DNA of 64,000 nucleotides from Verrucomicrobiales bacterium (GTDB lineage: Bacteria; Verrucomicrobiota; Verrucomicrobiia; Methylacidiphilales; JAAUTS01). The translations under genes were made by a program, and so were the position numbers. The notes under the pieces were generated by a model. That model searched no databases. It was not told the DNA's origin and worked only from the letters and a program-made list of their open reading frames with translations. The stretch spans positions 124,001-188,000 of the forward strand of contig JAIRPN010000004.1 of NCBI GenBank assembly GCA_031256975.1. The letters are read 5' to 3'. Below, in pieces: positions 1-64,000 of the stretch; positions within the stretch are counted from its first letter, which is position 1; every line of letters begins with the position of its first letter.

Positions 1-350
1 GGTACTCCAATCCATCGCCAGGCAAATGCCGCCCCGGCCAGCAGCAAGCTGCACAACGGACCGGCGCCGCTAATGACCAGACGCTGCGGGCGGTCGAAGC
101 GGTTTTGAAAGAAGGTCGTCCCGCCCATGCCGTGCAAGGCAATGACCGGATAACCCTGATAACGGCGGACCGCCATCGCGTGCCCCAGCTCATGCCACAG
201 GATGGAAATAAAAATCGCGATCATCCAGGTCAACACGCCAAACCAGGCAGCTTGGCTGGTCATCGAAAAGCCACCCGCGCAGAAAAAGCAAATCAGCCAA
301 AAGAACGGCTGGATTTGAACCGGGAAACCAAATATCGCGAATCGAAGCAT
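1..350 (-). CDS. Site-2-protease-family (M50) metalloprotease, 5' part
   Basis: Reading from an ATG at 350 toward the left edge gives about 116 residues with no stop, so the gene is truncated by the window and only its N-terminus is present. The protein starts with a hydrophobic helix and then has HELGH inside a second hydrophobic segment. This is the zinc-binding HExxH of intramembrane M50 proteases. It is followed by GMGGTTFF and a glycine-rich stretch, as in rhomboid-sized S2P-like peptidases of the SpoIVFB type. The family cleaves transmembrane or membrane-near substrates. The substrate cannot be told. It is transcribed away from the upstream end of the window and follows thrS on the same strand. 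Confidence 0.85.
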   Translation of the reverse strand, partial: MLRFAIFGFPVQIQPFFWLICFFCAGGFSMTSQAAWFGVLTWMIAIFISILWHELGHAMAVRRYQGYPVIALHGMGGTTFFQNRFDRPQRLVISGAGPLCSLLLAGAAFAWRWIGV

Positions 351-435
351 AAGGATTATTTTAACGCTGAAAACGAAAGACGCCGATAATAATTCCGGGA
401 TTCGGCGCCTTCACATTACTCAACCAAGCCGACTA

Positions 436-2271
436 TCAAGCGGAAGCCAACGGCGCCAGTTCACGGTTAGCGACTTCCCTTTGGATGCGCGCCAGGAATT
501 CGCCGAACGCCACCGCGCCCTCATCGCCCTTGCCACGGACACGGACGGCGACTTGTTGCGCTTCCATTTCCTTCTGCCCGATGATCAGCATGTATGGAAC
601 CTTGTCCATCTGCGCACGGCGAATCTTCGCCCCGATCTTATCGGAATGGGTATCCACGCTGTAACGCAATCCCGCCTCTTTCAATTGTTCCGCCAATGAC
701 AAGGCATAGTCGTTCTGGTTATCGGTGATCGGCAATAGCCGCACCTGTTCCGGCGCCAGCCACACCGGGAAAGCTCCGGCGAAATGCTCGATCAGCACGC
801 CGACGAAACGCTCCATCGACCCGAACGGCGCGCGGTGAATCATCACCGGGCGATGCTTCTGGTTGTCCGCACCAACGTAATTCAAGTCAAAACGGATTGG
901 CAGATTATAATCCACCTGCACCGTGCCCAATTGCCATTCGCGTCCGATCACGTCCTTGATGACAAAGTCGATCTTCGGCCCGTAGAACGCAGCCTCGCCG
1001 GCTTCCTCGGTAAACGGCACGCCGAGCGTCTTGGCGGCTTCACGGCAGGCCTGTTCCGCCTTGTCCCAGTTGGCGGCCTCGCCAGTATACTTTTGGGAAT
1101 CAGGATCGCGCAGGCCCACGCGCACGCGGTATTCATGCATGCCCAGCGTGGACAACACGATCTTCACCAATGACAGGCAACCCAGCACTTCCTTGGCAAC
1201 CTGCTCCTCGGTGCAGAATAAATGCGCGTCGTCCTGGGTAAAGCCGCGCACGCGGGTCATGCCGCCGAGTTCGCCCGACTGCTCCCAACGATAGACCGTG
1301 CCAAACTCGGCCAAACGCACCGGCAAATCACGATAGGAACGCGGCTGCGAATCGAAAATCTTGATATGGTGCGGGCAGTTCATCGGCTTCAGCATGAAGC
1401 CATTGATTTCACCCGAGGCCAAACGATTGCTGAGATCTGCGCAGGTTGCCCTTTCATCCTTCAACTTCTGCAAGGTTTCCGGTTCGACGATCGGCGGAAA
1501 TTGCGATTCCTGATAATACGGAAAGTGCCCGGAGGTGCGGTACAGATCCAGCTTGCCAATGTGCGGGGTGAACACCTGCTGGTAGCCCTGTTTCTGCAAC
1601 TCACGCGAAATGAAATTCTGCAATTCCTGACGCACGATCGCGCCCTTGGGCGTCCACAGGATCAGTCCCTGTCCGACCGCTTCGTCAATATGGAACAATT
1701 GCAATTCGCGCCCCAGCTTGCGGTGGTCGCGTTTTTGCGCTTCTTCCAATTGCGTCAAATACTGCTGCAACTCGTCCTTGCTCGGAAACGCCGTGCCGTA
1801 AATACGCTGCAACTGCTTGTTCTTTTCACTGCCACGATGATAGGCTCCGGCGATACTCAGCAACTTGAACGCCTTCAGTCCGGAGGTATTCTTCAGATGC
1901 GTCCCCGCGCACAGATCGATGAATTCGCCATTGCGATAAAACGAAATCGCCTCACCCTCCGGAATGTCATCCAAGCGTCCGAGCTTGTAACGTTCCTGGC
2001 CGAATTCCTTGATTTTTTGGATCGCCTCTTCACGGCTGCATTCCATGCGCTCAAAAGCCTGTTGTTCCTTGGCAATGCGCGCCATCTCGACTTCAAGCTT
2101 GTCCAGGTCCTCGCGGGTAAAGCGGTGTTCCGTGTCAAAATCGTAATAAAAACCGTTGTCCGTGGGCGGACCGATGTCCAGTTGAGTTTCCGGAAAAAGC
2201 CGCAAAACCGCCGTTGCCAAAATGTGCGACGCCGAATGGCGCAACTCTTCCAAGGGAGACATCTGTTTCAT
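436..2271 (-). CDS. thrS: Threonine--tRNA ligase lacking the TGS domain
   Basis: 611 residues, clearly ThrRS. The second additional (editing) domain starts almost at residue 1 with HSASH (His12 and His16), followed by DLCAGTH. The class II core has MNCPHH (zinc-binding Cys and His), motif 2 around YRWEQSGELGG and motif 3 around IHRAPFGSMERF. The anticodon-binding domain covers roughly the last 100 residues (from PVWLAPEQVRLLPI). Typical bacterial ThrRS of about 640 residues begins with a 60-residue TGS domain; here it is missing and there is no room for it upstream in frame. It charges tRNA-Thr in the cytoplasm. Start chosen at the first ATG; MSPLEEL three codons later is possible. The gene carries almost no RTTAGCG sites, unlike its neighbours. 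Confidence 0.97.
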   Translation of the reverse strand: MKQMSPLEELRHSASHILATAVLRLFPETQLDIGPPTDNGFYYDFDTEHRFTREDLDKLEVEMARIAKEQQAFERMECSREEAIQKIKEFGQERYKLGRLDDIPEGEAISFYRNGEFIDLCAGTHLKNTSGLKAFKLLSIAGAYHRGSEKNKQLQRIYGTAFPSKDELQQYLTQLEEAQKRDHRKLGRELQLFHIDEAVGQGLILWTPKGAIVRQELQNFISRELQKQGYQQVFTPHIGKLDLYRTSGHFPYYQESQFPPIVEPETLQKLKDERATCADLSNRLASGEINGFMLKPMNCPHHIKIFDSQPRSYRDLPVRLAEFGTVYRWEQSGELGGMTRVRGFTQDDAHLFCTEEQVAKEVLGCLSLVKIVLSTLGMHEYRVRVGLRDPDSQKYTGEAANWDKAEQACREAAKTLGVPFTEEAGEAAFYGPKIDFVIKDVIGREWQLGTVQVDYNLPIRFDLNYVGADNQKHRPVMIHRAPFGSMERFVGVLIEHFAGAFPVWLAPEQVRLLPITDNQNDYALSLAEQLKEAGLRYSVDTHSDKIGAKIRRAQMDKVPYMLIIGQKEMEAQQVAVRVRGKGDEGAVAFGEFLARIQREVANRELAPLASA

Positions 2272-2293
2272 AAATTGAAGTTCAATGATAGAT

Positions 2294-2324
2294 GAAGAGC
2301 CAATGGTGAAAAGCGAAAATTCAC
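2294..2324. repeat. Remnant copy of the GAAGAGTGAATGGTGAAAAG repeat family
   Basis: The 31-bp stretch between the next gene's stop and the thrS start reads GAAGAGCCAATGGTGAAAAG followed by CGAAAATTCAC. It matches the arms of the inverted-repeat elements at 20211-20302 and 31873-31960. It appears to be a solo arm. Confidence 0.55.
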
Positions 2325-2339
2325 TCCACTATTAACGTC

Positions 2340-4535
2340 CTATTTCACCTCAATCTCGCCCAAATCAACCTCAATCGGCGAATCCTTCGTCACGCTAAAC
2401 GGCACACGCGTTTCGCCAAACTCCACGCCTTGCGGCAACAAATCCCCCAGTTCCTTCCGCAATGCAGCGCTCGACGGAATCAACAACTCATATTTCCCCA
2501 CCGGCACGCCGTGAAAATAAGGCGTGAATTGCGTACGGTATTCCGACAGCCTGCCCGCTTCCGGTTCCAATTTCACCCGGTAATACAATTTGTCCGCATA
2601 AGCCGATTTCAACTTATAACGGATTTCACTGCCGAATCGCAACGGCACGGTCATCTCGTTTCCCGTCACCTCGCCCGACCAATCAACCGTTCCGGGCAAG
2701 CTCACCGTTAGCGTGTATTTCCCCGCGGCGACTCGCGGCAATACCAGCCGCTCTGTCTCGCCAACCGTCAATTGCGAATCGGAGCCGTACGCATATTCCC
2801 CTTCAGCCACCAACCCGATCCGCATCTCCGCCTTCCGCTTCAACCACACCGCCAATGGACGCGGCAAAACAAAGTTCAGAGTTAGCGGCTTGGTCGCGAT
2901 ATCCATCGGAATAACGGCGGATTCATCCGCCGACGGCACTGGCACTTCGATTTTAAAATATACGGGATCCGCACTAGCTGCACCCTCACTTAACAATACC
3001 GCCTTGGTAATCTCTCCGTCCCATGCCAATAAGCTGTCGCGAGTCACCTGAAAAATCCCATCCGTATCCGCAATCAATTGCCAACTTCGGTTATTCCCCC
3101 ACTTGTCATATAACTTCCATGCCACCTTCGTCTGTCTGCCCAGCGGTTCGCCATTAGCGGTCAACCTAAACCGCAACGGCTGCGCCAGCTGCGACTCATC
3201 CACCTCTTTCCCCAACCTGCGCAGGCATTTGGCCGCATTCTGCGCCACTGTATCGGATGGTTGCCGTAGCAGTTTTTCCAAAATCCCGACACTCTCCGGC
3301 CGATTCAATTCCGCCACCCGGTCCGCCAATACGCCGCCCGCCTCCGGTGGAAGTTTGACATTAGCGAGTGAATTGTACCATTCCAGTATTTTGCGCTGCA
3401 CTTCGTCGTTAGCGGGGTTACTGCCGGTCAGTGGATTAAACCGGAGCGGTCCGCCGACCGTAGATCTGTAAACCCTACTCGTCGGATCACTCGGGGAAAC
3501 GAATACCGCCAACGCGCCAATATAACGAGCCCATCTTTTGGCCGGCGAGTTCTTCGCCAAGTAAAGTAGCTGCGACGCACCCTCACTCCCGCCATACTGT
3601 GTCAGCAAAATCAACGCCACGTTGTCGATGGTAAAATAGCCCGATACCGAACCGGTACCGCCAAAACTGATGGTCTGTAATTCACCGGAATCAATCAAAC
3701 AACCGAGCGACAGTTGACACCAATCCAGATCACACTGAGTCGCCAAGCCGCTAACCGTCAAAAACAATCCTTGCGACGATTGCCTGAAATTGCCACCGTC
3801 GTCGCTAACCGCGAACGCCGACGCCAACGCCTGCACCGCCTGCCCGTCGCGCAACTTCGCCATTAGCGTCAGGTACGAACGGCAACAATCATAATTCCCC
3901 GCTCCGGTGCCACACCAAAAGCCGTACACATGCCTGTCTGCCTCGTCACTCCACAATCCCGATCTGGCATCCCCGCGCAGCAAGCTAACCGCAAAACGCC
4001 AGAACGGCTCGGCATCCTTGAAATAAGGAACGACATCCGGACGTTCTTTCCCGGCGATTCTTTGCGGCAAAGTCAACCGAAGTTGCACGAAGGTTTGCCA
4101 CGTCACTTGCAAGTCGACAGGCATTTTTTGCACATCCGGAGGCATGGTGGGCGACGCTATATATTGTGGGATTCGGTAAAGCGCATAATTACCGCCATGT
4201 TGTTCAGCCCAGACTTTCAACCAAAGGTTCGCTAACGCCGGGAACAACTCCTCCAAATTGAAGCGGTTGGATAATTTCCGGTTATCCACCATCCCGGCAA
4301 AAATCTCCACCAACTGCGGCAAAGTTTTTTCATCACCTTCCGCGCAGGCTTTGGTAAACAGTCGTTGATACTCAAAACTTAGATAGTCCCGGTCTTTTTC
4401 GAGCGGGTAATCCAGCCTTTGCAATTCAGCAACCATCTCTTGGGGAGATTGAATCTTGGCATCCTTCGCCATTAGCGGCAATTGGACGCTAATGATGAGC
4501 GCCAATATCAACCAAGCGGGGGCGAACTTGCTCAT
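2340..4535 (-). CDS. Large secreted protein of unknown function with HEAT-like region
   Basis: 731 residues with a clear Sec signal peptide (hydrophobic residues about 8-23, then LMAKDAK). I do not recognise a family for most of it. Residues about 400-450 (DRVAELNRPESVGILEKLL, QNAAKCLRRLGKE) look like HEAT-type helical repeats. The C-terminal third is beta-rich and resembles carboxypeptidase-regulatory or PEGA-like folds (AAGKYTLTVSLPG). Two Cys pairs (CGTGAGNYDCC) lie near residue 210. The gene holds 12 RTTAGCG/CGCTAAY sites, the densest cluster in the window. One site lies directly upstream of the ATG in a 16-base block that also precedes nuoC (see findings). Cell-envelope location is inferred from the signal peptide only. 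Confidence 0.8.
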   Translation of the reverse strand: MSKFAPAWLILALIISVQLPLMAKDAKIQSPQEMVAELQRLDYPLEKDRDYLSFEYQRLFTKACAEGDEKTLPQLVEIFAGMVDNRKLSNRFNLEELFPALANLWLKVWAEQHGGNYALYRIPQYIASPTMPPDVQKMPVDLQVTWQTFVQLRLTLPQRIAGKERPDVVPYFKDAEPFWRFAVSLLRGDARSGLWSDEADRHVYGFWCGTGAGNYDCCRSYLTLMAKLRDGQAVQALASAFAVSDDGGNFRQSSQGLFLTVSGLATQCDLDWCQLSLGCLIDSGELQTISFGGTGSVSGYFTIDNVALILLTQYGGSEGASQLLYLAKNSPAKRWARYIGALAVFVSPSDPTSRVYRSTVGGPLRFNPLTGSNPANDEVQRKILEWYNSLANVKLPPEAGGVLADRVAELNRPESVGILEKLLRQPSDTVAQNAAKCLRRLGKEVDESQLAQPLRFRLTANGEPLGRQTKVAWKLYDKWGNNRSWQLIADTDGIFQVTRDSLLAWDGEITKAVLLSEGAASADPVYFKIEVPVPSADESAVIPMDIATKPLTLNFVLPRPLAVWLKRKAEMRIGLVAEGEYAYGSDSQLTVGETERLVLPRVAAGKYTLTVSLPGTVDWSGEVTGNEMTVPLRFGSEIRYKLKSAYADKLYYRVKLEPEAGRLSEYRTQFTPYFHGVPVGKYELLIPSSAALRKELGDLLPQGVEFGETRVPFSVTKDSPIEVDLGEIEVK

Positions 4536-4616
4536 GGTTAGCGTCAGCTTAATCCCGCAGCTTCAACCGACAATAAAATTCCGTGTGTTCCCAGAATTCC
4601 GTGGTTTAATTTCCGA

Positions 4617-5102
4617 GTGCAAAAAACAACCGGACAACGCCTGACCCGCGACGGAATTATTATCCGTATCGGGGTATTGGTCGTGATTGGTGTCATGGTG
4701 TTGCAAACCTTGTTCATGTCACAGTTCACTGTGTTAGGTCAGATGACCAAGAGTGCGTTCCAGCGCTGGGTCGGACTGCCTTGTCCGTTGTGCGGCGGCA
4801 CCCGTGCGATGCACGCCTTGTTCGAGGGGGATTGGCACCGCGCTTTGTACCTGAACTGGATCGCACTGCCGGTTTTAATCATCGGGACCTTATTGGTCAT
4901 CATTTGCTGCATCGAATTGATATTCCGACACGCGATACTGCCCAAAATTCACTTCACGCGACGCACCCTGGCCTTGCTTGGACTGTTGTTCATTGCCTTG
5001 TGGGTCTTGCAAATTTTTCAATCCTTATACACCCCAAAACCGGAACTGCTCAACCCAAACGGCTTGTTCTTCAAGTTTTACAAATTCCCGGAGACACGCT
5101 AA
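4617..5102 (+). CDS. DUF2752 family membrane protein
   Basis: 161 residues starting at GTG. It has a first transmembrane helix at about 14-35, then GLPCPLCGGTRA (residues about 54-65), which is the signature of the DUF2752 family (CPxCGxTRA), followed by two more transmembrane helices. The function of the family is unknown; the Cys pair may bind a metal or form a disulfide. It is divergent from the upstream secreted protein, with an 81-bp gap. The stop codon TAA is formed by a CGCTAAT motif site (5097-5103). It probably forms a unit with the two GYF_2 proteins that follow after 15 bp. Confidence 0.8.
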   Translation: MQKTTGQRLTRDGIIIRIGVLVVIGVMVLQTLFMSQFTVLGQMTKSAFQRWVGLPCPLCGGTRAMHALFEGDWHRALYLNWIALPVLIIGTLLVIICCIELIFRHAILPKIHFTRRTLALLGLLFIALWVLQIFQSLYTPKPELLNPNGLFFKFYKFPETR

Positions 5103-5117
5103 TAACAACCAACCTGT

Positions 5118-6014
5118 ATGAAACAATGGTACTACGCCAAAGATGGTCAAAAATTCGGCCCTTTCCAAAAATCCCGTGTTTTGGAACTTTATCAAAAAAG
5201 TGAAATCGCCCCCGGTGATTTGGTCTGGGAGGAAGGAACTGCTGATTGGATAACTGCCGAGCAAGCCTTCGGGCCGCTAACAGCGAGCAGCGACACGCCT
5301 CCGCCAATTCCCGCGACAACTTCCCTCGAAGGCCAAAAATTTGATCCCATCGACTGCATCCAACGAGCCTGGGACTTGATCTGGAAACAACCTGCTTACC
5401 TGATCGGAGGCTGTTTCCTGGCAGTCATCATGGCTTCTGTCACGCAGGTTCCCATGCAAATCGGCTCGCACATGATGGGCTTGGTCAAGCTGCAGGGCTG
5501 GCATTCACCGATCGTCATTAGCGGCATCGTCTTGTATGTCGCCGGGTTCCTGCTGTCCTTCGTCGTCAATCCGCTGGTTTATGGCGGACTGTTCTGGATG
5601 ATCCTGCGGATCGTGCGCGGCAACCAGCCCGATTTCGCCGATCTTTTCATTGCATTCAAAAATTTCAAGCTGGCGCTAACGCTGATCCTAGCCGGGTTGG
5701 CCGTGTCCGCGATCGTCGTGCTTGGATTGATCGCCCTGATCATTCCCGGCATTTATCTGGCCGTCGCTTACAGCTTTGTCACGGTGTTGGTTGTTGACCG
5801 CAAACTCCGCGTGTGGGAAGCGCTGGAATTATCCCGCAAAGTGGTCACCACCAAATGGTGGCCGGTGTTTGCCCTGGGTTTGTTGAATTGCCTCATCGTC
5901 CTGCTGGGAATGCTGGCCTGTTGCGTCGGCCTGTTGGTTGCCATTCCACTGTGCTACACCTCGATACTGTATGCCTACGAAATTTTGTTCCATAACGAAA
6001 AAGGCAACCAATGA
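5118..6014 (+). CDS. GYF_2-domain membrane protein A
   Basis: 298 residues. Residues 1-50 are a GYF_2 (DUF4339) domain: MKQWYYAKDGQKFGPFQ, then DLVWEEG and ADWITAEQAF. This small beta-alpha domain is thought to bind peptides or to act as an adaptor. A proline-rich linker (about 56-70) follows. The rest is a membrane domain with about five or six transmembrane helices, resembling DUF975 or the membrane part of glycerophosphoryl diester phosphodiesterases (QRAWDLIWKQPAYLIGG, LIIPGIYLAVAYSF). The GYF_2 end is cytoplasmic by inference. It overlaps the next gene by four bases (ATGA), which indicates translational coupling. Confidence 0.88.
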   Translation: MKQWYYAKDGQKFGPFQKSRVLELYQKSEIAPGDLVWEEGTADWITAEQAFGPLTASSDTPPPIPATTSLEGQKFDPIDCIQRAWDLIWKQPAYLIGGCFLAVIMASVTQVPMQIGSHMMGLVKLQGWHSPIVISGIVLYVAGFLLSFVVNPLVYGGLFWMILRIVRGNQPDFADLFIAFKNFKLALTLILAGLAVSAIVVLGLIALIIPGIYLAVAYSFVTVLVVDRKLRVWEALELSRKVVTTKWWPVFALGLLNCLIVLLGMLACCVGLLVAIPLCYTSILYAYEILFHNEKGNQ

Positions 6015-6616
6015 AACAATGGTATTATGCCAAGAACGGCCAAAGCCACGGTCCCGTCGACCGTGAAACAATTCAAAATTTGTTTGATAAACACGAAATC
6101 GCCGCCAGCGATCTGGTGTGGGAAGAAGGCATGCCGGAATGGGTCAGCGCCGGGAGTGCCTTCCAAGCCACTGGCAGCGTGACAGCAAAAATCGAAGCCC
6201 CTCACCCGCCCGTTTCTCCCGAGGTTCCCGCGCAACCGCTGCCCGACTACGGCAACCTGTTGTGCTGGGGTGTCGCCCTCACCATCATCCCTTACGTCAA
6301 CACTGTGGTGCTCATCGTGCTGGCGATTTTTATTTGCCTGGAAATCAGCGCCGCACAACGGGAAATCAACGCGGGCAGGTTTAAATCCAGCACCTATGGC
6401 AATCTTCATCCGGTGGTCGGCTTCCTGCTGGTTTTTTGCTGCGGGTTGTTTCTGTACCCATTCCTGATGCACTGGCGCAATCAAAGCGGTTATTTCAAAC
6501 CCCAACCGCACGCGGTTTGGTTCAGCATCGTGGTATTTGTGCTGGCAATCATCGTTGGCATTTCGGTATTTGTGCTATTTTCTTCATTAGGCATGCTGGC
6601 CCAACACCCTCATTAG
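6011..6616 (+). CDS. GYF_2-domain membrane protein B
   Basis: 201 residues and a partial paralogue of the upstream gene. It has the same GYF_2 head (MKQWYYAKNGQSHGPVD, DLVWEEGMPEWV), but a shorter membrane part with about three helices and a basic linker (MHWRNQSGYFK). The membrane part resembles small membrane proteins usually found behind GYF_2 domains. The duplication of the head domain suggests the two proteins share a partner. The start overlaps the previous stop as ATGA. Function unknown. Confidence 0.86.
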   Translation: MKQWYYAKNGQSHGPVDRETIQNLFDKHEIAASDLVWEEGMPEWVSAGSAFQATGSVTAKIEAPHPPVSPEVPAQPLPDYGNLLCWGVALTIIPYVNTVVLIVLAIFICLEISAAQREINAGRFKSSTYGNLHPVVGFLLVFCCGLFLYPFLMHWRNQSGYFKPQPHAVWFSIVVFVLAIIVGISVFVLFSSLGMLAQHPH

Positions 6617-6626
6617 CCTCTTGATC

Positions 6627-7634
6627 ATGAATTCATCATTTTCATTCGACATCCTGAAACGCCCGCGCCGCAACCGGCGCAACGCCGCGATCCGCTCGTT
6701 GTTGACCGAGACGCATTTGTCGCCGTCGCAACTGGTATTCCCGGTTTTCGTGAAGGACGGAACGTCTCCCTCGGAAGACATCGCCTCACTGCCCGGTATC
6801 AAGCGTTACAACCGTGCCGACCTGCTGAAGGAATGTAAAACCCTGCTCAAGCTCGGCGTTAGCGCCCTGGCTTTGTTTCCGGTCGTTGACCCGGCCTTGA
6901 AGGACGCTAACGGCAAGGAATCGCGCAATCCGGATAATCTGCTTAATTCCATTTCGCGTGAAATCAAGCAGCGCTTCCCCGAGATGGTGCTAATCGCCGA
7001 TGTCGCGCTTGATCCCTACACCACGCACGGCCACGACGGCATTCTCGACGCTAACGGCGATGTTGCCAATGATCCGACTGTCGAGGCGCTCATGTCCATG
7101 GCCACGCTCCAGGCCGAGGCGGGGATCGACTATGTCGCCCCCTCCGACATGATGGACGGCCGTATCGGCGCCATTCGCCGTGCCCTCGACGCCAAGGATT
7201 TCAGCCACACCGGCATCATCGCCTATTCGGCCAAATTCGCCTCGGCCTTTTACGGCCCCTTCCGCGACGCTATTGGCAGCCAGCGTCCGCCCGGTTCCTA
7301 CCTAGACAAAAAGACCTATCAACTCAATCCGCCAAACCCGCGCGAAGCGATCCGTGACGCCCTGCTGGACGAGGAGGAAGGCGCCGACTCGCTGATGGTG
7401 AAACCGGCCGGCTTGTACCTGGACATCATTGCCAAATTGCGTGAGAAAACCAACTTGCCCATTAGCGCCTACCAAATCTCGGGTGAGTACGCGCAGATTC
7501 ACGCCACCGCCCAGCGTGGCTGGTTGAATCTGGAAGCTGCCCGCGACGAATCGCTAATCGCCATCAAACGGGCCGGTGCTGATTTCATTTTGACCTATTT
7601 TGCCAAATCCTACGCGGAATCCTATTCCCGTTAA
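6627..7634 (+). CDS. hemB: Porphobilinogen synthase (delta-aminolevulinate dehydratase)
   Basis: 335 residues from the ATG at 6627; a TTG two codons earlier is possible but less likely. It condenses two aminolevulinate molecules to porphobilinogen in tetrapyrrole synthesis. Schiff-base lysines sit in AYSAKFASAFYGPF and LMVKPAGLYLD. The metal loop reads ADVALDPYTTHGHDGIL, without the three cysteines of zinc enzymes, so this is a Mg-type enzyme. hemL and hemN elsewhere in the window belong to the same pathway but are not linked in an operon. No convincing Shine-Dalgarno sequence precedes the start. Five RTTAGCG/CGCTAAY sites fall inside the gene. Confidence 0.98.
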   Translation: MNSSFSFDILKRPRRNRRNAAIRSLLTETHLSPSQLVFPVFVKDGTSPSEDIASLPGIKRYNRADLLKECKTLLKLGVSALALFPVVDPALKDANGKESRNPDNLLNSISREIKQRFPEMVLIADVALDPYTTHGHDGILDANGDVANDPTVEALMSMATLQAEAGIDYVAPSDMMDGRIGAIRRALDAKDFSHTGIIAYSAKFASAFYGPFRDAIGSQRPPGSYLDKKTYQLNPPNPREAIRDALLDEEEGADSLMVKPAGLYLDIIAKLREKTNLPISAYQISGEYAQIHATAQRGWLNLEAARDESLIAIKRAGADFILTYFAKSYAESYSR

Positions 7635-7734
7635 TGGCAATTGCGACTGATTATCATTTTCAAGTAATTGATTTTGAAGTATTTAAGTTGATTTTTCGAT
7701 TCATCGTGACACCTTCATGTTGAAAGGAATCAAC

Positions 7735-7929
7735 ATGAGCACTCAAACCATTACGAAAAAATGTGAAGCTTGTACTTACTGGAAACCCAATGCCGCGCAT
7801 ACCGATGGTGAATGTCGTCGCCATGCCCCGCAAACCATTGTGTTCAATGTAACCAGTGATGCCAAGTTCGAGTCCCGTTTCCCGGTGACCAAAGCCGGTG
7901 ACTGGTGCGGTGATTTCTCCGCCAAATAA
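7735..7929 (+). CDS. Small cysteine-rich protein (CxxCxxW ... WCGDF)
   Basis: 64 residues. The start at 7735 is preceded by GAAAGGA at a proper distance, one of the few good Shine-Dalgarno sequences in the window. The sequence has CEACTYW near residue 11, GECRRHAP near 26, and ends in DWCGDF. This spacing of four cysteines is seen in many short uncharacterised bacterial proteins and suggests a metal or Fe-S site. Function unknown. It stands alone between hemB and the Fur locus. Confidence 0.8.
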   Translation: MSTQTITKKCEACTYWKPNAAHTDGECRRHAPQTIVFNVTSDAKFESRFPVTKAGDWCGDFSAK

Positions 7930-7961
7930 TTGGACGACAAATACAACAACATTAATAAATA

Positions 7962-7996
7962 ATTATATCAATTTTCAATTGAAATTGAGTCTCATT
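7962..7996. promoter_or_regulatory. Double dyad (Fur-box-like operator) upstream of the CxxC/Fur pair
   Basis: Two overlapping palindromes lie 17-50 bases before the ATG at 8013. The first is CAATTTTCAATTGAAATTG, a dyad centred on CAATTG with one extra T. The second is AATTGAGTCTCATT (7983-7996), in which AAT.GAG.CTC.ATT is symmetric. The second resembles the GAG...CTC class of Fur boxes. Because the second gene downstream encodes a Fur-family regulator, autoregulation is likely. This is an inference from sequence symmetry and position only. Confidence 0.55.
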
Positions 7997-8012
7997 AGCG
8001 TATATTGGACGA

Positions 8013-8408
8013 ATGACTGCCAGTCGTCCAACTCCAGCGACCAATACGCTTGAACACACGCTGCTGCATCTTGCGCCGCATTTTGCCAGACAGGCGGATG
8101 CGTTGCTTGATTTGCGGGATTACGGCATCAAACGCCAACATCCCGGCAAATGCGTGGATTGCTACTTCCAATTACACGCCAACGCGCGTGACACCAGGCT
8201 GCAAAATCTCGCTCCGCTGCGTGAATGGCTGGAACGCAATATTGAAATTGTGGCCGCCGATCAAAAACAAAATCTACTGGAAAAAATCCCCCTGAAATTG
8301 GATGCGCAGGATCTGGAATCCTTCTGTCAAAAAATCATCAATTTCATGTACACAGACCGTGCGTTCCAGACACCCACGGTTTCATTGGACTTTGCCTTCA
8401 AGGCCTGA
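8013..8408 (+). CDS. Unknown small soluble protein with a CxxC, paired with a Fur-family gene
   Basis: 131 residues, no signal peptide or membrane segment, mostly helical. It contains GKCVDCYFQ near residue 46, a CxxC that could hold metal, and a later single Cys (ESFCQKI). I do not recognise the family. It ends six bases before the Fur-family gene and shares the upstream operator, so a role in metal or redox homeostasis is a reasonable guess but unsupported by homology. Confidence 0.65.
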   Translation: MTASRPTPATNTLEHTLLHLAPHFARQADALLDLRDYGIKRQHPGKCVDCYFQLHANARDTRLQNLAPLREWLERNIEIVAADQKQNLLEKIPLKLDAQDLESFCQKIINFMYTDRAFQTPTVSLDFAFKA

Positions 8409-8414
8409 CCTCTC

Positions 8415-8906
8415 ATGGACACCAATCACGATTCCGCGAAAGAAGCCCAAGCGGTTGCGGAATTGCTGAAATCGCACCAGGTCAAGGTTACTGCCCCGCG
8501 ACAATTAATCCTAAGCTCGGCCCTGCAATTCTCCCAACCTTTCCATGCCGAACAATTACTGGAAGTAACCCGAAAAAGCGACCGAGCCATTTCGCTGGCC
8601 ACCATTTACCGCTTTTTGAACATCCTGCTGCAAAACAAAATTGTCCGCCAGGTTGATTTGAAAAAAGATAATTTCCAATACTATGAAATCAACCGCAGCT
8701 CCAATTTTGCGGTCGGTTATATTATTTGCCACGGCTGTAAAAAGGTCATTGAAGTCACCGATCCTTGCCTGAGTTTGCGTGAAAAGCTGGTTGCCAATGA
8801 CATGGGATTTACCCCGACCAAACTGGATCTTCGTATCGAAGCCGATTGTCAGGAATTAAGCCAAAAGGGATATTGTTCCCGGCAAAAGGAAGAATCCCAA
8901 AATTAG
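8415..8906 (+). CDS. Fur-family transcription regulator with degraded metal site
   Basis: 163 residues. The N-terminal winged helix is well kept (KVTAPRQLILSSAL, AISLATIYRFLNILLQNKIVRQVDL). The first zinc Cys pair is present as CHGCKKVIEV near residue 110. The second is only loosely kept (ADCQELSQKGYC). The His-rich strand that normally precedes the first Cys pair (HHDH or similar) is replaced by NRSSNFAVGYII, so the regulatory metal site of Fur, Zur or PerR looks altered. It may sense a different ligand or use only the structural site. It probably regulates itself through the dyad upstream of the preceding gene. Confidence 0.9.
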   Translation: MDTNHDSAKEAQAVAELLKSHQVKVTAPRQLILSSALQFSQPFHAEQLLEVTRKSDRAISLATIYRFLNILLQNKIVRQVDLKKDNFQYYEINRSSNFAVGYIICHGCKKVIEVTDPCLSLREKLVANDMGFTPTKLDLRIEADCQELSQKGYCSRQKEESQN

Positions 8907-9082
8907 CCACGATTCATCCGACCCGAATCGCTAAAAATATTAAACCGCTTAATCACCTGACATTGATTTGTTACCAAAAATTCGACCGATATTCACTTTT
9001 TCTCATTGATTTCAAACAGGTTACATATCATAAGTTATCCTTATTTTAATTTGTAGCAAAGCTACTAAAACCCCCCGCTTGT

Positions 9083-9111
9083 TTGACAGTCCTCCTCTTC
9101 AGCTCTAGATA
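9083..9111 (+). promoter_or_regulatory. Candidate promoter of the sucA operon
   Basis: TTGACA at 9083-9088, a 17-base spacer, then TAGATA at 9106-9111 (an alternative TAGAAT lies four bases on). The sucA ATG is at 9138, so the leader would be short. The -10 match is only partial. The region before it (8907-9080) is AT-rich and has a short hairpin GTAGC/GCTAC at 9053-9065, without a T-run. Confidence 0.4.
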
Positions 9112-9137
9112 GAATTATTAACTATTCATTAATTGAC

Positions 9138-11957
9138 ATGCAACTTCAGCCTTCCGCTTCCAGCGTTACTAATAAGGACTTAAACGGTATTCATCGCAAC
9201 GGTTCCCAACCCCGGGGTACCGTCGCTAACGGCGACAACGCCGGCCTGCTCCAGGATTATTACGAGCAATGGCTGGTCGATCCCAGTTCGGTCGACGCCG
9301 CTTGGCGCGCCTTTTTCGAGGGCTTTGAACTTGGCTGCCAGCAATTGCCAGCGCGTGGCAAGTCCACGGCTGCCGTCAGCGCCGCCCCGGCCGGTTCCGA
9401 GGCTGAACGCCAATACCGCCTGAAACAGGCCTCCATTTATAATCTGCTATTTGCCTATCGCACCCTTGGCCATCACCTGGCTCACCTTGACCCGTTGGAA
9501 ATCGCCAAACCGATCGAAACCGAGCTCGACCTCAAATATTTCAAGCTCGACGAAAGCGACTTGGATACCGTATTCGACAGCGGCAAGCTCGCGGGCGGCG
9601 GCGACCGCACCCTGCGCGAAATCCTCGCCATCCTGAAGCAAACTTATTGCGGTCCCATGGGCGCCGAGTTCATGCACATTCAAAACTTCGGCATCCGCAG
9701 TTGGATGCGTGACACCATGGAAATGTGCCAGAACATCCCCAATTTCAGCAGCCAGAAAAAACGCCGGGTTCTCAATCGCGTGCTGGCGGCAGAAATGTTC
9801 GAAAAATTCCTGCACACGCGTTATGTCGGGCAAAAACGCTTCGGCCTGGAAGGCGGCGAGTCGCTAATCCCCATGCTCGACGCGGCGATTGAAAAAGCCC
9901 CGGCATTCGGCGTGCAACGCTTTGTGATCGGCATGGCCCACCGCGGCCGCTTGAACGTCCTGGCCAACATCATGAACATGAGCTACAAGAGCCTGTTCGA
10001 CAAGTTTGCCGACAACTATTACCCCGACAGTGTGCAGGGTGACGGCGATGTGAAATACCACCTCGGTTATGACGCGACGCTAACCACCTCCGGCGGTCAA
10101 AAGGTCGATGTCAGTCTCGCGCCGAATCCAAGCCACCTGGAAGTCGTCAACCCGGTCGTTGAAGGCAAAGCCCGCGCCTGGCAACGCATCCTGGGCGACA
10201 CCGAGGAACGCAAGAAAGTCGTGCCAATCCTGATCCACGGCGACGCCGCTTTCATCGGCCAGGGCATCGTGCAAGAAACCATCAACATGTCGCAACTGCC
10301 GGGCTATCGTACCGGCGGCACGATCCATATCGTGATCAACAACCAGATCGGTTTCACCACCATCCCGTCCGATGCCCGTTCGAGCATTTATTGCACCTCG
10401 ATTGGCAAGATGAACGGCATTCCGATCCTGCACGTCAACGGTGACTTCCCTAACCATGCCGTGTACTGCATGGAATTGGCCCTGGAATACCGCCAGCGCT
10501 TCAGCCGCGACATCATCCTTGATTTGTCCTGCTACCGCCGCCACGGCCACAACGAAGGCGATGAACCGAATTTCACCCAGCCGACGATGTATCAAACCAT
10601 CGACGAACATCCGCTGATCAGCGAATTGCTGATTCCGCGCCTGACCAGCAACGGCGATATCACCCAGGAACGTGCCGACACCTATGTGCAGCGTTTCAAT
10701 GATTTGCTCAACAACGCGTTGACCGAATCCCGCAACACGGTCAAATCCTTCGCGCCGAAAATCAAACCGTCATTAGCGACCCCGTCCTTGCAGCAGCCTG
10801 TTAACACCAAGGTCGCCGCCGGCGATCTCAAGCGCATCGGCCTCTCGATCACTGAGCCGCCGAAAAATCTCAATCTCAACCCCAAGATTTTGAAAATGCT
10901 GGAGCACCGCCGCAGCATGATCGACGGCAAGAGCCTGCTTGATTGGTCAACCGCCGAGTCGCTGGCCTTTGGCACCCTGCTGGACCAAGGCATTCCGGTG
11001 CGCTTGTCGGGCCAGGACTGCCGCCGCGGCACTTTCAGCCAGCGCCATGCGGTGGTTTACGACGTGCACACCCGCGAACGTTACATCCCGTTGCACAACA
11101 TCTCGCCGAAACAGGCCGAATTCAACGTGTACAACAGCCCGCTGTCTGAAAACGGCATCCTCGGTTTCGAATTTGGCTACACGCTGGACTTCCCGCAAAT
11201 GCTCTGCATGTGGGAAGCGCAATTCGGCGACTTCGCCAACGGTGCGCAAACCGTGATCGACCAGTATATCGTCAGCTCCGAATCCAAATGGGGCGTGAAC
11301 TCCCGTTTGGTGCTGCTCCTGCCGCATGGCATGGAAGGCCAGGGCCCTGACCACAGCAGCGCCCGCCTGGAGCGTTTCCTGCAAGCCTGCGCCGAGGACA
11401 ATATCCAGGTCGCCAACCTCACCACACCCGCTAACTACTTCCATATCCTGCGCCGGCAAATGCTCCGCGACACGCTGAAACCGCTGGTCATCATGACCCC
11501 AAAGAAATTGCTGCGTTTGAAAGAATGCGGTTCCAGCATGGAAGACCTCGCTAACGGCGAATTCCAGGAAGTCATCAGTGACGCTAACAGCGACAGCAAA
11601 TCCGCCAAGCGCCTGATCCTCTGCAGTGGCAAGGTGTTTTACGATCTCGACGCTTACCGCCAAAAGGAAGGCATCAAGGACGCCCATATTATCCGCATCG
11701 AGCAACTTTATCCGTGGCACATCAAGAAACTCGAAGCCGTCCGCGACGCCTACAAGCATGTCAAGCAAGTGGTCTGGTGCCAGGAAGAATCGCATAACAT
11801 GGGTGCCTGGTCCTACGTCGAACCCCGCCTGCGCGCGTTGTTCGGCTGCGACATCGCCTACGCGGGCCGCGAAGCCTCGGCCAGCACGGCCACCGGCGCC
11901 ATCTCCATCCACAACCTCGAGCAAGCCGAACTGGTGCAACAGGCCTTCAAGATTTGA
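9138..11957 (+). CDS. sucA: 2-oxoglutarate dehydrogenase E1 component
   Basis: 939 residues, full length for an OdhA/SucA E1. The N-terminal E1o extension is visible (LLQDYYEQWLVDPSSVDAAW), which in this family helps bind E2. Thiamine-diphosphate and active-site motifs follow: GMAHRGRLNVLAN, GDAAFIGQGIVQET, NNQIGFTT and HGHNEGDEPNFTQP. The C-terminal transketolase-like part has GQDCRRGTFSQRH and LPHGMEGQGPDHSSAR. It decarboxylates 2-oxoglutarate and reductively succinylates the lipoyl group of SucB in the TCA cycle. It is the first gene of a sucA-sucB-lpd operon. Seven RTTAGCG/CGCTAAY sites lie within it. Confidence 0.98.
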   Translation: MQLQPSASSVTNKDLNGIHRNGSQPRGTVANGDNAGLLQDYYEQWLVDPSSVDAAWRAFFEGFELGCQQLPARGKSTAAVSAAPAGSEAERQYRLKQASIYNLLFAYRTLGHHLAHLDPLEIAKPIETELDLKYFKLDESDLDTVFDSGKLAGGGDRTLREILAILKQTYCGPMGAEFMHIQNFGIRSWMRDTMEMCQNIPNFSSQKKRRVLNRVLAAEMFEKFLHTRYVGQKRFGLEGGESLIPMLDAAIEKAPAFGVQRFVIGMAHRGRLNVLANIMNMSYKSLFDKFADNYYPDSVQGDGDVKYHLGYDATLTTSGGQKVDVSLAPNPSHLEVVNPVVEGKARAWQRILGDTEERKKVVPILIHGDAAFIGQGIVQETINMSQLPGYRTGGTIHIVINNQIGFTTIPSDARSSIYCTSIGKMNGIPILHVNGDFPNHAVYCMELALEYRQRFSRDIILDLSCYRRHGHNEGDEPNFTQPTMYQTIDEHPLISELLIPRLTSNGDITQERADTYVQRFNDLLNNALTESRNTVKSFAPKIKPSLATPSLQQPVNTKVAAGDLKRIGLSITEPPKNLNLNPKILKMLEHRRSMIDGKSLLDWSTAESLAFGTLLDQGIPVRLSGQDCRRGTFSQRHAVVYDVHTRERYIPLHNISPKQAEFNVYNSPLSENGILGFEFGYTLDFPQMLCMWEAQFGDFANGAQTVIDQYIVSSESKWGVNSRLVLLLPHGMEGQGPDHSSARLERFLQACAEDNIQVANLTTPANYFHILRRQMLRDTLKPLVIMTPKKLLRLKECGSSMEDLANGEFQEVISDANSDSKSAKRLILCSGKVFYDLDAYRQKEGIKDAHIIRIEQLYPWHIKKLEAVRDAYKHVKQVVWCQEESHNMGAWSYVEPRLRALFGCDIAYAGREASASTATGAISIHNLEQAELVQQAFKI

Positions 11958-12017
11958 AAAATCCGAATTGCGTTCTTTGCACCATCAATCGTTTGCGTTA
12001 AAAAGGTTAAGAAAATT

Positions 12018-13208
12018 ATGATATCGATCAAAGTTCCTTCAGTCGGCGAATCCATTACCAGCGGCGTGCTTGGCGCCTGGAAAAAGAAAAACGGCGAATA
12101 TGTGAAAGAGGGCGATGTCCTGCTGGAAATTGAAACCGAGAAAGTCACCTCGGAAGTCTTTGCCGAAAAATCCGGCGTGCTGAAACAACTGGTCGCCGAA
12201 GGAACCGAAGTCAAGATCGGCCAAGTCGTCGGTGAACTGGATGAAACCGCCAAGGCTCCTGCCGGCGGCGCAGCCCCGGCCGCTGCTCCCACCAAAAGCG
12301 AGATTCCCCTTTCCCCCGCCGTACGCAAGTCCGTCGAGGAACAAAACATCGATCCGTCCTCCATCCAAGGCAGCGGCAAGGGAGGCCGCATCCTGAAGGA
12401 AGATTTGTCCAGGCCGCAAGCCCCGGTTATCGAACCGACCCGCGTGCCTTCCGGTCCCGCACAGGAACACAAACCCGCGGCTCCGGTGGTAGTCAGCGAT
12501 GCCAATGGCGAACGCATTACCCGCAAGAAGATGAGCCCGTTGCGCAAAAAGATTGCCGAACGCCTGGTTGCCGCCCAGCAGGATGCCGCGATGCTCACCA
12601 CGTTCAACGAGGTGGATTTGAGCAATGTCATTGAGTTGCGCAAGAAACACCAGGATCGTTTCGTCGCCAAGCACGGTGTGAAACTTGGCTTCATGTCCTT
12701 CTTCGTCAAAGCCGCAATCCATGCCCTGAAACAGGTTCCGCAAGTCAACGCCCGCATCGACGGCGAGGAAATTGTCGAAAACCATTTTTACGATATCGGT
12801 ATCGCCATCTCGACCGACAAGGGATTGCTGGTGCCGGTGCTGCGTGACGCCGACCAATACAACCTGGCGCAGATTGAACAAGCCATCGCCGATTACTCGA
12901 AAAAGGCCCGTGACGGCAAAATCACCCTGCCCGACCTCGAAGGCGGCGTATTTACCATCACCAACGGCGGCGTGTTCGGCTCGATGCTTTCGACCCCGAT
13001 CCTGAATCCTCCGCAAAGCGCGATTCTGGGCATGCACGCGATCATCGAACGCCCGGTCGCCGTTAGCGGCCAGGTCGTCATCCGTCCGATGATGTACCTC
13101 GCCCTGAGCTACGACCATCGTCTGGTCGATGGCAAGCAGGCCGTCACTTTCCTCGTGCGCATCAAGGAATACATCGAAAATCCCGGTCTGGCCTTGCTGG
13201 ACCTTTAA
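12018..13208 (+). CDS. sucB: Dihydrolipoyllysine-residue succinyltransferase (E2 of OGDH)
   Basis: 396 residues with the usual three parts. A lipoyl domain occupies residues 1-77, with the lipoylated Lys in [11 protein letters not shown] (43). A peripheral-subunit-binding domain lies near 95-130 ([24 protein letters not shown]). The catalytic domain lies at about 170-396, with the active-site His and Asp in SYDHRLVDG. Alanine- and proline-rich linkers separate them. It transfers the succinyl group to CoA and forms the core of the complex. It starts 60 bp after sucA and is followed by lpd after 21 bp. Confidence 0.98.
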
Positions 13209-13229
13209 TCACCCACCACGCTAATCACC

Positions 13230-14618
13230 ATGTCCAGTTACGATTTGATTGTCATCGGCTCCGGTCCCGGAGGTTATGTCGCCGCATCAACCGCCGGCAG
13301 TTTCGGCCTGAAAGTTGCCTGCGTGGAGAAATCCAAACCGCTGGGCGGCACCTGCCTGAACATCGGCTGCATCCCGAGCAAGGCCCTGCTGGTTTCCAGC
13401 GAGCACTATCATTTCGCCAAGGAACGTTTTGCCGCGCACGGCATCGTTGCCAAGGACATCAGCCTCGATCTTCCGGCGATGATGAAACGCAAGAGCGACG
13501 TCGTCACCCAGCTCAACAAAGGCGTCGAATTCCTGTTCAAGAAGAACAAGGTGGACCGCTATGAAGGCACCGGCTCGCTAACCTCGGCCAACACCGTTGA
13601 AGTCACCGACGCTAACGGCAAGAAAACCGTGCTGGAGGGCAAAAATATCCTGCTCGCCACCGGCAGTGTTTCCGTGGAACTGCCCTTCCTGAAATTTGAC
13701 GGCGACAGGATCGTTTCCAGCACCGAAGCCCTGAGCTTTGACAAAGTACCGAAGAGCCTGCTGGTCGTCGGCGCGGGCGCCATCGGCTTGGAATTGGGTT
13801 CCGTCTGGTCGCGCCTCGGCGCGGAAGTCACCGTGGTCGAATTTCTGCCGAACATCGCCACCGGTTTTGATCAGGACGTCGCCAGCAACTTGCAACGCGT
13901 TCTGGAACGCCAAGGCATCAAATTTTACCTCAACACCAAAGTCACCGCCGCCAAGACAGGCAAAAACAGCGTGACGCTAACCGCCACTCAGGACGGCAAG
14001 GAACTTTCCCTCGAGGCGGAAAAAGTGCTGGTGGCTGTCGGCCGCAAACCTTACACCGAGGGGCTGGGTTTGGAAAAAGCCGGCGTCAAACTCAGCGACA
14101 AAGGCCGCGTGGTAGTCAACAATACCTGGCAAACCTCGGTGCCGAACATCTACGCCATCGGTGACATTATTGACGGCCCGATGCTCGCCCACAAGGCTGA
14201 AGCCGAGGCTGTCGCCGTGGTTGAACGCATCGTCGGCAAAGCCGGACAAGTGAATTACAACGTCATCCCCGGCGTCATCTACACCAGCCCCGAGGCTGCC
14301 GTGGTCGGCCTGACTGAAAAACAGGCCAAGGACCAAGGCATCGAAATCAAGGTCGGCAAATACAACTTCATGGCCAATGGCCGTGCCCTCGCTAACGACG
14401 CCAAGGATGGCTTCGTCAAGATCATCACCAACGCCAAGACCGACCGCGTGCTCGGCGCCCACATTCTGGGACACAATGCCTCGGAATTGATCGCCGAATG
14501 CGCCCTGTTGCAGGAATTCAGCGGCAGCGCCGAGGATCTGGCCCGCACCATCCACGCGCACCCGACCTTGGCCGAAGTGACCAAGGAAGCCGCTCACGCG
14601 GCAAGCTCCGGCCATTAG
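13230..14618 (+). CDS. lpd: Dihydrolipoyl dehydrogenase (E3)
   Basis: 462 residues. FAD-binding GSGPGGYVAA at the N-terminus, redox-active Cys pair in GGTCLNIGCIPSKALL, NAD-binding GAGAIGLELGSVW, and the catalytic His-Glu pair near the end (HAHPTLAEV). It reoxidises dihydrolipoyl groups with NAD. As it is the only E3 here it may also serve glycine cleavage and other 2-oxoacid complexes. The spacer before the ATG holds a CGCTAAT site instead of a Shine-Dalgarno sequence. The TAG stop is itself part of an ATTAGCG site (14614-14620). Confidence 0.98.
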   Translation: MSSYDLIVIGSGPGGYVAASTAGSFGLKVACVEKSKPLGGTCLNIGCIPSKALLVSSEHYHFAKERFAAHGIVAKDISLDLPAMMKRKSDVVTQLNKGVEFLFKKNKVDRYEGTGSLTSANTVEVTDANGKKTVLEGKNILLATGSVSVELPFLKFDGDRIVSSTEALSFDKVPKSLLVVGAGAIGLELGSVWSRLGAEVTVVEFLPNIATGFDQDVASNLQRVLERQGIKFYLNTKVTAAKTGKNSVTLTATQDGKELSLEAEKVLVAVGRKPYTEGLGLEKAGVKLSDKGRVVVNNTWQTSVPNIYAIGDIIDGPMLAHKAEAEAVAVVERIVGKAGQVNYNVIPGVIYTSPEAAVVGLTEKQAKDQGIEIKVGKYNFMANGRALANDAKDGFVKIITNAKTDRVLGAHILGHNASELIAECALLQEFSGSAEDLARTIHAHPTLAEVTKEAAHAASSGH

Positions 14619-14642
14619 CGTTCTCCAGAACGGTTTTGAATA

Positions 14643-14669
14643 GCGGTGCAACCGCGTGATTAAAATCAC
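14643..14669 (+). terminator. Tandem hairpins after the OGDH operon
   Basis: GCGGT-GCA-ACCGC (14643-14655) is followed immediately by GTGATT-AA-AATCAC (14656-14669). Both stems are perfect but short, and no T-run follows. They may weakly end transcription from lpd or protect the 3' end. Confidence 0.35.
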
Positions 14670-14695
14670 TCTGGAGAGCGAAACTCCGTACCCCC

Positions 14696-15403
14696 ATGAA
14701 CACCGATCTTTTCTTCAACCGCACCCCGCAAACACCCCTGCCCTTGTTTTGCACCGAACATCTGGCAACGCTAATGGCGGTCATTCTGATCGTTAGCGCC
14801 CTGGTCCTGTTTGCCGGCAAACTCCGCATTCCCACGCGCGACCGCACTGCACGTTTCAGCATCCTCGCCATCCTGCTGGCTGAACAAATCGCCCGCCTGA
14901 CTTACCGCATCTTCAGCAATCCTCAATTCAATCCTGCGGTCGACGTACCGTTGCAACTCTGCCATTTTGCCGAGCTATTCTGCATTCTTTATCTGCTCAC
15001 GCTAAACCGGAGAGTTTTTTCCATTGTCGCGTTCTGGGGTATCATCGGCAATCTGGCCATTCTGGTTCCCGCCTTCCAGAATCATTTCCCGCATATCGAA
15101 ATCTGGATCTTTTTCTTCGGCCACCTTGGCATGCTGGCAACAGTCGCTTACGGATTTTTTATCAGGGAAATTAGATTGCAGCGACGCGACTTGTACACCG
15201 TTCTGGTCCTCTCCGCCTTGGCGCTAACGCTCATCATTCCCGCCAATCTGTGGTTGGGAGCAAATTATTTTTACCTCATGCAGCCGCCACCGGCCTTGGC
15301 GTCATTGCCCGCATGGTTGTACTGGTCGGGATTAGCGACCGTCTATTTCAGCTTGGTGGCGGGGATTTACCTGCTATTTCGCGAGAAACGGCATCAGCCT
15401 TGA
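14696..15403 (+). CDS. TIGR02206/YwaF-family integral membrane protein
   Basis: 235 residues with about six or seven transmembrane helices. The pattern fits the TIGR02206 (YwaF) family: QLCHFAELFCILYLLT, then a helix pair around NLAILVPAFQNHFPH and FFGHLGMLATVAYGF, and a C-terminal GLATVYFSLVAGIYLLF. The biochemical role of the family is not known. It converges with thrC and the two coding ends overlap by 10 bp. Confidence 0.82.
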   Translation: MNTDLFFNRTPQTPLPLFCTEHLATLMAVILIVSALVLFAGKLRIPTRDRTARFSILAILLAEQIARLTYRIFSNPQFNPAVDVPLQLCHFAELFCILYLLTLNRRVFSIVAFWGIIGNLAILVPAFQNHFPHIEIWIFFFGHLGMLATVAYGFFIREIRLQRRDLYTVLVLSALALTLIIPANLWLGANYFYLMQPPPALASLPAWLYWSGLATVYFSLVAGIYLLFREKRHQP

Positions 15404-16452
15404 ATCACTTCTAGCACTGCTTGCAGCGAAGGCTTCACCGGCTTCATCAATTTTTCCGAGACGCTAATAGCGGTGTCGGGATCTTTTAATCCGTTGCCGG
15501 TTAGCGTAGCGGTCAGAATCGAATCCTGCGGAATCAATCCAGCCTGGTGCGCCTTGATGACACCCGCTAATGACGAAGCGCTGGCGGGTTCGACAAAGAT
15601 GCCTTCCTTGGCGGCGATCAGTTGGTAAGCCTGCAGGATTTCCTCGTCACTCACCTTGCCGATCCTGCCGCCGGAATCCTGTTGCGCGGCGACGGCTTGC
15701 TGCCAACTGGCCGGATTGCCAATACGGATGGCCGTGGCGACGGTTTCCGGATGCTCCACCACGCGATTGTCGACAATCGGTGCGGAACCCGCAGCCTGCC
15801 AGCCCATCATTTTGGGTAAAGTTTTAACTTTGCCATTAGCGTGATATTCCTTGAAGCCCTTCCAATAAGCGGTGATATTGCCGGCGTTGCCCACCGGGAT
15901 GAAATGGAAATCCGGGGCGCGCCCGAGCACGTCACAAATTTCAAACGAAGCGGTCTTTTGCCCCTCGATGCGCTGCGGGTTGATCGAATTGACAATCTCA
16001 ACCCTCGGTTGCTCCCCGAGCGCGCGCACCATGTTCAGCGCGTCATCAAAATTTCCCTCGATCGGCACGATGCGGGAACCGTAAATCAAGGCTTGGGCGA
16101 GCTTGCCCATGGCGATCTTGCCATGCGGCAAAACCACGGCGGCTTTCATCCCGGCACGCGCGGCATAAGCGGCGGCGGCGGCGGAAGTATTGCCCGTGCT
16201 GGCACAAACCACGATTTCGGCACCGCGGGTCTTGGCTGCCGTCATCGCCATGGTCATGCCACGATCCTTGAATGAACCGGTCGGATTTAGCGCTTCAAGC
16301 TTGATATAGAGTTGGAACCTGCCGCCAATGGCATCGACAAAACGCGGCACCGGAATCAATGGCGTGTTGCCTTCCAGCAGCGTGACCACCTGGGTTTTCT
16401 CATTTACCGGCAGATATTGCCGGTAGTTTTCTATGACACCTTTCCAACTCAT
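15394..16452 (-). CDS. thrC: Threonine synthase
   Basis: 352 residues, the short class of threonine synthase. The PLP lysine is in NPTGSFKDRGM and the phosphate loop in STGNTSAAAAAYAARAG and PVGNAGNITAYWKG. It converts O-phosphohomoserine to threonine. It is last in a minus-strand run guaB-hom-thrC, 22 bp after hom, so the two threonine genes are almost certainly co-transcribed. No homoserine kinase is seen here. Four RTTAGCG/CGCTAAY sites cluster in its 3' half (15462-15841). Confidence 0.97.
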   Translation of the reverse strand: MSWKGVIENYRQYLPVNEKTQVVTLLEGNTPLIPVPRFVDAIGGRFQLYIKLEALNPTGSFKDRGMTMAMTAAKTRGAEIVVCASTGNTSAAAAAYAARAGMKAAVVLPHGKIAMGKLAQALIYGSRIVPIEGNFDDALNMVRALGEQPRVEIVNSINPQRIEGQKTASFEICDVLGRAPDFHFIPVGNAGNITAYWKGFKEYHANGKVKTLPKMMGWQAAGSAPIVDNRVVEHPETVATAIRIGNPASWQQAVAAQQDSGGRIGKVSDEEILQAYQLIAAKEGIFVEPASASSLAGVIKAHQAGLIPQDSILTATLTGNGLKDPDTAISVSEKLMKPVKPSLQAVLEVIQG

Positions 16453-16474
16453 ATTGTTCTTTCTACGGGGCTAA

Positions 16475-17761
16475 TTATGAAAAATCTTCCAAGCGAATCG
16501 CCTGGCAGGGTTCTTTGATCACTGCCAGTTGCTTGATCTCGCTGTAAGCGTCCTGGAATTTGGCTTCCCTGGCCTTGTCCAGCACCATCAATAATGGCAC
16601 GGTTTCATCGCTGTGCTCCTCGGGCTGGTAGACGGATGAAATACCAATGCCATGCTTGCCGAAAATCGTCGCCACCTGCGCCAGCACGCCCGGCTGGTCG
16701 AGCGCGCTCAGACGAACATAGTAACGGGTTTCGACCTGGTCGATCTTGGCCACCTTGCCATAGATGTCATGGCTGGTGAAACGGGAGCTTTTGTTGACCC
16801 CCAAATCCGCAGCCGCCTCGGCAACGTCGCAAAGCACCGCGCTGGCGGTTGCGTCGGCCCCCGCGCCACGACCGTAATACAAAGTCTTGCCGACCACATC
16901 GCCTTCCACCGCGACCGCGTTGTACACGCCGGAAACCGAGGCCAATACCGAGTCGCTCGGGATTAGCGTCGGATGCACGCGGACTTGCGCAGCGTTGTTT
17001 TCATCAGGCTTGATGATCGCCAGCAGCTTGATGGTGTAACCCAATTTTTGCGCGTAGGATATGTCCAGTGCTGAAATGGTGCGGATACCCTCGATGTGAA
17101 TGTCCTCCATCTTGACCCAAAAGCCGTACGCTAACGACGCGAGAATCGCGGCCTTGTGCGCGGTATCGATGCCGTCGACATCCAGACTTTCGTCGGCCTC
17201 GGCGTAACCAAGCTTCTTGGCCTCAACGATGATTTCCTCGTAAGCCTTGCCCTCGTTTGCCATGCGGGTCAGGATATAGTTGCAGGTGCCGTTGATGATG
17301 CCGTGGATGCTGGAAATGTGATTGGCGCAAAGACCTTCACGCAGGGCCTTGATGATCGGGATGCCGCCGCCGACGCTGGCTTCAAAATAAATGCCGGTCT
17401 GGTTTTTATCGGCCAAACCGAACAATTCCTCACCGGCGTGCGCCAAAAGCGCCTTGTTCGCGGTAACCAGCGGTTTTTTCGCGGTTAGCGCCGCCTTGGC
17501 CACTTCCAAGGCCAGATTCTTGCCGCCCATCAATTCAACCACGATCTGAACCTCGGGATCGTTGACCAAGGACTTCCAGTCATCGGTGGTGCGGCTCGAC
17601 AATTCAGCCGGGACACGGGAAAAGTCCTTCTCGGCAATCTTCTTGATTTGCAAATCGACACCGGTTCGTTCGGCAATCAGATCATGATTCCGCAACAAGT
17701 GTTTGACGAAGCCGCCACCGACCACGCCACAGCCAATAAGTCCGATTCCAACAGTTTTCAC
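16475..17761 (-). CDS. hom: Homoserine dehydrogenase with ACT domain
   Basis: 428 residues. The N-terminal Rossmann motif is GLIGCGVVGGGFVKHLL; the catalytic domain includes GIINGTCNYILTRM and LGYAEADESLDVDGIDTAHK. The C-terminal 80 residues form an ACT domain (VRLSALDQPGVLAQVATIF), which in this family mediates feedback inhibition by threonine. It reduces aspartate semialdehyde to homoserine. It is monofunctional, without an aspartokinase part. It precedes thrC in the same operon. Confidence 0.97.
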   Translation of the reverse strand: MKTVGIGLIGCGVVGGGFVKHLLRNHDLIAERTGVDLQIKKIAEKDFSRVPAELSSRTTDDWKSLVNDPEVQIVVELMGGKNLALEVAKAALTAKKPLVTANKALLAHAGEELFGLADKNQTGIYFEASVGGGIPIIKALREGLCANHISSIHGIINGTCNYILTRMANEGKAYEEIIVEAKKLGYAEADESLDVDGIDTAHKAAILASLAYGFWVKMEDIHIEGIRTISALDISYAQKLGYTIKLLAIIKPDENNAAQVRVHPTLIPSDSVLASVSGVYNAVAVEGDVVGKTLYYGRGAGADATASAVLCDVAEAAADLGVNKSSRFTSHDIYGKVAKIDQVETRYYVRLSALDQPGVLAQVATIFGKHGIGISSVYQPEEHSDETVPLLMVLDKAREAKFQDAYSEIKQLAVIKEPCQAIRLEDFS

Positions 17762-17879
17762 AAGCTGGATATGAAACCAGAACGGACCTGAAAAGGCAAT
17801 GCCTGTTTAAATCCGGGATTACTCCGAGGTCCCGACAAGTTTCGTCATTAGCGTCATCTGCCAATGACTTCTCTTGGGA

Positions 17880-19457
17880 TTATCCCTGCGTGGTCTTGAT
17901 CTCGATGATATCGTGCGGCGAAGCCTCGCGTTGTCCGGCGGTGGTGACACGGACGAAACGGGCCTTTTGCTTGAGTTCTTCAAGGTTGGCGGCACCGAGA
18001 TAACCCATGCCGCTTTGAATGCCCCCCGCCAGCTGGGCAACCACTTCGTCCAGTGAACCGGATACTTCCTTGAGCGCCTCGACGCCCTCGGCGGTGGCCT
18101 TGCGGTTGAGATCCTTGCTCTCGTGACCGTAACGCGCGGCGGAGCCGGCCTTCATCGCCTCCATGCTGCCCATGCCGCGATACTGCTTGTAAAACTTGCC
18201 GTTGATTTCGATGATCTTGCCCGGCGCTTCCTTGCAGCCCGCCAGCATGCCGCCGCAGATCACGGCGTCGGCGATGGTTAGCGCCTTGACGATGTCGCCG
18301 GATTTGGTGATACCGCCGTCGGCAATGATCCGGACCTTGTTCTTCTTCGCCGAACGGCTGCCGACATACAGGGCGGTCAATTGCGGAACCCCGACACCGG
18401 CGACCACACGGGTTGTACAAATGGAACCCGGCCCCTGTCCGACTTTCACGGCATTGGCACCCGCTTGTGCCAGGAATTCAACACCCTCGGCGCTGGTCAC
18501 ATTGCCGGCGATGATGGTTAGCGCCGGGAAATGCTTGCGAATCAGTTTAACGGCATCACCCACTCCGACGGTATGCCCATGCGCGGTGGAAACGGCAACG
18601 GCATCGATGCCTTCCTTGACCAAATTTGAAACGTGTGCCAACAGGCGTTCGGTATCGATGTCACCGGCAGTGGTGCGCGGGGCGCTAATGGCGACACCGC
18701 AGACGAGGCGGAATTTGCTGTCGCGCGCGGCGCGGTGATGGGAGTTGGATTCTTCGGTGATGCGCTCGATATCGCTAAGGGTGAAAAGCCCGCGAATCTT
18801 GTCGTGCTTGTCGACCACCAGCAATTTGTGGATGCCCATGTGGTCGTTGAAAAACTTGTCGGCAATGGCAATCGGATTGGCACCAATTTCCGTGTCGCTG
18901 ATGGTAAACACCTCGGAACGTGGGGCCATCGCCTCACTGACCAATTTGCCCGCATAACGCTCGCGCACCACATGGCCGGACAACAAGCCAACCAGAGTGC
19001 CGTCTTCGCCAATGACCGGGAAGGTGCTGAACTTGTAATTGCGTTCCTCGATCATGCGCAAGACATCCCCGATCAACTGCGTCGGCTTGACGGTGATCGG
19101 TTCCTGGATCAACCCGTGCACGTGGTTTTTCACCCGGGCCACCTGCTTGACCTGCTGTTTCTCGGTCATGTTGTAATGAATCAAACCGAGGCCGCCGTTC
19201 AGCGCCATGGCAATGGCCATTTCCGCCTCGGTGACGGTATCCATGTCCGAGGAAATGATCGGCAGTTGCAGCTTTAGCGAGTCGGACAGGCTGGTCTCAA
19301 GCTTGGTCTGGCGCGGCAGGATATCGGAATAATTGGTCGCCAGTGAAACGTCGTCGTAGGTGAGAGCTTCCCCGGGAAGTTGGGAGAAAAATGCATCCAC
19401 ACCGGGGTAGTAACTGTTTTCGTTAAATTCGGAAACCGAATGGGATTTAGGAGCCAT
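17880..19457 (-). CDS. guaB: IMP dehydrogenase
   Basis: 525 residues, slightly longer than the usual 490 because of about 30 extra N-terminal residues. The TIM barrel starts at [12 protein letters not shown] pair is inserted at about 125-245 ([35 protein letters not shown]). The catalytic Cys is in GPGSICTTR (around residue 346), followed by [13 protein letters not shown] and the flap with [10 protein letters not shown]. It makes XMP from IMP, the committed step to GMP. It lies 118 bp upstream of hom; a small AGGCA/TGCCT hairpin with T's on the minus strand lies between them, so read-through may be limited. Confidence 0.98.
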
Positions 19458-19551
19458 TAGATAAAAGACTACATCAGCCGCCTTTTAGCAAGAAAAATTT
19501 TAATGCATAAAATATCCTTGGAATGATTTGCGACGCCGCTAATGGTAAAGT

Positions 19552-20205
19552 GTGTCCAAACTGGAAAAAACCTTAATCATTCCGTTCGTTGCATTTATCG
19601 CGCTGTTCGCGCTCGATCTGTTGCCGTGGCCAGCCAAAATCCAGGCCAAGTATTTTATCTATCCGCTGCAAACACTGGTCTGCGCCGGGCTGTTGTGGCG
19701 CTATTGGCGGCTTTACGAATTCAACGGGATCAAAAACATCGGCTTCACCATTGGCATCGGGATTTTAGTCTGTGTGCTATGGATTGCCCCGCAGGCTTTT
19801 CTCGGCCTTGCCCCTCGCACCGAAGGCTTCAACCCCAACGTATTTGCCGATTCTCCCCTGCTCTATTGGAGCAACTTGGCCCTGCGCTTTTTGCGACTGG
19901 TGGTGATCGTGCCGCTGATCGAGGAGCTGTTCTGGCGCGGCTTTATGTTGCGCTATTTGATCGGCTCTCCGGTCGACAAGGTTCCCTTCGGCAAATTCAC
20001 CTGGCTGTCTTTTCTCGTCGTTAGCGTCGGTTTCATGTTGGAACACCAGACTGCCGACTATGCCGCGGCGCTAATCACCGGCGGCTTGTACAATTGGGTC
20101 GCCTATCACACCAAGAGCCAAGGTTCCTGTGTTTTGGCGCATGCCGTGACCAACCTGCTGCTCGGCGGTTATATCATGGTTAGCGGCCAGTGGGGCTTTT
20201 GGTAA
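19552..20205 (+). CDS. CPBP intramembrane metalloprotease, exosortase-associated type
   Basis: 217 residues starting at GTG, preceded by GGTAAAG as ribosome site. Six or more transmembrane helices. The conserved CAAX-protease motif 1 is EELFWRGFMLRYL; motif 2 is HQTADYAAALITGGLYN; motif 3 is CVLAHAVTNLLLGGY. The overall form matches the CAAX-prenyl-protease-related proteins found in PEP-CTERM/exosortase genomes (TIGR03008-like). It would cleave membrane-bound substrates; which ones is unknown. A CGCTAAT site overlaps the start region, and three more sites lie within the gene. Confidence 0.85.
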   Translation: MSKLEKTLIIPFVAFIALFALDLLPWPAKIQAKYFIYPLQTLVCAGLLWRYWRLYEFNGIKNIGFTIGIGILVCVLWIAPQAFLGLAPRTEGFNPNVFADSPLLYWSNLALRFLRLVVIVPLIEELFWRGFMLRYLIGSPVDKVPFGKFTWLSFLVVSVGFMLEHQTADYAAALITGGLYNWVAYHTKSQGSCVLAHAVTNLLLGGYIMVSGQWGFW

Positions 20206-20210
20206 AATTT

Positions 20211-20302
20211 GAAGAATGAATAGTGAAAATTGAAAATATAAAAACAGTTCCCGTGCCAGCCGCCTCCAATTTCACCCTTCACTTTTCACCATTCACTCTT
20301 CT
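20211..20302. repeat. Inverted-repeat element, GAAGAGTGAATGGTGAAAAG family
   Basis: Left arm 20211-20236 (GAAGAATGAATAGTGAAAAT and on). The right arm 20270-20302 is its reverse complement with few changes (TTTTCACCATTCACTCTTC). A 30-bp centre separates the arms. It starts 5 bp after the stop of the preceding gene. Same family as 31873-31960 and the solo arm at 2294-2324. There is no open reading frame inside. Confidence 0.75.
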
Positions 20303-20341
20303 CTTTACATTCCACCGCTAAAAATCCACCATATCCAGCTC

Positions 20342-21223
20342 ATGAAAAACCGTAAACCATTGCGGATCGGCCTGCCAAAGGGCAGCCTGCAGGATGCCAC
20401 GCTGGCGTTGTTCAAAAGCGCTGGCTTCAATATTTCCGTTTCCAGCCGTTCCTACAAACCGGCCATCAACGACCCGGACTTCGAAGTCCGTCTCCTGCGC
20501 GCGCAGGAAATCGCCCGTTACGTTGACGAAGGCTTTCTCGATATCGGCATCACCGGCAAGGACTGGATCGCCGAAACCAGCGCCAAGGTTGAAGTCATTC
20601 AAAACCTCTCCTTCAGCAAGGCCACTTCGGCCCCGGCCCGTTGGGTCCTGGTCGTGCCGGAAGATTCCAAGATCACCAAGCCCGCCCATCTCGCCGGCAA
20701 ACGCATCGCCACCGAGGCGGTCGGCATCACCAAGGCTTACCTGAAACGCCACAAGATCAAGGCTCATGTTGAATTTTCCTGGGGCGCAACCGAGGTCAAG
20801 GTTCCGGAACTGGTCGACGCCATTGTCGACATCACCGAAACCGGCTCGTCCCTGCGCGCCAACAAGCTGCGCATTGTCGATACCCTGATGGAATCGTATC
20901 CGCAATTGATCGCTAACCGTGAAGTTTATCGCGACGGCTGGAGCAGGAAAAAGATCAAGACCCTCGCCCTGCTGCTGGAAGGCGCCCTGAACGCCCGCGG
21001 CAAGGTCGGCATCAAGATGAACGTGCCGACCGCCAAACTGGAAAAACTGCTGAAAGCCCTGCCCGCCCTGCGGAATCCGACCGTTGCCCCCTTGACCCAG
21101 GCCAACTGGGTGGCCATTGAAACCATCATCGACGAGGTGGTGGTGCGCGAAATCATTCCCCAGCTCAAGGAATTGGGCGCCGAAGGAATTATCGAATATT
21201 CGCTAAATAAGGTTGTCTATTAA
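20342..21223 (+). CDS. hisG: ATP phosphoribosyltransferase, long form
   Basis: 293 residues, the long (HisG-L) type that works without HisZ. The catalytic part has [29 protein letters not shown], and the PRPP loop [16 protein letters not shown]. The C-terminal 80 residues form the ACT-like regulatory domain ([28 protein letters not shown]) that binds histidine. First step of histidine synthesis. No other his genes are adjacent. No Shine-Dalgarno sequence is evident. Confidence 0.97.
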
Positions 21224-21255
21224 AAAAAAATCCCTTTAATCCTACTTTTCACATT

Positions 21256-21360
21256 ATGGGTTCAATTAAGAAAAAGAGAAAAACAAAGATTGCGAAACAC
21301 AAACGCCGTAAGCGCCGTCGTGAGAACCGGCATAAGAAGCGTTTGCGTTACAAGTCTTAA
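21256..21360 (+). CDS. AURKAIP1/COX24-like 34-residue basic protein
   Basis: Too short for ordinary gene finding: ATG at 21256, 34 residues, TAA at 21358-21360. Starting MGSIKKKRKTKIAKHK, nearly two thirds of the residues are Lys or Arg, and the tail reads RHKKRLRYKS. This matches the AURKAIP1/COX24 domain, known as mitochondrial ribosomal protein mS38 and found as stand-alone peptides in Bacteroidota and PVC bacteria. A ribosomal role is inferred from that similarity. It follows hisG by 32 bp and is followed by a strong GC hairpin, which supports it as a real, separately terminated gene. Confidence 0.85.
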   Translation: MGSIKKKRKTKIAKHKRRKRRRENRHKKRLRYKS

Positions 21361-21375
21361 GCGAGGTCCGTTTGA

Positions 21376-21397
21376 CCGGGTGGGTTCGCCCGCCCGG
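21376..21397 (+). terminator. GC-rich hairpin with UUCG loop after the 34-aa gene
   Basis: CCGGGTGGG-TTCG-CCCGCCCGG: nine-base stem with one G-T pair and a stable TTCG tetraloop, 15 bp after the stop. The sequence after it (GGCAAACATTTT) has only a short T-run. Likely a terminator or mRNA 3'-end stabiliser. Confidence 0.6.
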
Positions 21398-21554
21398 GGC
21401 AAACATTTTAAATATACGCCATTTTTCAATTGGATTGCATTACGACGCCAACAGCGAAGTAATGGAGTTCCATTCAAGACAAGCGACTAGCCGCAAGCTT
21501 TCGCCTTTTTTGATTATTAATGGCGTAGTTTAAGCAACAGCAAAGCCGTGATTA

Positions 21555-21577
21555 GCGTCCTTTGGACGCTTTTTTTT
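21555..21577 (+). terminator. Rho-independent terminator
   Basis: GCGTCC-TTT-GGACGC followed by eight T's: a perfect six-base stem with a classic T-run. The left arm shares its first bases with an ATTAGCG site (21551-21557). It lies about 50 bp before the TPR gene start, so it ends transcription from the hisG side. Confidence 0.8.
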
Positions 21578-21626
21578 GCCCAAAAACGGCTGGGCAATGG
21601 GTTTTACCCTGTTATATTTAATTTCT

Positions 21627-23336
21627 GTGAACCGGGGACATCTGTTCGGGTTTGTATGGCTGTTATTGGCGACCGCCTGTTTTATACGGCCGGCCTCCGC
21701 GGATGACAATGTGCCCGATTCACTCACCTCCATCGAACAGGACTTGGACCAGAACAATTCGCGGGTCTCCAAGGAAACCACCAGCGATTTCAGCAAACGC
21801 GCGCTGGCCGCAGCAAACTTTGCACTCGCCACCCAACTCGAAAACAACAGCCAGTTTTCCGACGCGTTGGACAAATATTACCTGGTCACCCAGGCCGACT
21901 CCGGATACATTCCCGCCTACACCCACATCGCGGTCATTTACATCAAACAGGAAAAGTACCAGCAAGCCGCCACCTTCCTCACCGAAAAGGAAACCAGCTT
22001 CCCCGATTCGGCCGAAATCAAATCCATCCTAGCCTATCTGGCCTACAAGCAAGGCAACCGGGAGCAGGCTGTTAGTTACACCCTCAAATCCCTGCAACTG
22101 AATCCCGAATTGGTTTCCAACTACAGTCTGCTGGCCCGTTGCTATCTGGATCAAAACCAGAGCGCGGAAATCGCCCCGCTAATGGCCAAATCCCTGGCTG
22201 TTAATAGCCCGAAATCCTCCTATTACTCCCGCCTTGGCGACTTCTGGACACAAATTCTCTACCAAATCAATCCGTTAACCGACAAGGAAATCGCCACCCA
22301 GACCCTGCCCTTTTATGAAAAGGCGGCCGCCCTGTCCCCCGGCAACACACAACTGGCGTTTCGACTCGGGCAATTGCAATTCGAACTTGAGGATTACCCA
22401 AAAGCCCTCGGCTACTACGAGCAGACCTACCAAAAATCTCCCCGCACCCTCGGACTGCGTGAACGGATGTCAATTTGCTATCTGACCCTGAAGAAAACCG
22501 ACCAGGCAATCGGTGTATTGGAAAGCTTGCTGGAAGATTATCCCGAGCGGAAAAATCTCTATCCGATGATCGCCGAGCTGTACGGTCACGACGGGCAATG
22601 GGACAAGGCGGTCAACTACTACCGGCTCTACGTGCAACTCAGCAACCCGGATGCCCAGGATTTCGTCAATCTGGCCAATGCCCAGATTCAGGCCCGGCAT
22701 CCCAACGACGCCTTGGATACCCTAACCCAAGCGGAAAAAGTTTATCCCGATATTCCCAACCTGCAATTATTCCAGGCCTTGGTGCTGCGCAATCTGGAGC
22801 GCTGGAAGGATGCCCTGGCAATCTTCCAGAATCTGGAACAACAAAACGGCAAATTGATCGATTCGAATTTCTATTTCGACTATGCCGTCACCTACGAAAA
22901 AAGCGGTGATGAAGCCAAGGCCGTGGAATTGTTCAGGAAATGCCTGAATCTCAACCCGAACAACCACCAGGCATTGAATTATCTCGGCTACATGTGGGCC
23001 TCCAAGGGCGAAAACCTCGATGAAGCCGAGCAAATGATCGCCAAGGCGCTAACCCTCGACCCGGATAGCTCGGCCTATCTCGACAGCATGGCCTGGGTGT
23101 ATTATCAAAAGAAACAATACGACAAGGCGCTGGAATTCCAGCAAAAAGCCATCGTCGGCATGCCTGACGACCCGGAAGTCCTCGAACACCTTGCCGACAT
23201 CTACTACAAACTTGGCAATAGCGAAAAAGCCATCGAGGCCTGGTCCAAAGCCTCACTCAAAGCCAAGGATCCCGAGTCGCTAAAGGCAAAAATCCAATCG
23301 GCTCGCGAGCAATTGCAAGCCAGCTTGCAGCCTTAA
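21627..23336 (+). CDS. Secreted tetratricopeptide-repeat protein
   Basis: 569 residues from the GTG at 21627, which gives a textbook signal peptide (NRGHLFGFVWLLLATACFIRPASA, cut after ASA). A start at ATG 21597 would add ten residues. From about residue 50 to the end it is a solenoid of roughly a dozen TPR units, for example IPAYTHIAVIYIKQEKYQQA, and NLNPNNHQALNYLGYMWASK, which is the strong unit near residue 435. TPR proteins scaffold complexes. The periplasmic location follows from the signal peptide. No partner is evident from the neighbours. Confidence 0.88.
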   Translation: MNRGHLFGFVWLLLATACFIRPASADDNVPDSLTSIEQDLDQNNSRVSKETTSDFSKRALAAANFALATQLENNSQFSDALDKYYLVTQADSGYIPAYTHIAVIYIKQEKYQQAATFLTEKETSFPDSAEIKSILAYLAYKQGNREQAVSYTLKSLQLNPELVSNYSLLARCYLDQNQSAEIAPLMAKSLAVNSPKSSYYSRLGDFWTQILYQINPLTDKEIATQTLPFYEKAAALSPGNTQLAFRLGQLQFELEDYPKALGYYEQTYQKSPRTLGLRERMSICYLTLKKTDQAIGVLESLLEDYPERKNLYPMIAELYGHDGQWDKAVNYYRLYVQLSNPDAQDFVNLANAQIQARHPNDALDTLTQAEKVYPDIPNLQLFQALVLRNLERWKDALAIFQNLEQQNGKLIDSNFYFDYAVTYEKSGDEAKAVELFRKCLNLNPNNHQALNYLGYMWASKGENLDEAEQMIAKALTLDPDSSAYLDSMAWVYYQKKQYDKALEFQQKAIVGMPDDPEVLEHLADIYYKLGNSEKAIEAWSKASLKAKDPESLKAKIQSAREQLQASLQP

Positions 23337-23375
23337 CAAGCTAATCCTCGCCCGCCAGCCTTGGCATTGTTTCAA

Positions 23376-24773
23376 TCAATGCCCACCCGTCTCCCCGGCG
23401 AGCGCCTTGGCGATCTCTCCGGTAACCGCCTTCGCATCACCGAAAATCATCAGGGTCTTATCATCGTAGTAAAGTTCATTCTCGATTCCGGCAAAGCCCG
23501 GATTCATGCTGCGCTTGATCGCCAAAATGGCTTTGGCCTTGTGGGAGTTGATGATCGGCATGCCGTAAATCGGGCTCTTGTCGTTGTGCAACGCGGCGGG
23601 ATTCACCACGTCATTGGCGCCGATCACCAGGCAAACGTCAGCCTGCGGCATGTCGGGGTTGATTTCGTCCATTTCCACCAAGTCCTCGTAGGGGATGTCC
23701 GACTCGGCCAGCAGCACGTTCATGTGACCGGGCATGCGACCCGCCACCGGATGAATGGCAAATTTGACGCTAACGCCGCGCTTGGTCAGGTGGTCGTATA
23801 TCTCACGCACCCGGTGCTGGGCCTGCGCCACTGCCATGCCATAACCAGGCACAACCACGACCAGGTTCGCATTCTCCATCAAGTCCGCCGCGTCCTTCGG
23901 CGTCGCGCTCTTGACCGTGCGCTTCTCCGCTTCTCCTGCCGCTTGTTGCACTTGCCCAAACGCGCCAAACAACACGTTGGTGAAGCTGCGATTCATCGCC
24001 TTGCACATGATGATCGACAGGATCAAGCCGGACGAACCGTCCAATGCGCCCGCCGTGATGAGCAATTTGTTGTTCAACACAAAACCCATCGCCACCGCCG
24101 ACAACCCGGCATAGGAGTTCAGCAAAGCGATGACTGTCGGCATGTCCGCTCCGCCAATCGGAATAATCAGCAAGACGCCGAACAGCAAAGCCAGCACAAT
24201 CACGGCCGGGAACAAATAGGAAAAACGGTGCGGGTCATAAACCAACAATCCACAGCAGGCAATGGCCGCCACCAGCAACAGGAAGTTAATCAGGTTCTGG
24301 TTCTTGTAGAGAATCGGCCGCGACGGCAACACTTCCTGCAATTTCCCCGCCGCCATCAAGCTACCGGTGAAAGTCAAGTAACCAAGCAGCACCTCGGCAC
24401 AGAGGGCAATCATAATGAAGGTGTTCAATTCATGGCCGCCCTGCACGTAATAGTAAAACTTCGCCGTGCCCACCAAACCCGCCGCAAAACCACCGAAAGC
24501 GTGCGACAAGGCGGTTCGTTGCGGCACCGCCGTTAGCGGCACCCTCGACAACGGCACACCGATAATTGTTCCGAGAATCACCGCAATGGCGATCCACTTG
24601 TAATTGCCCGCAATTACGCTCGGATCAATCAAAGTGCCGACAATCGCCAGTCCCATGCCCAGTGCGCCGGCCAATACGCCGCGCCGCGCCGTTTTCGGGT
24701 CGCTCATCCATTTCAGCGAAAAGATGAACAATGCCGTGGCGACCAAATACGCAAGTTGAATCCAAAGGCTCAT
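23376..24773 (-). CDS. pntB: NAD(P) transhydrogenase subunit beta
   Basis: 465 residues from the ATG at 24773. About nine transmembrane helices (first: LWIQLAYLVATALFIFSLKW), then the soluble NADP-binding domain in the last 180 residues with VVVPGYGMAVAQAQHRVREI, HPVAGRMPGHMNVLLAE and IGANDVVNPAA. Proton-translocating hydride transfer between NADH and NADP in the inner membrane. The start overlaps the pntAB stop as ATGA. Third gene of a minus-strand pntAA-pntAB-pntB operon. Confidence 0.97.
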   Translation of the reverse strand: MSLWIQLAYLVATALFIFSLKWMSDPKTARRGVLAGALGMGLAIVGTLIDPSVIAGNYKWIAIAVILGTIIGVPLSRVPLTAVPQRTALSHAFGGFAAGLVGTAKFYYYVQGGHELNTFIMIALCAEVLLGYLTFTGSLMAAGKLQEVLPSRPILYKNQNLINFLLLVAAIACCGLLVYDPHRFSYLFPAVIVLALLFGVLLIIPIGGADMPTVIALLNSYAGLSAVAMGFVLNNKLLITAGALDGSSGLILSIIMCKAMNRSFTNVLFGAFGQVQQAAGEAEKRTVKSATPKDAADLMENANLVVVVPGYGMAVAQAQHRVREIYDHLTKRGVSVKFAIHPVAGRMPGHMNVLLAESDIPYEDLVEMDEINPDMPQADVCLVIGANDVVNPAALHNDKSPIYGMPIINSHKAKAILAIKRSMNPGFAGIENELYYDDKTLMIFGDAKAVTGEIAKALAGETGGH

Positions 24774-25174
24774 TTGCCCTCCTTGCGCTTGAACATCTTC
24801 AGCATGCGGTCGGTAATCAGGAACCCGCTGACAATGTTTGTCACCGAGGCCACAATGGCGATCAAACCGAGAATATTGATCCAAGTCGGTTCGTCGTTAG
24901 CGACGTAGGAACGCCCTCCCACCAGAATCGCCCCAACCACCGCAATGGCCGAGATGGCATTGGTCAGCGACATCAACGGCGTGTGCAACAATCGCGACAC
25001 CTGGTTGATCACCTGCAACCCGATGAAGGTGGACAGCATGAACACGAAAATCATGCCCACGTAATCAGGCATCTCCGTATCGACGTAACCGCTCAACTTG
25101 ATCCCTGCCGGTTCCTGCGCCATGAGCACCGATCCGGACACTAACAATAAAACTATCGGTAATGATTTTTTCAT
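24770..25174 (-). CDS. pntAB: NAD(P) transhydrogenase subunit alpha part 2, with N-terminal extension
   Basis: 134 residues. The core (GMIFVFMLSTFIGLQVINQV, LHTPLMSLTNAISAIAVVGA, then a third helix and a basic tail) is the normal alpha-2 subunit of about 95 residues. Before it sits an extra segment MKKSLPIVLLLVSGSVLMAQ, which looks like a cleavable signal peptide followed by a 15-residue linker. This would make the N-terminus periplasmic. The start at 25174 lies only five bases after the pntAA stop. Confidence 0.93.
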   Translation of the reverse strand: MKKSLPIVLLLVSGSVLMAQEPAGIKLSGYVDTEMPDYVGMIFVFMLSTFIGLQVINQVSRLLHTPLMSLTNAISAIAVVGAILVGGRSYVANDEPTWINILGLIAIVASVTNIVSGFLITDRMLKMFKRKEGK

Positions 25175-25179
25175 AAATT

Positions 25180-26295
25180 TCAATTCTTCCTGAACACCTT
25201 TCCATCCGCCGTCAGCAGGCAATCCCGCATGATCTCGTCATTAGCGTCCACCCTGACGCGTTTGTTTTCCTTGTCCCAGAAATGGGTGATGAACGCCAGC
25301 ATGTTGCTGGAAAGCATCTGGCTGGCATGCTGTGGCACGGTTGCAGCCAAGTTCAGGCAGCCTATCACCCGCACGCCATTAATGGAGACTTCGCCGTTAG
25401 CGTCGGAACCTTCCACGTTTCCGCCTGTCGCCACCGCCAAATCCAATACCAGGCTGCCGGGACGCATGCCTGACAGCATTTCCTTGCCGATGATGCGCGG
25501 AGCCTGCCGACCAAACACCTGCGCCGTGGTGATCACCACGTCCGATTCCGCGCAGGCCTTCGCCATGCCTTTCTTCTGCAATTCCAACTGCCCGGGCGTC
25601 AATTCCTTCGCGTAGCCCTGCTCGGTTTGTTCCATTTTTCCAAGGTCAATCTTGAGGAATTTCGCACCCAGCGACTTCACCTGCTCTTCCACCACAGGCC
25701 TCGTGTCAAATGCCGTCACCCGAGCGCCCAGGCGTTTCGCCGTCGCGATGGCCTGCAGGCCCGCCACACCGACGCCAATGACCAGCACCTTCGCCGCCGA
25801 CAACGTGCCCGCCGGGGTCATCATCATCGGGAAAATCCGGTCCAGTTTTTCCGCGGCGTGGATCACCGCCGCATAACCCGCCAGACTGGCCTGCGAACTC
25901 AACGCGTCCATCTTCTGCGCAATGGTCGAACGCGGAATCAATTCCAGACTCACTGCCCGAACGCCGCTAACGGCGAACTTTTCAACCAACTCGGACTGAC
26001 GGAACGGGTCGAGAAAACTGACCGATAACGAATCTTTCTTGAACAGGGAAATATCGCTCGCCGTTGGCGCTTTGATTTTCAACACCACATCCGCCGACCG
26101 CAACGCGGCCTGCCGGTCGGAATTAATGGTTGCCCCCACGGCTTGATAGGAGTCATCGGCAAACCCGGCGGAAACGCCGGCCCCCTGTTCAACCTCAACT
26201 TCAAACCCCAGTTGAATCAGCTTTTTCGCATCAGCCGGAACCAGCGCAACGCGTGTTTCGCCGGCCTCGTTTTCTTTGGCACATAGTAATCGCAT
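25180..26295 (-). CDS. pntAA: NAD(P) transhydrogenase subunit alpha part 1
   Basis: 371 residues, the soluble NAD-binding subunit of the split type. The N-terminal alanine-dehydrogenase-like lobe has NEAGETRVALVPADAKKLI. The NAD-binding Rossmann fold is KVLVIGVGVAGLQAIATAKRLGARVTAFD, shown here for position (about residue 168-196), and it is followed by the mobile loop near YAKELT. The C-terminal lobe has PGSLVLDLAVATGGN. Works with pntAB and pntB, the next two genes. The 140-bp upstream region to 26433 is very AT-rich and must contain the promoter, though no clear boxes stand out. Confidence 0.97.
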   Translation of the reverse strand: MRLLCAKENEAGETRVALVPADAKKLIQLGFEVEVEQGAGVSAGFADDSYQAVGATINSDRQAALRSADVVLKIKAPTASDISLFKKDSLSVSFLDPFRQSELVEKFAVSGVRAVSLELIPRSTIAQKMDALSSQASLAGYAAVIHAAEKLDRIFPMMMTPAGTLSAAKVLVIGVGVAGLQAIATAKRLGARVTAFDTRPVVEEQVKSLGAKFLKIDLGKMEQTEQGYAKELTPGQLELQKKGMAKACAESDVVITTAQVFGRQAPRIIGKEMLSGMRPGSLVLDLAVATGGNVEGSDANGEVSINGVRVIGCLNLAATVPQHASQMLSSNMLAFITHFWDKENKRVRVDANDEIMRDCLLTADGKVFRKN

Positions 26296-26433
26296 CGGCG
26301 GAAACTATAGGAAAAAAGTTCCCACTGAAAAGCGAAAGTATTTATAAAATTAATAATCAAATCATTTTTTATAAGATTATTAGCAAAATTATCCAATAAA
26401 GTAGCACAAAAACAAATTAAGAATCATCCAGAA

Positions 26434-27609
26434 TTATCTGATGCAATCGGCCATTAAGCGAATCCCCTTGATCAGGTCCTGTTTCTTGGCCCGCACACAA
26501 TTCAACCTCAGGCATCCGTTGGAGGCTTGCACAGTTAGGAACGCTTCCCCTTGCGCAAAAGACACCCCGGCGGCTATTGAGCGCTGCGCCCATGCTTTCA
26601 AGTCGACCGCAAAGGGCAGTTCAGCCCATATCAAAAAACCTCCCTGCGGGTTGGAAACCTTGGTCCCCTTGGGAAAATACCTGGCCAGCCCATCCCGTAC
26701 GATTTCCCGCCGTTGCTGGCATAAAACGCGTAATTTTTGCAAATGACGGTCAAAACTGCCCAGTTCCAAAAATGACGCCAAGATTGCCTCCGAAACCACC
26801 GAACTGTGCAAGTCGGTATTGCACTTCATCCGCGCAACCTTTTCAAACCACTTGCCCGGCACGATATAACCAACCCGCAAACCCGGCGAGGCCGACTTGC
26901 AAAAACTGGTCACATGGATGACTTGGTCATTAGCGTTGGCGTGGGAAAGGATCGGCTTCGGTGCCCCGTCATTGACCAGTTCGGCATAAATGTCATCCTC
27001 AATCACCACGATGCCCAGTTTCACGCAAAGTTTCAGCAATTCCTTGCGCGCAATCTGCGACAAGGTCGCCCCGGTCGGGTTCGACAAGGAGGAGCAAACC
27101 ACCAGGCATTTCGGGCGATACTTGCGCAGCAAAGGTTCCGCTTCCGCCAATAGCAAACCCTTGTTCATGTCGATCGGCAGCGGCAAAACCTTTGCCCCGG
27201 CCTCGTGGATTTGCTCAAGCAGGTTATAATACCCCGGGCTTTCGCAAGCCACCACGTCGCCTTTGCCGGCCACGGCGCTAATCGCGAGCTTTAATGCCTG
27301 GGTACATCCACTGGTAAGAATAATGCTTCCGGCCTCGATCCTGACTCCGCGCTTGGCCAACCGTTTGGCAATCTGCCCGCGCAGTCCCATATGGCCTTCC
27401 GGCGTCTGGTAGGCCCACATCGAACCGCCGTACTTTTTATTGGCGTGGGAGAATGCCGCCATTAGCGCCTTCTGCGGCAACAGCGCCGGGTCCGGCACAC
27501 CCGCGCCCATATTGATCAGGCTGGGATTACCGACTTGCCGCATGAATTCCAACAAACCGACCGGTGGATTGTAACGCACCGGCTTGCCGATTTTATCCAG
27601 CGTGCTCAT
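26434..27609 (-). CDS. PLP-dependent aminotransferase, class I/II (MocR/2-aminoadipate type)
   Basis: 391 residues from the ATG at 27609 (MSTLDKIGKPVRY). An upstream ATG at 27642 would overlap gcvP, so it is less likely. The fold-type I signature is complete: GCTQALKLAISAVAGKGD, NPTGATLS, EDDIYAEL, and the PLP lysine in TSFCKSASPGLRVGYI. The sequence resembles the aminotransferase domain of MocR/PdxR regulators and LysN, but there is no winged-helix domain. The substrate is not predictable; aromatic or 2-aminoadipate transamination is typical. It starts 18 bp after the gcvP stop and may be in its operon. Confidence 0.9.
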   Translation of the reverse strand: MSTLDKIGKPVRYNPPVGLLEFMRQVGNPSLINMGAGVPDPALLPQKALMAAFSHANKKYGGSMWAYQTPEGHMGLRGQIAKRLAKRGVRIEAGSIILTSGCTQALKLAISAVAGKGDVVACESPGYYNLLEQIHEAGAKVLPLPIDMNKGLLLAEAEPLLRKYRPKCLVVCSSLSNPTGATLSQIARKELLKLCVKLGIVVIEDDIYAELVNDGAPKPILSHANANDQVIHVTSFCKSASPGLRVGYIVPGKWFEKVARMKCNTDLHSSVVSEAILASFLELGSFDRHLQKLRVLCQQRREIVRDGLARYFPKGTKVSNPQGGFLIWAELPFAVDLKAWAQRSIAAGVSFAQGEAFLTVQASNGCLRLNCVRAKKQDLIKGIRLMADCIR

Positions 27610-27626
27610 ATCATCCGATCCAAAGT

Positions 27627-30467
27627 TCAACCGCAGCTGCAAAACAGATTGCGGTCACCGTACACATTGTCCACGCGCGAAACCGGCGGCCAATACTTGT
27701 TCTCGCGCAGATACGGCAACGGATACGCGGCGCGTTCACGTGAATAAGGCCGGTTCCACGAATCAGCCAAAATACTCTCCGCCGGATGCGGCGCATTTTT
27801 CAACGGGTTGTTGGCCTTGTCCAGCACGCCCTGCTCGAGCTCGGCAATTTCCTCGCGTATGGCTATCAAGGCATCGCAGAAACGGTCCAGTTCTTCCTTC
27901 GATTCACTTTCGGTCGGTTCCACCATGAGCGTGCCCGGGATCGGCCATGACATGGTCGGTGCGTGGAAACCATAATCAATCAACCGCTTTGCCACATCCT
28001 CGACCTCGACGCCGGAACCCGCCTTAAGCGGACGCAGGTCGAGAATACATTCGTGAGCCACATAGCCCTCGCCCCTGAACAGGATCGGGTAATGTCCTTC
28101 CAGGCGCTTGGCAATGTAGTTGGCGTTCAAGATCGCATGGCAACTGGCCTGCATCAGCCCTTGCCCGCCCATCATCGCGATATACATCCAGGGGATGCTC
28201 AGCACGCCCGCACTGCCGAAATTCGCGGCGCTAACCGCCTGCCTGCCGCCGGCGGCGGGATTGCCCGGCAAAAATTCACGCAAATGTCCGGCAACGCAAA
28301 TCGGACCGACGCCCGGGCCGCCGCCGCCATGCGGAATGGCAAAAGTCTTGTGCAGGTTCAGATGGCACACGTCTGCGCCGATGGTTCCCGGACTGCACAA
28401 CCCAACCTGCGCGTTCATGTTCGCGCCATCCATGTACACCTGACCGCCGTTTTCATGGATGATCCCGCACAACTCGCGGATTTTTTCCTCGAACAAACCG
28501 TGCGTCGACGGATACGTCACCATCACACAGGCCAGTTTTTCACGGTTGGCAACCGCCTTGTCCCGCAAGTCATTCAAATCAATCTCACCGTTAGCGTCAC
28601 AGGCGGCGACCACCACCTCGAAACCCGCCATCGCCGCGCTGGCAAAATTGGTGCCGTGCGCGGAATTCGGAATCAGGCAGATATTGCGATGCCCTTCGCC
28701 GCGCGATTCGTGATAAGCACGGATCGTCAGCAGGCCCGCATACTCGCCATTGGCACCGGAATTCGGCTGCAGCGACACCGCGGCGAACCCGGTCAACGCC
28801 GCCAGCCAGCCCTCCAGTTGGCTGATCATTTCCGCGTAACCTTCCGTTTGGTCCGCCGGAGCCAGCGGATGAATGTTAGCGAACAACGGCCAAGTCACCG
28901 GGAACATCTCCGCCGTGGCATTCAGCTTCATCGTGCAGGAACCCAGCGAAATCATCGAATACGTTAGCGACAAATCTTTGTTTTCCAGCCGTTTCAGGAA
29001 ACGCAGCATTTCGGTTTCCGAATGATGCCGCAGGAACACCTCCTGTTGCATGAATGGCTTCTCGCGCAGGGTTTCCAGCGGCGAGGCTCCCAATTCGATA
29101 TCCTGGCTGGAGTCTTCGTTGCCGCTAACGACGAACAACAGCTGGCTGACTTCCTCCAGATTGGTCAGTTCATCCAGCGCGATGCCAACTTCGCCAGTAG
29201 GATAGGCACGCAGGTTGATGCCGCTTTCCAAGGCCCGTTGCAAAATGACCGCCTGCTGTTCCGGCGCCGACTTCACCGTTAGCGTGTCGAAGAACAAACC
29301 CTCCTCGAATTGAATGCCGAGTTTTTGCAATCCCTGCGCCAGGATCCGCGCGAATTGATGCACCCGCAGGGCAATTTGTTTCAACTGTTCCGGGCCGTGA
29401 TAAATCGCATACGCCGTCGCCACCACCGCCGGCAACACCTGTGCGGTGCAAATATTGCTGGTGGCCTTGTCGCGGCGGATATGCTGCTCGCGGGTTTGCA
29501 GCGAAAGGCGCATGGCCTTGCGACCCTCGGCATCCTTGGAAACCCCGATCAGGCGACCCGGCATCTGCCGTTTGAATTCGTCCTTGGTCGCAAAGAATGC
29601 CGCATGCGGCCCGCCAAAGCACAGCGGCATGCCGAAACGCTGCGAACTGCCCACCACCACATCGGCACCGAATTCCGCCGGGGGTGTCAGCAGGGTCAAC
29701 GCCAGGATATCGGCGGCAACCACCAACAAACCGCCATTGGCGTGCAGTTCCAACGCTAACGATGAAAAGTCGCTGATCACACCGCGCGTATTCGGGTACT
29801 GCACCAAGGCGGCGAAAATTTTGTCATTGGCGGCAAAATCATTCAGGCCGCTAACGACGATCTTGATTCCCAGTGCCGACGCACGTGTGCGCACTACCGC
29901 AATGGTTTGCGGATGGCAATTTTCCTCGACCCAAAAAGTATCGCGTCCGGCAGACTTGCCCCTGGCGGCATAGGCCATTCCCATCGCTTCCGCGGCGGCG
30001 GTCGCTTCGTCGAGCAAGGACGCGTTGGCGATGTCCAAGCCGGTCAATTCGCAGACCATGGTCTGGAATGCCAGCAACATTTCCAACCGGCCTTGGGAAA
30101 TCTCCGCCTGATAGGGAGTGTATGCGGTATACCAGCCGGGATTGCACAGAATATTGCGCTGCACCACCGGGGGCAAAATCGCGCTGGAATAGCCCTGCCC
30201 GATCAAACTGCGATACGGCTGATTCTTGGCCGCAATGCTGCGCAGGCGTTCCAAGGCCTGATACTCACTGAGTCCCGCCAAATCAGCCAGTGGCGGTTCG
30301 ATGCGAATCGCGGCAGGCACCACCTTGCCGATAAAGGTCGCCATATCCGGTTCATTCAGGGCCTCCAGCATGGCCGCCGCCTCCGTGGCGTCGGGGCCGA
30401 TGTGGCGGCGGTTGAATTGGTCGGGATGCTGGATCAGGGATTCGATGGTTTCGTTATTCGGCTGCAT
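27627..30467 (-). CDS. gcvP: Glycine dehydrogenase (decarboxylating), P-protein
   Basis: 946 residues, the fused alpha-beta form. N-terminal half: [17 protein letters not shown], then [17 protein letters not shown]-terminal half holds the PLP site [20 protein letters not shown] (His-Lys) preceded by [12 protein letters not shown]. Decarboxylates glycine and passes the aminomethyl group to lipoylated GcvH. gcvT and gcvH are not in the window. The lpd at 13.2 kb could supply the L-protein. Contains eight RTTAGCG/CGCTAAY sites. Confidence 0.98.
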
Positions 30468-30624
30468 GGTTAAAAAGCTAAAGTTAAGCTATCTTCAATA
30501 GCTTCCCCACACAGGAATTCAAAGGAATTTGCCGAAAAGTTTCATGGTTTTTACGTCCGTTTGCGTAATTAACTTTGGCTTTTGGCAATTCGCCTTATAG
30601 GCTAACTTTGCCTCGGGGTTCAAA

Positions 30625-31206
30625 ATGAATATGAAACTTGTCACGCCACGAAAAATCGCCTGGTTGGTGCTGCTGGGCTTAGTCTCCTGGTTCATCATAT
30701 CCTCCCCAAAAACCCCGCCGGAATTCCTGGCCGCCGCTAACCGTCAACAGGAAGTCGATAAGCAACACCTGATCGCCGAGTTCAATCGCATCGATCCTGT
30801 ACGCGGTGCCGACGCCGCCAAGCTGCTGCAATTGAGCACCATTAGCGACTCCCTTCGTTACATGGAATTGAATATCGATTACAAACTGGATCGCCGCTGG
30901 GTGAACGCTAACCGCGATGCCGTGTTGCTCGGTGCCTACCCAAGCACCCAACCCACCATTGATTCCTTGACCAAGAACAGCCCCGAATACCAAGCTTTGC
31001 TGGCAAAATTTGACCAACTGCGCAACGAAATCCACGACAATAAAAAATATTCATCCGCCCTGCTGGATTTGCAGAACAAGATCAATGCCGCCAGTCCAAA
31101 ACAACAACGTTCCATGCGTTTTGTCCACTTGATGCAAAGCATGTTTTGGCGTCGTTTTCAGGCGATGATTTTCTGGCCCGAGATCAACTGCGGGGAATCC
31201 ACATGA
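30625..31206 (+). CDS. Membrane-anchored protein of unknown function
   Basis: 193 residues. One N-terminal transmembrane helix or uncleaved signal (IAWLVLLGLVSWFIIS), followed by a mainly helical, charged domain with coiled-coil tendency (QALLAKFDQLRNEIHDNKKY). No recognised family. It overlaps the next gene by four bases (ATGA) and with the two following small membrane proteins forms a likely unit. Three motif sites occur within 180 bp (30735, 30841, 30906). Confidence 0.7.
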   Translation: MNMKLVTPRKIAWLVLLGLVSWFIISSPKTPPEFLAAANRQQEVDKQHLIAEFNRIDPVRGADAAKLLQLSTISDSLRYMELNIDYKLDRRWVNANRDAVLLGAYPSTQPTIDSLTKNSPEYQALLAKFDQLRNEIHDNKKYSSALLDLQNKINAASPKQQRSMRFVHLMQSMFWRRFQAMIFWPEINCGEST

Positions 31207-31658
31207 TCACCAACCCCGTCTGGCCATCCCTTTACCTGACTGAAAGTCTCAGCAGTTGGTGCTGCCTCGCCATTAGCGTGCTCATCCAGGGACTGATCTT
31301 GTGGCACATTGGCAAACTGCGTTGGTGGAAAGCCATCATCGGCACCTTTGTCGCCAATGGTACCACCACTTTTATCGGCGTGATCTTGTTGCTGCCCTTG
31401 CTCGGTCTTTGGCTGGAAGCGTTCGCCGGCCTGACTTACAACAACTGGCTGCATCTCGGCACCTTCAACCTGTTGACATGGATTCTGACCTGGCTGCTGG
31501 CCATAACCGCAGGCAGCCTGATTGCCTCAGTAGCCCTGTGGATGTGCTGTCTGGCCAACTGGTCGCGCCGTTTCGTCGTTAGCGTCGTGATCGCCAACAC
31601 GGCCACCGTGATTGTCGCCTGCCTGCTGCTGTTTTATTTCCCGCAAACCATCCGCTAA
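31203..31658 (+). CDS. Four-helix membrane protein of unknown function
   Basis: 151 residues from the ATG at 31203, which overlaps the previous TGA. About four transmembrane helices (CCLAISVLIQGLILWHIG, TTTFIGVILLLPLLGLWL, WILTWLLAITAGSLIASVAL, VVIANTATVIVACLLLFYF). Aromatic-rich loops. No family recognised. Its stop TAA lies inside a CGCTAAC site, and the next gene starts five bases later. Confidence 0.72.
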   Translation: MITNPVWPSLYLTESLSSWCCLAISVLIQGLILWHIGKLRWWKAIIGTFVANGTTTFIGVILLLPLLGLWLEAFAGLTYNNWLHLGTFNLLTWILTWLLAITAGSLIASVALWMCCLANWSRRFVVSVVIANTATVIVACLLLFYFPQTIR

Positions 31659-31663
31659 CCGTC

Positions 31664-31867
31664 ATGAAAAAAGATCCGCATCCGATGCCCCTGAAGCTCG
31701 CCGAGTTGATCGGCATCGTGATCATCCTGCTGGTCATCGGCGGCCCCGGCGTTTATCTGCTGATCTCCTCGGCAAGGCATAACTGGCAGGTTCACCAACT
31801 TCTCGGCAGCTTCCTGTTGATTTCCACCGCCGTCACCATGTGTGCCATGCTGTGGCAACAGAAATAA
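31664..31867 (+). CDS. Small two-helix membrane protein
   Basis: 67 residues. Helix 1 is IGIVIILLVIGGPGVYLLI; helix 2 is LLGSFLLISTAVTMCAMLW. The tight spacing to the upstream gene (five bases) supports it as a real gene, third in the small membrane-protein cluster. Function unknown. Confidence 0.65.
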   Translation: MKKDPHPMPLKLAELIGIVIILLVIGGPGVYLLISSARHNWQVHQLLGSFLLISTAVTMCAMLWQQK

Positions 31868-31872
31868 GCCTT

Positions 31873-31960
31873 GAAGAGTGAATGATGAAAAATGAGGGAA
31901 AAGATAAAGACAGCCGATGAACTATTTCACTCTTCACTTTTCACCATTCACTTTTCTCCC
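31873..31960. repeat. Inverted-repeat element, GAAGAGTGAATGGTGAAAAG family
   Basis: Begins six bases after a stop codon. Left arm GAAGAGTGAATGATGAAAAA; right arm (31926-31960) is the reverse complement of a GAGAAAAGTGAATGGTGAAA-type sequence. About 30 bp of unrelated DNA separates them. Same family as 20211-20302. Confidence 0.75.
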
Positions 31961-31972
31961 TAAATTAACCCG

Positions 31973-32395
31973 ATGGCAAAACCCAATCACTGGCTGGTCA
32001 AACAGGAACCCGAGGCTTATCCCTTTTCGCAATTGGTCAAGGACGGCAAGACCGACTGGACCGGCGTGCGCAACTTTCAAGCCCGCAATAATCTTCGCGC
32101 CATGAAAAAGGGGGATTTCGTCCTCTATTACCATAGCGTGAAAGATCCGGCCGTGGTCGGCATTAGCGTTGTCGGCAAAGAACATTTTCCCGACCCAACC
32201 GCCACCGAGGGCGACTGGTCGTCCGTCGAGTTAAAGCCTCTCAAGTCCTTGGTTGAACCCGTGCCACTAACGGCCATCAAGGCGGCGAAATCCCTCGCCC
32301 AGATCGCCCTGATCCGCCAGTCGCGACTTTCGGTGATGCCGCTAACCGCGGGCGAATTCAATACCATCCTGAAACTGGGCAAAACATCCTTATGA
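31973..32395 (+). CDS. EVE-domain protein
   Basis: 140 residues, all of it an EVE (PUA-like) domain: NHWLVKQEPEAYPFSQL at the start, then DWTGVRNFQARNNLRAMKKGD and YYHSVKDPAVVGI. EVE domains bind modified bases in DNA or RNA. Bacterial stand-alone forms are linked by comparative genomics to restriction of modified DNA or to translation quality control, but no such partner is seen here. It overlaps the following phosphatase gene by four bases. Confidence 0.94.
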   Translation: MAKPNHWLVKQEPEAYPFSQLVKDGKTDWTGVRNFQARNNLRAMKKGDFVLYYHSVKDPAVVGISVVGKEHFPDPTATEGDWSSVELKPLKSLVEPVPLTAIKAAKSLAQIALIRQSRLSVMPLTAGEFNTILKLGKTSL

Positions 32396-33171
32396 ACCAG
32401 CCTGCCCCCGTACTAATTTCCACCGATTTCGATGGCACGCTGATTCTTGATTACAACAGCCCGTCGTTAGCGCCGCGCTTTTTCGCTTACCTGGCCCGGC
32501 TCCGCCAACAACGCCGCGTGGTCTGGGTCATCAACACCGGCCGAGAATGGGAATCGCTCGGTGAAATCCTTGCCTCCAAATCCCTGCCGTTTTTCCCCGA
32601 CTGGATGGCCCTGCTGGAACGTGAGATTTACCGCATCAAGGACCGGGAATTGGTCGCTCTCGAACACTGGAACAAGCGCAGCGATTCGCAACACGACGAC
32701 CTGTTCAAGCGCGCCGGTTCCGCCCTCGACAAACTACGCCACCACGTCGAGCAAAGCGACTATGCCGAGGTAATCAGTGACACCGGTTCTCCATTCGGCA
32801 TTTGCGCCAAAACCGATGCCCACGCCGATCAAATTGCCGAGGAAGCCTACTCGCTGCTGGCGGATTTTCCCGAAATCATGCTCGTCCGCAACTCTGTCTA
32901 CGCCCGCTTCGCCCACATTAATTTTCACAAGGGCAGCTGTCTCGAGGCCATTGCCAAGGAAGAGAACATTTCCAAGGACAACATCTTCGCCATTGGCGAC
33001 CATTTGAACGACCTGCAAATGCTCAACCCGCGCTACGCCACGCACATCGCCTGCCCTGCCAATTCCACCGAAACCGTAAAGCAAGCCGTCCGTGAACATG
33101 GCGGCTATGTCGCTAATGGCGAAGCTGCTGACGGTGTGGTCGAGGCGCTGGAACATTTTTTCGGCAAATAG
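32392..33171 (+). CDS. HAD-superfamily hydrolase, Cof/IIB type
   Basis: 259 residues. Motif I is STDFDGTLI with the nucleophile Asp; motif II is INTGREW; motif IV is AIGDHLNDLQML near residue 203. The cap between them fits the IIB (Cof-like, sugar-phosphatase) class. Probably a phosphatase for sugar phosphates; the substrate is unknown. Start by ATGA overlap with the EVE gene. It converges with the methyltransferase gene after four bases. Confidence 0.9.
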   Translation: MNQPAPVLISTDFDGTLILDYNSPSLAPRFFAYLARLRQQRRVVWVINTGREWESLGEILASKSLPFFPDWMALLEREIYRIKDRELVALEHWNKRSDSQHDDLFKRAGSALDKLRHHVEQSDYAEVISDTGSPFGICAKTDAHADQIAEEAYSLLADFPEIMLVRNSVYARFAHINFHKGSCLEAIAKEENISKDNIFAIGDHLNDLQMLNPRYATHIACPANSTETVKQAVREHGGYVANGEAADGVVEALEHFFGK

Positions 33172-33175
33172 CCAG

Positions 33176-34216
33176 CTAAGCTCCCCGGCTCTGGCACAAA
33201 ACCTTGAACGCCTGCCCGGCGCCGTCCGGATGCAGCAGCATTTTTTCCGCGTCGCTGTTGGCGGAACGAACCCGCTTCAGCATGAAGTCCGCTTGAGTCT
33301 GGAAAAACTCCGTCGTTAGCGACAACTGCTGTCCCCAGTATTCCAAGTCGGTGAAATTCACATCCGCCGTCAAATCCTGCCGCCCCATGCGCTGGTACAG
33401 ATCGATTCCTTCCAGCACATTATGCTGAAAATACGCCCGCAATGAACCTTGCGGCCGGCGTTCATACAAACGCCCCGCGGAGTCGCCGTAATCAATGGTC
33501 AGCATTGCGCCTTTTTTCCACAACGGAACCCATTCGGCCAGCCACTCGCGATAGGATTCATGCAATTCGCAACGCTGGCCATTGGCGGCCTTTGCCAAAT
33601 GCCGGAAAACCGAAAAGTTTGCTTTCTTGAATTTTGAAACAGGCGGGCCGCTGCGTTCGCGAATCTGGTCCCCGGCCTGTTCCAGAAAAATTTCCTGCCA
33701 ATCACCATCCTGTTTGACCAATTGAACACACGGGAACGCATCAACCACCTCATTCGAGTAAATCAATGCCCGGCCGTCGCATTTACGCAGGGCCGACTGG
33801 ATATCGCGATGCCAGGCCACCCGGTGGCGAGACAACAGGATTTTCTGTTTTTCCCGCAACACCGGAGAAGATTCCACCAAGTGAAATTTGACCCGTAACC
33901 TGACCATTAGCGGCAGAAATTTTTTCACCCAATACGCCATCTGTCCGGAACCTGGCCCGACCTCAATGATCTGCCAGCTTCCCTTTCCCAGTGTTTTGCC
34001 TCCGTACTCGACAATCCAATTGGCAATCGCACGCGCCAGGATCGGATGAATCGTCGCCGAGGTGGAAAAGTCGCCGCTGCGTCCAACCGTCTTGATGTAC
34101 CGGGTGTAATAACCGTGCTCAGGATCGTAAAGCGCCGCCTGCATGAACTGGGCGAAAGTCACCTTGCCGCCATTGGCGGACAGCAACTCGCGCAATACCA
34201 TGCCCGGGGATTTCAT
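33176..34216 (-). CDS. SAM-dependent methyltransferase, MidA/NDUFAF7 family
   Basis: 346 residues. N-terminal signature of the family: TFAQFMQAALYDPEHGYYTR followed by GRSGDFSTSATIHPILARAI. SAM-binding motif I is IEVGPGSGQMAYW. The domain matches PF02636 (COG1565). In eukaryotes the family member NDUFAF7/MidA methylates an arginine of the complex I 49-kDa subunit (NuoD homologue) and is needed for assembly. Here the gene follows nuoH on the same strand after 58 bp, which makes a complex I role attractive for this bacterial homologue. That role is inference. Confidence 0.9.
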   Translation of the reverse strand: MKSPGMVLRELLSANGGKVTFAQFMQAALYDPEHGYYTRYIKTVGRSGDFSTSATIHPILARAIANWIVEYGGKTLGKGSWQIIEVGPGSGQMAYWVKKFLPLMVRLRVKFHLVESSPVLREKQKILLSRHRVAWHRDIQSALRKCDGRALIYSNEVVDAFPCVQLVKQDGDWQEIFLEQAGDQIRERSGPPVSKFKKANFSVFRHLAKAANGQRCELHESYREWLAEWVPLWKKGAMLTIDYGDSAGRLYERRPQGSLRAYFQHNVLEGIDLYQRMGRQDLTADVNFTDLEYWGQQLSLTTEFFQTQADFMLKRVRSANSDAEKMLLHPDGAGQAFKVLCQSRGA

Positions 34217-34274
34217 GCCACGAGACTAGACAACCCGTTGAAGAGCGTCGATACCTTCGTGAAACGGTTTTACG

Positions 34275-35471
34275 CTAAGGACGCAGGTAGGCAATCAATC
34301 CCGCCGTGAGCAAAATATTGGCCAGGCCAACCGGGATGAAGAATTTCCAGCCCAAACCCATCAACTGGTCATAACGGAAACGCGGCAAGGTCCAGCGCAC
34401 CCAGATGAAGAAGAAGATGAAAAAGGCCATCTTGCCGAGAAACACCAGGATATGGGCAATGCCCATCCACCACGGCACACCGGCGGTGCCGGCCGAAGTA
34501 TAGAGCCATTCGTGGAACGGCAAGGTCCAGCCGCCAAAGAACAGCGTTACCATCAGGCACGACGTCACAATCATCGCAGCGTATTCACCGAGGAAGAACA
34601 AGGCGAACTTAAAGGCGCCGTATTCGGTGTGATAACCCGCCACCAATTCGGTTTCACACTCTGCCAAGTCAAACGGCAGGCGGTTGGTCTCGGCAAAGGC
34701 CGCGACCAGAAAGATCGAGAACGAAATCACCATCGGAATCCACAGCAAGGCATGCTGCCAGGTAATTGCACCCCATGGCGCCATAAAAATTGCCGCCAGC
34801 CAGCCATTCTGCGCCTGATAAGCAACAACTTCCTGCAAGTTCAATTTCCCGATCAATAGGAACACCGGCACCACTGCCAAGCCCATGGCGATTTCATAGG
34901 AAATCATTTGCGCCGAGGAACGGATGCCGCCGAGGAACGGATATTTGGAATTCGACGACCAGCCGGCCAGCACGATGCCGTACACACTCAGGGAAACGAT
35001 GGCAAAGACAAACAGGATGCCCATGTCGATATTGGCAATGATCGCCGGGGTGGTCAGGTTCTTCACCACATCCGGAGACAAGCCAAGCCATTCGCCGATT
35101 GCCCGTAAATCAATGATGCTGCCAAACGGCACAACGCTAACCGTGATAAACGAAGGCACCAATACCAGCACCGGGGCGAGGAAAAAATAGAATTTGTTCA
35201 CGTGGCCGGGGGTGATTTCCTCCTTGAAGATAAATTTCAAACCGTCGGCAATGGGCTGGCAGAGACCTGCCATGCGAACTTCCGGAATCTTGATGTTACC
35301 GATGGTCATGCCACCCAGGGGCAGGCCGACACGGTTCGGTCCCAGACGATCCTGAATCCAGGCACAAAAGCGGCGTTCCGCCACCACGCTGTAGGCTACC
35401 AATCCCAACATGACGCCAACCACCAAGGCCTCCTTGATGATGGTAATCGCAATAAAAAACACCGTATCCAT
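34275..35471 (-). CDS. nuoH: NADH-quinone oxidoreductase subunit H
   Basis: 398 residues with about eight or nine transmembrane helices. Conserved quinone-chamber sequences: RRFCAWIQDRLGPNRVGLPL, ADGLKFIFKEEITPG, and ETNRLPFDLAECETELVAGYHTEYG near residue 250, with the acidic residues of the proton path. Last nuo gene of the run; nuoI-N are not here. 19 bp after nuoG. Confidence 0.97.
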   Translation of the reverse strand: MDTVFFIAITIIKEALVVGVMLGLVAYSVVAERRFCAWIQDRLGPNRVGLPLGGMTIGNIKIPEVRMAGLCQPIADGLKFIFKEEITPGHVNKFYFFLAPVLVLVPSFITVSVVPFGSIIDLRAIGEWLGLSPDVVKNLTTPAIIANIDMGILFVFAIVSLSVYGIVLAGWSSNSKYPFLGGIRSSAQMISYEIAMGLAVVPVFLLIGKLNLQEVVAYQAQNGWLAAIFMAPWGAITWQHALLWIPMVISFSIFLVAAFAETNRLPFDLAECETELVAGYHTEYGAFKFALFFLGEYAAMIVTSCLMVTLFFGGWTLPFHEWLYTSAGTAGVPWWMGIAHILVFLGKMAFFIFFFIWVRWTLPRFRYDQLMGLGWKFFIPVGLANILLTAGLIAYLRP

Positions 35472-35490
35472 ATCCGTTTATCTCATTTCA

Positions 35491-37176
35491 TCACTTTGCC
35501 GTTAGCGACAATTGCACGCCGTGGTCGCCAATCTTGTTCAGCGTCAATCCGGCCAGTGCCGGAACCTTTGCCGACATTGAACGGAACAGGTCCTCAATGG
35601 TGTGAATACCGTTGCCGCCCGTCGTGGCACTGCGCAAATCGCGCAAAATTTCCCAATCATCCATCGCCCTGCCCGGAGGCAAATGCGCCTGGTTCAACCG
35701 CTGCACGCGTCCCTTGACGTTGATCATCGAGCCGTGCTTCTCGGTGAAACCGGCCGACGGCAGGACAAAATGCGCCGCCTTGGCGGTGGCGTTCGGAGCC
35801 AGTCCGACGTAAATGATCAGTTCCAGCTTAGACAATTCTTCCACGCTCAGTCCGGCTTCGGTCGCATCCTCCTGCAAGACCAGCAAGGCCCTGATGTCGC
35901 CCGACTGGATGCCGCTCTTGATCGCTTGGAGATTTTTCCCGTCGTTGGAAACTCCCAGCAGGGACGCGCCGATGCTGTTCGGGTTCAGGTCGGCGGAGCG
36001 CAGGAATTTGTCTCCCTGCCCTTGGCGGGGCAGGATGTCATACAGGGAAACCTGCAATTCATCAATCAAGGTTTTGGTCAGGAATAATTCCTCGTTGGTC
36101 ATGCGACCCGACGCTAACAATGAAATCTGCTTGCCGGAAAACGTTTTTAAACGGCTGCCTGCCTGACGCAGCACATCCTCCCAGGAGGTTTCGTACAATT
36201 CACCTTTTACCCGGGACAACGGACGGGTGAAACGGTCTTCGCCCGATAAATAATGAATATTCAAGCGGCCTGTGTCGCACATCCACTGCGAGTTGACTTC
36301 CTCGTTATGGCGCGGAGTCAGACGGTAGACTGTCTGCTCGCGGGAGCCAATGGTCACGTTGCAACCAGTGCCGCAGCTGGTGCAAATGCTTTTGGTTTCC
36401 TTGAGGAACCAGACCCTCATCTTGAAACGGAAATCCTTGCTGGTCAGCGCGCCAACCGGGCAAAGGTCGACCGTATTGAGCGAGTATTCGTTGTCGAAAT
36501 GCTTGCCGGGATGGCAGGTCACGGTGTTGTTGCCGCCGCGATTGACAATGCCCAGCACATCATCGTCCAGCACTTCGCGCGCAAAACGGATACAGCGCGT
36601 GCAAAGGATGCAACGCTCGTCATCAATAACGATGTTTTTACCCAAGTCGAAATGCTTCGGCTTCTTGATCTTGTCCTCGACGAAGCGGCTTTCCCCGCTG
36701 CCATATTCGCTGGCATATTCCTGCAGCTTGCATTCGCCCGCCTGGTCACAGATCGGGCAGTCCAGCGGGTGGTTGATCAGCAAAAATTCCATCACACCCT
36801 TGCGGCAATCCACTGCCAACGGCGAGTTGGTGCGAATCCCCATGCCCTCGGTCACATTGGTGGCGCAACCGATCTGCGGACGCGGCATCCACGCGATCTC
36901 CGGCTTGCCATTGGCGTCCAAAACCGGCTGGCGGCTGGCGTCCATCTTCGGCATGCCCATCTCGAACAGGCACATGCGACAGTTGCCGCTGATGGAGAGT
37001 TTCTCGTGGTAGCAATAGTGCGGCAGGAATTCGCCCTGCGATTGCGTCACCTCGACCACATTCAGGCCCTTCGGCACCTGAATCCACTTGCCGTTGTAAT
37101 TGACGTTCACCAGCGGCGTGTTGTCCGGCATGACGTCATGATTGAAAGGATTGATGGAGGTCTTACTCATACTCAT
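35491..37176 (-). CDS. nuoG: NADH-quinone oxidoreductase subunit G, short form
   Basis: 561 residues, shorter than the common 700-900 because the molybdopterin-like domain is reduced. N-terminal 2Fe-2S domain with HYCYHEKLSISGNCRMCLFE and GCATNVTEGM; His-Cys3 cluster around CPICDQAGECKLQEYAS; 4Fe-4S ferredoxin DERCILCTRCIRFA; and a further cluster motif ICTSCGTGCNV near residue 265. Relays electrons from NuoE/F to NuoB in the peripheral arm. Its start overlaps the nuoF stop by four bases. Confidence 0.96.
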   Translation of the reverse strand: MSMSKTSINPFNHDVMPDNTPLVNVNYNGKWIQVPKGLNVVEVTQSQGEFLPHYCYHEKLSISGNCRMCLFEMGMPKMDASRQPVLDANGKPEIAWMPRPQIGCATNVTEGMGIRTNSPLAVDCRKGVMEFLLINHPLDCPICDQAGECKLQEYASEYGSGESRFVEDKIKKPKHFDLGKNIVIDDERCILCTRCIRFAREVLDDDVLGIVNRGGNNTVTCHPGKHFDNEYSLNTVDLCPVGALTSKDFRFKMRVWFLKETKSICTSCGTGCNVTIGSREQTVYRLTPRHNEEVNSQWMCDTGRLNIHYLSGEDRFTRPLSRVKGELYETSWEDVLRQAGSRLKTFSGKQISLLASGRMTNEELFLTKTLIDELQVSLYDILPRQGQGDKFLRSADLNPNSIGASLLGVSNDGKNLQAIKSGIQSGDIRALLVLQEDATEAGLSVEELSKLELIIYVGLAPNATAKAAHFVLPSAGFTEKHGSMINVKGRVQRLNQAHLPPGRAMDDWEILRDLRSATTGGNGIHTIEDLFRSMSAKVPALAGLTLNKIGDHGVQLSLTAK

Positions 37177-38483
37177 TTTGCCTTGGCCTCAAATTCGTTG
37201 CGGAACGCGGCAATGAAGCTCTGCACCGGCCAGGAACAGGCTTCACCGAACGCGCAGATGGTGCGCCCGGCAATATTGTCCGCCACATTCTTCAGCAAAT
37301 CAGTGTCTTCCTTGCGCGCATGGCCGTGATTCATGCGATGGATGATTTTCTTCATCCATTGCGCGCCTTCACGACACGGCGTGCATTGCCCGCAGGATTC
37401 GTGGGCGTAGAACTCGGACAGGTTCTCGATGCAGTCCACCATGTCGCGGGTTTCGTCCATGACAATCACGCCGCCGGAACCCGACATCGTGCCAACCGCC
37501 GCGAAGGTGTCGAAATCCATCGGGATATCATTCAAGCCGATTTCCGTCATTTCACTATTGGCGCCCTTGACCTTGTAACGACCGTCAGCACGCATCACCT
37601 TCGACGAGGAACCGCCGGGAATGACCGCTTTCAACTTGTTGTCATTGCGGATGCCGCCGCAAACGTCGTAAATCAATTCGCCGAGTGTGATTGCGCCGCA
37701 TTCAAATTCATAATAGCCGGGTTTCTTCACGTCGCCGCTAACCCCGATCAAACGGGTGCCGGTATTATTCGGCTTGCCGATCCTGGCATAGGCCTCGCCA
37801 CCCATGTTGACGATGTGCTTCACGTTACACAAAGTCTCGACGTTGTTGACGATGGTCGGGCACATGTACAAACCGAGCACCGCCGGAAAATACGGCGGCT
37901 TGATGCGCGGATACGGACGTTTGCCTTCAATCGACTCAATCAGCCCGGTTTCCTCGCCGCAGATATAAGCGCCAGCACCGCGATGAACATAGATTTCCAA
38001 ATCATAACCGGCGCCAAGGATATTCTTGCCGAGGAAATTCTTCGCCTTTGCCTCGGCAATCGCCTTCTCCAAAATCCGCGCACCTTCCGGGAACTCGCCG
38101 CGAATGTACAAGTACGCCAAATGCACGCTATTGGCGAAGCAGGAGATGATCATCCCCTCGATCAATTGGTGCGGATCCTTGTGGATGATCTGGCGGTCCT
38201 TGAATGTGCCAGGTTCCGATTCGTCGGCATTGCAAATCAGGTAAATCGGCTTGGTGGTTTTCTTGGCGTCAATAAATCCCCACTTCACACCGCAACTGAA
38301 ACCCGCACCACCACGGCCGCGCAACTGTGATTTCTTCACCTCATCCTTGATGAACTGGGGTTCCAGCTTGATCGCCTTCTTCAAATCCTCATATCCGCCG
38401 TGCTTCAGGTAACAGTCGATGTCGACAGTGTAACCCGGTTCGTCGATATGCTTGAATAAAATACGTCTTTCGGCAACGGCCAT
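37173..38483 (-). CDS. nuoF: NADH-quinone oxidoreductase subunit F
   Basis: 436 residues. NADH/FMN-binding GRGGAGFSCGVKWGF and GAGAYICGEETGLIESIEG; the 4Fe-4S N3 motif is ESCGQCTPCREG plus a later Cys. Oxidises NADH. It follows nuoE by a one-base gap and overlaps nuoG, so the order E-F-G is tightly coupled. Confidence 0.98.
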   Translation of the reverse strand: MAVAERRILFKHIDEPGYTVDIDCYLKHGGYEDLKKAIKLEPQFIKDEVKKSQLRGRGGAGFSCGVKWGFIDAKKTTKPIYLICNADESEPGTFKDRQIIHKDPHQLIEGMIISCFANSVHLAYLYIRGEFPEGARILEKAIAEAKAKNFLGKNILGAGYDLEIYVHRGAGAYICGEETGLIESIEGKRPYPRIKPPYFPAVLGLYMCPTIVNNVETLCNVKHIVNMGGEAYARIGKPNNTGTRLIGVSGDVKKPGYYEFECGAITLGELIYDVCGGIRNDNKLKAVIPGGSSSKVMRADGRYKVKGANSEMTEIGLNDIPMDFDTFAAVGTMSGSGGVIVMDETRDMVDCIENLSEFYAHESCGQCTPCREGAQWMKKIIHRMNHGHARKEDTDLLKNVADNIAGRTICAFGEACSWPVQSFIAAFRNEFEAKAK

Positions 38484-38484
38484 A

Positions 38485-38976
38485 CTATTGATATTTCTTG
38501 AGGAGTTCCTTCGCCTTCTCTTCGCTGTTCACGTTCTCGTAAAATTCCTCGTTGATCATCATCACCGGGGCCGTGCCGCAGGAAGCGAGACACTCGACAT
38601 ATTCCACGGTGTATTTGCCATCGGGACTGGTACAGGGGCCGTGATCGTCACCCTGCGCACCGGTCAGTTTCTTCATGCAGGCATGCGCTTCGTGCGCGCC
38701 ACCGAGGGCGCAGGACAAAGTACGGCACACCTTGATGTGGTGCTTGCCGATCGGTTCCCGGCGGAACATCGGGTAGAACGTCACCAATTCCAGGATATGG
38801 ATCGATTGCACTTCCAGCTTCTTGGCAATGAACTCGATCGCCTCGTCAGAAATATAACCAAACTGTTCCTGCCACAGATGCAGCAAGGGCAGCGCCGCGC
38901 TACGCTTGGAAACGGGGTAATGCGTGATTGCCTCGTCCAGTTTCTTTTCAAAATCGGGTGTCAGTGAAATGCTCAT
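38485..38976 (-). CDS. nuoE: NADH-quinone oxidoreductase subunit E
   Basis: 163 residues from the ATG at 38976 (MSISLTPDFEKKLDE). An earlier ATG at 39000 would overlap the preceding lipoprotein gene. Thioredoxin-like fold with the four 2Fe-2S ligands in CRTLSC and CLASCGTAP. It passes electrons at the NADH-oxidising module with NuoF. It follows the small lipoprotein gene after seven bases. Confidence 0.96.
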   Translation of the reverse strand: MSISLTPDFEKKLDEAITHYPVSKRSAALPLLHLWQEQFGYISDEAIEFIAKKLEVQSIHILELVTFYPMFRREPIGKHHIKVCRTLSCALGGAHEAHACMKKLTGAQGDDHGPCTSPDGKYTVEYVECLASCGTAPVMMINEEFYENVNSEEKAKELLKKYQ

Positions 38977-38983
38977 TTGCTGG

Positions 38984-39262
38984 TCATTCAAAATTGCCAC
39001 TCTTGCCGATTACCACGTCGTTAACGAAGGTAATCTGCACCTTATTTTTGCCTTTTTGGTAAATGTAGCTGCTGCCGCGAATGCCAAGCGTCTCGCTGGT
39101 CTCAACCTTGGTCGGATTGCCCAGGATCGCTTTCACCTCGGCCTCGGACATGCCGCTCTTCACCTTCAACAGATTGTCGTTGGTCAGCTTGCCGGAGCAA
39201 GCCGCCAGCACAACCACGCATGCAAGCAAACCAATCTTTTTTACCACTTTATTCATCTTCAT
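38984..39262 (-). CDS. BamE/SmpA-OmlA-like lipoprotein inside the nuo operon
   Basis: 92 residues. Signal peptide with lipobox: KIGLLACVVVLAACSG, so Cys22 is the likely lipidated residue. The mature part is a short BamE-like (SmpA/OmlA) unit: LKVKSGMSEAEVKAILGNPT, then SSYIYQKGKNKVQITF. This fold is typical of outer-membrane assembly lipoproteins and beta-lactamase-inhibitor-like domains. It lies between nuoD (12 bp) and nuoE (7 bp) on the same strand, an unusual place. A function in complex I is not implied by the family. Confidence 0.85.
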   Translation of the reverse strand: MKMNKVVKKIGLLACVVVLAACSGKLTNDNLLKVKSGMSEAEVKAILGNPTKVETSETLGIRGSSYIYQKGKNKVQITFVNDVVIGKSGNFE

Positions 39263-39274
39263 TACCCTGCCCTG

Positions 39275-40534
39275 TTAGCGGTCACATTCTCCCATCACGA
39301 AGTCAAAGCTTCCCAAAATCGCGATCACGTCGCTCACTGTACATCCCGGCAGCAAATGCGGCAGGATACTCAGGTTGATAAATGAGGGCGAGCGGATCTT
39401 CAGCCGGTATGGCACTCCGCCACCGTGGCTGTTGATATAAAAACCGAGTTCGCCCTTGGGATTTTCCGCGCCAAAATAAACCTCGCCCTTCGGCGCATCC
39501 GGCCCCTGGGTCACCACCATGAATTGCTGGATCAGCTCTTCCATCTTGGTAAGCACCTTGGCCTTCGGCGGCAGCACACCTTTCGGGTCATGCACATTCA
39601 CCGGGCCGCCAGGCAGGCGCTTGATCGCCTGACGAATGATTTCTACACTCTGGCGCATTTCTTCCATGCGAACCAGATAACGGTCAAAGCAATCGCCAAC
39701 CGAACCAACCGGCACCTCAAACTTATACTGGTCGTAATCCAAATACGGTGTCTTCTTGCGCAGGTCAAATTCCACGCCGGAACCGCGCAGGTTCGGACCG
39801 GTCAGGCCGTAATCAATGGCATCTTCCCTGGAAATGACACCAATGTCCTTCATGCGTGCGATGAAGATAGGATTGCGGGTCAGCAATTTGTCAGTCTCAT
39901 CAATCTTCGACGGGAACTGGTCGAGGAATAGCTTAAGATTGTCGATAAACCCTTCCGGCAAATCACGCGCCACGCCGCCAACGCGGGTGTACGAGGTGGT
40001 GAAACGGGCACCGGTCAGCAGTTCATACAAATTGTAGATTTTCTCGCGTTCCGTGAAGGTGTACAAGAACACCGTCATCGCACCACAGTCCATCGCGCAA
40101 CAACCGACGCCAAGCAAGTGAGAGGAAATACGCGCCAACTCGCAGCAGATCACGCGGATCACCTTGGCCCGTTCAGGTAATTCATAACCCATCAGTTTTT
40201 CCACCGCACAGGCATAGGCCACGTTGTTCGCCAGCGGCGCCAGATAGTCCAAACGGTCAGTGTACGGGATGAACTGGTTCCAAGTCATGTTCTCGGCGAT
40301 TTTCTCGTCGCCGCGATGCAAGTAACCGACATCCGGGTCGGCCTTGACGATCACTTCGCCGTCCAGTTCCAAAATGATGCGCAACACCCCGTGCGTGCTC
40401 GGGTGCGACGGCCCCATGTTGAGCACCAGTTTTTCACCGACATTATCGAGGCTGCCGTCCAGCACGGCCTGGTCGACCGCCGCGGAAATCCGCGCCGCTG
40501 AATCGCCAATATTCAATTCTCTGACTGAACTCAT
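39275..40534 (-). CDS. nuoD: NADH-quinone oxidoreductase subunit D
   Basis: 419 residues, close to the normal NuoD/49-kDa length. Key parts: NMGPSHPSTHGVLRIILELDG, then DVGYLHRGDEKIAENM with the quinone-site His, YTRVGGVARDLPEGF, and the C-terminal DPVMGECDR-type ending (FDFVMGECDR). Quinone-binding subunit. The TAA stop is part of a CGCTAAC site (39274-39280). It begins 20 bp after nuoC, with an ATTAGCG site in the gap. Confidence 0.98.
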   Translation of the reverse strand: MSSVRELNIGDSAARISAAVDQAVLDGSLDNVGEKLVLNMGPSHPSTHGVLRIILELDGEVIVKADPDVGYLHRGDEKIAENMTWNQFIPYTDRLDYLAPLANNVAYACAVEKLMGYELPERAKVIRVICCELARISSHLLGVGCCAMDCGAMTVFLYTFTEREKIYNLYELLTGARFTTSYTRVGGVARDLPEGFIDNLKLFLDQFPSKIDETDKLLTRNPIFIARMKDIGVISREDAIDYGLTGPNLRGSGVEFDLRKKTPYLDYDQYKFEVPVGSVGDCFDRYLVRMEEMRQSVEIIRQAIKRLPGGPVNVHDPKGVLPPKAKVLTKMEELIQQFMVVTQGPDAPKGEVYFGAENPKGELGFYINSHGGGVPYRLKIRSPSFINLSILPHLLPGCTVSDVIAILGSFDFVMGECDR

Positions 40535-40554
40535 GAAATCAATTCCGCTAATGG

Positions 40555-41130
40555 TTATAATTCGGGAGCCCTTGAACGCGGTTCACGGCTGCGCACCTCG
40601 CCGGTCGGCGAAGTCACGAACGGACCGCCTTCCAGCGGCGCCGGACGGGTAAATGCGATGTCGGGCAACTCGGTCTTCTTCCCTTCCAGCGGGAACTCCT
40701 TGCGCAGGGGATAATAGGGATAACCTTCCCACATCAGGATGCGGCGCAAGTCGGGATGACCGCTGATATTCACGCCCATCATATCGTAAACCTCGCGTTC
40801 ATGCCAGTTGGCGGTGCGCCAGACCGATACCACGCTCGGCACCGATTCTTCTTCGCCAACCTTGGTCTTGATACGCAGATACTTGACCTTGTTCAAATCA
40901 AGCAATTCGTAAATCATCTCGAAGCGCGGTTCCTGCCCGCTGTTGTCAACGCTGCAAATATCGGCCAGATAATTGAATCCTTCCGCCTTGAGCGCCCGCA
41001 TGATATCAAGCAAGGAATCCTTGGCCACCAGCCAGGTGGTTTCCCCGCGGAAGTCTTCAGGAAATTCAATTTTGCCGGGAAATCTGGCGCTGAACTTTTC
41101 GTTAAGATCGGAAGAGGAAGTCGAAGTCAT
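40555..41130 (-). CDS. nuoC: NADH-quinone oxidoreductase subunit C
   Basis: 191 residues, unfused to nuoD. Conserved stretch VSVWRTANWHEREVYDMMG and HPDLRRILMWEGYPYYPLRKEFP (the 30-kDa subunit signature). The last 25 residues are a charged tail. The spacer after the nuoB stop is just CGCTAACC before the ATG, so the RTTAGCG motif is exactly where a ribosome site would be expected. Confidence 0.97.
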   Translation of the reverse strand: MTSTSSSDLNEKFSARFPGKIEFPEDFRGETTWLVAKDSLLDIMRALKAEGFNYLADICSVDNSGQEPRFEMIYELLDLNKVKYLRIKTKVGEEESVPSVVSVWRTANWHEREVYDMMGVNISGHPDLRRILMWEGYPYYPLRKEFPLEGKKTELPDIAFTRPAPLEGGPFVTSPTGEVRSREPRSRAPEL

Positions 41131-41138
41131 GGTTAGCG

Positions 41139-41660
41139 TCAGGCGGCGGCCGTCTTGAGAGTTTTGAACGATTTTTCGTGGGCGATTTTTTCCTGCAGTT
41201 TAATCAGCGCTTCAAGAAAAGCCTCCGGGCGGGGCGGGCAGCCGGAAATGTAGACATCCACCGGAATGATGTTGTCCACACCTTGCAATACCGCGTAGCT
41301 GCGGTACATACCGCCCGTGCTGGCGCAGGCACCCATGGCAATGCACCATTTCGGATCTGGCATCTGGTCCCAGATGCGCTTGGTGGCTAGGGCCATCTTG
41401 TAGGTCACTGTGCCGGCCACCACCATCAGGTCGGCCTGACGGGGGGAAAAACGGGTCACTTCCGCGCCGAAACGGGCCACGTCGTAACGGGAACAGGCCG
41501 CCGCCATGAACTCGATCGCACAACAGGCAAGCCCCATCGGCATCGGCCATAGGGAGTTCTTTCTCATCCAATTAATCGAGGCGTCGACAGTCGTTAAAAC
41601 GATATTACCCTCGTCTTTAGCGTAACTAAATTCACCAGCATGTGGCATATCTGAGAGCAT
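41139..41660 (-). CDS. nuoB: NADH-quinone oxidoreductase subunit B
   Basis: 173 residues. N2 cluster ligands are visible: tandem Cys in [13 protein letters not shown], then [11 protein letters not shown] and [15 protein letters not shown]. First nuo gene in this run; nuoA, which normally precedes it, is not found within the 243 bp before the divergent esterase gene nor elsewhere in the window. Confidence 0.97.
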
Positions 41661-41729
41661 GCTAAATCATGGCGGTCACAGTTCAAGGGAATTTGTCTTT
41701 AATATAAAAAAAGTTGATATCGCCATGTG

Positions 41730-41748
41730 TTTGAGAATCGTTCTCAAA
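41730..41748. promoter_or_regulatory. Perfect palindrome between nuoB and the esterase gene
   Basis: TTTGAGAATCGTTCTCAAA, an 8-3-8 perfect dyad, lies 70 bp before nuoB and 155 bp before the esterase gene, which are divergent. The GAGAA...TTCTC core resembles Fur-type boxes. It is a good operator candidate for complex I. The rest of the 243-bp gap is AT-rich with no gene. Confidence 0.6.
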
Positions 41749-41903
41749 ATTGTACGGCCTGAGTTTGCCTAATGTCTTATGATTGCAACTTGAAATCTGC
41801 GCCCAACTAATAATACACATTGGCATGTGTGGTATTATTTTCGCATTTATCATATAAAAATCCATTGAGTTCGCCGCACCACATCCTGTAGACATGTAGG
41901 CTT

Positions 41904-42866
41904 ATGCCAATACTCGATCTTCCTCTGGAACAACTCTACCAATACCAAGGCCGCAATCCGCGCCCTGACGACTTCGACAATTACTGGGCCCGCGCGCTCG
42001 CCGAACTGGACCAGACCCCCGCCAACCATGAACTCATTCCCAACCATACCCTGAAAACCGTCAACGCCGAATGCTTCGACCTCTGGTTCACCGGCGTCCG
42101 TGGCGCGCGCATCCACGCCAAATTCCTCCGCCCCAAACACGCCAATGGCAAGCTTCCCGCCGCGCTGCAATTCCACGGTTACGGCGGCAACGCCGGCGAT
42201 TGGGCGGATAAATTAAGCTACGTCAATCAAGGTTACTGTATCGCCGCCATGGACTGTCGCGGCCAGGGCGGTTCCAGCCAGGACACCGGCAATGTCAAAG
42301 GCCCCACCAGGCTCGGCCACGTGGTCCGCGGACTTGAAGACCATCCTGACAATTTGCTATTCCGCCACATCTTTCTCGATACCGCTCAACTGGCCCGCAT
42401 TGTCCTTTCCATGCCGGAAGTCGACGCCAACAACGTGGTCGCCTTCGGCGGCAGTCAGGGCGGAGCGCTAACCATCGCCTGCGCCGCACTGGAACCCCGT
42501 ATCAGGAAAGCCGCTCCGGTCTATCCGTTCCTCAGCGACTACCTGCGCGTCTGGGAAATGGACCAGGCCAAGGATGCCTACGAGGACATCACCCAATATT
42601 TTCGCATCTTTGACCCCCGGCACGAACGCAAGGACGAAGTATTCCGCACCCTCGGTTACATCGACATCCAAAACCTTGCCCCGCGTATCCGTGCGGAAGT
42701 GTTGATGTTCACCGGATTGATGGACAGCATCTGCCCGCCCAGCAGCCAATTCGCCGCCTACAACAAGATGACCTGCAAGAAACAGGTGCACATCTACCCG
42801 GATTTCCGTCACGAAGGATTGCCGCAAAGCAGCGACCTGATTTTCAACTTCCTGACCGGAAACTAA
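41904..42866 (+). CDS. Acetyl xylan esterase / cephalosporin-C deacetylase (CE7)
   Basis: 320 residues, full length for AXE1/CE7 enzymes. Characteristic RGQGGSSQD near residue 115, nucleophile Ser in GGSQGGALT (about 185), and catalytic His in FRHEGLP near the C-terminus. No signal peptide, as is usual for this cytoplasmic family, which deacetylates short acetylated sugars. It suits a polysaccharide degrader and may act with the GH2 enzyme at 55 kb, though the two are not linked. Confidence 0.95.
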   Translation: MPILDLPLEQLYQYQGRNPRPDDFDNYWARALAELDQTPANHELIPNHTLKTVNAECFDLWFTGVRGARIHAKFLRPKHANGKLPAALQFHGYGGNAGDWADKLSYVNQGYCIAAMDCRGQGGSSQDTGNVKGPTRLGHVVRGLEDHPDNLLFRHIFLDTAQLARIVLSMPEVDANNVVAFGGSQGGALTIACAALEPRIRKAAPVYPFLSDYLRVWEMDQAKDAYEDITQYFRIFDPRHERKDEVFRTLGYIDIQNLAPRIRAEVLMFTGLMDSICPPSSQFAAYNKMTCKKQVHIYPDFRHEGLPQSSDLIFNFLTGN

Positions 42867-42985
42867 ACCCGGACACGCGCGGGCAGCGGTTCTTTCAATC
42901 GTTGCCAACCCGCCTTGGCCGCGGTGTACAACACCCTTACCTCGGCGTATAACGGCCATTGCATGACGAGGATAACAGCACCGGC

Positions 42986-44764
42986 TTAATGCTCTGACGC
43001 CTTGTCCGCCTGCATGAACTCCAAGGCCTTCTTGGCATCCGGATAGCCGCCTTGCACGGCCTTGGTTGCCCAGCGGATGGCCTCATCGAGATTCTTGGTG
43101 ACTCCGGCGCCGTTGTAATAATGCAGGGCCAGCTTGTATTGCGCCTCCGGATAATTTTGCTCGGCGGACTTCTGGTACCATTGCGCCGCCAGCGGCAGGT
43201 TCTTGTCCACACCCATGCCGCGCTCGTAACACAGCGCCAAATTCGCCTGCGCCGCCGGATTGCCCTGCTCAGCGGCCTTGCGGAACCACTTCACCCCCGC
43301 CTCCGGGTCTGTTTGCACACCGATGCCATTCAGGTAAAAGAATCCCAATTTGTTTTGCGCGTCGGCATGACCCAGTTCCGCCGCCAGATTGAAATATTTA
43401 AACGCCTCCTCGGGATTTTTTTCCACCCCCTCGCCGTTCATGTAACAAATCCCCAGATTGGTCATCGCCAGCGGATTACCCTGCGCCGCGGCAAGCCTGA
43501 ACCAGCGCAAGGCCTGGTCCACGTCGCGCTCGACCCCCTGCCCGTTCAAATAACAAAAGCCCAGCCGGTCCTGCGCCTGTGAATCGCCATGCTCGGCTGA
43601 CCGTCTCAACCATTTGATGGCTTCTGTAATGTTTCTCGGCACCCCTTCGCCCGCCGCGTACAACAAGGCCAGAAGGCGCTCGGATTCCGCGTAACCCAAC
43701 TCCGCCGTGCGCCGGTACAGCCAGACAGCCTTGTCCATGTCGCGTGCCACGCCGCGACCGTTCAAATAACACATCGCCAGGTTGGTCTGCGCGACCGCGC
43801 TGCCGCAACGCGCCGCCTTGATGAACCAATACACCGCCTGCGTTTCATCCCTGTCATAGCCGAAACCGTTAAGATAAAAATAACCGACCGTATTCTGCGC
43901 GTTCACATTGTTTTGCTCGGCGGCCTTGCGGTACCAATTCGCCGATGTGGCCAAATCCTTCGGCACCCCCTGCCCGTTCAAATAACACAAGCCCAGCGCC
44001 GTCTGCCCGCCGCCGTCATTCTGATCGGCAGCCATCCGGAAATACTTCACCGCCGTCACCAAGTCCCTACTGCCGGTGTCGCCGTTAAAATAACGGTAAC
44101 CCAGATAATACTGCCCGTCCGCGCTGCCCTGTGCCGCGGCCATGCCCAGCCACTTGATCGCCTGTTCCATGTCCTTGTCGGTGCCGCGACCATGCAGGTA
44201 GCACAGGCCGACCTGCACTTGCGATTGCGCATCCCCGCCGGTCGCCCGGGCAAGGATCTCGTCAAAATTCTGGTAAGCATACAGACTCAAGGCGTTGCGC
44301 GCATTTTCGTCATCCTGTTCCGCGGCCTGCATCAGCCATTTGATGGCTTCTTTGTCATCCTCGGGAACCCCCTCCCCATACCAATAAACCAATCCCAGGC
44401 TGGCTTGCGCCCGGATCATGCCCTGTTCTGCCGCCCGTCGCAGCCATTGCAACATCTGCCCCAAGTCCACCGTCACGCCCTTGCCGTCGTGGTAACACTC
44501 CGCCAGCCTGTACTGCGCCTCGGCGTGGCCCTGCTCCGCCGCCTGTCGATACCAGGCCGCAATCGACTGCCAATCCGGATTCTCGCCGTCCGCGGCATCC
44601 TCGGCTTTGGCGAACAGGCTGTCCATGTCCGGTGCACTGGCGGCCGACTTGAAGATTACGTCCGCATCCGTTACAACAGCCGGCGCCGCCCATGACGAAA
44701 CCCCGGGAATCATCATCAACGCCCACAACAGCCAACAACGGGACAAACCAACCATTTTCTCCAT
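42986..44764 (-). CDS. Secreted Sel1-like repeat protein
   Basis: 592 residues from the ATG at 44764, which gives a signal peptide (LSRCWLLWALMMIPGVSSWAA, cleavage after AA). About 14 Sel1 repeats of 36 residues follow, from about residue 55 to the end, each with an A-x-Y/N-L-G-x-C-Y-x-x-G pattern such as AQYRLAECYHDGKGV and AMTNLGICYMNGEGV. These are TPR-like scaffolds for protein complexes. No partner evident. The region has no RTTAGCG sites at all. Confidence 0.93.
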   Translation of the reverse strand: MEKMVGLSRCWLLWALMMIPGVSSWAAPAVVTDADVIFKSAASAPDMDSLFAKAEDAADGENPDWQSIAAWYRQAAEQGHAEAQYRLAECYHDGKGVTVDLGQMLQWLRRAAEQGMIRAQASLGLVYWYGEGVPEDDKEAIKWLMQAAEQDDENARNALSLYAYQNFDEILARATGGDAQSQVQVGLCYLHGRGTDKDMEQAIKWLGMAAAQGSADGQYYLGYRYFNGDTGSRDLVTAVKYFRMAADQNDGGGQTALGLCYLNGQGVPKDLATSANWYRKAAEQNNVNAQNTVGYFYLNGFGYDRDETQAVYWFIKAARCGSAVAQTNLAMCYLNGRGVARDMDKAVWLYRRTAELGYAESERLLALLYAAGEGVPRNITEAIKWLRRSAEHGDSQAQDRLGFCYLNGQGVERDVDQALRWFRLAAAQGNPLAMTNLGICYMNGEGVEKNPEEAFKYFNLAAELGHADAQNKLGFFYLNGIGVQTDPEAGVKWFRKAAEQGNPAAQANLALCYERGMGVDKNLPLAAQWYQKSAEQNYPEAQYKLALHYYNGAGVTKNLDEAIRWATKAVQGGYPDAKKALEFMQADKASEH

Positions 44765-44872
44765 TCCAGACTTTCTAATATAAAACACAAGGATTAGGTA
44801 TGCCACCGACAGGTTGTTCATCGCGACATTTTAAGGTTTTTTGCCCCCGCTGTTTATGGTTAAACTGCACCC

Positions 44873-45313
44873 ATGCGCGATCCTTTTCTGCAAGCAGCGA
44901 TTGATGAAGCGAAACTCGGACTGAGCGAAGGCGGCATCCCGATTGGCTCGGTGCTGGTCCATCAGGGCAAGATCATCGGTCGCGGCCACAACATGCGGGT
45001 GCAGCAAAACAACCCGCTGTTGCACGGGGAGATGAGCGCCTTCCTCAATGCCGGACGACTTCCCGCCTCGGTGTACCGCGAATGCACCCTTTACACCACC
45101 CTTTCCCCCTGCCCGATGTGCAGCGGCACGTCGCTGCTGTACAAAATCCCGAAGATCGTGATTGGCGAGAACATCACCTTCCGCGGTGCCGAGGACTGGC
45201 TGAAACATGAAGGAGTCGAATTGGTGCTGGCGCAGGACGAGGAATGTATCGCCATGATGCGGCAGTTCATTGCAGCCAACAGCGGGCTCTGGAACGAAGA
45301 CATCGCTGAGTAG
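44873..45313 (+). CDS. Cytosine deaminase-like protein (yeast FCY1 type)
   Basis: 146 residues of the cytidine/deoxycytidylate deaminase fold. Zinc motifs are LLHGEMSAFLNAGR (His and catalytic Glu) and TTLSPCPMCSGT (two Cys). The overall sequence, with the ending LWNEDIAE and VIGENITFRG, is closer to fungal cytosine deaminase Fcy1p than to TadA or to the unrelated bacterial CodA. It probably deaminates cytosine or a related base for salvage. Stand-alone and convergent with the next gene. Confidence 0.88.
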   Translation: MRDPFLQAAIDEAKLGLSEGGIPIGSVLVHQGKIIGRGHNMRVQQNNPLLHGEMSAFLNAGRLPASVYRECTLYTTLSPCPMCSGTSLLYKIPKIVIGENITFRGAEDWLKHEGVELVLAQDEECIAMMRQFIAANSGLWNEDIAE

Positions 45314-45316
45314 GAA

Positions 45317-46702
45317 TTATTCCTCCCGCTCGCGCCGTTCCTTCTCCGCCTCGGCCTCGGCCTTTTGCTGTTCGATCAATTCCAGTTGTTCCGGGGTCAA
45401 CCGCACCAGCGACACACGACGCAGTCCGGTCGCATGGGTTTGCAGGGCGGTGATTTCCAGTTCGCCCAGAATGAATGACTCCCCGCGACGCAACAATTTG
45501 CCGGTCTGGCGGATGGTCCACTGCTCGACGGTTTCCTTCGGCAGAAACTCGATATCCCAACCGGTTTCTGCGCGCAGCTCACGCATCTGCATGGTGGAGT
45601 CCACGATAATCATCGTCTCGGTCTGCTTGAAGATCGGCCCCTTCTCAATATCGAGTTCATCACGGATCTCGCCGACGATCTCCTCCAACACGTCCTCGAA
45701 GGTGACAATCCCCGCCATGTTGCCGTTCTCATCCAACACCACCGCCAGATGACTGCGCGAGGTGCGGAACAATTCCACCATCGCATGCAACGGCGTCTGC
45801 AAGGTAAAGGTCAGCACCGGGCGCATCAGTGGCTCAAAGGAAGCGCTGGAGCCCAGCACCTGGATTTGCCACAGCCACTCCTTGACCAGCAGCATGCCCT
45901 TCACGTTATCGACCGACCCCTGGCACACCGGAAAACGGCTGTGACCGCTGGCCTGGGCGATCTTCAGATTTTCCTCGATGTTGCGGTCCAACCACAACAC
46001 CACCGCCTTGTCGCGCGACAGCATCACCTGCTGCGCATAGGTGTCGCGCAGCCGCAGGGAGCGCACCATGATCTTGTTGATCAGCGCGTCACCCGGATGG
46101 GTGTGCCGCGAATGGCTCAGCACGTATTCCAGTTCCTCCGAGGAAAACACATGTGTGCTTTCCGAGGCCGGCTCAAGTCCTGCGCGGCGCAGGAAAAAGT
46201 TTGCCGTGCCGTTCAATATGGAAATGAAGGGGAAAAAGATATAGTAGAACAATAGCAAGGGACCGGCGACCCACAGCGAGACGTTTTTCGGCTTTTGAAT
46301 CGCCAGCGATTTTGGCGCCAGTTCGCCAAACACAATGTGCAGGAACGTGATGATGCTGAAGGCCACCGCGAAACTAAGTGAGTGTCGCGACACTTCGCTC
46401 ACCACACCAAACTTCTCGAACAAAGGCCCCAGCCAGTTGGCCAAAAAAGGTTCACCCAGCCACCCCAGGCCCAAGCTCGCCAGTGTGATCCCCAGTTGCG
46501 TGGCGGACAAACAGGCATCCAGATGATTCACCGCCTTGAGGGCCAGTTTCACCCGGAAATCGCTGTTCTTTTTCTTCAACAGCGGCTTCAACTCGCTGGC
46601 CCGGATCTTGACAATCGCGAACTCAGCGGCCACGAAGAAGCCGTTAATAAAAACCAGCAGGACAATCACCAACAATTGCCACGAGATATCAAACCAATGC
46701 AT
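45317..46702 (-). CDS. CNNM/CorC-HlyC family membrane protein
   Basis: 461 residues from the ATG at 46702. Four-helix DUF21/CNNM domain (LVFINGFFVAAEFAIVKIRA, FGELAPKSLAIQKP), then a CBS pair (HSRFPVCQGSVDNVKGML and LAVVLDENGNMAGIVTFEDV) and a C-terminal CorC_HlyC domain (about 370-445), ending in a Glu/Lys/Arg-rich tail. The family is linked to magnesium or cobalt efflux and to Mg homeostasis. Confidence 0.95.
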   Translation of the reverse strand: MHWFDISWQLLVIVLLVFINGFFVAAEFAIVKIRASELKPLLKKKNSDFRVKLALKAVNHLDACLSATQLGITLASLGLGWLGEPFLANWLGPLFEKFGVVSEVSRHSLSFAVAFSIITFLHIVFGELAPKSLAIQKPKNVSLWVAGPLLLFYYIFFPFISILNGTANFFLRRAGLEPASESTHVFSSEELEYVLSHSRHTHPGDALINKIMVRSLRLRDTYAQQVMLSRDKAVVLWLDRNIEENLKIAQASGHSRFPVCQGSVDNVKGMLLVKEWLWQIQVLGSSASFEPLMRPVLTFTLQTPLHAMVELFRTSRSHLAVVLDENGNMAGIVTFEDVLEEIVGEIRDELDIEKGPIFKQTETMIIVDSTMQMRELRAETGWDIEFLPKETVEQWTIRQTGKLLRRGESFILGELEITALQTHATGLRRVSLVRLTPEQLELIEQQKAEAEAEKERREREE

Positions 46703-46776
46703 AAAACCAGTACACACTAAACCAAAGTGTTAGGATGACAAACCGTTTTCACGGCCGCCAATGGCGAAGTTTTGCG

Positions 46777-47424
46777 TCAGGCATGCTTGCCCTTGCCGCC
46801 CGCTTCCAGCACGCCCTGCCACGCAACAGTGGGATAGACCAACGATTTACGCCCCAAAATGCTGCCCGGATTGATCACCGCGTTGCAACCGACCTCGGCA
46901 TAATCGCCGACAATCGCGCCGAACTTCCGTAATCCGGTGGCAATGCCTTGTTCGCCCTGTTTGATGATGATTTCCTTACGGTCCAAGCGCAGGTTTGACA
47001 AAATCACCCCCGCACCCAGATGTGAGCGATAGCCCAGGATCGAATCCCCGACATAGGAAAAATGCGGCACCTGCACCTCATTGAACAGCACACTGTTTTT
47101 GAACTCGCAACTGTTGCCCACCACGCAGCCATTGCCAATTACCACGTTCTCGCGGATGTAAGCGCCATGGCGGACATGACAATTCCGGCCAATCCATGCT
47201 GGACCGACAATATACGCGCCAGGATCGATCACCGTTCCCTCACCGATATAGACCTGGTCGCTGATGAAGGGTTTGCCGATGACCCGCCCCTGGATCGCCG
47301 GCTTGAGGCGGAACTTCAGGTAGACGGAGATTTGCTTTAACGCATCCCAGACATACTCGGTACCTTCAAACAGCGTACCGTGTTCGGTCTGCGTAAAATC
47401 CAAATAATCTTCGGGTTTGAACAT
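46777..47424 (-). CDS. Left-handed beta-helix protein (GlmU/UDP-GlcNAc pyrophosphorylase-like C-terminal part)
   Basis: 215 residues made of hexapeptide repeats (VYIGEGTVIDPGAYIVGPAWIG, then CHVRHGAYIRENVVIGNGCV, each shown only for location). It resembles the acyltransferase half of GlmU-type sugar-nucleotide enzymes, but there is no nucleotidyltransferase domain (no GxGTRM). The last residues read YPTVAWQGVLEAGG. Probably a sugar-nucleotide N-acyltransferase or a structural relative; the substrate is unknown. It ends 75 bp before the CNNM gene. Confidence 0.85.
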   Translation of the reverse strand: MFKPEDYLDFTQTEHGTLFEGTEYVWDALKQISVYLKFRLKPAIQGRVIGKPFISDQVYIGEGTVIDPGAYIVGPAWIGRNCHVRHGAYIRENVVIGNGCVVGNSCEFKNSVLFNEVQVPHFSYVGDSILGYRSHLGAGVILSNLRLDRKEIIIKQGEQGIATGLRKFGAIVGDYAEVGCNAVINPGSILGRKSLVYPTVAWQGVLEAGGKGKHA

Positions 47425-47461
47425 GCGCCGCATTGTGCATCAACTTGGCATGCAACGCAAA

Positions 47462-49594
47462 TTACTTCGTCGGACCAATGCGCAATCCGGCCACGTTTCC
47501 GGCGGCATCACTGGCACGGATATACAAGGGCTTGCCCTTCTCCCGTTTGATATGGTACTGCTCCTGCTTGCTGTCGCAGATGCCATCCACCGGCTGCACC
47601 TCGTCGTAATCCTGCGCATTGGAGGAAATCAGCACCGAGTCAATCCGGCTGATCGCGTCACTGACCTGGATATCAACCGATTCGTCGTCCTGTTTCAGCA
47701 CGGTGATCTTCGGCGGGGTGTTATCAATCTGGAACACGTCGCTGATCTTTTGCACGGTATAAAACTTGCCCTGCTTGTTGCCGGGAGAATCGTCCGCGGT
47801 GATCCGCACAACATAATTGCCATCGGCCCAGCCGCTGGCATCCCAGCTGTACAAGGGCTTGTCGAGCTTGTCCGCCAGCAAATCCCAGTCCTTCTGGCTT
47901 TCGGCACGGATTTCCACCTTGTATTGCAAGTCGTCATCATTCGGATCGCCGGCCTTCCACACCACCGTGCGCAAGCCTGACGCGGCAAGCAGCATATATT
48001 GCTGCGGCGGGGTCGGCATTGCGGAGCCGCTGCCGCCTTTTAGCAATTGGTCGATCGTGGTGGCTTTTGAACTCCCCTGCGGCATCGGCATTTCCTTGCA
48101 GCCGATGCCCGGGTCCAGCACCGTGACCTGGCTGATGACCGGCGGCTGGTTTTGTGGCAGATATGCCAGTTCCACCCGGCTCACCTGGCCGTCGCTAATG
48201 CTGAGCTTGAATTGCAGATAACGCGCCGACGGGCTCTGGACTTTGCCATCCTTCAAATCCTGCCACGCATACCACGACTTGTCCGGATCGGAAGTATTGC
48301 CGGAACGGGTTTGCACCGTCCACTTGCCGGAACCGCCAACGTCCAACGCACCCCAGCGGGCGAACAATGACGAATCAATCACCTTGGATTTGTAAACTCC
48401 GTTCTCAGCGCCGGTGCCAAGGGCGATTCCTTTTGCCAGGTTGCTGGTCAACGCCGTCACTTGGTCGGAATTCTTTGTCGCCAGCAAGCGTGTCACGTCC
48501 TTGGCTTCCAGCTTGCCGACCAGTTCCATTTGCTCGTCCTTGGTGTTGAAACGGTACAGCTTGCCATCGCCCCCGGTGCCGATCAGCACACCACTCGTCG
48601 TTAGTGCCAATGAGTAAATCGAACCGTCTGTCCTGCCAACCACTTCGGGGTACAAATCCTTGCGCAGGCGGTACAGCACCGACTTTTCACTCGAGGAAGA
48701 TTTGCTGCCACTGCTCGCCCCGGCGGATACCGCGCGACTCAACGCCGCCGCCATCGCCTTGGCCACTTCGGAACCCTCGCCTTTGCCATCACCACCGGTG
48801 CCGCTAACCACCACCGCGGCTGCCTTGGCGGGTTGCGATTTGATATCGCGTTTGCCGGTCGCGGCCACATAGATGATGTCACCGCTAACCGTGATCGCGG
48901 TGATTTCGGAATAAGCCGCCTGCAGCAATACCACCGCTTGGTTGGCACCGCTGATGCGATACAGCAAACCCTTGCCCGAACTGCCCGCCAGCAAATTACC
49001 ATCGGCATCAAAACCCAGACAGCGGATGTTCGGTTCGTCACTGTCGTAATACACCTCGCCCTTGTCCTTGGCGCTAACCTTGAAAATCTTGCCGTTGCCG
49101 CCGGTCGCGGCATACAGGTTGCCGGCCTTGTCGAACACCATGTCCCAGACATATTCCTCGCCGGTGTTGAAATACTCCTCGGCCTTGCCGCCGCTAATGC
49201 GGAAAATCTTGCCCTTCGGCGACGACGCCACGAACACCTCGCCCTTGGCGTTTTGCGCCACGGCATAGACGTCGCTCTCGTTGAATTTGGTAATTAATGA
49301 CGGCTCACCATTGGCACCGACTTTGTACACCTCGCCCTTCGGCCCGGTGCCGATATAAAGATCGCCATTAGCGCTGTCACGCACGCCGGACCAGATGTTC
49401 AGGTCCTTCAAGTCAAACAGTTGCCTGGTCGCCAAGCCCGGCTTCAGCACGCCCGGCTGGGTCAGCGTCACCGACACCAAATCACCCGCGGCGAAATCGT
49501 CAAAGTTGCTCACCGTCTCGCGCTGCACTGAACCCGCCATCAGCGGCGATCCCATCGTTAGCGCCATCAACAACAATCCAACCGGCATCTTCAT
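47462..49594 (-). CDS. Secreted beta-propeller protein with C-terminal Ig/fn3-like part
   Basis: 710 residues with a signal peptide (MPVGLLLMALTMGSPLMAG). Residues about 50-400 hold propeller blades such as DLYIGTGPKGEVYKVGANG, GEVFVASSPKGKIFRISGG and NLYAATGGNGKIFKVSAKD, similar to two-component-regulator or WD40-like propellers. A Gly/Ser-rich low-complexity insert sits near 285-310. The last 200 residues are beta-sandwich-like (LQYKVEIRAESQKDWDLLA, DNTPPKITVL). Likely ligand or protein binding in the periplasm. It shares the strand with the S55 protease gene, which starts upstream and ends 13 bp before it. Confidence 0.85.
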   Translation of the reverse strand: MKMPVGLLLMALTMGSPLMAGSVQRETVSNFDDFAAGDLVSVTLTQPGVLKPGLATRQLFDLKDLNIWSGVRDSANGDLYIGTGPKGEVYKVGANGEPSLITKFNESDVYAVAQNAKGEVFVASSPKGKIFRISGGKAEEYFNTGEEYVWDMVFDKAGNLYAATGGNGKIFKVSAKDKGEVYYDSDEPNIRCLGFDADGNLLAGSSGKGLLYRISGANQAVVLLQAAYSEITAITVSGDIIYVAATGKRDIKSQPAKAAAVVVSGTGGDGKGEGSEVAKAMAAALSRAVSAGASSGSKSSSSEKSVLYRLRKDLYPEVVGRTDGSIYSLALTTSGVLIGTGGDGKLYRFNTKDEQMELVGKLEAKDVTRLLATKNSDQVTALTSNLAKGIALGTGAENGVYKSKVIDSSLFARWGALDVGGSGKWTVQTRSGNTSDPDKSWYAWQDLKDGKVQSPSARYLQFKLSISDGQVSRVELAYLPQNQPPVISQVTVLDPGIGCKEMPMPQGSSKATTIDQLLKGGSGSAMPTPPQQYMLLAASGLRTVVWKAGDPNDDDLQYKVEIRAESQKDWDLLADKLDKPLYSWDASGWADGNYVVRITADDSPGNKQGKFYTVQKISDVFQIDNTPPKITVLKQDDESVDIQVSDAISRIDSVLISSNAQDYDEVQPVDGICDSKQEQYHIKREKGKPLYIRASDAAGNVAGLRIGPTK

Positions 49595-49607
49595 AATTTC
49601 ACATTCT

Positions 49608-51344
49608 TTATTGAATCTTAACCCTGACTTCGCTCTGTCCCGACACCACGCCCGGCAACAAAACTTCCTGCTGGCTCCAAACCTTCGGCATTTCCTGCAG
49701 ATTATCCTTCACCAGCGAGTTCGACTGGTTGACTTGCGCAATCGAGGGCGGCAGGTCGGTCTGCCTCTGGTCCGGACGGTTGATGCCCGTGCCATAGGTC
49801 AGCAACCGGACATAGAGTCCGTCGTTGCGATACTCCCGCTGCGAGGATTTGACAATTTGTTCCGGCGAGTCCGCGTTGTAAAACATCGCGTCAAACATCT
49901 TGTGCCGCTGCAAATCCGCCCCGGAACCAACGCTAATGGCGATATCCCCGTCCTTCAATTGTTCATTCAACTTGACGGTGAATTCCCTGGTCAGGGTCTT
50001 GCCCAGGTCGTTCTTCAGCTTGGCGATAATCCGCACCTTGCCGAGGGGTTCAACCTTGTCCTTGTCGACACTGACCGAATCCAGCGACCACACGCTGTCC
50101 TTTTCGTAAGTCTGCACCGACAACTTGACCTGCTCCAACTTCATCAACTTCGGGAACTGCGAATACATCATGAACACCGGCCGCAGTTGCTCAAACAACG
50201 CCGACATGCGGGCCGAGGTTCCGCCGCTGTACACGCCGTCCAGCTTCACCGGTGGCAGGCCGCTAAAGGTGATCTCCCCGTTCAAGCGCAAAGTCACCTT
50301 GTAGGAATAATCCTGCCCGCCTTCCAACGCCTCGGACATCAGGATCGACAGCAACAGCGGCACCACGCGGTAATCGGTCGCCATCTGGCCGCGCGCAGGC
50401 GGACGCTGTTCCCCATTGTGGGTAAAGTCGATTTCATAGGAAGCCAGTTTCGGCACCACACCAAGCTTCCCCGCCACCGCCGACAAGCGGTCCTGTTTCA
50501 GGGTGCCGACAATCTTGCCGGTATTCGACAGCTTGTAGGGATATTCATAGCTCGGCAGCACGGAAATAATCTCGGCCTGTGCGAAGGGAAACTCCACCGA
50601 ACCCACGCCAAACATCGGATGGCCGAATGCCAGCACCTTGTCGCCATCCATTGCCGTCACCGTGCCGGTACCCGCCGCATTGATGTCACCGGAAATCAGC
50701 ACCACCGCCAACGGCGAACCGGGAGCGATTGCGGCCCCTTCGACTGAACCGGAACTCGACCCGCCCGCCACCGGCATAAACAAACCGTCCTTGGGGAATA
50801 ACGGAGCCAGCAATTGCTGCATCTGCTCGTTCCAACCGCTAATGGCCAAGGGCAGCGACAGGAACCCGCCGCGATTATCCACCCTGGCTTGGGGAACCAA
50901 CAGACCATCCGTAGTCGTGGTTAGCGGGAACGGATTATTGTCGTCGTCGGCAGCGTCCTTGCGTTCTCCCACATCAATCATGTCCTTGATCGGCGTGAAC
51001 CCGCAATGCCCGTCCTTCTCGAAACTTCCCAGCCGCCGCGACAACGCACCCACCAGTTTACCGTCAATGTACAACGGCGAACCGCTCATCCCGTGCACCG
51101 CCTCGGTCAGCTTGGTTTTCTCGTCAACCAGCTTGGCGATGATCAAATCCTTCCCCGGGCCGAAAGCATTGTGCTGCACGCCGAGAATCTCCGTGTCGAG
51201 TTCGACAATCTGCGTCCCCTGCATCACCGTCAGCGTCTTGCCATGCATGCCGGGCTTCAGCTCTTCAACCGGAAAAAGTGGCGGGAACGCCGCGAAGGAA
51301 CGACCCGCTGACAACGAGCAGAGAATGATTAACAGCCAACGCAT
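49608..51344 (-). CDS. SpoIVB-type (S55) serine protease domain protein
   Basis: 578 residues from the ATG at 51344, giving signal peptide MRWLLIILCSLSAGRSFA; an upstream ATG at 51383 is possible. Residues about 20-190 form an S55-like domain with the nucleophile Ser in AVHGMSGSPLYIDGKLVGAL and an earlier LKPGMHGKTLTVMQG. This family includes SpoIVB and many PVC-group exported proteins. The remaining 380 residues are beta-rich. Two-gene operon with the propeller protein downstream, so the propeller may be a partner or substrate. Confidence 0.87.
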   Translation of the reverse strand: MRWLLIILCSLSAGRSFAAFPPLFPVEELKPGMHGKTLTVMQGTQIVELDTEILGVQHNAFGPGKDLIIAKLVDEKTKLTEAVHGMSGSPLYIDGKLVGALSRRLGSFEKDGHCGFTPIKDMIDVGERKDAADDDNNPFPLTTTTDGLLVPQARVDNRGGFLSLPLAISGWNEQMQQLLAPLFPKDGLFMPVAGGSSSGSVEGAAIAPGSPLAVVLISGDINAAGTGTVTAMDGDKVLAFGHPMFGVGSVEFPFAQAEIISVLPSYEYPYKLSNTGKIVGTLKQDRLSAVAGKLGVVPKLASYEIDFTHNGEQRPPARGQMATDYRVVPLLLSILMSEALEGGQDYSYKVTLRLNGEITFSGLPPVKLDGVYSGGTSARMSALFEQLRPVFMMYSQFPKLMKLEQVKLSVQTYEKDSVWSLDSVSVDKDKVEPLGKVRIIAKLKNDLGKTLTREFTVKLNEQLKDGDIAISVGSGADLQRHKMFDAMFYNADSPEQIVKSSQREYRNDGLYVRLLTYGTGINRPDQRQTDLPPSIAQVNQSNSLVKDNLQEMPKVWSQQEVLLPGVVSGQSEVRVKIQ

Positions 51345-51413
51345 CAGAGCCAACAAGCTGACCCAGAACCGCGTTAGCGTCAAATCAAATTAGATTACAA
51401 CTTGGTAATACGA

Positions 51414-51822
51414 GTTCATGCAAAGCCGCCAAGTTGACGCAAAGAACGCCAAGTTTTATAATTGATTGACTATTCGGGCCACCCCACTCTTGAACAACAC
51501 CGAACCAAAGTTGATTACCAATCCCAGCTTGAGATTGGTAAGTTTCAAATAAGTAATCACCTGTTTCTTATGCACAGGCAACAGAGCTTCCACCGACTTC
51601 AACTCCACAATAACCTTGTCTTCCACAATTAAATCCGCCTTGAACGCATTAGGAACCGTCAGATCTTCATAACGGAAGCGGCACCGTCACTTGTCGTTTA
51701 AACGGGACCCGACGTTTCTCTAACTCTGAAAACAAATATCCACTAACAACGCAGCTATCTCATTCTCTATCCTCATAAAAAACTTAGCGTTCTTTGCGTC
51801 AACTTGGCGGCTTTGCGCGAAC
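51414..51822. mobile_element. Inverted-repeat element enclosing a decayed GxxExxY gene
   Basis: Left arm 51414-51457 (GTTCATGCAAAGCCGCCAAG, then TTGACGCAAAGAACGCCAAG). Right arm 51780-51822 is its reverse complement (CTTAGCGTTCTTTGCGTCAA and on). Arms of the same family flank 60596-60837 and 62294-62406. The 320 bp between the arms is a GxxExxY-type pseudogene. The element fills the gap between the S55 protease start and the hemL stop. The family is not named here because I cannot check it against known elements. Confidence 0.7.
51456..51776 (-). pseudogene. GxxExxY-family protein, degraded
   Basis: Reading from an ATG at 51776 gives MRIENEIAALLVDICFQ and then a stop. In another frame the gene continues with ELEKRRVPFKRQVTVPLPL and a second stop. 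The C-terminal half is intact: NAFKADLIVEDKVIVELKSV, then LLPVHKKQVITYLKL and LGLVINFG, ending VARIVNQL. The central block containing the name-giving GxxExxY is deleted, so the gene has at least one deletion and two frame breaks. Intact members are about 125 residues and may be PD-(D/E)XK-like nucleases. Confidence 0.8.
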
Positions 51823-51825
51823 CTC

Positions 51826-53103
51826 TTAAAGACTCCGCTCCATCGCCGTTAGCGTCTTGCGGATTTCCACCTCGCCATGTGCCAGCGAGATGAAACAAGT
51901 CTCGAATTGCGACGGCGGCACATAGACTCCGTTTTCCAGCATGCCGTGAAAATACTTGTTGAAGGCGGCCAAATCTGCAGTCTTGGCGTCTTCCAGATTG
52001 TGCACTTCCTTGTCGGTGAAGAACAGGCACCACATGGATCCGATGCGGTAAAACTTGTAGCCCAATTTCTTCCCCGCCAACAATTCCCGCACCCCCGATT
52101 CCAGCAGGGCACCGAGCTGTTCCAGTTTCACAAAACCATCGTTAGCGTCCAGTTCCCGCAACTGCGCCAGACCCGCCGCCATCGCCAGCGGATTACCCGA
52201 CAAGGTTCCCGCCTGATACACCGGCCCCAGCGGGGCCAGCTTCTCCATAATCGCCCGCTTGCCGCCGAAGGCCCCCACCGGCAACCCGCCGCCAATCACT
52301 TTGCCAAATGCCGACAGATCCGGCGTAATCCCGGTCAAGCCCTGCACCCCCGCCTTGCCCACGCGAAACCCGGTCATCACTTCATCAAAAATCAACACGA
52401 TGCCGTGTTTCGCCGTCAGCCTGCGTAATTCCTGCAAAAATCCCGCCTGCGGCAGGATCAATCCGGCATTGGCAGGTATCGGCTCCAGAATCACCGCCGC
52501 CACCTGTTCACCCACCTCACGCAATACCTTTTCCAGCACGGGCAAATCATTGAACGGCAAACAAAGGGTTTCCGCCGCCAGCGACGCGGGAATCCCGGCC
52601 GAGTCGGGATGACCCAGCGTTAGCGCCCCAGATCCCGCCTTGACCAATAACGAATCCACATGGCCGTGATAGCAGCCCTCGAACTTGATGATCTTGTCGC
52701 GCCCTGTGTAACCGCGTGCCAGGCGGATGCAGGACATGGTCGCCTCGGTTCCCGAATTGCACATCCGCACCATCTCCAGCGACGGCATCCACGCCGTCAC
52801 CATCTCCGCCATTTCCACTTCCAGTGCACCAGGCACACCAAAACTGGTGCCCCGTTCTAACGCCGCACCAACCGCACACTTCACACATTCAGGCGCGTGT
52901 CCGAGAATCGCCGGACCCCAAGTGCAAACATAGTCCACGAAGGCATTGTCATCGACATCATAAAGATAAGCCCCGTTGGCACGCGCGGCAAAAAACGGCT
53001 TTCCCCCTACTGCCCGGAAAGCCCTCACCGGCGAATTCACCCCGCCGGGAATCACCACTTTCGCTCGCTCAAATAACGCCTCGGATTTCGAAAAATTCAT
53101 CAC
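51826..53103 (-). CDS. hemL: Glutamate-1-semialdehyde 2,1-aminomutase
   Basis: 425 residues. Start region [25 protein letters not shown]; the aminotransferase class III core has [11 protein letters not shown] and the PLP Lys in [16 protein letters not shown]. It makes 5-aminolevulinate in the C5 pathway, whose next enzyme HemB is at 6.6 kb. Two adjacent ATGs at 53103 and 53100. A GTTAGCG site overlaps the 5' region and three others lie in the gene. The stop is four bases from an inverted-repeat arm. Confidence 0.97.
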
Positions 53104-53148
53104 CGCATCCTAGACCGCTAACGGCGAAGCAAAAGCAAATGTTTTGCA

Positions 53149-53778
53149 TTACGAATAATGCTTGATCGCCGCCTCGGTGCGGTTACGGACATGCATCTTG
53201 GAGTAGATGCGCTTGACGTAGGTTCTGACCGTCTCAAGGCTCAGCTGCATCTTGTCGGCAATTTCCTTGTTGCTGAAGCCGACCGCCAGCAGTTCGAGCA
53301 ACTCTAGTTCACGCGGGGAGAGTTTTTCAGAATCCGGACTCTTGGCCGGTTTTTCCGCCGACTGAAAGTAATGCACCACCTTGCGGGCAATATTGCTGGA
53401 AAACGCCGAGCCTCCTGCATACACATCCCGGATGGCGCCAAACAAAGCCTCCGGCGAACTCGATTTCAACAGGTAACCGTTGGCGCCTGCTTTCAACGCG
53501 CGGAAGATAATGTCCTCCTCCTCGTAAATGGTCAGAATCAGGATTTCCAGCTCAGGCAATTTCGCCTTGAGCAGCGGCACGCAATCAATCCCCGACATGC
53601 CCGGCAACTTGATGTCCAGCAACACCACGTCCGGCGGCCGTTGCGGAATCTTCTCCAGCGCCTCCTCCGCCGAGTTGACCGTGTACAAACATTCAATATC
53701 GGACGCATCCGCCAGAATCCTGACAAACTGTTCCCGCAAACCCGGGCGATCTTCAACCAGTACCACTGTCTTTTTCAT
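53149..53778 (-). CDS. NarL/LuxR-type response regulator
   Basis: 209 residues. Receiver domain with phospho-acceptor Asp in DVVLLDIKLPGMSG (near residue 55), the acidic pair in VEDRPG and Lys in LLKSSSPEALF. LuxR-type HTH near 145-205: LSPRELELLELLAVGFSNKE and LSLETVRTYVKRIYSKM. Preceded by its histidine kinase gene 12 bp upstream on the same strand. Likely targets include its own operon and the divergent GH2 gene. Confidence 0.96.
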   Translation of the reverse strand: MKKTVVLVEDRPGLREQFVRILADASDIECLYTVNSAEEALEKIPQRPPDVVLLDIKLPGMSGIDCVPLLKAKLPELEILILTIYEEEDIIFRALKAGANGYLLKSSSPEALFGAIRDVYAGGSAFSSNIARKVVHYFQSAEKPAKSPDSEKLSPRELELLELLAVGFSNKEIADKMQLSLETVRTYVKRIYSKMHVRNRTEAAIKHYS

Positions 53779-53790
53779 GGCATAAACCCC

Positions 53791-55398
53791 TCAGGCAATC
53801 GGCACCGCAAAACGAACCGTCGTTCCCTTGCCCTCGTTGCTTTCAATCGAAAATTTGCCGCCTATCACTTCCATGCGCCGTTGCATGTTGGTCAAACCGT
53901 TGCCCTGTTTGACATCACCCACGTAAAATCCTTTCCCTTGGTCGCCAATGACGATATGCAACACCGAATTCTCAAACGCAATGCGCGCGTGCAATTCCTT
54001 GGTGCCGGAATGTTTCAACGCGTTGTTAAGCGCCTCCTTCACCGCCAGAATGATGTGATGCCGGAGATTGCTAGGGACCTCACGATAATCGGTCAAGGCC
54101 AGTGCGTTGATGCGGCAGCGCACCTTGGCGATCATGCATTGCTGTTCGATGTGCCTGCACAGGAAGCCGACCAGCGATTCCAGGTTGTCGTTCTTCGGAT
54201 TCACCATCCACACCGTTTCCGACAGGGCGGCAACCAGGTTGCGCGTCACCTTGGAAATCTCCCGCAAACTGGACAACGATTCCGGTGTCGACGGCTGCGT
54301 CTCGGCGTAGGAACTTAACAGGGAAATATGCGTGATATAGGAACCGAGATCGTCGTGCAAATCCTGCGCGATGCGCAAACGCTCCTGGTTGAGCGAATCC
54401 AGCCGCCGCGCCTTGAGGTAAATCCGGTAACGCCACAACAGCAGGACCAGCACATTCACCGCCCCGATACACAGCACCCAGAACCACGGCCTTTCCCAAT
54501 AGGGCGCCGATACCGAGAACTCAAAGACACCGATCCCGCCTTGCGCCTCGCCCCACACGTCGACATCCTGCACGCTAAACACATAATGCCCGGGTGCCAG
54601 CCGGTCATACTCGATGGGTTTCAGTTCTCCCGGACCCGTCTCATAAGTTTCCTCCCATTGCACCAGCAATTGTTCACCCGGCCTGACCTTCGGCAATTCG
54701 CCGCCCAAACGCCACTCGGCATGGCCGGTATTGTCGTCGTCAATGATCGCCAGAATACTGTTGTCCGGCTGACTCAGGATTTGCGCCATGGAACGGTGCG
54801 TGCCATCGGCAATCCATTCCGCCTTCTTCACCCCGCCGCTTTGACGGAACGGCATGGCGGACATGCCATCAAAGAGCGGCTGGCCGTTTGGACCGATAAT
54901 GGTGATGTTCTTCACCGCGTAAACCCCCACCGAGGACGGGCTGCCCGCCGAGGAGATGATGAAACTGATGCGCTCCGCGTTCTCCGGCACCATGACTTGC
55001 TCGCGATGCGTTGTAAATGCCGGGGCTACCAGTTTTTTGTCCCAGACCGGACTGACTCCCTTCACTTCAAAAGTCTTGTGCCCGAAGCGGGTCCCAGTCT
55101 GGTCATAAAAACAAACCGTAAAGGTGGCGCTGCCTCCCTCCGCCTGCTTCCAGTCGCCATCGACTCCCTGCAAGCGATAACGCACCCGTGAGAAATTACC
55201 GGCGGCCTGCTCCGTGCTGTCGCGCACATACAGCACTATTTTCTGCGCGGAAGAAGGAATCTCCGCCGCCTGGCCATTCGACACGATCACATTCCCGTCG
55301 ACGGCAATCCTGTCCACCACCGGCGCGGCGTTGCCTGCAGCCAGTGCCGCCAGCCACAGGCCGGCGAAGAAGGCAGATACTTGCTTCACAGGTAACAT
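53791..55398 (-). CDS. Sensor histidine kinase, HisKA_3 (NarX/DesK-like) family
   Basis: 535 residues from the ATG at 55398, which yields a signal peptide (VSAFFAGLWLAALAAGNAAP). A periplasmic beta-sandwich region (about 25-300) contains a piece like Y_Y_Y modules (RVRYRLQGVDGDWKQ). A transmembrane helix at about 303-325 (FWVLCIGAVNVLVLLLW) follows. HisKA_3 has the phospho-His in RIAQDLHDDLGSYITHISL (near 348). The C-terminal ATPase has ALNNALKHSG and GDQGKGFYV, then GNGLTNMQRRM. It senses an extracytoplasmic cue, perhaps a glycan, since it is divergent from a GH2 gene only 91 bp away. An in-frame extension to 55713 exists but would run into GH2 coding sequence, so it was rejected. Confidence 0.93.
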   Translation of the reverse strand: MLPVKQVSAFFAGLWLAALAAGNAAPVVDRIAVDGNVIVSNGQAAEIPSSAQKIVLYVRDSTEQAAGNFSRVRYRLQGVDGDWKQAEGGSATFTVCFYDQTGTRFGHKTFEVKGVSPVWDKKLVAPAFTTHREQVMVPENAERISFIISSAGSPSSVGVYAVKNITIIGPNGQPLFDGMSAMPFRQSGGVKKAEWIADGTHRSMAQILSQPDNSILAIIDDDNTGHAEWRLGGELPKVRPGEQLLVQWEETYETGPGELKPIEYDRLAPGHYVFSVQDVDVWGEAQGGIGVFEFSVSAPYWERPWFWVLCIGAVNVLVLLLWRYRIYLKARRLDSLNQERLRIAQDLHDDLGSYITHISLLSSYAETQPSTPESLSSLREISKVTRNLVAALSETVWMVNPKNDNLESLVGFLCRHIEQQCMIAKVRCRINALALTDYREVPSNLRHHIILAVKEALNNALKHSGTKELHARIAFENSVLHIVIGDQGKGFYVGDVKQGNGLTNMQRRMEVIGGKFSIESNEGKGTTVRFAVPIA

Positions 55399-55489
55399 GG
55401 TTCCCGTTACGATAATGAGTCGCCGCTCACAAGGCAATACCCCCCTTTGGGGACTATTTTTATTTCCCCCGCTGTGCTTTAATCCGACC

Positions 55490-58400
55490 ATGAACATAGC
55501 ATTACCCGCATCCATCCTGCTGCTTGTCCTGTCAATACTGCCCCTGCGCGCACAAGTCCCGTCACCCAGCGTGCTGTCCTCGGGCTGGCAAATGCAGGAC
55601 GCCGCCAAGGTATCGCAGAACGGCGAGCAACTTTCGCAGGCTTCGTTCTCCGGCAAGGATTGGTACAAAGCAACTGTCCCCGGCACTGTGCTAACCACCT
55701 TGGTTGACAACAAGGTCTATCCCGAACCGATGTACGGCGAGAACAATCGTCCCGACAAAATTCCCGACTCCCTCTGCCGCACCGACTGGTGGTACCGCGG
55801 CTCATTCCCCGTTCCCGCTGACTATGCAGGCAAAACCGTGTGGCTGAACTTCGACGGCATCAATTACGCCGCCGAGGTATGGGTCAACGGCCAGCGTGTC
55901 GGCACCATCAAAGGTGCCTTTATTCGCGGCACTTTCGACATCACCGCATTGGTCAAACCCGGCAAGCCCGCCGTCATCGCCATCCGCATCTCCCCGCAAC
56001 CGCATCCCGGCATTCCCGCCGAGCACACTCTGGGCGCGGGCAACGGCCCGATCGGCGGCGTCACGCGACTCGACGGCCCGACCTTTGCCTGTTCCATCGG
56101 TTGGGACTGGTTGCCGGGCATCCGCGACCGCAATACCGGTATCTGGCAGAAAGTTTACCTCTCCGCCAGCGGCCCGGTAATTCTCAAGGACGCGCAAATC
56201 ACCACCCAACTGCCACTGCCCAAGACCGATTCCGCCGACATCACCGTGGTGGTCCCGGTAAAGAATATCAGCGATAAATCACAGAGCGGCATGATCAAGG
56301 GCAGCTTCGACAACGTGGCCTTTGAAATGCCGGTCACGCTCGAACCCGGCATCTCCGCGCAATATTTCACCTTCGACCAAAAGAAGTTCCCGCAACTCCG
56401 CGTTTCCAATCCCAAGCTGTGGTGGCCCAACGGCCTTGGCGAACCCAACCTGCACACCCTGCACCTCTCCTTCGAGATCGACGGCAAGGTTTCCGACGCC
56501 AAGGATATCAGCTTCGGCATCCGCTCCATCAGCTACGACGAACCGGACGCCAAAATCCCCGGCAGCGGCGCCCTCTCACTCAGCGTCAACGGCGTGCGCG
56601 TCTTCGCCAAGGGCGGCAACTGGGGCATGGACGAGGCATTGAAGCGCATTCCCCGCGAACGACTGGAAGCCTTCGTGCGCCTGCATCGCGACGCCAATTT
56701 CAACATGATCCGCAACTGGGGCGGACAAAGCACCAGCGACGACCTCTATGACCTGTGCGACAAATACGGCATCCTGCTCTGGGACGAATTCTTCCAGTTC
56801 AACAGCGCCGACCCGCTGGACCTCAGCCTCTACATCGACAACATGCGCGACAAAATCCTGCGCTACCGCAACCACCCCTCCATTGCCCTCTGGTGCGCAC
56901 GCAACGAAGCCACCCCGCCCAAGTATCTCGATGATGCGGTGCGCGGCGCCGTCACCGCCCTCGATCCCGACCGCTGGTACCAGTCCAACTCCGGGCATGG
57001 TCGCGGCATGAACTCCGGCGGCCCCTACAACTGGCAAACTCCCGTCGAGTTCTACAAGTTCAATACCCAGGAACGCTTCAACAAAAACGAAACCTTCAAG
57101 ACCGAGATCGGCGGCATCTCCGTCCCCACCCTCGAATCCATCCAGGGCATGATGCCCGAATCCAGTTGGAACGTGATCAACGACGACTGGGCCGAACACG
57201 ACTTCACCGCCGGCAGCGGTCGCAAATACCCCGACCAGATCAATAAACGCTACGGCAAAATCGCCAACCTCGCCGACTTCGTACGTAAAGCCCAAATGAT
57301 GAACTACGAGGGTTACCGCGCCATGTATGAAGGCCGCCAAGGACAAATGTTCAAGCCCGTGCAAGGCATCCTCACCTGGATGAGCCATCCCGCGCAACCC
57401 AGCTTCGTCTGGCAGGTCTATCACTATGACCTCGAACCCTTCGGCACCTTCTTCGCCGTGAAGAAAGCCTGCGAACCCGTCCACATCCAGTTCAACGAAC
57501 TGGAGAACGGCATCGTGCAAGTGATCAACAACCTCCCTGCCGCCCTCTCCGGCGCGAAGGCCAAGATTACCCTCTACAACCTCGATTCCAGCATCGCCTG
57601 GCAGCATGACTACAACGTCAGCGCCCCCGCCACCGCCGTCACCAAGCTCGGCGCGGTGGAATGGACTGCCTCACTGACCCCCGTGCACTTCATCAAACTC
57701 GAACTCCGCGACTCCGGCGGCAAGTTGCTTTCCGACAACTTCTACTGGCACGCCACTGCCGCCAAGCCCGACAGCCTCAAGGAACTGGCCGATTACACCG
57801 CGTTGAACAGCCTCCCCCTCGTCACCCTCGAAACCAAGGCCACACGACGTGACAGCGACAGCAAAGTCTTCGTCGACGTCACCCTGCGCAACCCCGGCAG
57901 CAGCATGGCCCTCATGGCCCACCTGCAATTGCGTCGCGGCAAATCACAGGAACGCGTCCTGCCCGTCTACTACAGCGACAACTACATTTCCCTGACACCG
58001 AAAGAGGAGAAAACCGTCACCATCGAAGCCGCCGCCACCGACCTCAAGGGCGAACCCGCCCTGGTCCTGGTCGACGGCTGGAACATCGCCGTGCAATCCG
58101 TCAACAGCCCCGGCGTCGCCCTTGCCCTCAACACCAAGGCACAGGTCGACAGCTGGCCCAAGACCGGGCTCGACTTCTACCAACCCGCTCCCCTCAGCGG
58201 CGAGGAAATCCGCGTCAACGTCGGCGGCTTCACCCGCGACGGCTTTGTCGGCGACCCCGGTTACCCCGTCGGCGTCCCCGGCTGGATGACCGAACCCATT
58301 GAAATGAAAGGCGAACACCTCGCCCCCATGGCCATCTACCAGACCGTCCGCTGGGCCGAATACCAATACCCCTTCATCCTCAAAGGCAAACCCGGCCAGA

Positions 58401-58657
58401 CCTACACCGTCCGACTCCACTTCACCGAAAGCGACGGCAACACCAAGGAAGGCAAACGGGTGTTCAACATCAGCATCAACGGCAAAACCGTGTTGACCGA
58501 CTTTGACATCTACAAAGAAGCCGGCGGCAAAAACATCGCCATCGCCAAGCAATTCACCGGCATCAAACCCGAAGCCGACGGCAAAATCCTCATCGGCATC
58601 GACAAAGGCAAATCCGGCACCCCCGCCCTCTGCGGCATCGAGATCCTCAAGGAATAG
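55490..58657 (+). CDS. Glycoside hydrolase family 2 (beta-mannosidase or exo-glucosaminidase type) with malectin-like tail
   Basis: 1055 residues from the ATG at 55490, giving signal peptide ALPASILLLVLSILPLRAQ. GH2 sugar-binding domain early (WWYRGSFPVPADYAGKTVWL), then two immunoglobulin-like domains and the TIM barrel. Acid/base is Glu473 in WCARNEA and nucleophile Glu539 in TEIGG. The barrel strand NWGGQSTSDDLYDLCDKYG is typical of the mannosidase/glucosaminidase branch. The last 150 residues look like malectin (RVFNISINGKTVLTDFDIY). Likely periplasmic or secreted glycan degradation. It is divergent from the sensor kinase and probably controlled by it. The gene is unusually rich in C at third positions. 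Confidence 0.92.
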   Translation: MNIALPASILLLVLSILPLRAQVPSPSVLSSGWQMQDAAKVSQNGEQLSQASFSGKDWYKATVPGTVLTTLVDNKVYPEPMYGENNRPDKIPDSLCRTDWWYRGSFPVPADYAGKTVWLNFDGINYAAEVWVNGQRVGTIKGAFIRGTFDITALVKPGKPAVIAIRISPQPHPGIPAEHTLGAGNGPIGGVTRLDGPTFACSIGWDWLPGIRDRNTGIWQKVYLSASGPVILKDAQITTQLPLPKTDSADITVVVPVKNISDKSQSGMIKGSFDNVAFEMPVTLEPGISAQYFTFDQKKFPQLRVSNPKLWWPNGLGEPNLHTLHLSFEIDGKVSDAKDISFGIRSISYDEPDAKIPGSGALSLSVNGVRVFAKGGNWGMDEALKRIPRERLEAFVRLHRDANFNMIRNWGGQSTSDDLYDLCDKYGILLWDEFFQFNSADPLDLSLYIDNMRDKILRYRNHPSIALWCARNEATPPKYLDDAVRGAVTALDPDRWYQSNSGHGRGMNSGGPYNWQTPVEFYKFNTQERFNKNETFKTEIGGISVPTLESIQGMMPESSWNVINDDWAEHDFTAGSGRKYPDQINKRYGKIANLADFVRKAQMMNYEGYRAMYEGRQGQMFKPVQGILTWMSHPAQPSFVWQVYHYDLEPFGTFFAVKKACEPVHIQFNELENGIVQVINNLPAALSGAKAKITLYNLDSSIAWQHDYNVSAPATAVTKLGAVEWTASLTPVHFIKLELRDSGGKLLSDNFYWHATAAKPDSLKELADYTALNSLPLVTLETKATRRDSDSKVFVDVTLRNPGSSMALMAHLQLRRGKSQERVLPVYYSDNYISLTPKEEKTVTIEAAATDLKGEPALVLVDGWNIAVQSVNSPGVALALNTKAQVDSWPKTGLDFYQPAPLSGEEIRVNVGGFTRDGFVGDPGYPVGVPGWMTEPIEMKGEHLAPMAIYQTVRWAEYQYPFILKGKPGQTYTVRLHFTESDGNTKEGKRVFNISINGKTVLTDFDIYKEAGGKNIAIAKQFTGIKPEADGKILIGIDKGKSGTPALCGIEILKE

Positions 58658-58676
58658 TTGAAACACTCGTCAGCAG

Positions 58677-58741
58677 GGTAACACAGACATTCCTGTCTGT
58701 GTTACCATGGCTAAGGCACAGACAAGAATGTCTGTGCTACC
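58677..58741. repeat. Two facing hairpins with ACAGACATTC core
   Basis: Hairpin 1 (58677-58706): GGTAACACAGAC-ATTCCT-GTCTGTGTTACC, a perfect 12-bp stem. Hairpin 2 (58716-58738): GCACAGAC-AAGAAT-GTCTGTGC. Hairpin 2 read in reverse complement resembles hairpin 1, so they are inverted copies of one unit. They start 19 bp after the GH2 stop and may serve as a terminator, but the copy structure suggests a dispersed repeat. Confidence 0.75.
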
Positions 58742-58836
58742 TTGCATGAGCGGATAAGAGGAAACGGAAAAATAATTCAGCGACCCGCCTACGCCCCACA
58801 GTCACCCGGCGAACAACATAGCGTCAGCTGTCATGC

Positions 58837-59034
58837 ATACTGATATTGAATGCATTGCATATTTATTAAATATTCATCGCATATTAAAATCATATTCAAC
58901 GAAGATTTATAAAATATCCGCTATAAATTAATTAGATATTCTGAATATATTTAATTAATATCCATCGAATAACTTTTAAATATTCATAACATATTTATCT
59001 AATATTCAATGAATATTTATTTCATTTGTAATCA
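58837..59034. repeat. Degenerate 22-bp (2 x 11 bp) AT-rich tandem array
   Basis: Eighteen 11-bp units in register, nine 22-bp periods, ending where the first possible ATG of the next gene begins. From 58859, units start every 11 bases with ATAT in most cases. C-type units start at 58870, 58892, 58914, 58936, 58958, 58980, 59002 (ATATTCATCGC, ATATTCAACGA, ATATCCGCTAT, ATATTCTGAAT, ATATCCATCGA, ATATTCATAAC, ATATTCAATGA). T-type units alternate at 58859, 58881, 58903, 58925, 58947, 58969, 58991, 59013 (ATATTTATTAA, ATATTAAAATC, AGATTTATAAA, AAATTAATTAG, ATATTTAATTA and so on). The period and the alternation were read base by base. Confidence 0.85.
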
Positions 59035-59079
59035 TTTATGGATTGTGTTTACCTACTCCTGAAACCTGATCCTACCCCT

Positions 59080-59814
59080 ATGAGCAAGGCATCCTTTGAA
59101 AAATGCACCCAAGGCCATATCCGTTTCCCTTCCTACATGCCGCGCACGGAAGACGAATTCCTTTCATGGTCGGCTAACTTTCTCCTGAACCTCGAAACCA
59201 ACCGCGACCTGCTGGATGTCAACCCTGTCCTGCTCCAACAACTGAACGCCACGCACGCCAACCTGAAAAAATCCCTCCACATCATCGGCCTGATGACCCG
59301 CGATCTCGCTTCCTTCAGCGCCTACAAAAACCGCGTCCTCTACGCCCTCGGCAATCGTCCCATCACCGGCCCTGTTCTCCCCGCCTTTCCATTACCCGAC
59401 GACCAATCCCGCACCGGTTTCGTCAAAACCATCAAGACCGAGATCGCCCGCATCAAAGCGCATCCCGATTACTCCACTGTCATCGGTCTCGCCATGGGCA
59501 TCGAAAGCCTCGATCATCCCTCCCGCCGCAAAAGCGAACTCACCCCCTCATTCAAACTCCTGGTCGACGACTTCCGCGTCATCCTTCACTGGAAAAAAGG
59601 TCCTGCCGAAGCGCTGCGCATCCTCGCTGACCATGGTGACGGCGAACTGCGGCTGGCCGGTGTCGCCACCCGTGCCAAATTCACCGACCCCGCGCCATTG
59701 CCGACCACCCCTGCCATCTGGCGTTACCAAGTCTGTTACCTCAAACGTGATCGCCAAATCGGTTTCTACAGTCCAATCAAGGAAATCGCGGTCAAGTCTG
59801 CCGGGGTAAAATGA
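59080..59814 (+). CDS. Hypothetical protein, helical N-terminus with fibronectin-III-like end
   Basis: 244 residues from the ATG at 59080; an in-frame ATG at 59038 would start directly at the AT array. No signal peptide. The first half is helical (MPRTEDEFLSWSANFLLNL, HANLKKSLHIIGLMTRDL). The end looks like a beta-sandwich strand set (WRYQVCYLKRDRQIGFYSPI) like fn3. I recall a layout of this sort in uncharacterised Planctomycetota and Verrucomicrobiota proteins, but no function is known. The gene is preceded by the 22-bp tandem array and followed 41 bp later by rph. Confidence 0.7.
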   Translation: MSKASFEKCTQGHIRFPSYMPRTEDEFLSWSANFLLNLETNRDLLDVNPVLLQQLNATHANLKKSLHIIGLMTRDLASFSAYKNRVLYALGNRPITGPVLPAFPLPDDQSRTGFVKTIKTEIARIKAHPDYSTVIGLAMGIESLDHPSRRKSELTPSFKLLVDDFRVILHWKKGPAEALRILADHGDGELRLAGVATRAKFTDPAPLPTTPAIWRYQVCYLKRDRQIGFYSPIKEIAVKSAGVK

Positions 59815-59855
59815 ATTTCATTGTCTCTCCTAACCATTCCGATAAAAACTAACAG

Positions 59856-60593
59856 ATGCAACGACCTGACAAACGCAAAGCCAGCCAAATCCGCCCGCTC
59901 AAATTCCAATGGGACATCGCGCCCAACGCCCTCGCTTCCATCCTGCTCTCCTGCGGTAACACCCAGGTCATCTGTGCCGTCAGTGTCGAGGAATCCGTGC
60001 CGCGCTGGATGAAGGCACAGAACGTCACCGGCGGCTGGACCACGGCGGAATATTCCATGCTTCCTTATTCCACTCCCGACCGCAAGACCCGCGACATCGC
60101 CAAGGGCAAGATCGACGGGCGCAGCCAGGAAATCCAGCGACTGATCGGCCGCTCCCTGCGCGCGGTGATTGACCTGGAAAAACTCGGCGAACGCACCCTG
60201 TGGATCGACTGCGACGTGTTGCAGGCTGACGGTGGCACCCGCACCACTTCCATCACCGGCGCCTATCTCGCCCTGAAGCTGGCCGTTGAACGCCTGACCA
60301 GCAAGGGCCTGCTCAAACAGAATCCGCTCACCACCAGCATCGGCGCCATCAGCGTCGGCATTTACCAAGGGCAAGTCATTGCCGACCTTTGTTATCTGGA
60401 AGACAAGGACGCCAGCGTCGACATGAACGTGGTGATGACCGGCAAAGGCAAATTCGTCGAGGTGCAGGCCAGCGGCGAGGAAGCCACCTACAGCCCGAAG
60501 GAATTGCAGGCCATGCTCAAATGCGCCACCGGCGCCTTGAAGAAAGTGGCTCAATTCCAAACCCAAGCCTGGGCCAAGCGACCGAAGAAATAA
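59856..60593 (+). CDS. rph: Ribonuclease PH
   Basis: 245 residues, full length. Conserved RPDKRKASQIRPLKFQWDIA at the start, phosphate and catalytic residues in GRSQEIQRLIGRSLRAVIDL and LWIDCDVLQADGGTRTTSI. It trims the 3' end of tRNA precursors with phosphate as the attacking group. The stop is followed after two bases by an inverted-repeat arm. Confidence 0.98.
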   Translation: MQRPDKRKASQIRPLKFQWDIAPNALASILLSCGNTQVICAVSVEESVPRWMKAQNVTGGWTTAEYSMLPYSTPDRKTRDIAKGKIDGRSQEIQRLIGRSLRAVIDLEKLGERTLWIDCDVLQADGGTRTTSITGAYLALKLAVERLTSKGLLKQNPLTTSIGAISVGIYQGQVIADLCYLEDKDASVDMNVVMTGKGKFVEVQASGEEATYSPKELQAMLKCATGALKKVAQFQTQAWAKRPKK

Positions 60594-60595
60594 CC

Positions 60596-60837
60596 GTTCG
60601 CGCAAAGTCCGCCAAGGGGACGCAAAGAACGTTAAATCGTTTTATGAAAAATTCCCCTCTCGTAGAGGGGTGCCCGAAGGGCGGGGTGTTTAAGCGTTTT
60701 GCTTTCTCTTGAACGCGGAACTACCCCGTCCGCTTCGCGTCCACCCCTTCACGGAAGGGGAATTGTTAACAGAACAAACAGTATTATTAAAACAACTTAG
60801 CGTTCTTTGCGTCCCCTTGGCGGGCTTTGCGCGAACT
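60596..60837. mobile_element. Inverted-repeat element with a second inverted repeat nested inside
   Basis: Outer arms: 60596-60637 (GTTCGCGCAAAGTCCGCCAA, GGGGACGCAAAGAACGTTAA) and 60794-60837, which is the reverse complement with about two differences. Inner arms: 60650-60689 (AATTCCCCTCTCGTAGAGGG, then GTGCCCGAAGGGCGGGGT) and 60721-60764 (CTACCCCGTCCGCTTCGCGT ... CGGAAGGGGAATT). The element occupies the whole gap between the convergent rph and hemN stops. No coding sequence inside. Confidence 0.75.
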
Positions 60838-60840
60838 GTG

Positions 60841-62229
60841 CTAAACAGTCTTGGAGAAGCGGTTCTGCCCCGCCTTGAGATAAGCATCGAAGCACATGGC
60901 GATGTTACGAATCAGGAAACGTCCGGTCGGCAGCACCACAATCTTGTCACTGCCAACAGTCAAAAGCCCATCTCGTTGCATATCCTCAAGTGAGGTTAAT
61001 GAGGAAGCGAAGTATTCAGCAAATTTAATGCCGAATTGCGTTTCCACCTTGCCGATATCCAATTCGAAATCGCACATCAGCCGCATGATGATTTCCCGCC
61101 GCAGCAAATCATCATCATTTAATAACAAGCCCCGCGCGGTGGCAGGCTTCGCGGCGTTGATCGCGTCGGTGTATTGGTGGATATTCTTGTGATTCTGCGC
61201 GTACACCCGGCCTAGCGAACTGATCGATGAGACACCGAAGGCCAGCAAATCGCAGCCGGCATGGGTGGAATAGCCTTGGAAATTCCGGTACAAATTGCCC
61301 TCCCGCTGCGCACGGCACAGGTCGTCGTCCGCCTTGGCGAAATGGTCCATGCCGATGTACACATAGCCCTCGCCCAGCAACCGCTCCACCGCGTAGCGGA
61401 AGATGGCCAGCTTTTCCTGCGGAGAGGGCAGTTCCTCCGGCTTGATGGCCTTTTGATGGCGGATCATCTCCGGGAGATAAGCGAAGTTGAACAAGGCCAG
61501 GCGATCCGGAGCCAGTGCCAGCACCCTGTCCAGCGTGCGCACAAAGGAAGCGCGCGATTGTTTCGGCAGGCCGTACATCAGGTCCACCGACACACTGCGC
61601 ATGCCGTTGGCCCGGCCTTCCTCGATCACCGCGCGGGTTTGTTCCTCCGACTGGATGCGGTTCACCGCGCGTTGCACATCGTCGTCAAAATCCTGGATGC
61701 CCACCGACAGCCGGTTGAACCCGGCTTTGCCCAGCACTTTCAAATGTTCCGCGTTGGTTTCGCGCGGGTCGACCTCGATGCCAAGTTCACTGTCAGCGGA
61801 AAACAGGAAACGCTCCTTGATCGCCGCAATCAATTCCCCCAGCTCCTGCGGGGCGAAAAAGGTCGGCGTGCCGCCGCCCCAGTGCAACTGCACCACTTCG
61901 CGGTTGGCGGACAGTTGCGGGCGCAGCAAGTCCATCTCGCGGTACAAGGTCTTGAGATAGGCAGCCGGGCGCGAGCGGTCGGCGGTGAAGGTCACATTGC
62001 AACCGCAGTAAAAGCATACCGATTCGCAAAACGGCAGATGGAAATACAGGGACAAGGGCGGCGGATTGTCCAACCGGTCGGAACGGTGGATTTCCTGCAA
62101 CAAATCCGCCCCGGTGAAAGCCTCGGTGAACTGCGGGGCGGTCGGATAACTCGTATAGCGCGGCCCCGCCACGCCATAGCGTGACAGCAGCTCGAAATCC
62201 AGTTCAGGAACGGAAAAAGCGGTGGCCAT
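60841..62229 (-). CDS. hemN: Oxygen-independent coproporphyrinogen III oxidase
   Basis: 462 residues, true HemN size. Radical-SAM cluster Cys residues in FCESVCFYCGCNV; upstream GPRYTSYPTAPQF is the substrate-pocket start. VGIQDFDDDVQRAVNRIQ and the C-terminal HemN domain (VMCDFELDIGKVE-type region) follow. Decarboxylates coproporphyrinogen III to protoporphyrinogen IX without oxygen. Third heme-pathway gene in the window. Stop adjacent to an inverted-repeat arm. Confidence 0.97.
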   Translation of the reverse strand: MATAFSVPELDFELLSRYGVAGPRYTSYPTAPQFTEAFTGADLLQEIHRSDRLDNPPPLSLYFHLPFCESVCFYCGCNVTFTADRSRPAAYLKTLYREMDLLRPQLSANREVVQLHWGGGTPTFFAPQELGELIAAIKERFLFSADSELGIEVDPRETNAEHLKVLGKAGFNRLSVGIQDFDDDVQRAVNRIQSEEQTRAVIEEGRANGMRSVSVDLMYGLPKQSRASFVRTLDRVLALAPDRLALFNFAYLPEMIRHQKAIKPEELPSPQEKLAIFRYAVERLLGEGYVYIGMDHFAKADDDLCRAQREGNLYRNFQGYSTHAGCDLLAFGVSSISSLGRVYAQNHKNIHQYTDAINAAKPATARGLLLNDDDLLRREIIMRLMCDFELDIGKVETQFGIKFAEYFASSLTSLEDMQRDGLLTVGSDKIVVLPTGRFLIRNIAMCFDAYLKAGQNRFSKTV

Positions 62230-62293
62230 ATGGATTAAATAATCTACTTAATACAGCCAAATAAGCAATCTTCTCGCGTGGGTTTCGTGCCAA

Positions 62294-62406
62294 GAGTTCG
62301 CGCAAAGTACGCTAAAAGGACGCCAAGAACGCCAAGTTTTTTAAAATTAAAATACCTTTGTTTCTTTGCGGTCTTGGCGTCTGCTTGGCGGTCTTGGCGC
62401 GAACTC
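62294..62406. mobile_element. Short inverted-repeat element, CGCAAAG family
   Basis: Left arm 62294-62341 (GAGTTCGCGCAAAGTACGCT, then AAAAGGACGCCAAGAACGCC). Right arm 62355-62406 is its imperfect reverse complement (TTTCTTTGCGGTCTTGGCGT ... CTTGGCGCGAACTC). Only about 13 bp separates the arms. The right arm runs into the stop codon of the NtrC-family gene. Confidence 0.7.
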
Positions 62407-63808
62407 AAACCTCGACCGGTTCCTCGACTTCCCAGCTGTATTTCATCACCTCGCGGAAGTTCTGGTTCTTGCGGTAGAGGGCCAGCTTATTGCGCAGGGT
62501 GCGCAGGCTGATGCCCAGCAACTTGCTGGCATGGGTGCGATTGCCACCGCAGCGTTCCAAGGCGCGGATGATCGCGTCACGCTCAATGTCTTCCAGATTG
62601 AGCAATTGCCCGCTTGATTCGGTCGCCCCCAATTCATCCTGCAAGACCGGCAAATCCTCGTCACTGAGATTCTCCCCGTCGGCAGCCAGGATCACCGCCC
62701 GTTCCAGCGCGTTTTGCAATTCGCGCACGTTGCCCGGCCAGTTGTACGCCTTGATCCGCAACACCGCTTCCTTGCCCAGGCGGCGGATCTTCTTGCCGTG
62801 TTTGCGGGAAAATTCCAGCATGAAAGTCTCGGCCAGCCTGACCACGTCATCTCCGCGCTCACGCAGGGGCGGCAGCTGGATCGGCACCACATTCAGGCGG
62901 TAAAACAAGTCCTCGCGGAAACGCCCCTGTTTGACCTCGCGTTGCAAGTCACGGTTGGTGGTGGCGATCACCCGCACGTCAACCTTAATGGTCTTGTTGC
63001 CGCCGACCCGCTCGAATTCACGCTCCTGCAGGACACGCAACAGCTTCACTTGCAGATCGGGCGGGATTTCCGAGATTTCATCCAGCAGCAAGGTGCCCCC
63101 ATTGGCGAGTTCGAAACGCCCCTCGCGACGCTGGATCGCCCCGGTAAACGCGCCCTTCTCATGGCCGAAGAATTCGCTTTCCAGCAGGTTGGCGGGAATC
63201 GCGGCGCAATTGACACGGATGAACGGCTTGCCGTTGCGCAAGCTTTGTTCGTGCAGGGCCTGCGCCACCACTTCCTTGCCGGTGCCGCTCTCGCCCTGGA
63301 TCAATACCGTGGCATCCGTGCTGCCCAGCCGTTCCACCCATTGCTTGACGCGCAACATGGCCGGGCAGGTTCCCCAACTGACCAAGCGGGCCTGACGCTC
63401 CGCCACTTCACCGCGCAAATAGTGGTTCTCCGCCTGCAGCGCCATGACTTGGCGCAAGCGGCTGAGCGCCACTTCCAACCGTGAAATGTCGATCGGTTTG
63501 ACCAGATAATCGAACACCCCGATGCGCAACGCTTCCACTGCCGAATCCATGCTGCCAAACCCGGTGATCAGCATGGTGTGCAATTGCGGATTGGAACTGC
63601 GGATGGAGCGCAGGAATTCCAACCCGCTGCCGTCGCGCAATTTGAGGTCGCAAATGACCAGATCGAAACTTTCCTCCTTCAGCGCGGTCTTCGCCTGGGC
63701 TATGGATTCCACCCCCAGCGCGGCATAATCCATCTCGCGCAGAAATTCCGTCATCAACCCCCGCACTGAACTTTCATCATCAACGACCAAGATACGTTCC
63801 AACTTCAT
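62405..63808 (-). CDS. NtrC-family sigma-54-dependent response regulator
   Basis: 467 residues. Receiver domain (1-120) with Asp in DLVICDLKLRDGSG; AAA+ domain with Walker A GESGTGKEVVAQ, the sigma-54 contact loop GAFTGA, and LLDEISEIPPDLQ; a Fis-type HTH near 420-460 (CGGNRTHASKLLGISLRTLRN). Activates sigma-54 promoters when phosphorylated. The cognate kinase is not in the window. Its stop overlaps the inverted-repeat arm at 62294-62406. Confidence 0.97.
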   Translation of the reverse strand: MKLERILVVDDESSVRGLMTEFLREMDYAALGVESIAQAKTALKEESFDLVICDLKLRDGSGLEFLRSIRSSNPQLHTMLITGFGSMDSAVEALRIGVFDYLVKPIDISRLEVALSRLRQVMALQAENHYLRGEVAERQARLVSWGTCPAMLRVKQWVERLGSTDATVLIQGESGTGKEVVAQALHEQSLRNGKPFIRVNCAAIPANLLESEFFGHEKGAFTGAIQRREGRFELANGGTLLLDEISEIPPDLQVKLLRVLQEREFERVGGNKTIKVDVRVIATTNRDLQREVKQGRFREDLFYRLNVVPIQLPPLRERGDDVVRLAETFMLEFSRKHGKKIRRLGKEAVLRIKAYNWPGNVRELQNALERAVILAADGENLSDEDLPVLQDELGATESSGQLLNLEDIERDAIIRALERCGGNRTHASKLLGISLRTLRNKLALYRKNQNFREVMKYSWEVEEPVEV

Positions 63809-63869
63809 TGGCTACTCCCCACTGGGCAAATATTTCCCACTTGCCACGGAATTGCAAGTTGCAATCCTG

Positions 63870-64000
63870 ATGACAGCGACTTTATTCACAGCAATGAAAT
63901 CACTGCCGATCCGATCCGCATTTGCCGGTAAGTCCTATCCTGCCGACCGCAAGGAGCTGCTTTCCCGGTTCCAACAGTACATCGAACCCCATGCCACCGG
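63870..64000 (+). CDS. Memo / AmmeMemoRadiSam protein B family, 5' part
   Basis: Runs off the right edge. From ATG 63870 (or 63894) the reading gives LPIRSAFAGKSYPADRKELL and QQYIEPHA. The form R-x-A-x-A-G-x-Y-P-x-D is the N-terminal signature of the Memo-like family, which often occurs with a radical-SAM protein (AmmeMemoRadiSam system). It is divergent from the NtrC-family gene, 61 bp apart. Only about 43 residues are visible, so the call rests on this motif. Confidence 0.75.
   Translation, partial: MTATLFTAMKSLPIRSAFAGKSYPADRKELLSRFQQYIEPHAT

Follow-up and report, generated by a model that had tools for sequence, protein, structure and literature searches.

A frequent chromosomal word with two one-letter dialects, a candidate DNA uptake sequence in a genus of Verrucomicrobiota

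Why should one seven-base word recur so densely along a bacterial chromosome? The stretch of DNA analysed here (hereafter the window, 64,000 nucleotides of a Verrucomicrobiales genome) is rich in RTTAGCG and its complement CGCTAAY, which the initial annotation likened to DNA uptake sequences and to HIP1 of cyanobacteria. To our knowledge, a 'self' tag for DNA uptake has so far been known only in two unrelated bacterial families. We examined the extent of the word, its occurrence in related genomes, its genomic setting and the machinery that might read it.

Results

Abundance of the word in the window

Exact recounting returned the claimed total of 113 copies (RTTAGCG 55, CGCTAAY 58; Table 1). 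The sister words, put at about 15, number 16 (YTTAGCG 5, CGCTAAR 11), and the R and Y forms are thus far from equally frequent. Base composition predicts 15.1 copies (CGCTAAC 8.4, ATTAGCG 6.7), as against the earlier estimate of about 15, giving a 7.5-fold excess where roughly seven-fold had been reported. Markov models of orders 1–4 predict 10.2, 7.3, 17.7 and 74.5 copies, the expectation being inflated at high orders because these absorb the word itself. By our own ORF model, 13 of the 113 copies lie in non-coding DNA or on the edge of a gene (about a dozen had been noted), and the remaining 100 occupy four of the six possible frames, in agreement with the several frames described; the two frames in which RTTAGCG is unseen would introduce a stop codon. 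The CRTTAGCG-free stretch that begins at 53128 continues past the window to about position 202324 of contig C4, with a few copies of RTTAGCG inside it beyond the window.

Table 1 Positions in the window of the word, of its full 12-mer copies and of the word-free end
Feature	Positions	Strand	Remark
Span of 113 RTTAGCG/CGCTAAY copies	68..53122	55 forward, 58 reverse	68, first copy start; 53122, last copy end
Full 12-mer TCACCGTTAGCG	2702..2713	+	
Full 12-mer TCGCCATTAGCG	3148..3159	+	
Full 12-mer TCGTCGTTAGCG	3403..3414	+	
Full 12-mer TCGCCATTAGCG	3857..3868	+	
Full 12-mer TCGCCATTAGCG	4466..4477	+	
Full 12-mer TCATCATTAGCG	4487..4498	-	
Full 12-mer TCGTCATTAGCG	5512..5523	+	
Full 12-mer TCGCCGTTAGCG	7049..7060	-	
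Full 12-mer TCGCCGTTAGCG	9224..9235	-	
Full 12-mer TCGCCGTTAGCG	11549..11560	-	
Full 12-mer TCGCCGTTAGCG	13057..13068	+	
Full 12-mer TCGTCATTAGCG	15565..15576	-	
Full 12-mer TCGTCATTAGCG	17842..17853	+	Non-coding
Full 12-mer TCGCCATTAGCG	18683..18694	-	
Full 12-mer TCGTCGTTAGCG	20015..20026	+	
Full 12-mer TCGTCGTTAGCG	24891..24902	+	
Full 12-mer TCGTCATTAGCG	25235..25246	+	
Full 12-mer TCGCCGTTAGCG	25391..25402	+	
Full 12-mer TCGCCGTTAGCG	25965..25976	-	
Full 12-mer TCACCGTTAGCG	28585..28596	+	
Full 12-mer TCGTCGTTAGCG	29123..29134	-	
Full 12-mer TCACCGTTAGCG	29273..29284	+	
Full 12-mer TCATCGTTAGCG	29754..29765	-	
Full 12-mer TCGTCGTTAGCG	29849..29860	-	
Full 12-mer TCGCCATTAGCG	31267..31278	+	
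Full 12-mer TCGTCGTTAGCG	31573..31584	+	
Full 12-mer TCGCCATTAGCG	33111..33122	-	
Full 12-mer TCGCCATTAGCG	49362..49373	+	
Full 12-mer TCGCCATTAGCG	49931..49942	-	
Full 12-mer TCGCCGTTAGCG	51843..51854	+	
Full 12-mer TCGCCGTTAGCG	53116..53127	-	Last copy, non-coding or gene edge
RTTAGCG-free window end, ~11 kb	53128..64000	.	

A longer word in excess genome-wide

Across the whole genome (2.76 Mb), CRTTAGCG occurs 2,320 times (1140 + 1180), compared with 273 (137 + 136) for the reversed word, and TCRYCRTYAGCG occurs 1,160 times compared with 4. The genome-wide count that the initial annotation had proposed therefore lies far above expectation. In a sequence logo, conservation extends over about 14 bp and gives the word TCRYCRTTAGCGnC, with RTTAGCG as its core; this word is not a palindrome, and its form in this genome can be written TCRYCRTTAGCG or, at greater length, TCGCCGTTAGCGTC. 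Outside the 14 bp there is little conservation and no extended repeat.

The word is found mainly in coding sequence (844 of 1,030 copies), including antisense frames, and also between genes. Codon shuffling left a 5.5-fold excess (1131 observed, 206 expected, sd 13), whereas the Y-control word fits its expectation (149 observed, 141 expected); for the 12-mer, 279 copies were observed in coding sequence compared with 13 expected. Codon bias is thus not the cause, as had been argued from the frames. Orientation, already reported as balanced in the window, is also balanced in the wider count, both relative to GC skew in 10-kb bins as a proxy for replication direction (687 versus 666) and relative to genes (553 versus 594), which sustains the earlier view that the word is unlike the polar KOPS and Chi.

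A different dialect in congeners

The bacterial group is known here from metagenome-assembled genomes only. Among five genomes of the genus we found two dialects, the T form in the focal species and a C form, TCACCGTCAGCGnC, in the four congeners, where the word can be written TCACCGTCAGCG or, longer, TCACCGTCAGCGGC. The dialects differ by T versus C at position 8, and by a preference for G versus A at position 3. CRTCAGCG is present in 5857, 5335, 6544 and 4759 copies in G001, G002, G003 and G004, respectively, and CRTTAGCG is scarce in them (75, 154, 122 and 76). The comparison with sister species that had been called for shows a dialect of the word common to the congeners, but the word as originally written is not shared. 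Neither coding sequence has an excess of the other's 12-mer (C form in the focal species, 18 observed and 17.7 expected; T form in the congener, 2 observed and 2.9 expected), and the congener's own excess persists when coding sequences over 4.5 kb are removed (217 versus 28).

At 97 aligned sites bearing the focal word, 55 carried the C-dialect word in the congener, 2 were unchanged and 40 had other sequences. The same substitution in 242 permuted control words, pooled, gave 452 swaps and 1,878 kept among 9,052 aligned sites. Swaps occurred at none of seven sites in the Leu-to-Ser frame and at 2 of 12 in intergenic DNA; most swaps therefore sit in silent frames. Of 19 Asn residues encoded within the word, 10 had Asp as their counterpart in the congener, compared with 57 of 798 elsewhere.

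Copy numbers were nowhere near these in 436 other genomes of the phylum. A de novo search of 8-mers and 10-mers revealed no comparably strong word in G005 (116 kb) or G006 (180 kb); it also covered 20 kb each of G007, G010, G012 and G014, and in G012 GC-rich words were in excess. A dense palindrome-like word was present in other Verrucomicrobiota.

Inverted pairs and word-poor islands

In a 1.03-Mb sample of the focal genome, containing more than 1,300 words, we found 16 head-to-head word pairs, 13 intergenic, that make terminator-like hairpins; the opposite arrangement was seen in three pairs only. Ten of the 13 intergenic pairs lie 12–29 bases past the stop codon of the preceding gene, six are followed by a run of at least four T, and three others have a run of A before them. 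Three chosen examples have folding energies of -20.3 to -22.7 kcal/mol (z -5.2 to -6.0). As only 2 of 13 inverted pairs in the congener sample were intergenic, the terminator habit is seen for the focal species only. The pairs hold 32 of the focal words, about 2%, where excerpts on known uptake words quote about 10%.

Some islands are nearly without the word, and in one of these Pfam identified nitrogenase genes of a nif cluster. Pfam gave no match for four proteins of the island on C4, and PHROGs gave one weak terminase match among nine island proteins; the C4 island was accordingly not called a prophage. A block rich in the C dialect at C2:0-20 kb was considered as an import from a congener and rejected. 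It consists of a single ORF of 6,155 residues (C2:672-19139), autotransporter-like by our own reading, that is rich in RTCAGCG mostly on the coding strand, as the Val-Ser codons GTC AGC would give. The flanking logo of this block does resemble the congener word.

Competence and pilus genes

The competence genes named as a check on the uptake idea were found in part. ComEC, DprA and two PilT/PilU proteins are encoded in the focal assembly, which is 87% complete, together with PilB/GspE-like and PilC/GspF-like proteins and 25 prepilin-like matches. ComEA was not found in any of the five genomes of the genus, and a strong HHH_3 match in the focal genome, first taken as ComEA, proved to be the Tex protein. 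PilQ was likewise not found in the 87% complete assembly: it is unproven because the only secretin matches, on contig C10, adjoin (at about 2 kb) a distant PilT-family ATPase match, a locus that probably encodes a tad-type pilus. DprA was not found in G002, nor PilT above the cut-off in G001. G005 and G006, both without the word, likewise encode ComEC, DprA and PilT, and the machinery therefore does not track it. Among 114 prepilin-like sequences from G000, G001, G002, G003, G005 and G006, there was no candidate for a genus-restricted pilin receptor; for G001 and G002, this comparison took in part of the pilin regions.

Comparison with known chromosomal words

One of the closest likenesses is to the DNA uptake sequence (DUS) of Neisseriaceae, which in the excerpted text of Frye 2013 (PMC3630211) is likewise short, non-palindromic and present in thousands of coding and intergenic copies, gives a stop codon when read in one frame, forms inverted pairs where terminators lie and has dialects that differ by one or few letters; for DUS, these dialects follow phylogeny. 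The focal host differs from DUS hosts in its phylum, in that ComEA was not found, in that the general comparison of part of the pilins gave no genus-restricted candidate for the role of the DUS receptor ComP, and in that inverted pairs hold a lower proportion of its words. In a comparison by eye with the DUS excerpts, the word reads TAG (focal) or CAG (congeners) where GCCGTCTGAA-type DUS have their CTG core. The Pasteurellaceae uptake signal sequence (USS), as far as the excerpts describe it, is similar in enrichment, in use in terminators and in having a core with weaker flanks, but its cores, AAGTGCGGT (Hin-USS) and ACAAGCGGT (Apl-USS), with an AT-rich tail (PMC12616744, in part), are not those of the focal logo, which has another sequence and no tail. 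AGCGG is common to the excerpted Apl-USS and the congener word (TCAGCGG), a match that may be due to chance.

Like our word, HIP1 is very frequent and dispersed without a mobile flank. HIP1 is a palindrome, however, whereas the word described here is non-palindromic and has dialects and inverted terminator pairs; of the two analogues first offered, we thus favour the uptake sequence over HIP1.

Discussion

We consider RTTAGCG to be the core of a 14-bp DNA uptake (self-recognition) sequence, with a probability of roughly 0.7, and read it as a signal that probably evolved independently in Verrucomicrobiota. Its short, frequent, chromosomal nature is shared by Chi and KOPS, polar words that steer RecBCD/AddAB or FtsK, but the balanced orientation with respect to both GC skew and genes largely refutes such a role, which we regard as very improbable. 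That codon usage or repetitive protein motifs, such as Val-Ser repeats in autotransporters, produce the word is suggested by the RTCAGCG-rich giant ORF on C2; this explanation is refuted by the excess surviving codon shuffling with a clean Y control, by the words in antisense frames and between genes, and by the congener excess that remains without long coding sequences. Inverted pairs at gene ends could recall a REP, MITE or terminator family spread by transposition. Yet the flanks are little conserved, most copies are in coding sequence and inverted pairs account for few of the words, and this origin is refuted unless longer flanking homology exists.

The word might instead be a site, HIP1-like or nucleoid-organising, that a protein inside the cell binds or modifies; its frequency would then reflect selection or drive unrelated to uptake, and its dialects a change in the specificity of that protein. 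The density of the word throughout the genome and the genus fits this idea, as do the failure to find ComEA and PilQ in the focal genome and the dense palindrome-like word elsewhere in the phylum; we know of no uptake linked to HIP1-type words. We nevertheless judge it unlikely: the word is non-palindromic and forms inverted terminator-like pairs, an architectural site used along the whole chromosome should also occupy the islands that are nearly word-free, including that with nif, and more than half of the aligned sites were swapped letter for letter.

Under the uptake reading, we infer that cells recognise the word as they take up DNA, that the focal species is competent, and in which direction the dialect changed between it and its congeners. 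A putative type IV pilus-associated receptor would bind the word on extracellular double-stranded DNA, PilT-type retraction would draw the DNA in, ComEC would move one strand over the inner membrane and DprA/RecA would recombine it. Word-bearing fragments would be preferred and words born by mutation copied back into the population; because of this preference, words would build up on both strands at any place that tolerates them, be it a permissive codon frame, intergenic DNA or an inverted pair doubling as a terminator. A shift of receptor specificity by one core letter could then lead to words being rewritten genome-wide at the same places.

No uptake sequence in Verrucomicrobiota was found in the titles and abstract openings of openly licensed literature, and one review contains both terms, uptake sequence and Verrucomicrobiota (PMC6777429). 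On balance, the genus probably harbours a DNA-uptake-sequence system of its own, the third to have evolved independently and the first outside Proteobacteria. Within the genus, one core letter (T versus C) would have changed and thousands of sites would have been rewritten where they stood, in some cases at an amino-acid cost, possibly with an uptake machine that has no recognisable ComEA. If true, a third case from a different phylum would establish self-recognising transformation as a trait that evolves again and again. The five genomes and two dialects would offer a natural experiment on a receptor and thousands of sites changing together, and also bear on whether uptake-driven molecular drive or selection gives rise to such words. 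The finding would, if true, point to natural competence in this group of bacteria.

Word abundance, codon use and inverted pairs

Recounting the window gave exactly the 113 copies of RTTAGCG/CGCTAAY claimed in the initial annotation (55 RTTAGCG and 58 CGCTAAY), the first and last at positions 68 and 53122 as it had stated, and bore out both the rarity of the sister word YTTAGCG (16 copies) and the expectation of roughly 15 from base composition (15.1). The excess is also genome-wide. In the 2.76-Mb assembly (19 contigs, 87% complete, window at C4:124001-188000), CRTTAGCG occurs 1140 + 1180 times versus 137 + 136 for its reversal. The core belongs to a longer, non-palindromic word, TCRYCRTTAGCGnC, and 639 aligned TTAGCG copies from a 450-kb sample gave a 14-base logo, T(0.67) C(0.64) G/A(0.61/0.30) C/T(0.52/0.33) C(0.53) G/A(0.53/0.36) TTAGCG n C(0.61), with slight conservation outside it. 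Window copies alone, including 31 full 12-mers, already show this logo.

Codon bias fails as an explanation, as originally claimed. Shuffling synonymous codons within each of 798 coding sequences predicted 206 (sd 13) copies of RTTAGCG versus 1131 observed; for the control YTTAGCG, 141 were predicted and 149 observed. Across 1.03 Mb, divided by our own ORF model, density was 1.25 per kb in coding and 1.52 per kb in non-coding DNA. Coding copies occupy four frames (438 + 115 same-strand, 341 + 253 antisense), with zero copies in the two stop-creating frames. Orientation is balanced, as proposed, relative to both GC skew (687 with, 666 against) and genes (553 with, 594 against).

The same 1.03 Mb contained 16 head-to-head CGCTAAY...RTTAGCG pairs with 11-14 bases between cores, 13 of them intergenic, and only 3 pairs in the opposite arrangement. 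A gene's stop codon lies 12-29 bases before 10 of the 13 intergenic pairs, a T run (at least 4) follows 6, and an A run precedes 3 others. Three selected hairpins have folding energies of -20.3, -21.8 and -22.7 kcal/mol (z -5.2 to -6.0). Among congener pairs with 8-16 bases between, 2 of 13 are intergenic.

A second dialect in congeners

By IMP dehydrogenase, the closest named relatives (84-86% identity) are four metagenome-assembled genomes titled 'Verrucomicrobiales bacterium'; the C dialect described below is among the top words at three of those four loci (L009, L011 and L012), and the top words of L010 differ. The sister-species comparison suggested initially had a divided outcome: the RTTAGCG form is rare in relatives, with CRTTAGCG below its reversal in every one of 60 initially searched, and four congeners (G001-G004) carry CRTCAGCG instead. 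This form emerged when words were counted de novo across 181 kb of congener sequence; its logo reads T C A C C G TCAGCG n C. Whole-genome counts of CRTCAGCG were 5857, 5335, 6544 and 4759 in G001-G004, 613 in the host, and 333 and 437 in G005 and G006, two relatives without the word. Given reversed controls of 83-257 across these genomes, we regard the 2- to 4-fold excess in the latter three as background.

The joint 12-mer pattern TCRYCRTYAGCG occurs 1160 times in the host (reversed control 4), 1352-1818 times in the congeners (controls 5-7) and no more than 70 times in any of 57 further genomes from the order. In 387 genomes of the phylum, a search that included the host and in which G001-G004 were not drawn, the maximum outside the genus was 128, in one 5.7-Mb and one 7.2-Mb genome. 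Seven genomes were common to both searches, which therefore covered 436 genomes outside the genus; these have at most about 23 copies per Mb, versus 421 in the host and about 480-790 in congeners. Because many outside genomes exceed their own reversal count (in G012, for example, 70 versus 4), reversal is a weak 12-mer control and the codon shuffle a better one. By that shuffle, host coding sequence is enriched for the T form (279 versus 13 expected) without excess of the C form (18 versus 17.7), and congener coding sequence for the C form (217 versus 28) without excess of the T form (2 versus 2.9), the congener control YTCAGCG being itself somewhat above expectation (249 versus 152).

Alignments of host and congener DNA (67 kb, 75% identity, every host position counted once) revealed in-place swaps. 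At 97 host RTTAGCG copies aligned gap-free, the congener has RTCAGCG in 55, an unchanged word in 2 and something else in 40. Pooled control words (242 entries, each a permuted word with one T singled out and at least 15 copies, the top-scoring of which overlap RTTAGCG itself) had the single T-to-C swap in 452 of 9,052 cases and were unchanged in 1,878. Swaps occurred in silent frames at 20 of 29 CTA/CTG Leu and 25 of 30 GTT/GTC Val or ATT/ATC Ile codons, in 7 of 18 copies in the Asn/Asp frame, 0 of 7 in the Leu/Ser frame, 2 of 12 intergenic copies and the single copy at a gene edge. On a per-codon basis, host Asn is matched by Asp in the congener at 10 of 19 positions within the word versus 57 of 798 elsewhere. 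In a redundant count, 53 of 96 host words were swapped and 1 was kept; in reverse, also redundantly, 210 congener words corresponded to the T word in 53 cases, the C word in 19, another base at the dialect position in 6 and others in 132.

Different words were seen elsewhere in the phylum. A dense palindrome-like word, GCTTGGCCAA, HIP1-like in shape, occurs at L026, L028, L032 and L036 (one titled Pedosphaera sp.); a 21.5-kb stretch of L032, for example, has 40 copies of CTTGGCCA, where 1.6 would be expected. In 180 kb of G006 (L100, L101, L158-L164), the ten-base words AACCCGGATG, ATCCGGGTTA and AGCCTGCATA, perhaps a small dispersed repeat, have 12-16 copies versus 0.3-0.8 expected.

Competence and pilus genes

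The proposed search for competence genes succeeded for ComEC and DprA in the host; ComEA was not found there or in the four congeners (top host matches, Tex and a 1,238-residue ORF), and the sole host secretin lies on C10, where a distantly matching PilT-family ATPase is about 2 kb away. Host ComEC, 62-67% identical to those of the four congeners, scores over the cut-off for the N-terminal subfamily domain and below that of the full-length ComEC/Rec2 equivalog model. Two tandem PilT/PilU proteins exceed their cut-off, a PilC/GspF-like protein scores 424.9 bits (GspF cut-off 424), and PilB/GspE-like ATPases, one submitted only in part, fall below curated cut-offs. There are 25 prepilin-like N-termini, some within Verru_Chthon cassettes; comparing 114 prepilin-like sequences from the host, G001 and G002 (both in part), G003, G005 and G006 yielded no candidate uptake receptor. 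Three congeners have a full-length secretin domain match (E near 1e-44) and G002 has other secretins; in these assemblies, all incomplete, DprA was not found in G002, nor PilT over cut-off in G001. The machinery is common to G005 and G006, both without the word.

Word-poor patches

RTTAGCG occurs at about 1-3 per kb over long stretches of the genome, broken up by CRTTAGCG-free blocks of 7-42 kb. Congener homologues at 60% identity were found for 3 of 107 genes lying where words are sparse (<0.25 per kb) versus 46 of 528 others, and for 10.1, 13.8, 7.4 and 5.9% by rising word-density class, which, given the small congener sample and the non-monotonic trend, weakly suggests that word-poor genes more often lack such homologues. 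Lack of words alone does not prove acquisition, as the word-free end of the window seems to carry ordinary genes.

Locations and contents of word-poor patches and other features
Location	Locus	Content
C2:33-58 kb	L064	Nearly without words; three nitrogenase component-1 type genes, NifB-like radical SAM protein, homocitrate-synthase-like protein
Block preceding C2:33-58 kb		Word-free; TraG-like ATPase, just below curated cut-off
Window, from 53.1 kb to end		Word-free; by our reading, RNase PH, HemN, NtrC-type regulator
C4:206-248 kb	L114, L115	42-kb CRTTAGCG-free block, genes in same-strand runs; four large proteins without Pfam match, the three of them compared with PHROGs also without match there
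C2:672-19139	L116	Single ORF, 6,155 residues, GC about 0.62, RTCAGCG-rich mainly on coding strand; repeats look autotransporter-like to us
C9	L139	Pilin-like genes of Verru_Chthon cassettes; NCBIfam names proteins B and C
C15, C1, C14	L140, L063, L141	Probably further Verru_Chthon-cassette pilin-like sets, by likeness
G005:C1, about 5162-5298	L098	Two adjoining tandem arrays with 7-base units: about 10 copies of CACCATT and about 9 of CAGTTGT

Proposed reading as an uptake sequence

As described in PMC3630211, DNA uptake sequences (DUS) reach extreme counts (for example, 5,918 kingDUS in 2.4 Mb), have dialects that differ by one or few letters and track the core-genome tree, and, in almost all dialects, include one reading frame with a stop codon; inverted DUS pairs sit at terminators (PMC3630211; terminators also PMC1852404). 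The host word resembles them in its extreme counts, few-letter dialects, inverted terminator-like pairs and stop-creating frames. It differs in that about 2% of host words lie in inverted pairs, versus the about 10% of uptake words given as inverted repeats in PMC1939737. A title- and abstract-level search of openly licensed papers found no report of an uptake sequence in Verrucomicrobiota. Each rival explanation leaves at least one of three features unaccounted for: the inverted terminator-like pairs, the swapping of dialects in place and the balanced orientation. We infer that the word would function in DNA uptake, that a receptor would recognize it and that these bacteria would be competent.

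Follow-up and report, generated by a model that had tools for sequence, protein, structure and literature searches.

A two-turn tandem array linked to an uncharacterised gene family in a Verrucomicrobiales bacterium and four other genomes of its phylum

The array and the gene at the locus

The stretch of DNA analysed here (the window) comprises 64,000 nucleotides of a Verrucomicrobiales genome (contig JAIRPN010000004.1), in which a tandem array lies just upstream of an uncharacterised gene of the hyp258 family, the neighbours of this gene being those of a GH2 glycosidase and of RNase PH (Table 1).

Table 1. Features at the array locus (positions in the window).
Feature	Position	Strand	Remarks
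Spacer between GH2 gene stop and array	58658..58836	.	two REP-like inverted repeats (58682, 58717), outside the array
Tandem array	58837..59034	.	nine 22-bp repeats = eighteen 11-bp units
Link between array and likely start codon	59035..59079	.	array stops just before in-frame ATG 59038, 45 bp before start 59080
hyp258 family gene, uncharacterised	59080..59814	+	start 59080 agrees with homologues; alternative in-frame start 59038

The consensus of the 22-bp unit, TAAATATKC-NNN-GMATATTTA, is dyad-symmetric and carries an ATAT core every 11 bp; the unit is a palindrome, another dyad axis lies 11 bp away, and when the array is set against its reverse complement, 70% of positions match over 183 bp. 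Measured against 1000 dinucleotide shuffles, self-identity peaks at lags 11 (0.52, z 5.4) and 22 (0.60, z 7.2) and is high again at lags 33 (0.52) and 44 (0.59), adjacent lags staying at background, which bears out the strict 11/22-bp period reported in a preliminary description of the locus; the alternation of C-type and T-type 11-bp units reported there is likewise present. An ATAT-like 4-mer occurs in identical phase (mod 11) in 17 of 20 units with zero indels and, although TRF models the array with 7% indels, a fixed 22-bp frame requires none, so that the units can indeed be called indel-free. Regularity is highest over 58859–59020.

The periodicity scan was motif-blind and covered 1.65 Mb of the 2.76 Mb of the genome (60%), i.e., 49,723 windows of 198 bp. 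In this sample, the array scores 0.28 at 22 bp, that is 12 standard deviations out (background sd 0.022), while the highest score apart from the arrays reported here and one 8-mer microsatellite is 0.10. Its GC content is 18%, against about 55% in the genome sample, and none of the other windows below 30% GC exceeds about 0.05 at 22 bp. AT-richness is thus no explanation for the periodicity, in agreement with the earlier argument that composition alone could not hold the phase. A sigma-70 promoter scan across the array found no promoter. The REP-like inverted repeats in the gap after the GH2 gene (two copies, 58682–58745, CACAGACA..TGTCTGTG) follow a pattern that has five matches in the 1.65 Mb; elsewhere in the window, a 14-bp tandem repeat, TTTCACCATTCACT, is identical at 20270–20301 and 31925–31956.

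The linked gene encodes a protein of about 244 aa, whose family has no match in Pfam, NCBIfam, PHROGs, PADLOC or the PDB. A low-confidence model built from two sequences (pLDDT 43) predicts a helical N-terminal part and a beta C-terminal part. Family database searches recognise no DNA-binding domain in the family proteins, and the invariant columns of the family alignment include no His and no Tyr. Most of these proteins are acidic (pI about 5–6), the window protein having a pI of 9.5. Purifying selection acts on the gene (dN/dS about 0.12 between L004 and L007); diverged paralogues are present in the same genome and, according to a profile search of 388 genomes of the phylum, the family also occurs in four others, mostly in multiple copies. 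An apparent viral relative (L196) turned out to be a chance match within a methyltransferase. Homologues elsewhere (L180, L183, L187, L179; L189, L191, L193, L194) are extended at the N-terminus by a tryptophan-rich segment (MKPLTWD..LRWG or MALWSNGTLW..), which lies between the array and the main domain, and the gene at C10:0.5k (L006, L005) looks mosaic, its N-terminal part resembling the C15 copy and its C-terminal part the C12 and C5 copies.

Arrays and gene family across genomes

The draft assembly of the genome is 87% complete, in 19 contigs, and some copies stop at contig edges. The scanned 60% contains nine 22-bp arrays of about 180–200 bp, ranging from 18 to 73% GC, to which two more at contig ends are to be added; across arrays, the length is mostly about 150–200 bp. 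In the scanned stretches, 22 bp (with 11) is the only non-codon period having a set of strong arrays. The ATAT/KC motif of the window is common to the arrays at C10:60.6–60.8k and C2:121.4k, while those at C4:46.3k, C4:89.9k, C12:80.4k, C12:101.4k, C9:170.7k and C5:2.2k have different sequences and a higher GC content. What is constant is the format: a short core (2–5 bp) once per helical turn (10.5–11 bp), alternating with its own reverse complement, the motif itself differing per locus. An 11-bp repeat resembling the window motif (TATTCRCTGAA, four copies) was also seen in a 58% GC genome region (L092, 1505–1550).

This recurrence bears on the idea, put forward in the preliminary description, that the array may be a site of intrinsic bending. 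The low GC content and 11-bp phase of the window array would suit curved AT-rich DNA, but the format recurs with unrelated motifs in sister arrays of 44–73% GC, so that phased A-tracts are not a common feature of the arrays, and the conserved core of the window array is ATAT, in which TpA steps interrupt A-tracts. We therefore regard curvature as the least probable of the explanations considered.

The placement at the 5′ end of a gene, already pointed out in that description, proved meaningful, as the gene family carries upstream arrays repeatedly. Six gene-linked arrays of the genome have a 22-bp period (the window array and those directly upstream of family genes at C4:46k, C5, C12:101k, the C18 end and the C19 end) and a seventh, upstream of the C15 copy, has a period of 21 bp; the C10:0.5k copy is preceded only by an irregular array below threshold. 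Contigs break inside gene or leader copies at the C18 and C19 ends and at both C2 ends (L009, L010, L003, L110), where recent duplicates of the module have probably split the assembly.

Four other arrays are gene-less yet carry the motif of a gene-linked one, with correlations to be read against null maxima of about 0.4–0.6: C10:60.7k and C2:121.4k match the window array (r 0.78 and 0.72), C9:170k matches C12:101k (r 0.94) and C4:89.9k matches C18/C19 (r 0.79/0.76). A fifth, C12:80k, weakly matches the C5 motif. The genes flanking the gene-less arrays are convergent at C10, C2 and C4:89k, but this is no rule, since C9 is flanked by ftsH and phoH, which are divergent, and C12:80k has codirectional neighbours.

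Among the 12 homologues in the four other genomes, 11 show the strongest upstream periodicity at exactly 21 bp (scores 0.18–0.76). Six of these arrays (0.265–0.76 or above 0.3) are clear of the coding background; as coding DNA can also score near 0.2, dyad symmetry is part of the support for the weaker ones. No clear upstream array was found at the Geminisphaera homologue L019 or at L185. The constant is thus two helical turns (21 or 22 bp) and not a sequence. Accordingly, a search with the window motif (the R1 motif model), as proposed in the preliminary description, recovered only three arrays in the genome itself and no convincing one in 98 relatives or in the 388 genomes of the phylum, the motifs being private to their loci. 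In the proposed comparison of the same locus in relatives, the 1.5 kb upstream of rph in G003 and G006 contained no family gene. In congeners, the counterpart intergenic sites of LysM/DEAD-box helicase and, in one family member, of vWA/DUF192 are devoid of arrays. In G314, two near-perfect 22-bp arrays about 52 kb apart (L221, 12465–12706; L219, 187–420) have a common unit, GTAACGCGATGTTCGAGGTCGA, in opposite orientation, no family gene being seen nearby. Altogether, the association of an array with a hyp258 family gene as a two-part module, recurring in this genome and in four others of the phylum, is well supported.

Symmetry, constraint and turnover of the units

In 17 of 22 arrays, the unit is significantly dyad-symmetric (Fisher p about 1e-25); in some near-perfect ones (L191/L194), the symmetry falls short of significance. 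The two arms of a unit do not covary: they pair equally well with the arms of other units (z −2.0, +0.55). Predicted RNA folds are mostly unremarkable with respect to shuffles; of four strands tested, one, the minus strand of the window array, reaches z −2.8. Both results make hairpins less likely and favour independent half-sites on duplex DNA.

They also weigh on a reading in which the array would be transcribed into a precursor RNA and cut into unit-length small RNAs or hairpins acting with the family protein, in a CRISPR- or TIGR-Tas-like manner. In its favour, the units are palindromic, and several copies lie behind a leader (L009, 941–1240; L004, reverse strand, 915–1184; L110, 16179–16421; L097, 18–213), which L004, L009 and L010 have in common over 270 bp at about 79%. 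It contains TTGACA-N18-TATGTT, which looks like a promoter, as well as a boxA-like GCTCTTT/GTTCTTT, a GCGCGCTC microsatellite and a stem with matching changes; it resembles an rRNA-type leader, and the arrays behind it may well be transcribed. On the other hand, the window copy has no leader, variable spacers amid constant repeats are lacking, and the family protein has no Nop/Tas or Cas-like domain, which, together with the missing covariation and the ordinary folds, makes an RNA-based function improbable. The Rfam matches were to microRNA models below threshold and were discarded.

Variability is unevenly distributed over the unit columns in five of the seven arrays tested (e.g., window, p 0.007; C10, p 0.0005; L007, p 0.001; L205, p 0.0005), the heterogeneity not being significant in L113 and L002. 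Moreover, the constrained columns coincide in paired arrays (L007/L205, rho 0.75, p 6e-5; window/C10, rho 0.44, p 0.04), which indicates that the cores are under constraint.

The arrays turn over completely between close gene copies. The genes of L004, L007, L009 and L010 are closely related (80–89% at the DNA level over the parts present), but the array of L004 bears no relation to the L007 and L009/L010 arrays (z −0.1), and L007 shows only a weak resemblance to L009 (z 3.2). As for arrays sharing a motif, they are not colinear: every in-register shift is similarly alike, whereas the true duplicates L009/L010 have a single shift at 0.95. Such a lack of colinearity would also follow from the copying of arrays at a stage when they were homogeneous.

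An alternative is that the arrays are neutral or selfish satellites, in which a palindromic seed of 21–22 bp would be amplified locally (by slippage or hairpin elongation) and sometimes copied elsewhere into intergenic regions, the gene being a neighbour or an enzyme-like cause and shared motifs reflecting descent. The turnover and the non-colinearity are compatible with this view, as are the near-perfect, young arrays of G314 (L191, L193, L194, L219/L221), where one array is found at two places (L219 and L221). However, satellites do not readily account for a constraint that is focused on core columns and recurs in paired arrays, for dyad symmetry and exact two-turn spacing being maintained over 18–73% GC and across families, or for a position consistently directly upstream of one gene family; we consider them unlikely, albeit the most serious competitor. 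Even if the arrays were selfish satellites, the exact two-turn spacing and the enforced dyad symmetry would require a new amplification mechanism.

Proposed function and comparison with known systems

The preliminary description did not include the dyad symmetry, the existence of an array family, its association with genes or the motif-matched remote arrays. Of its interpretation, the part that survives is the layout of same-face, helically phased protein-binding sites, neither bending nor iterons being supported. We propose, with a probability of about 40%, that the arrays are cooperative docking platforms for motif-specific dimeric factors, organised in specificity groups of linked and remote arrays. 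Each array would offer one face of the DNA to a dimeric, sequence-specific DNA-binding factor reading one weak half-site per helical turn, and the gene-linked and remote arrays of one motif would form a specificity group bound by one factor. The upstream array would then control or mark the linked gene, while remote arrays might serve in trans for tethering, for titration or as co-regulated sites, and quick motif turnover between copies would keep the groups apart. More tentatively, the fast-evolving two-turn dyad array and its hyp258 family gene could amount to a genetic module of a new kind, a private DNA address recognised in trans via remote arrays, with many mutually insulated groups per genome, in which the format is kept and the sequence changes.

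The product of the linked gene is the only consistently linked candidate for the array-reading factor; alternatively, it may be the regulated output. The L004 and L007 proteins are near-identical and their arrays unrelated, which makes it difficult to regard the linked protein as what reads the sequence; the mostly acidic pI of the family and its lack of a recognisable DNA-binding domain point the same way. Were an array-reading factor found, it would represent a naturally occurring collection of mutually insulated DNA-binding specificities, and protein-site co-evolution could be tested directly owing to the rapid change of motifs.

Iterons and ParR/parC centromeres have a similar spacing. Like the arrays described here, they are direct repeats at a helical spacing suiting cooperative same-face binding, the 11-bp repeats of parC-like partition centromeres included, and an iteron had been suggested for the window array. 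By comparison, our arrays are chromosomal and numerous (at least 11, with differing private motifs, on large chromosomal contigs), and they come with an uncharacterised gene family and gene-less partners in trans. Among the genes adjoining the window array (GH2, RNase PH and the linked gene), there is neither a Rep initiator nor a ParM-ParR type operon, the linked gene matching no Rep or Par family; among plasmid and phage records, this gene has no match and the arrays have no convincing one. A plasmid-type origin or centromere is accordingly very improbable. The blastn matches to large phages are weak and of low-complexity scale, and the IMG/VR pattern matches are short exact microsatellites.

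REP elements and their RAYT transposases are comparable in organisation, with a palindromic repeat type private to a gene and dispersed gene-less members, and the array-free intergenic sites of the congeners would also fit a transposase-like handler whose non-autonomous targets are the gene-less arrays. Yet the linked family has no Y1/HUH domain (no Pfam match to Y1_Tnp) and, as said, no invariant His or Tyr; its arrays are phased and tandem instead of single hairpins, lack the compensating arm changes of REP hairpins (pairing within units equalling pairing between units) and leave no clean insertion footprint. We thus hold this origin to be quite improbable.

TIGR-Tas systems also feature locus-specific tandem arrays beside one gene family, with sequences differing between loci and, in their stem-loop versions, palindromic units (PMC12045711). 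Their unit, however, is of 36 nt, with two alternating 8–12-nt repeats and variable 9-nt spacers, and their Tas protein has a Nop domain (PMC12045711), while the present arrays are spacer-free at 21–22 bp and the linked protein has no Tas/Nop match in Pfam, NCBIfam, PADLOC or the PDB. CRISPR is similarly distinct, given that the arrays have no spacers and that PADLOC returns no Cas match for the linked family. The TAACTGA heptamer direct repeats, which are intergenic and often lie just upstream of start codons, consist of one fixed heptamer, with no linked gene family and no locus-private motif (PMC4679880). We found no description of arrays such as ours in the literature searched, which was open-access only and hence is weak evidence of absence. 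The arrays therefore fit no described bacterial repeat class that we found, tested features setting them apart from TIGR-Tas, CRISPR, REP/RAYT, plasmid iterons and heptamer repeats, which suggests that array, gene and remote partners together constitute an undescribed protein-DNA address system.
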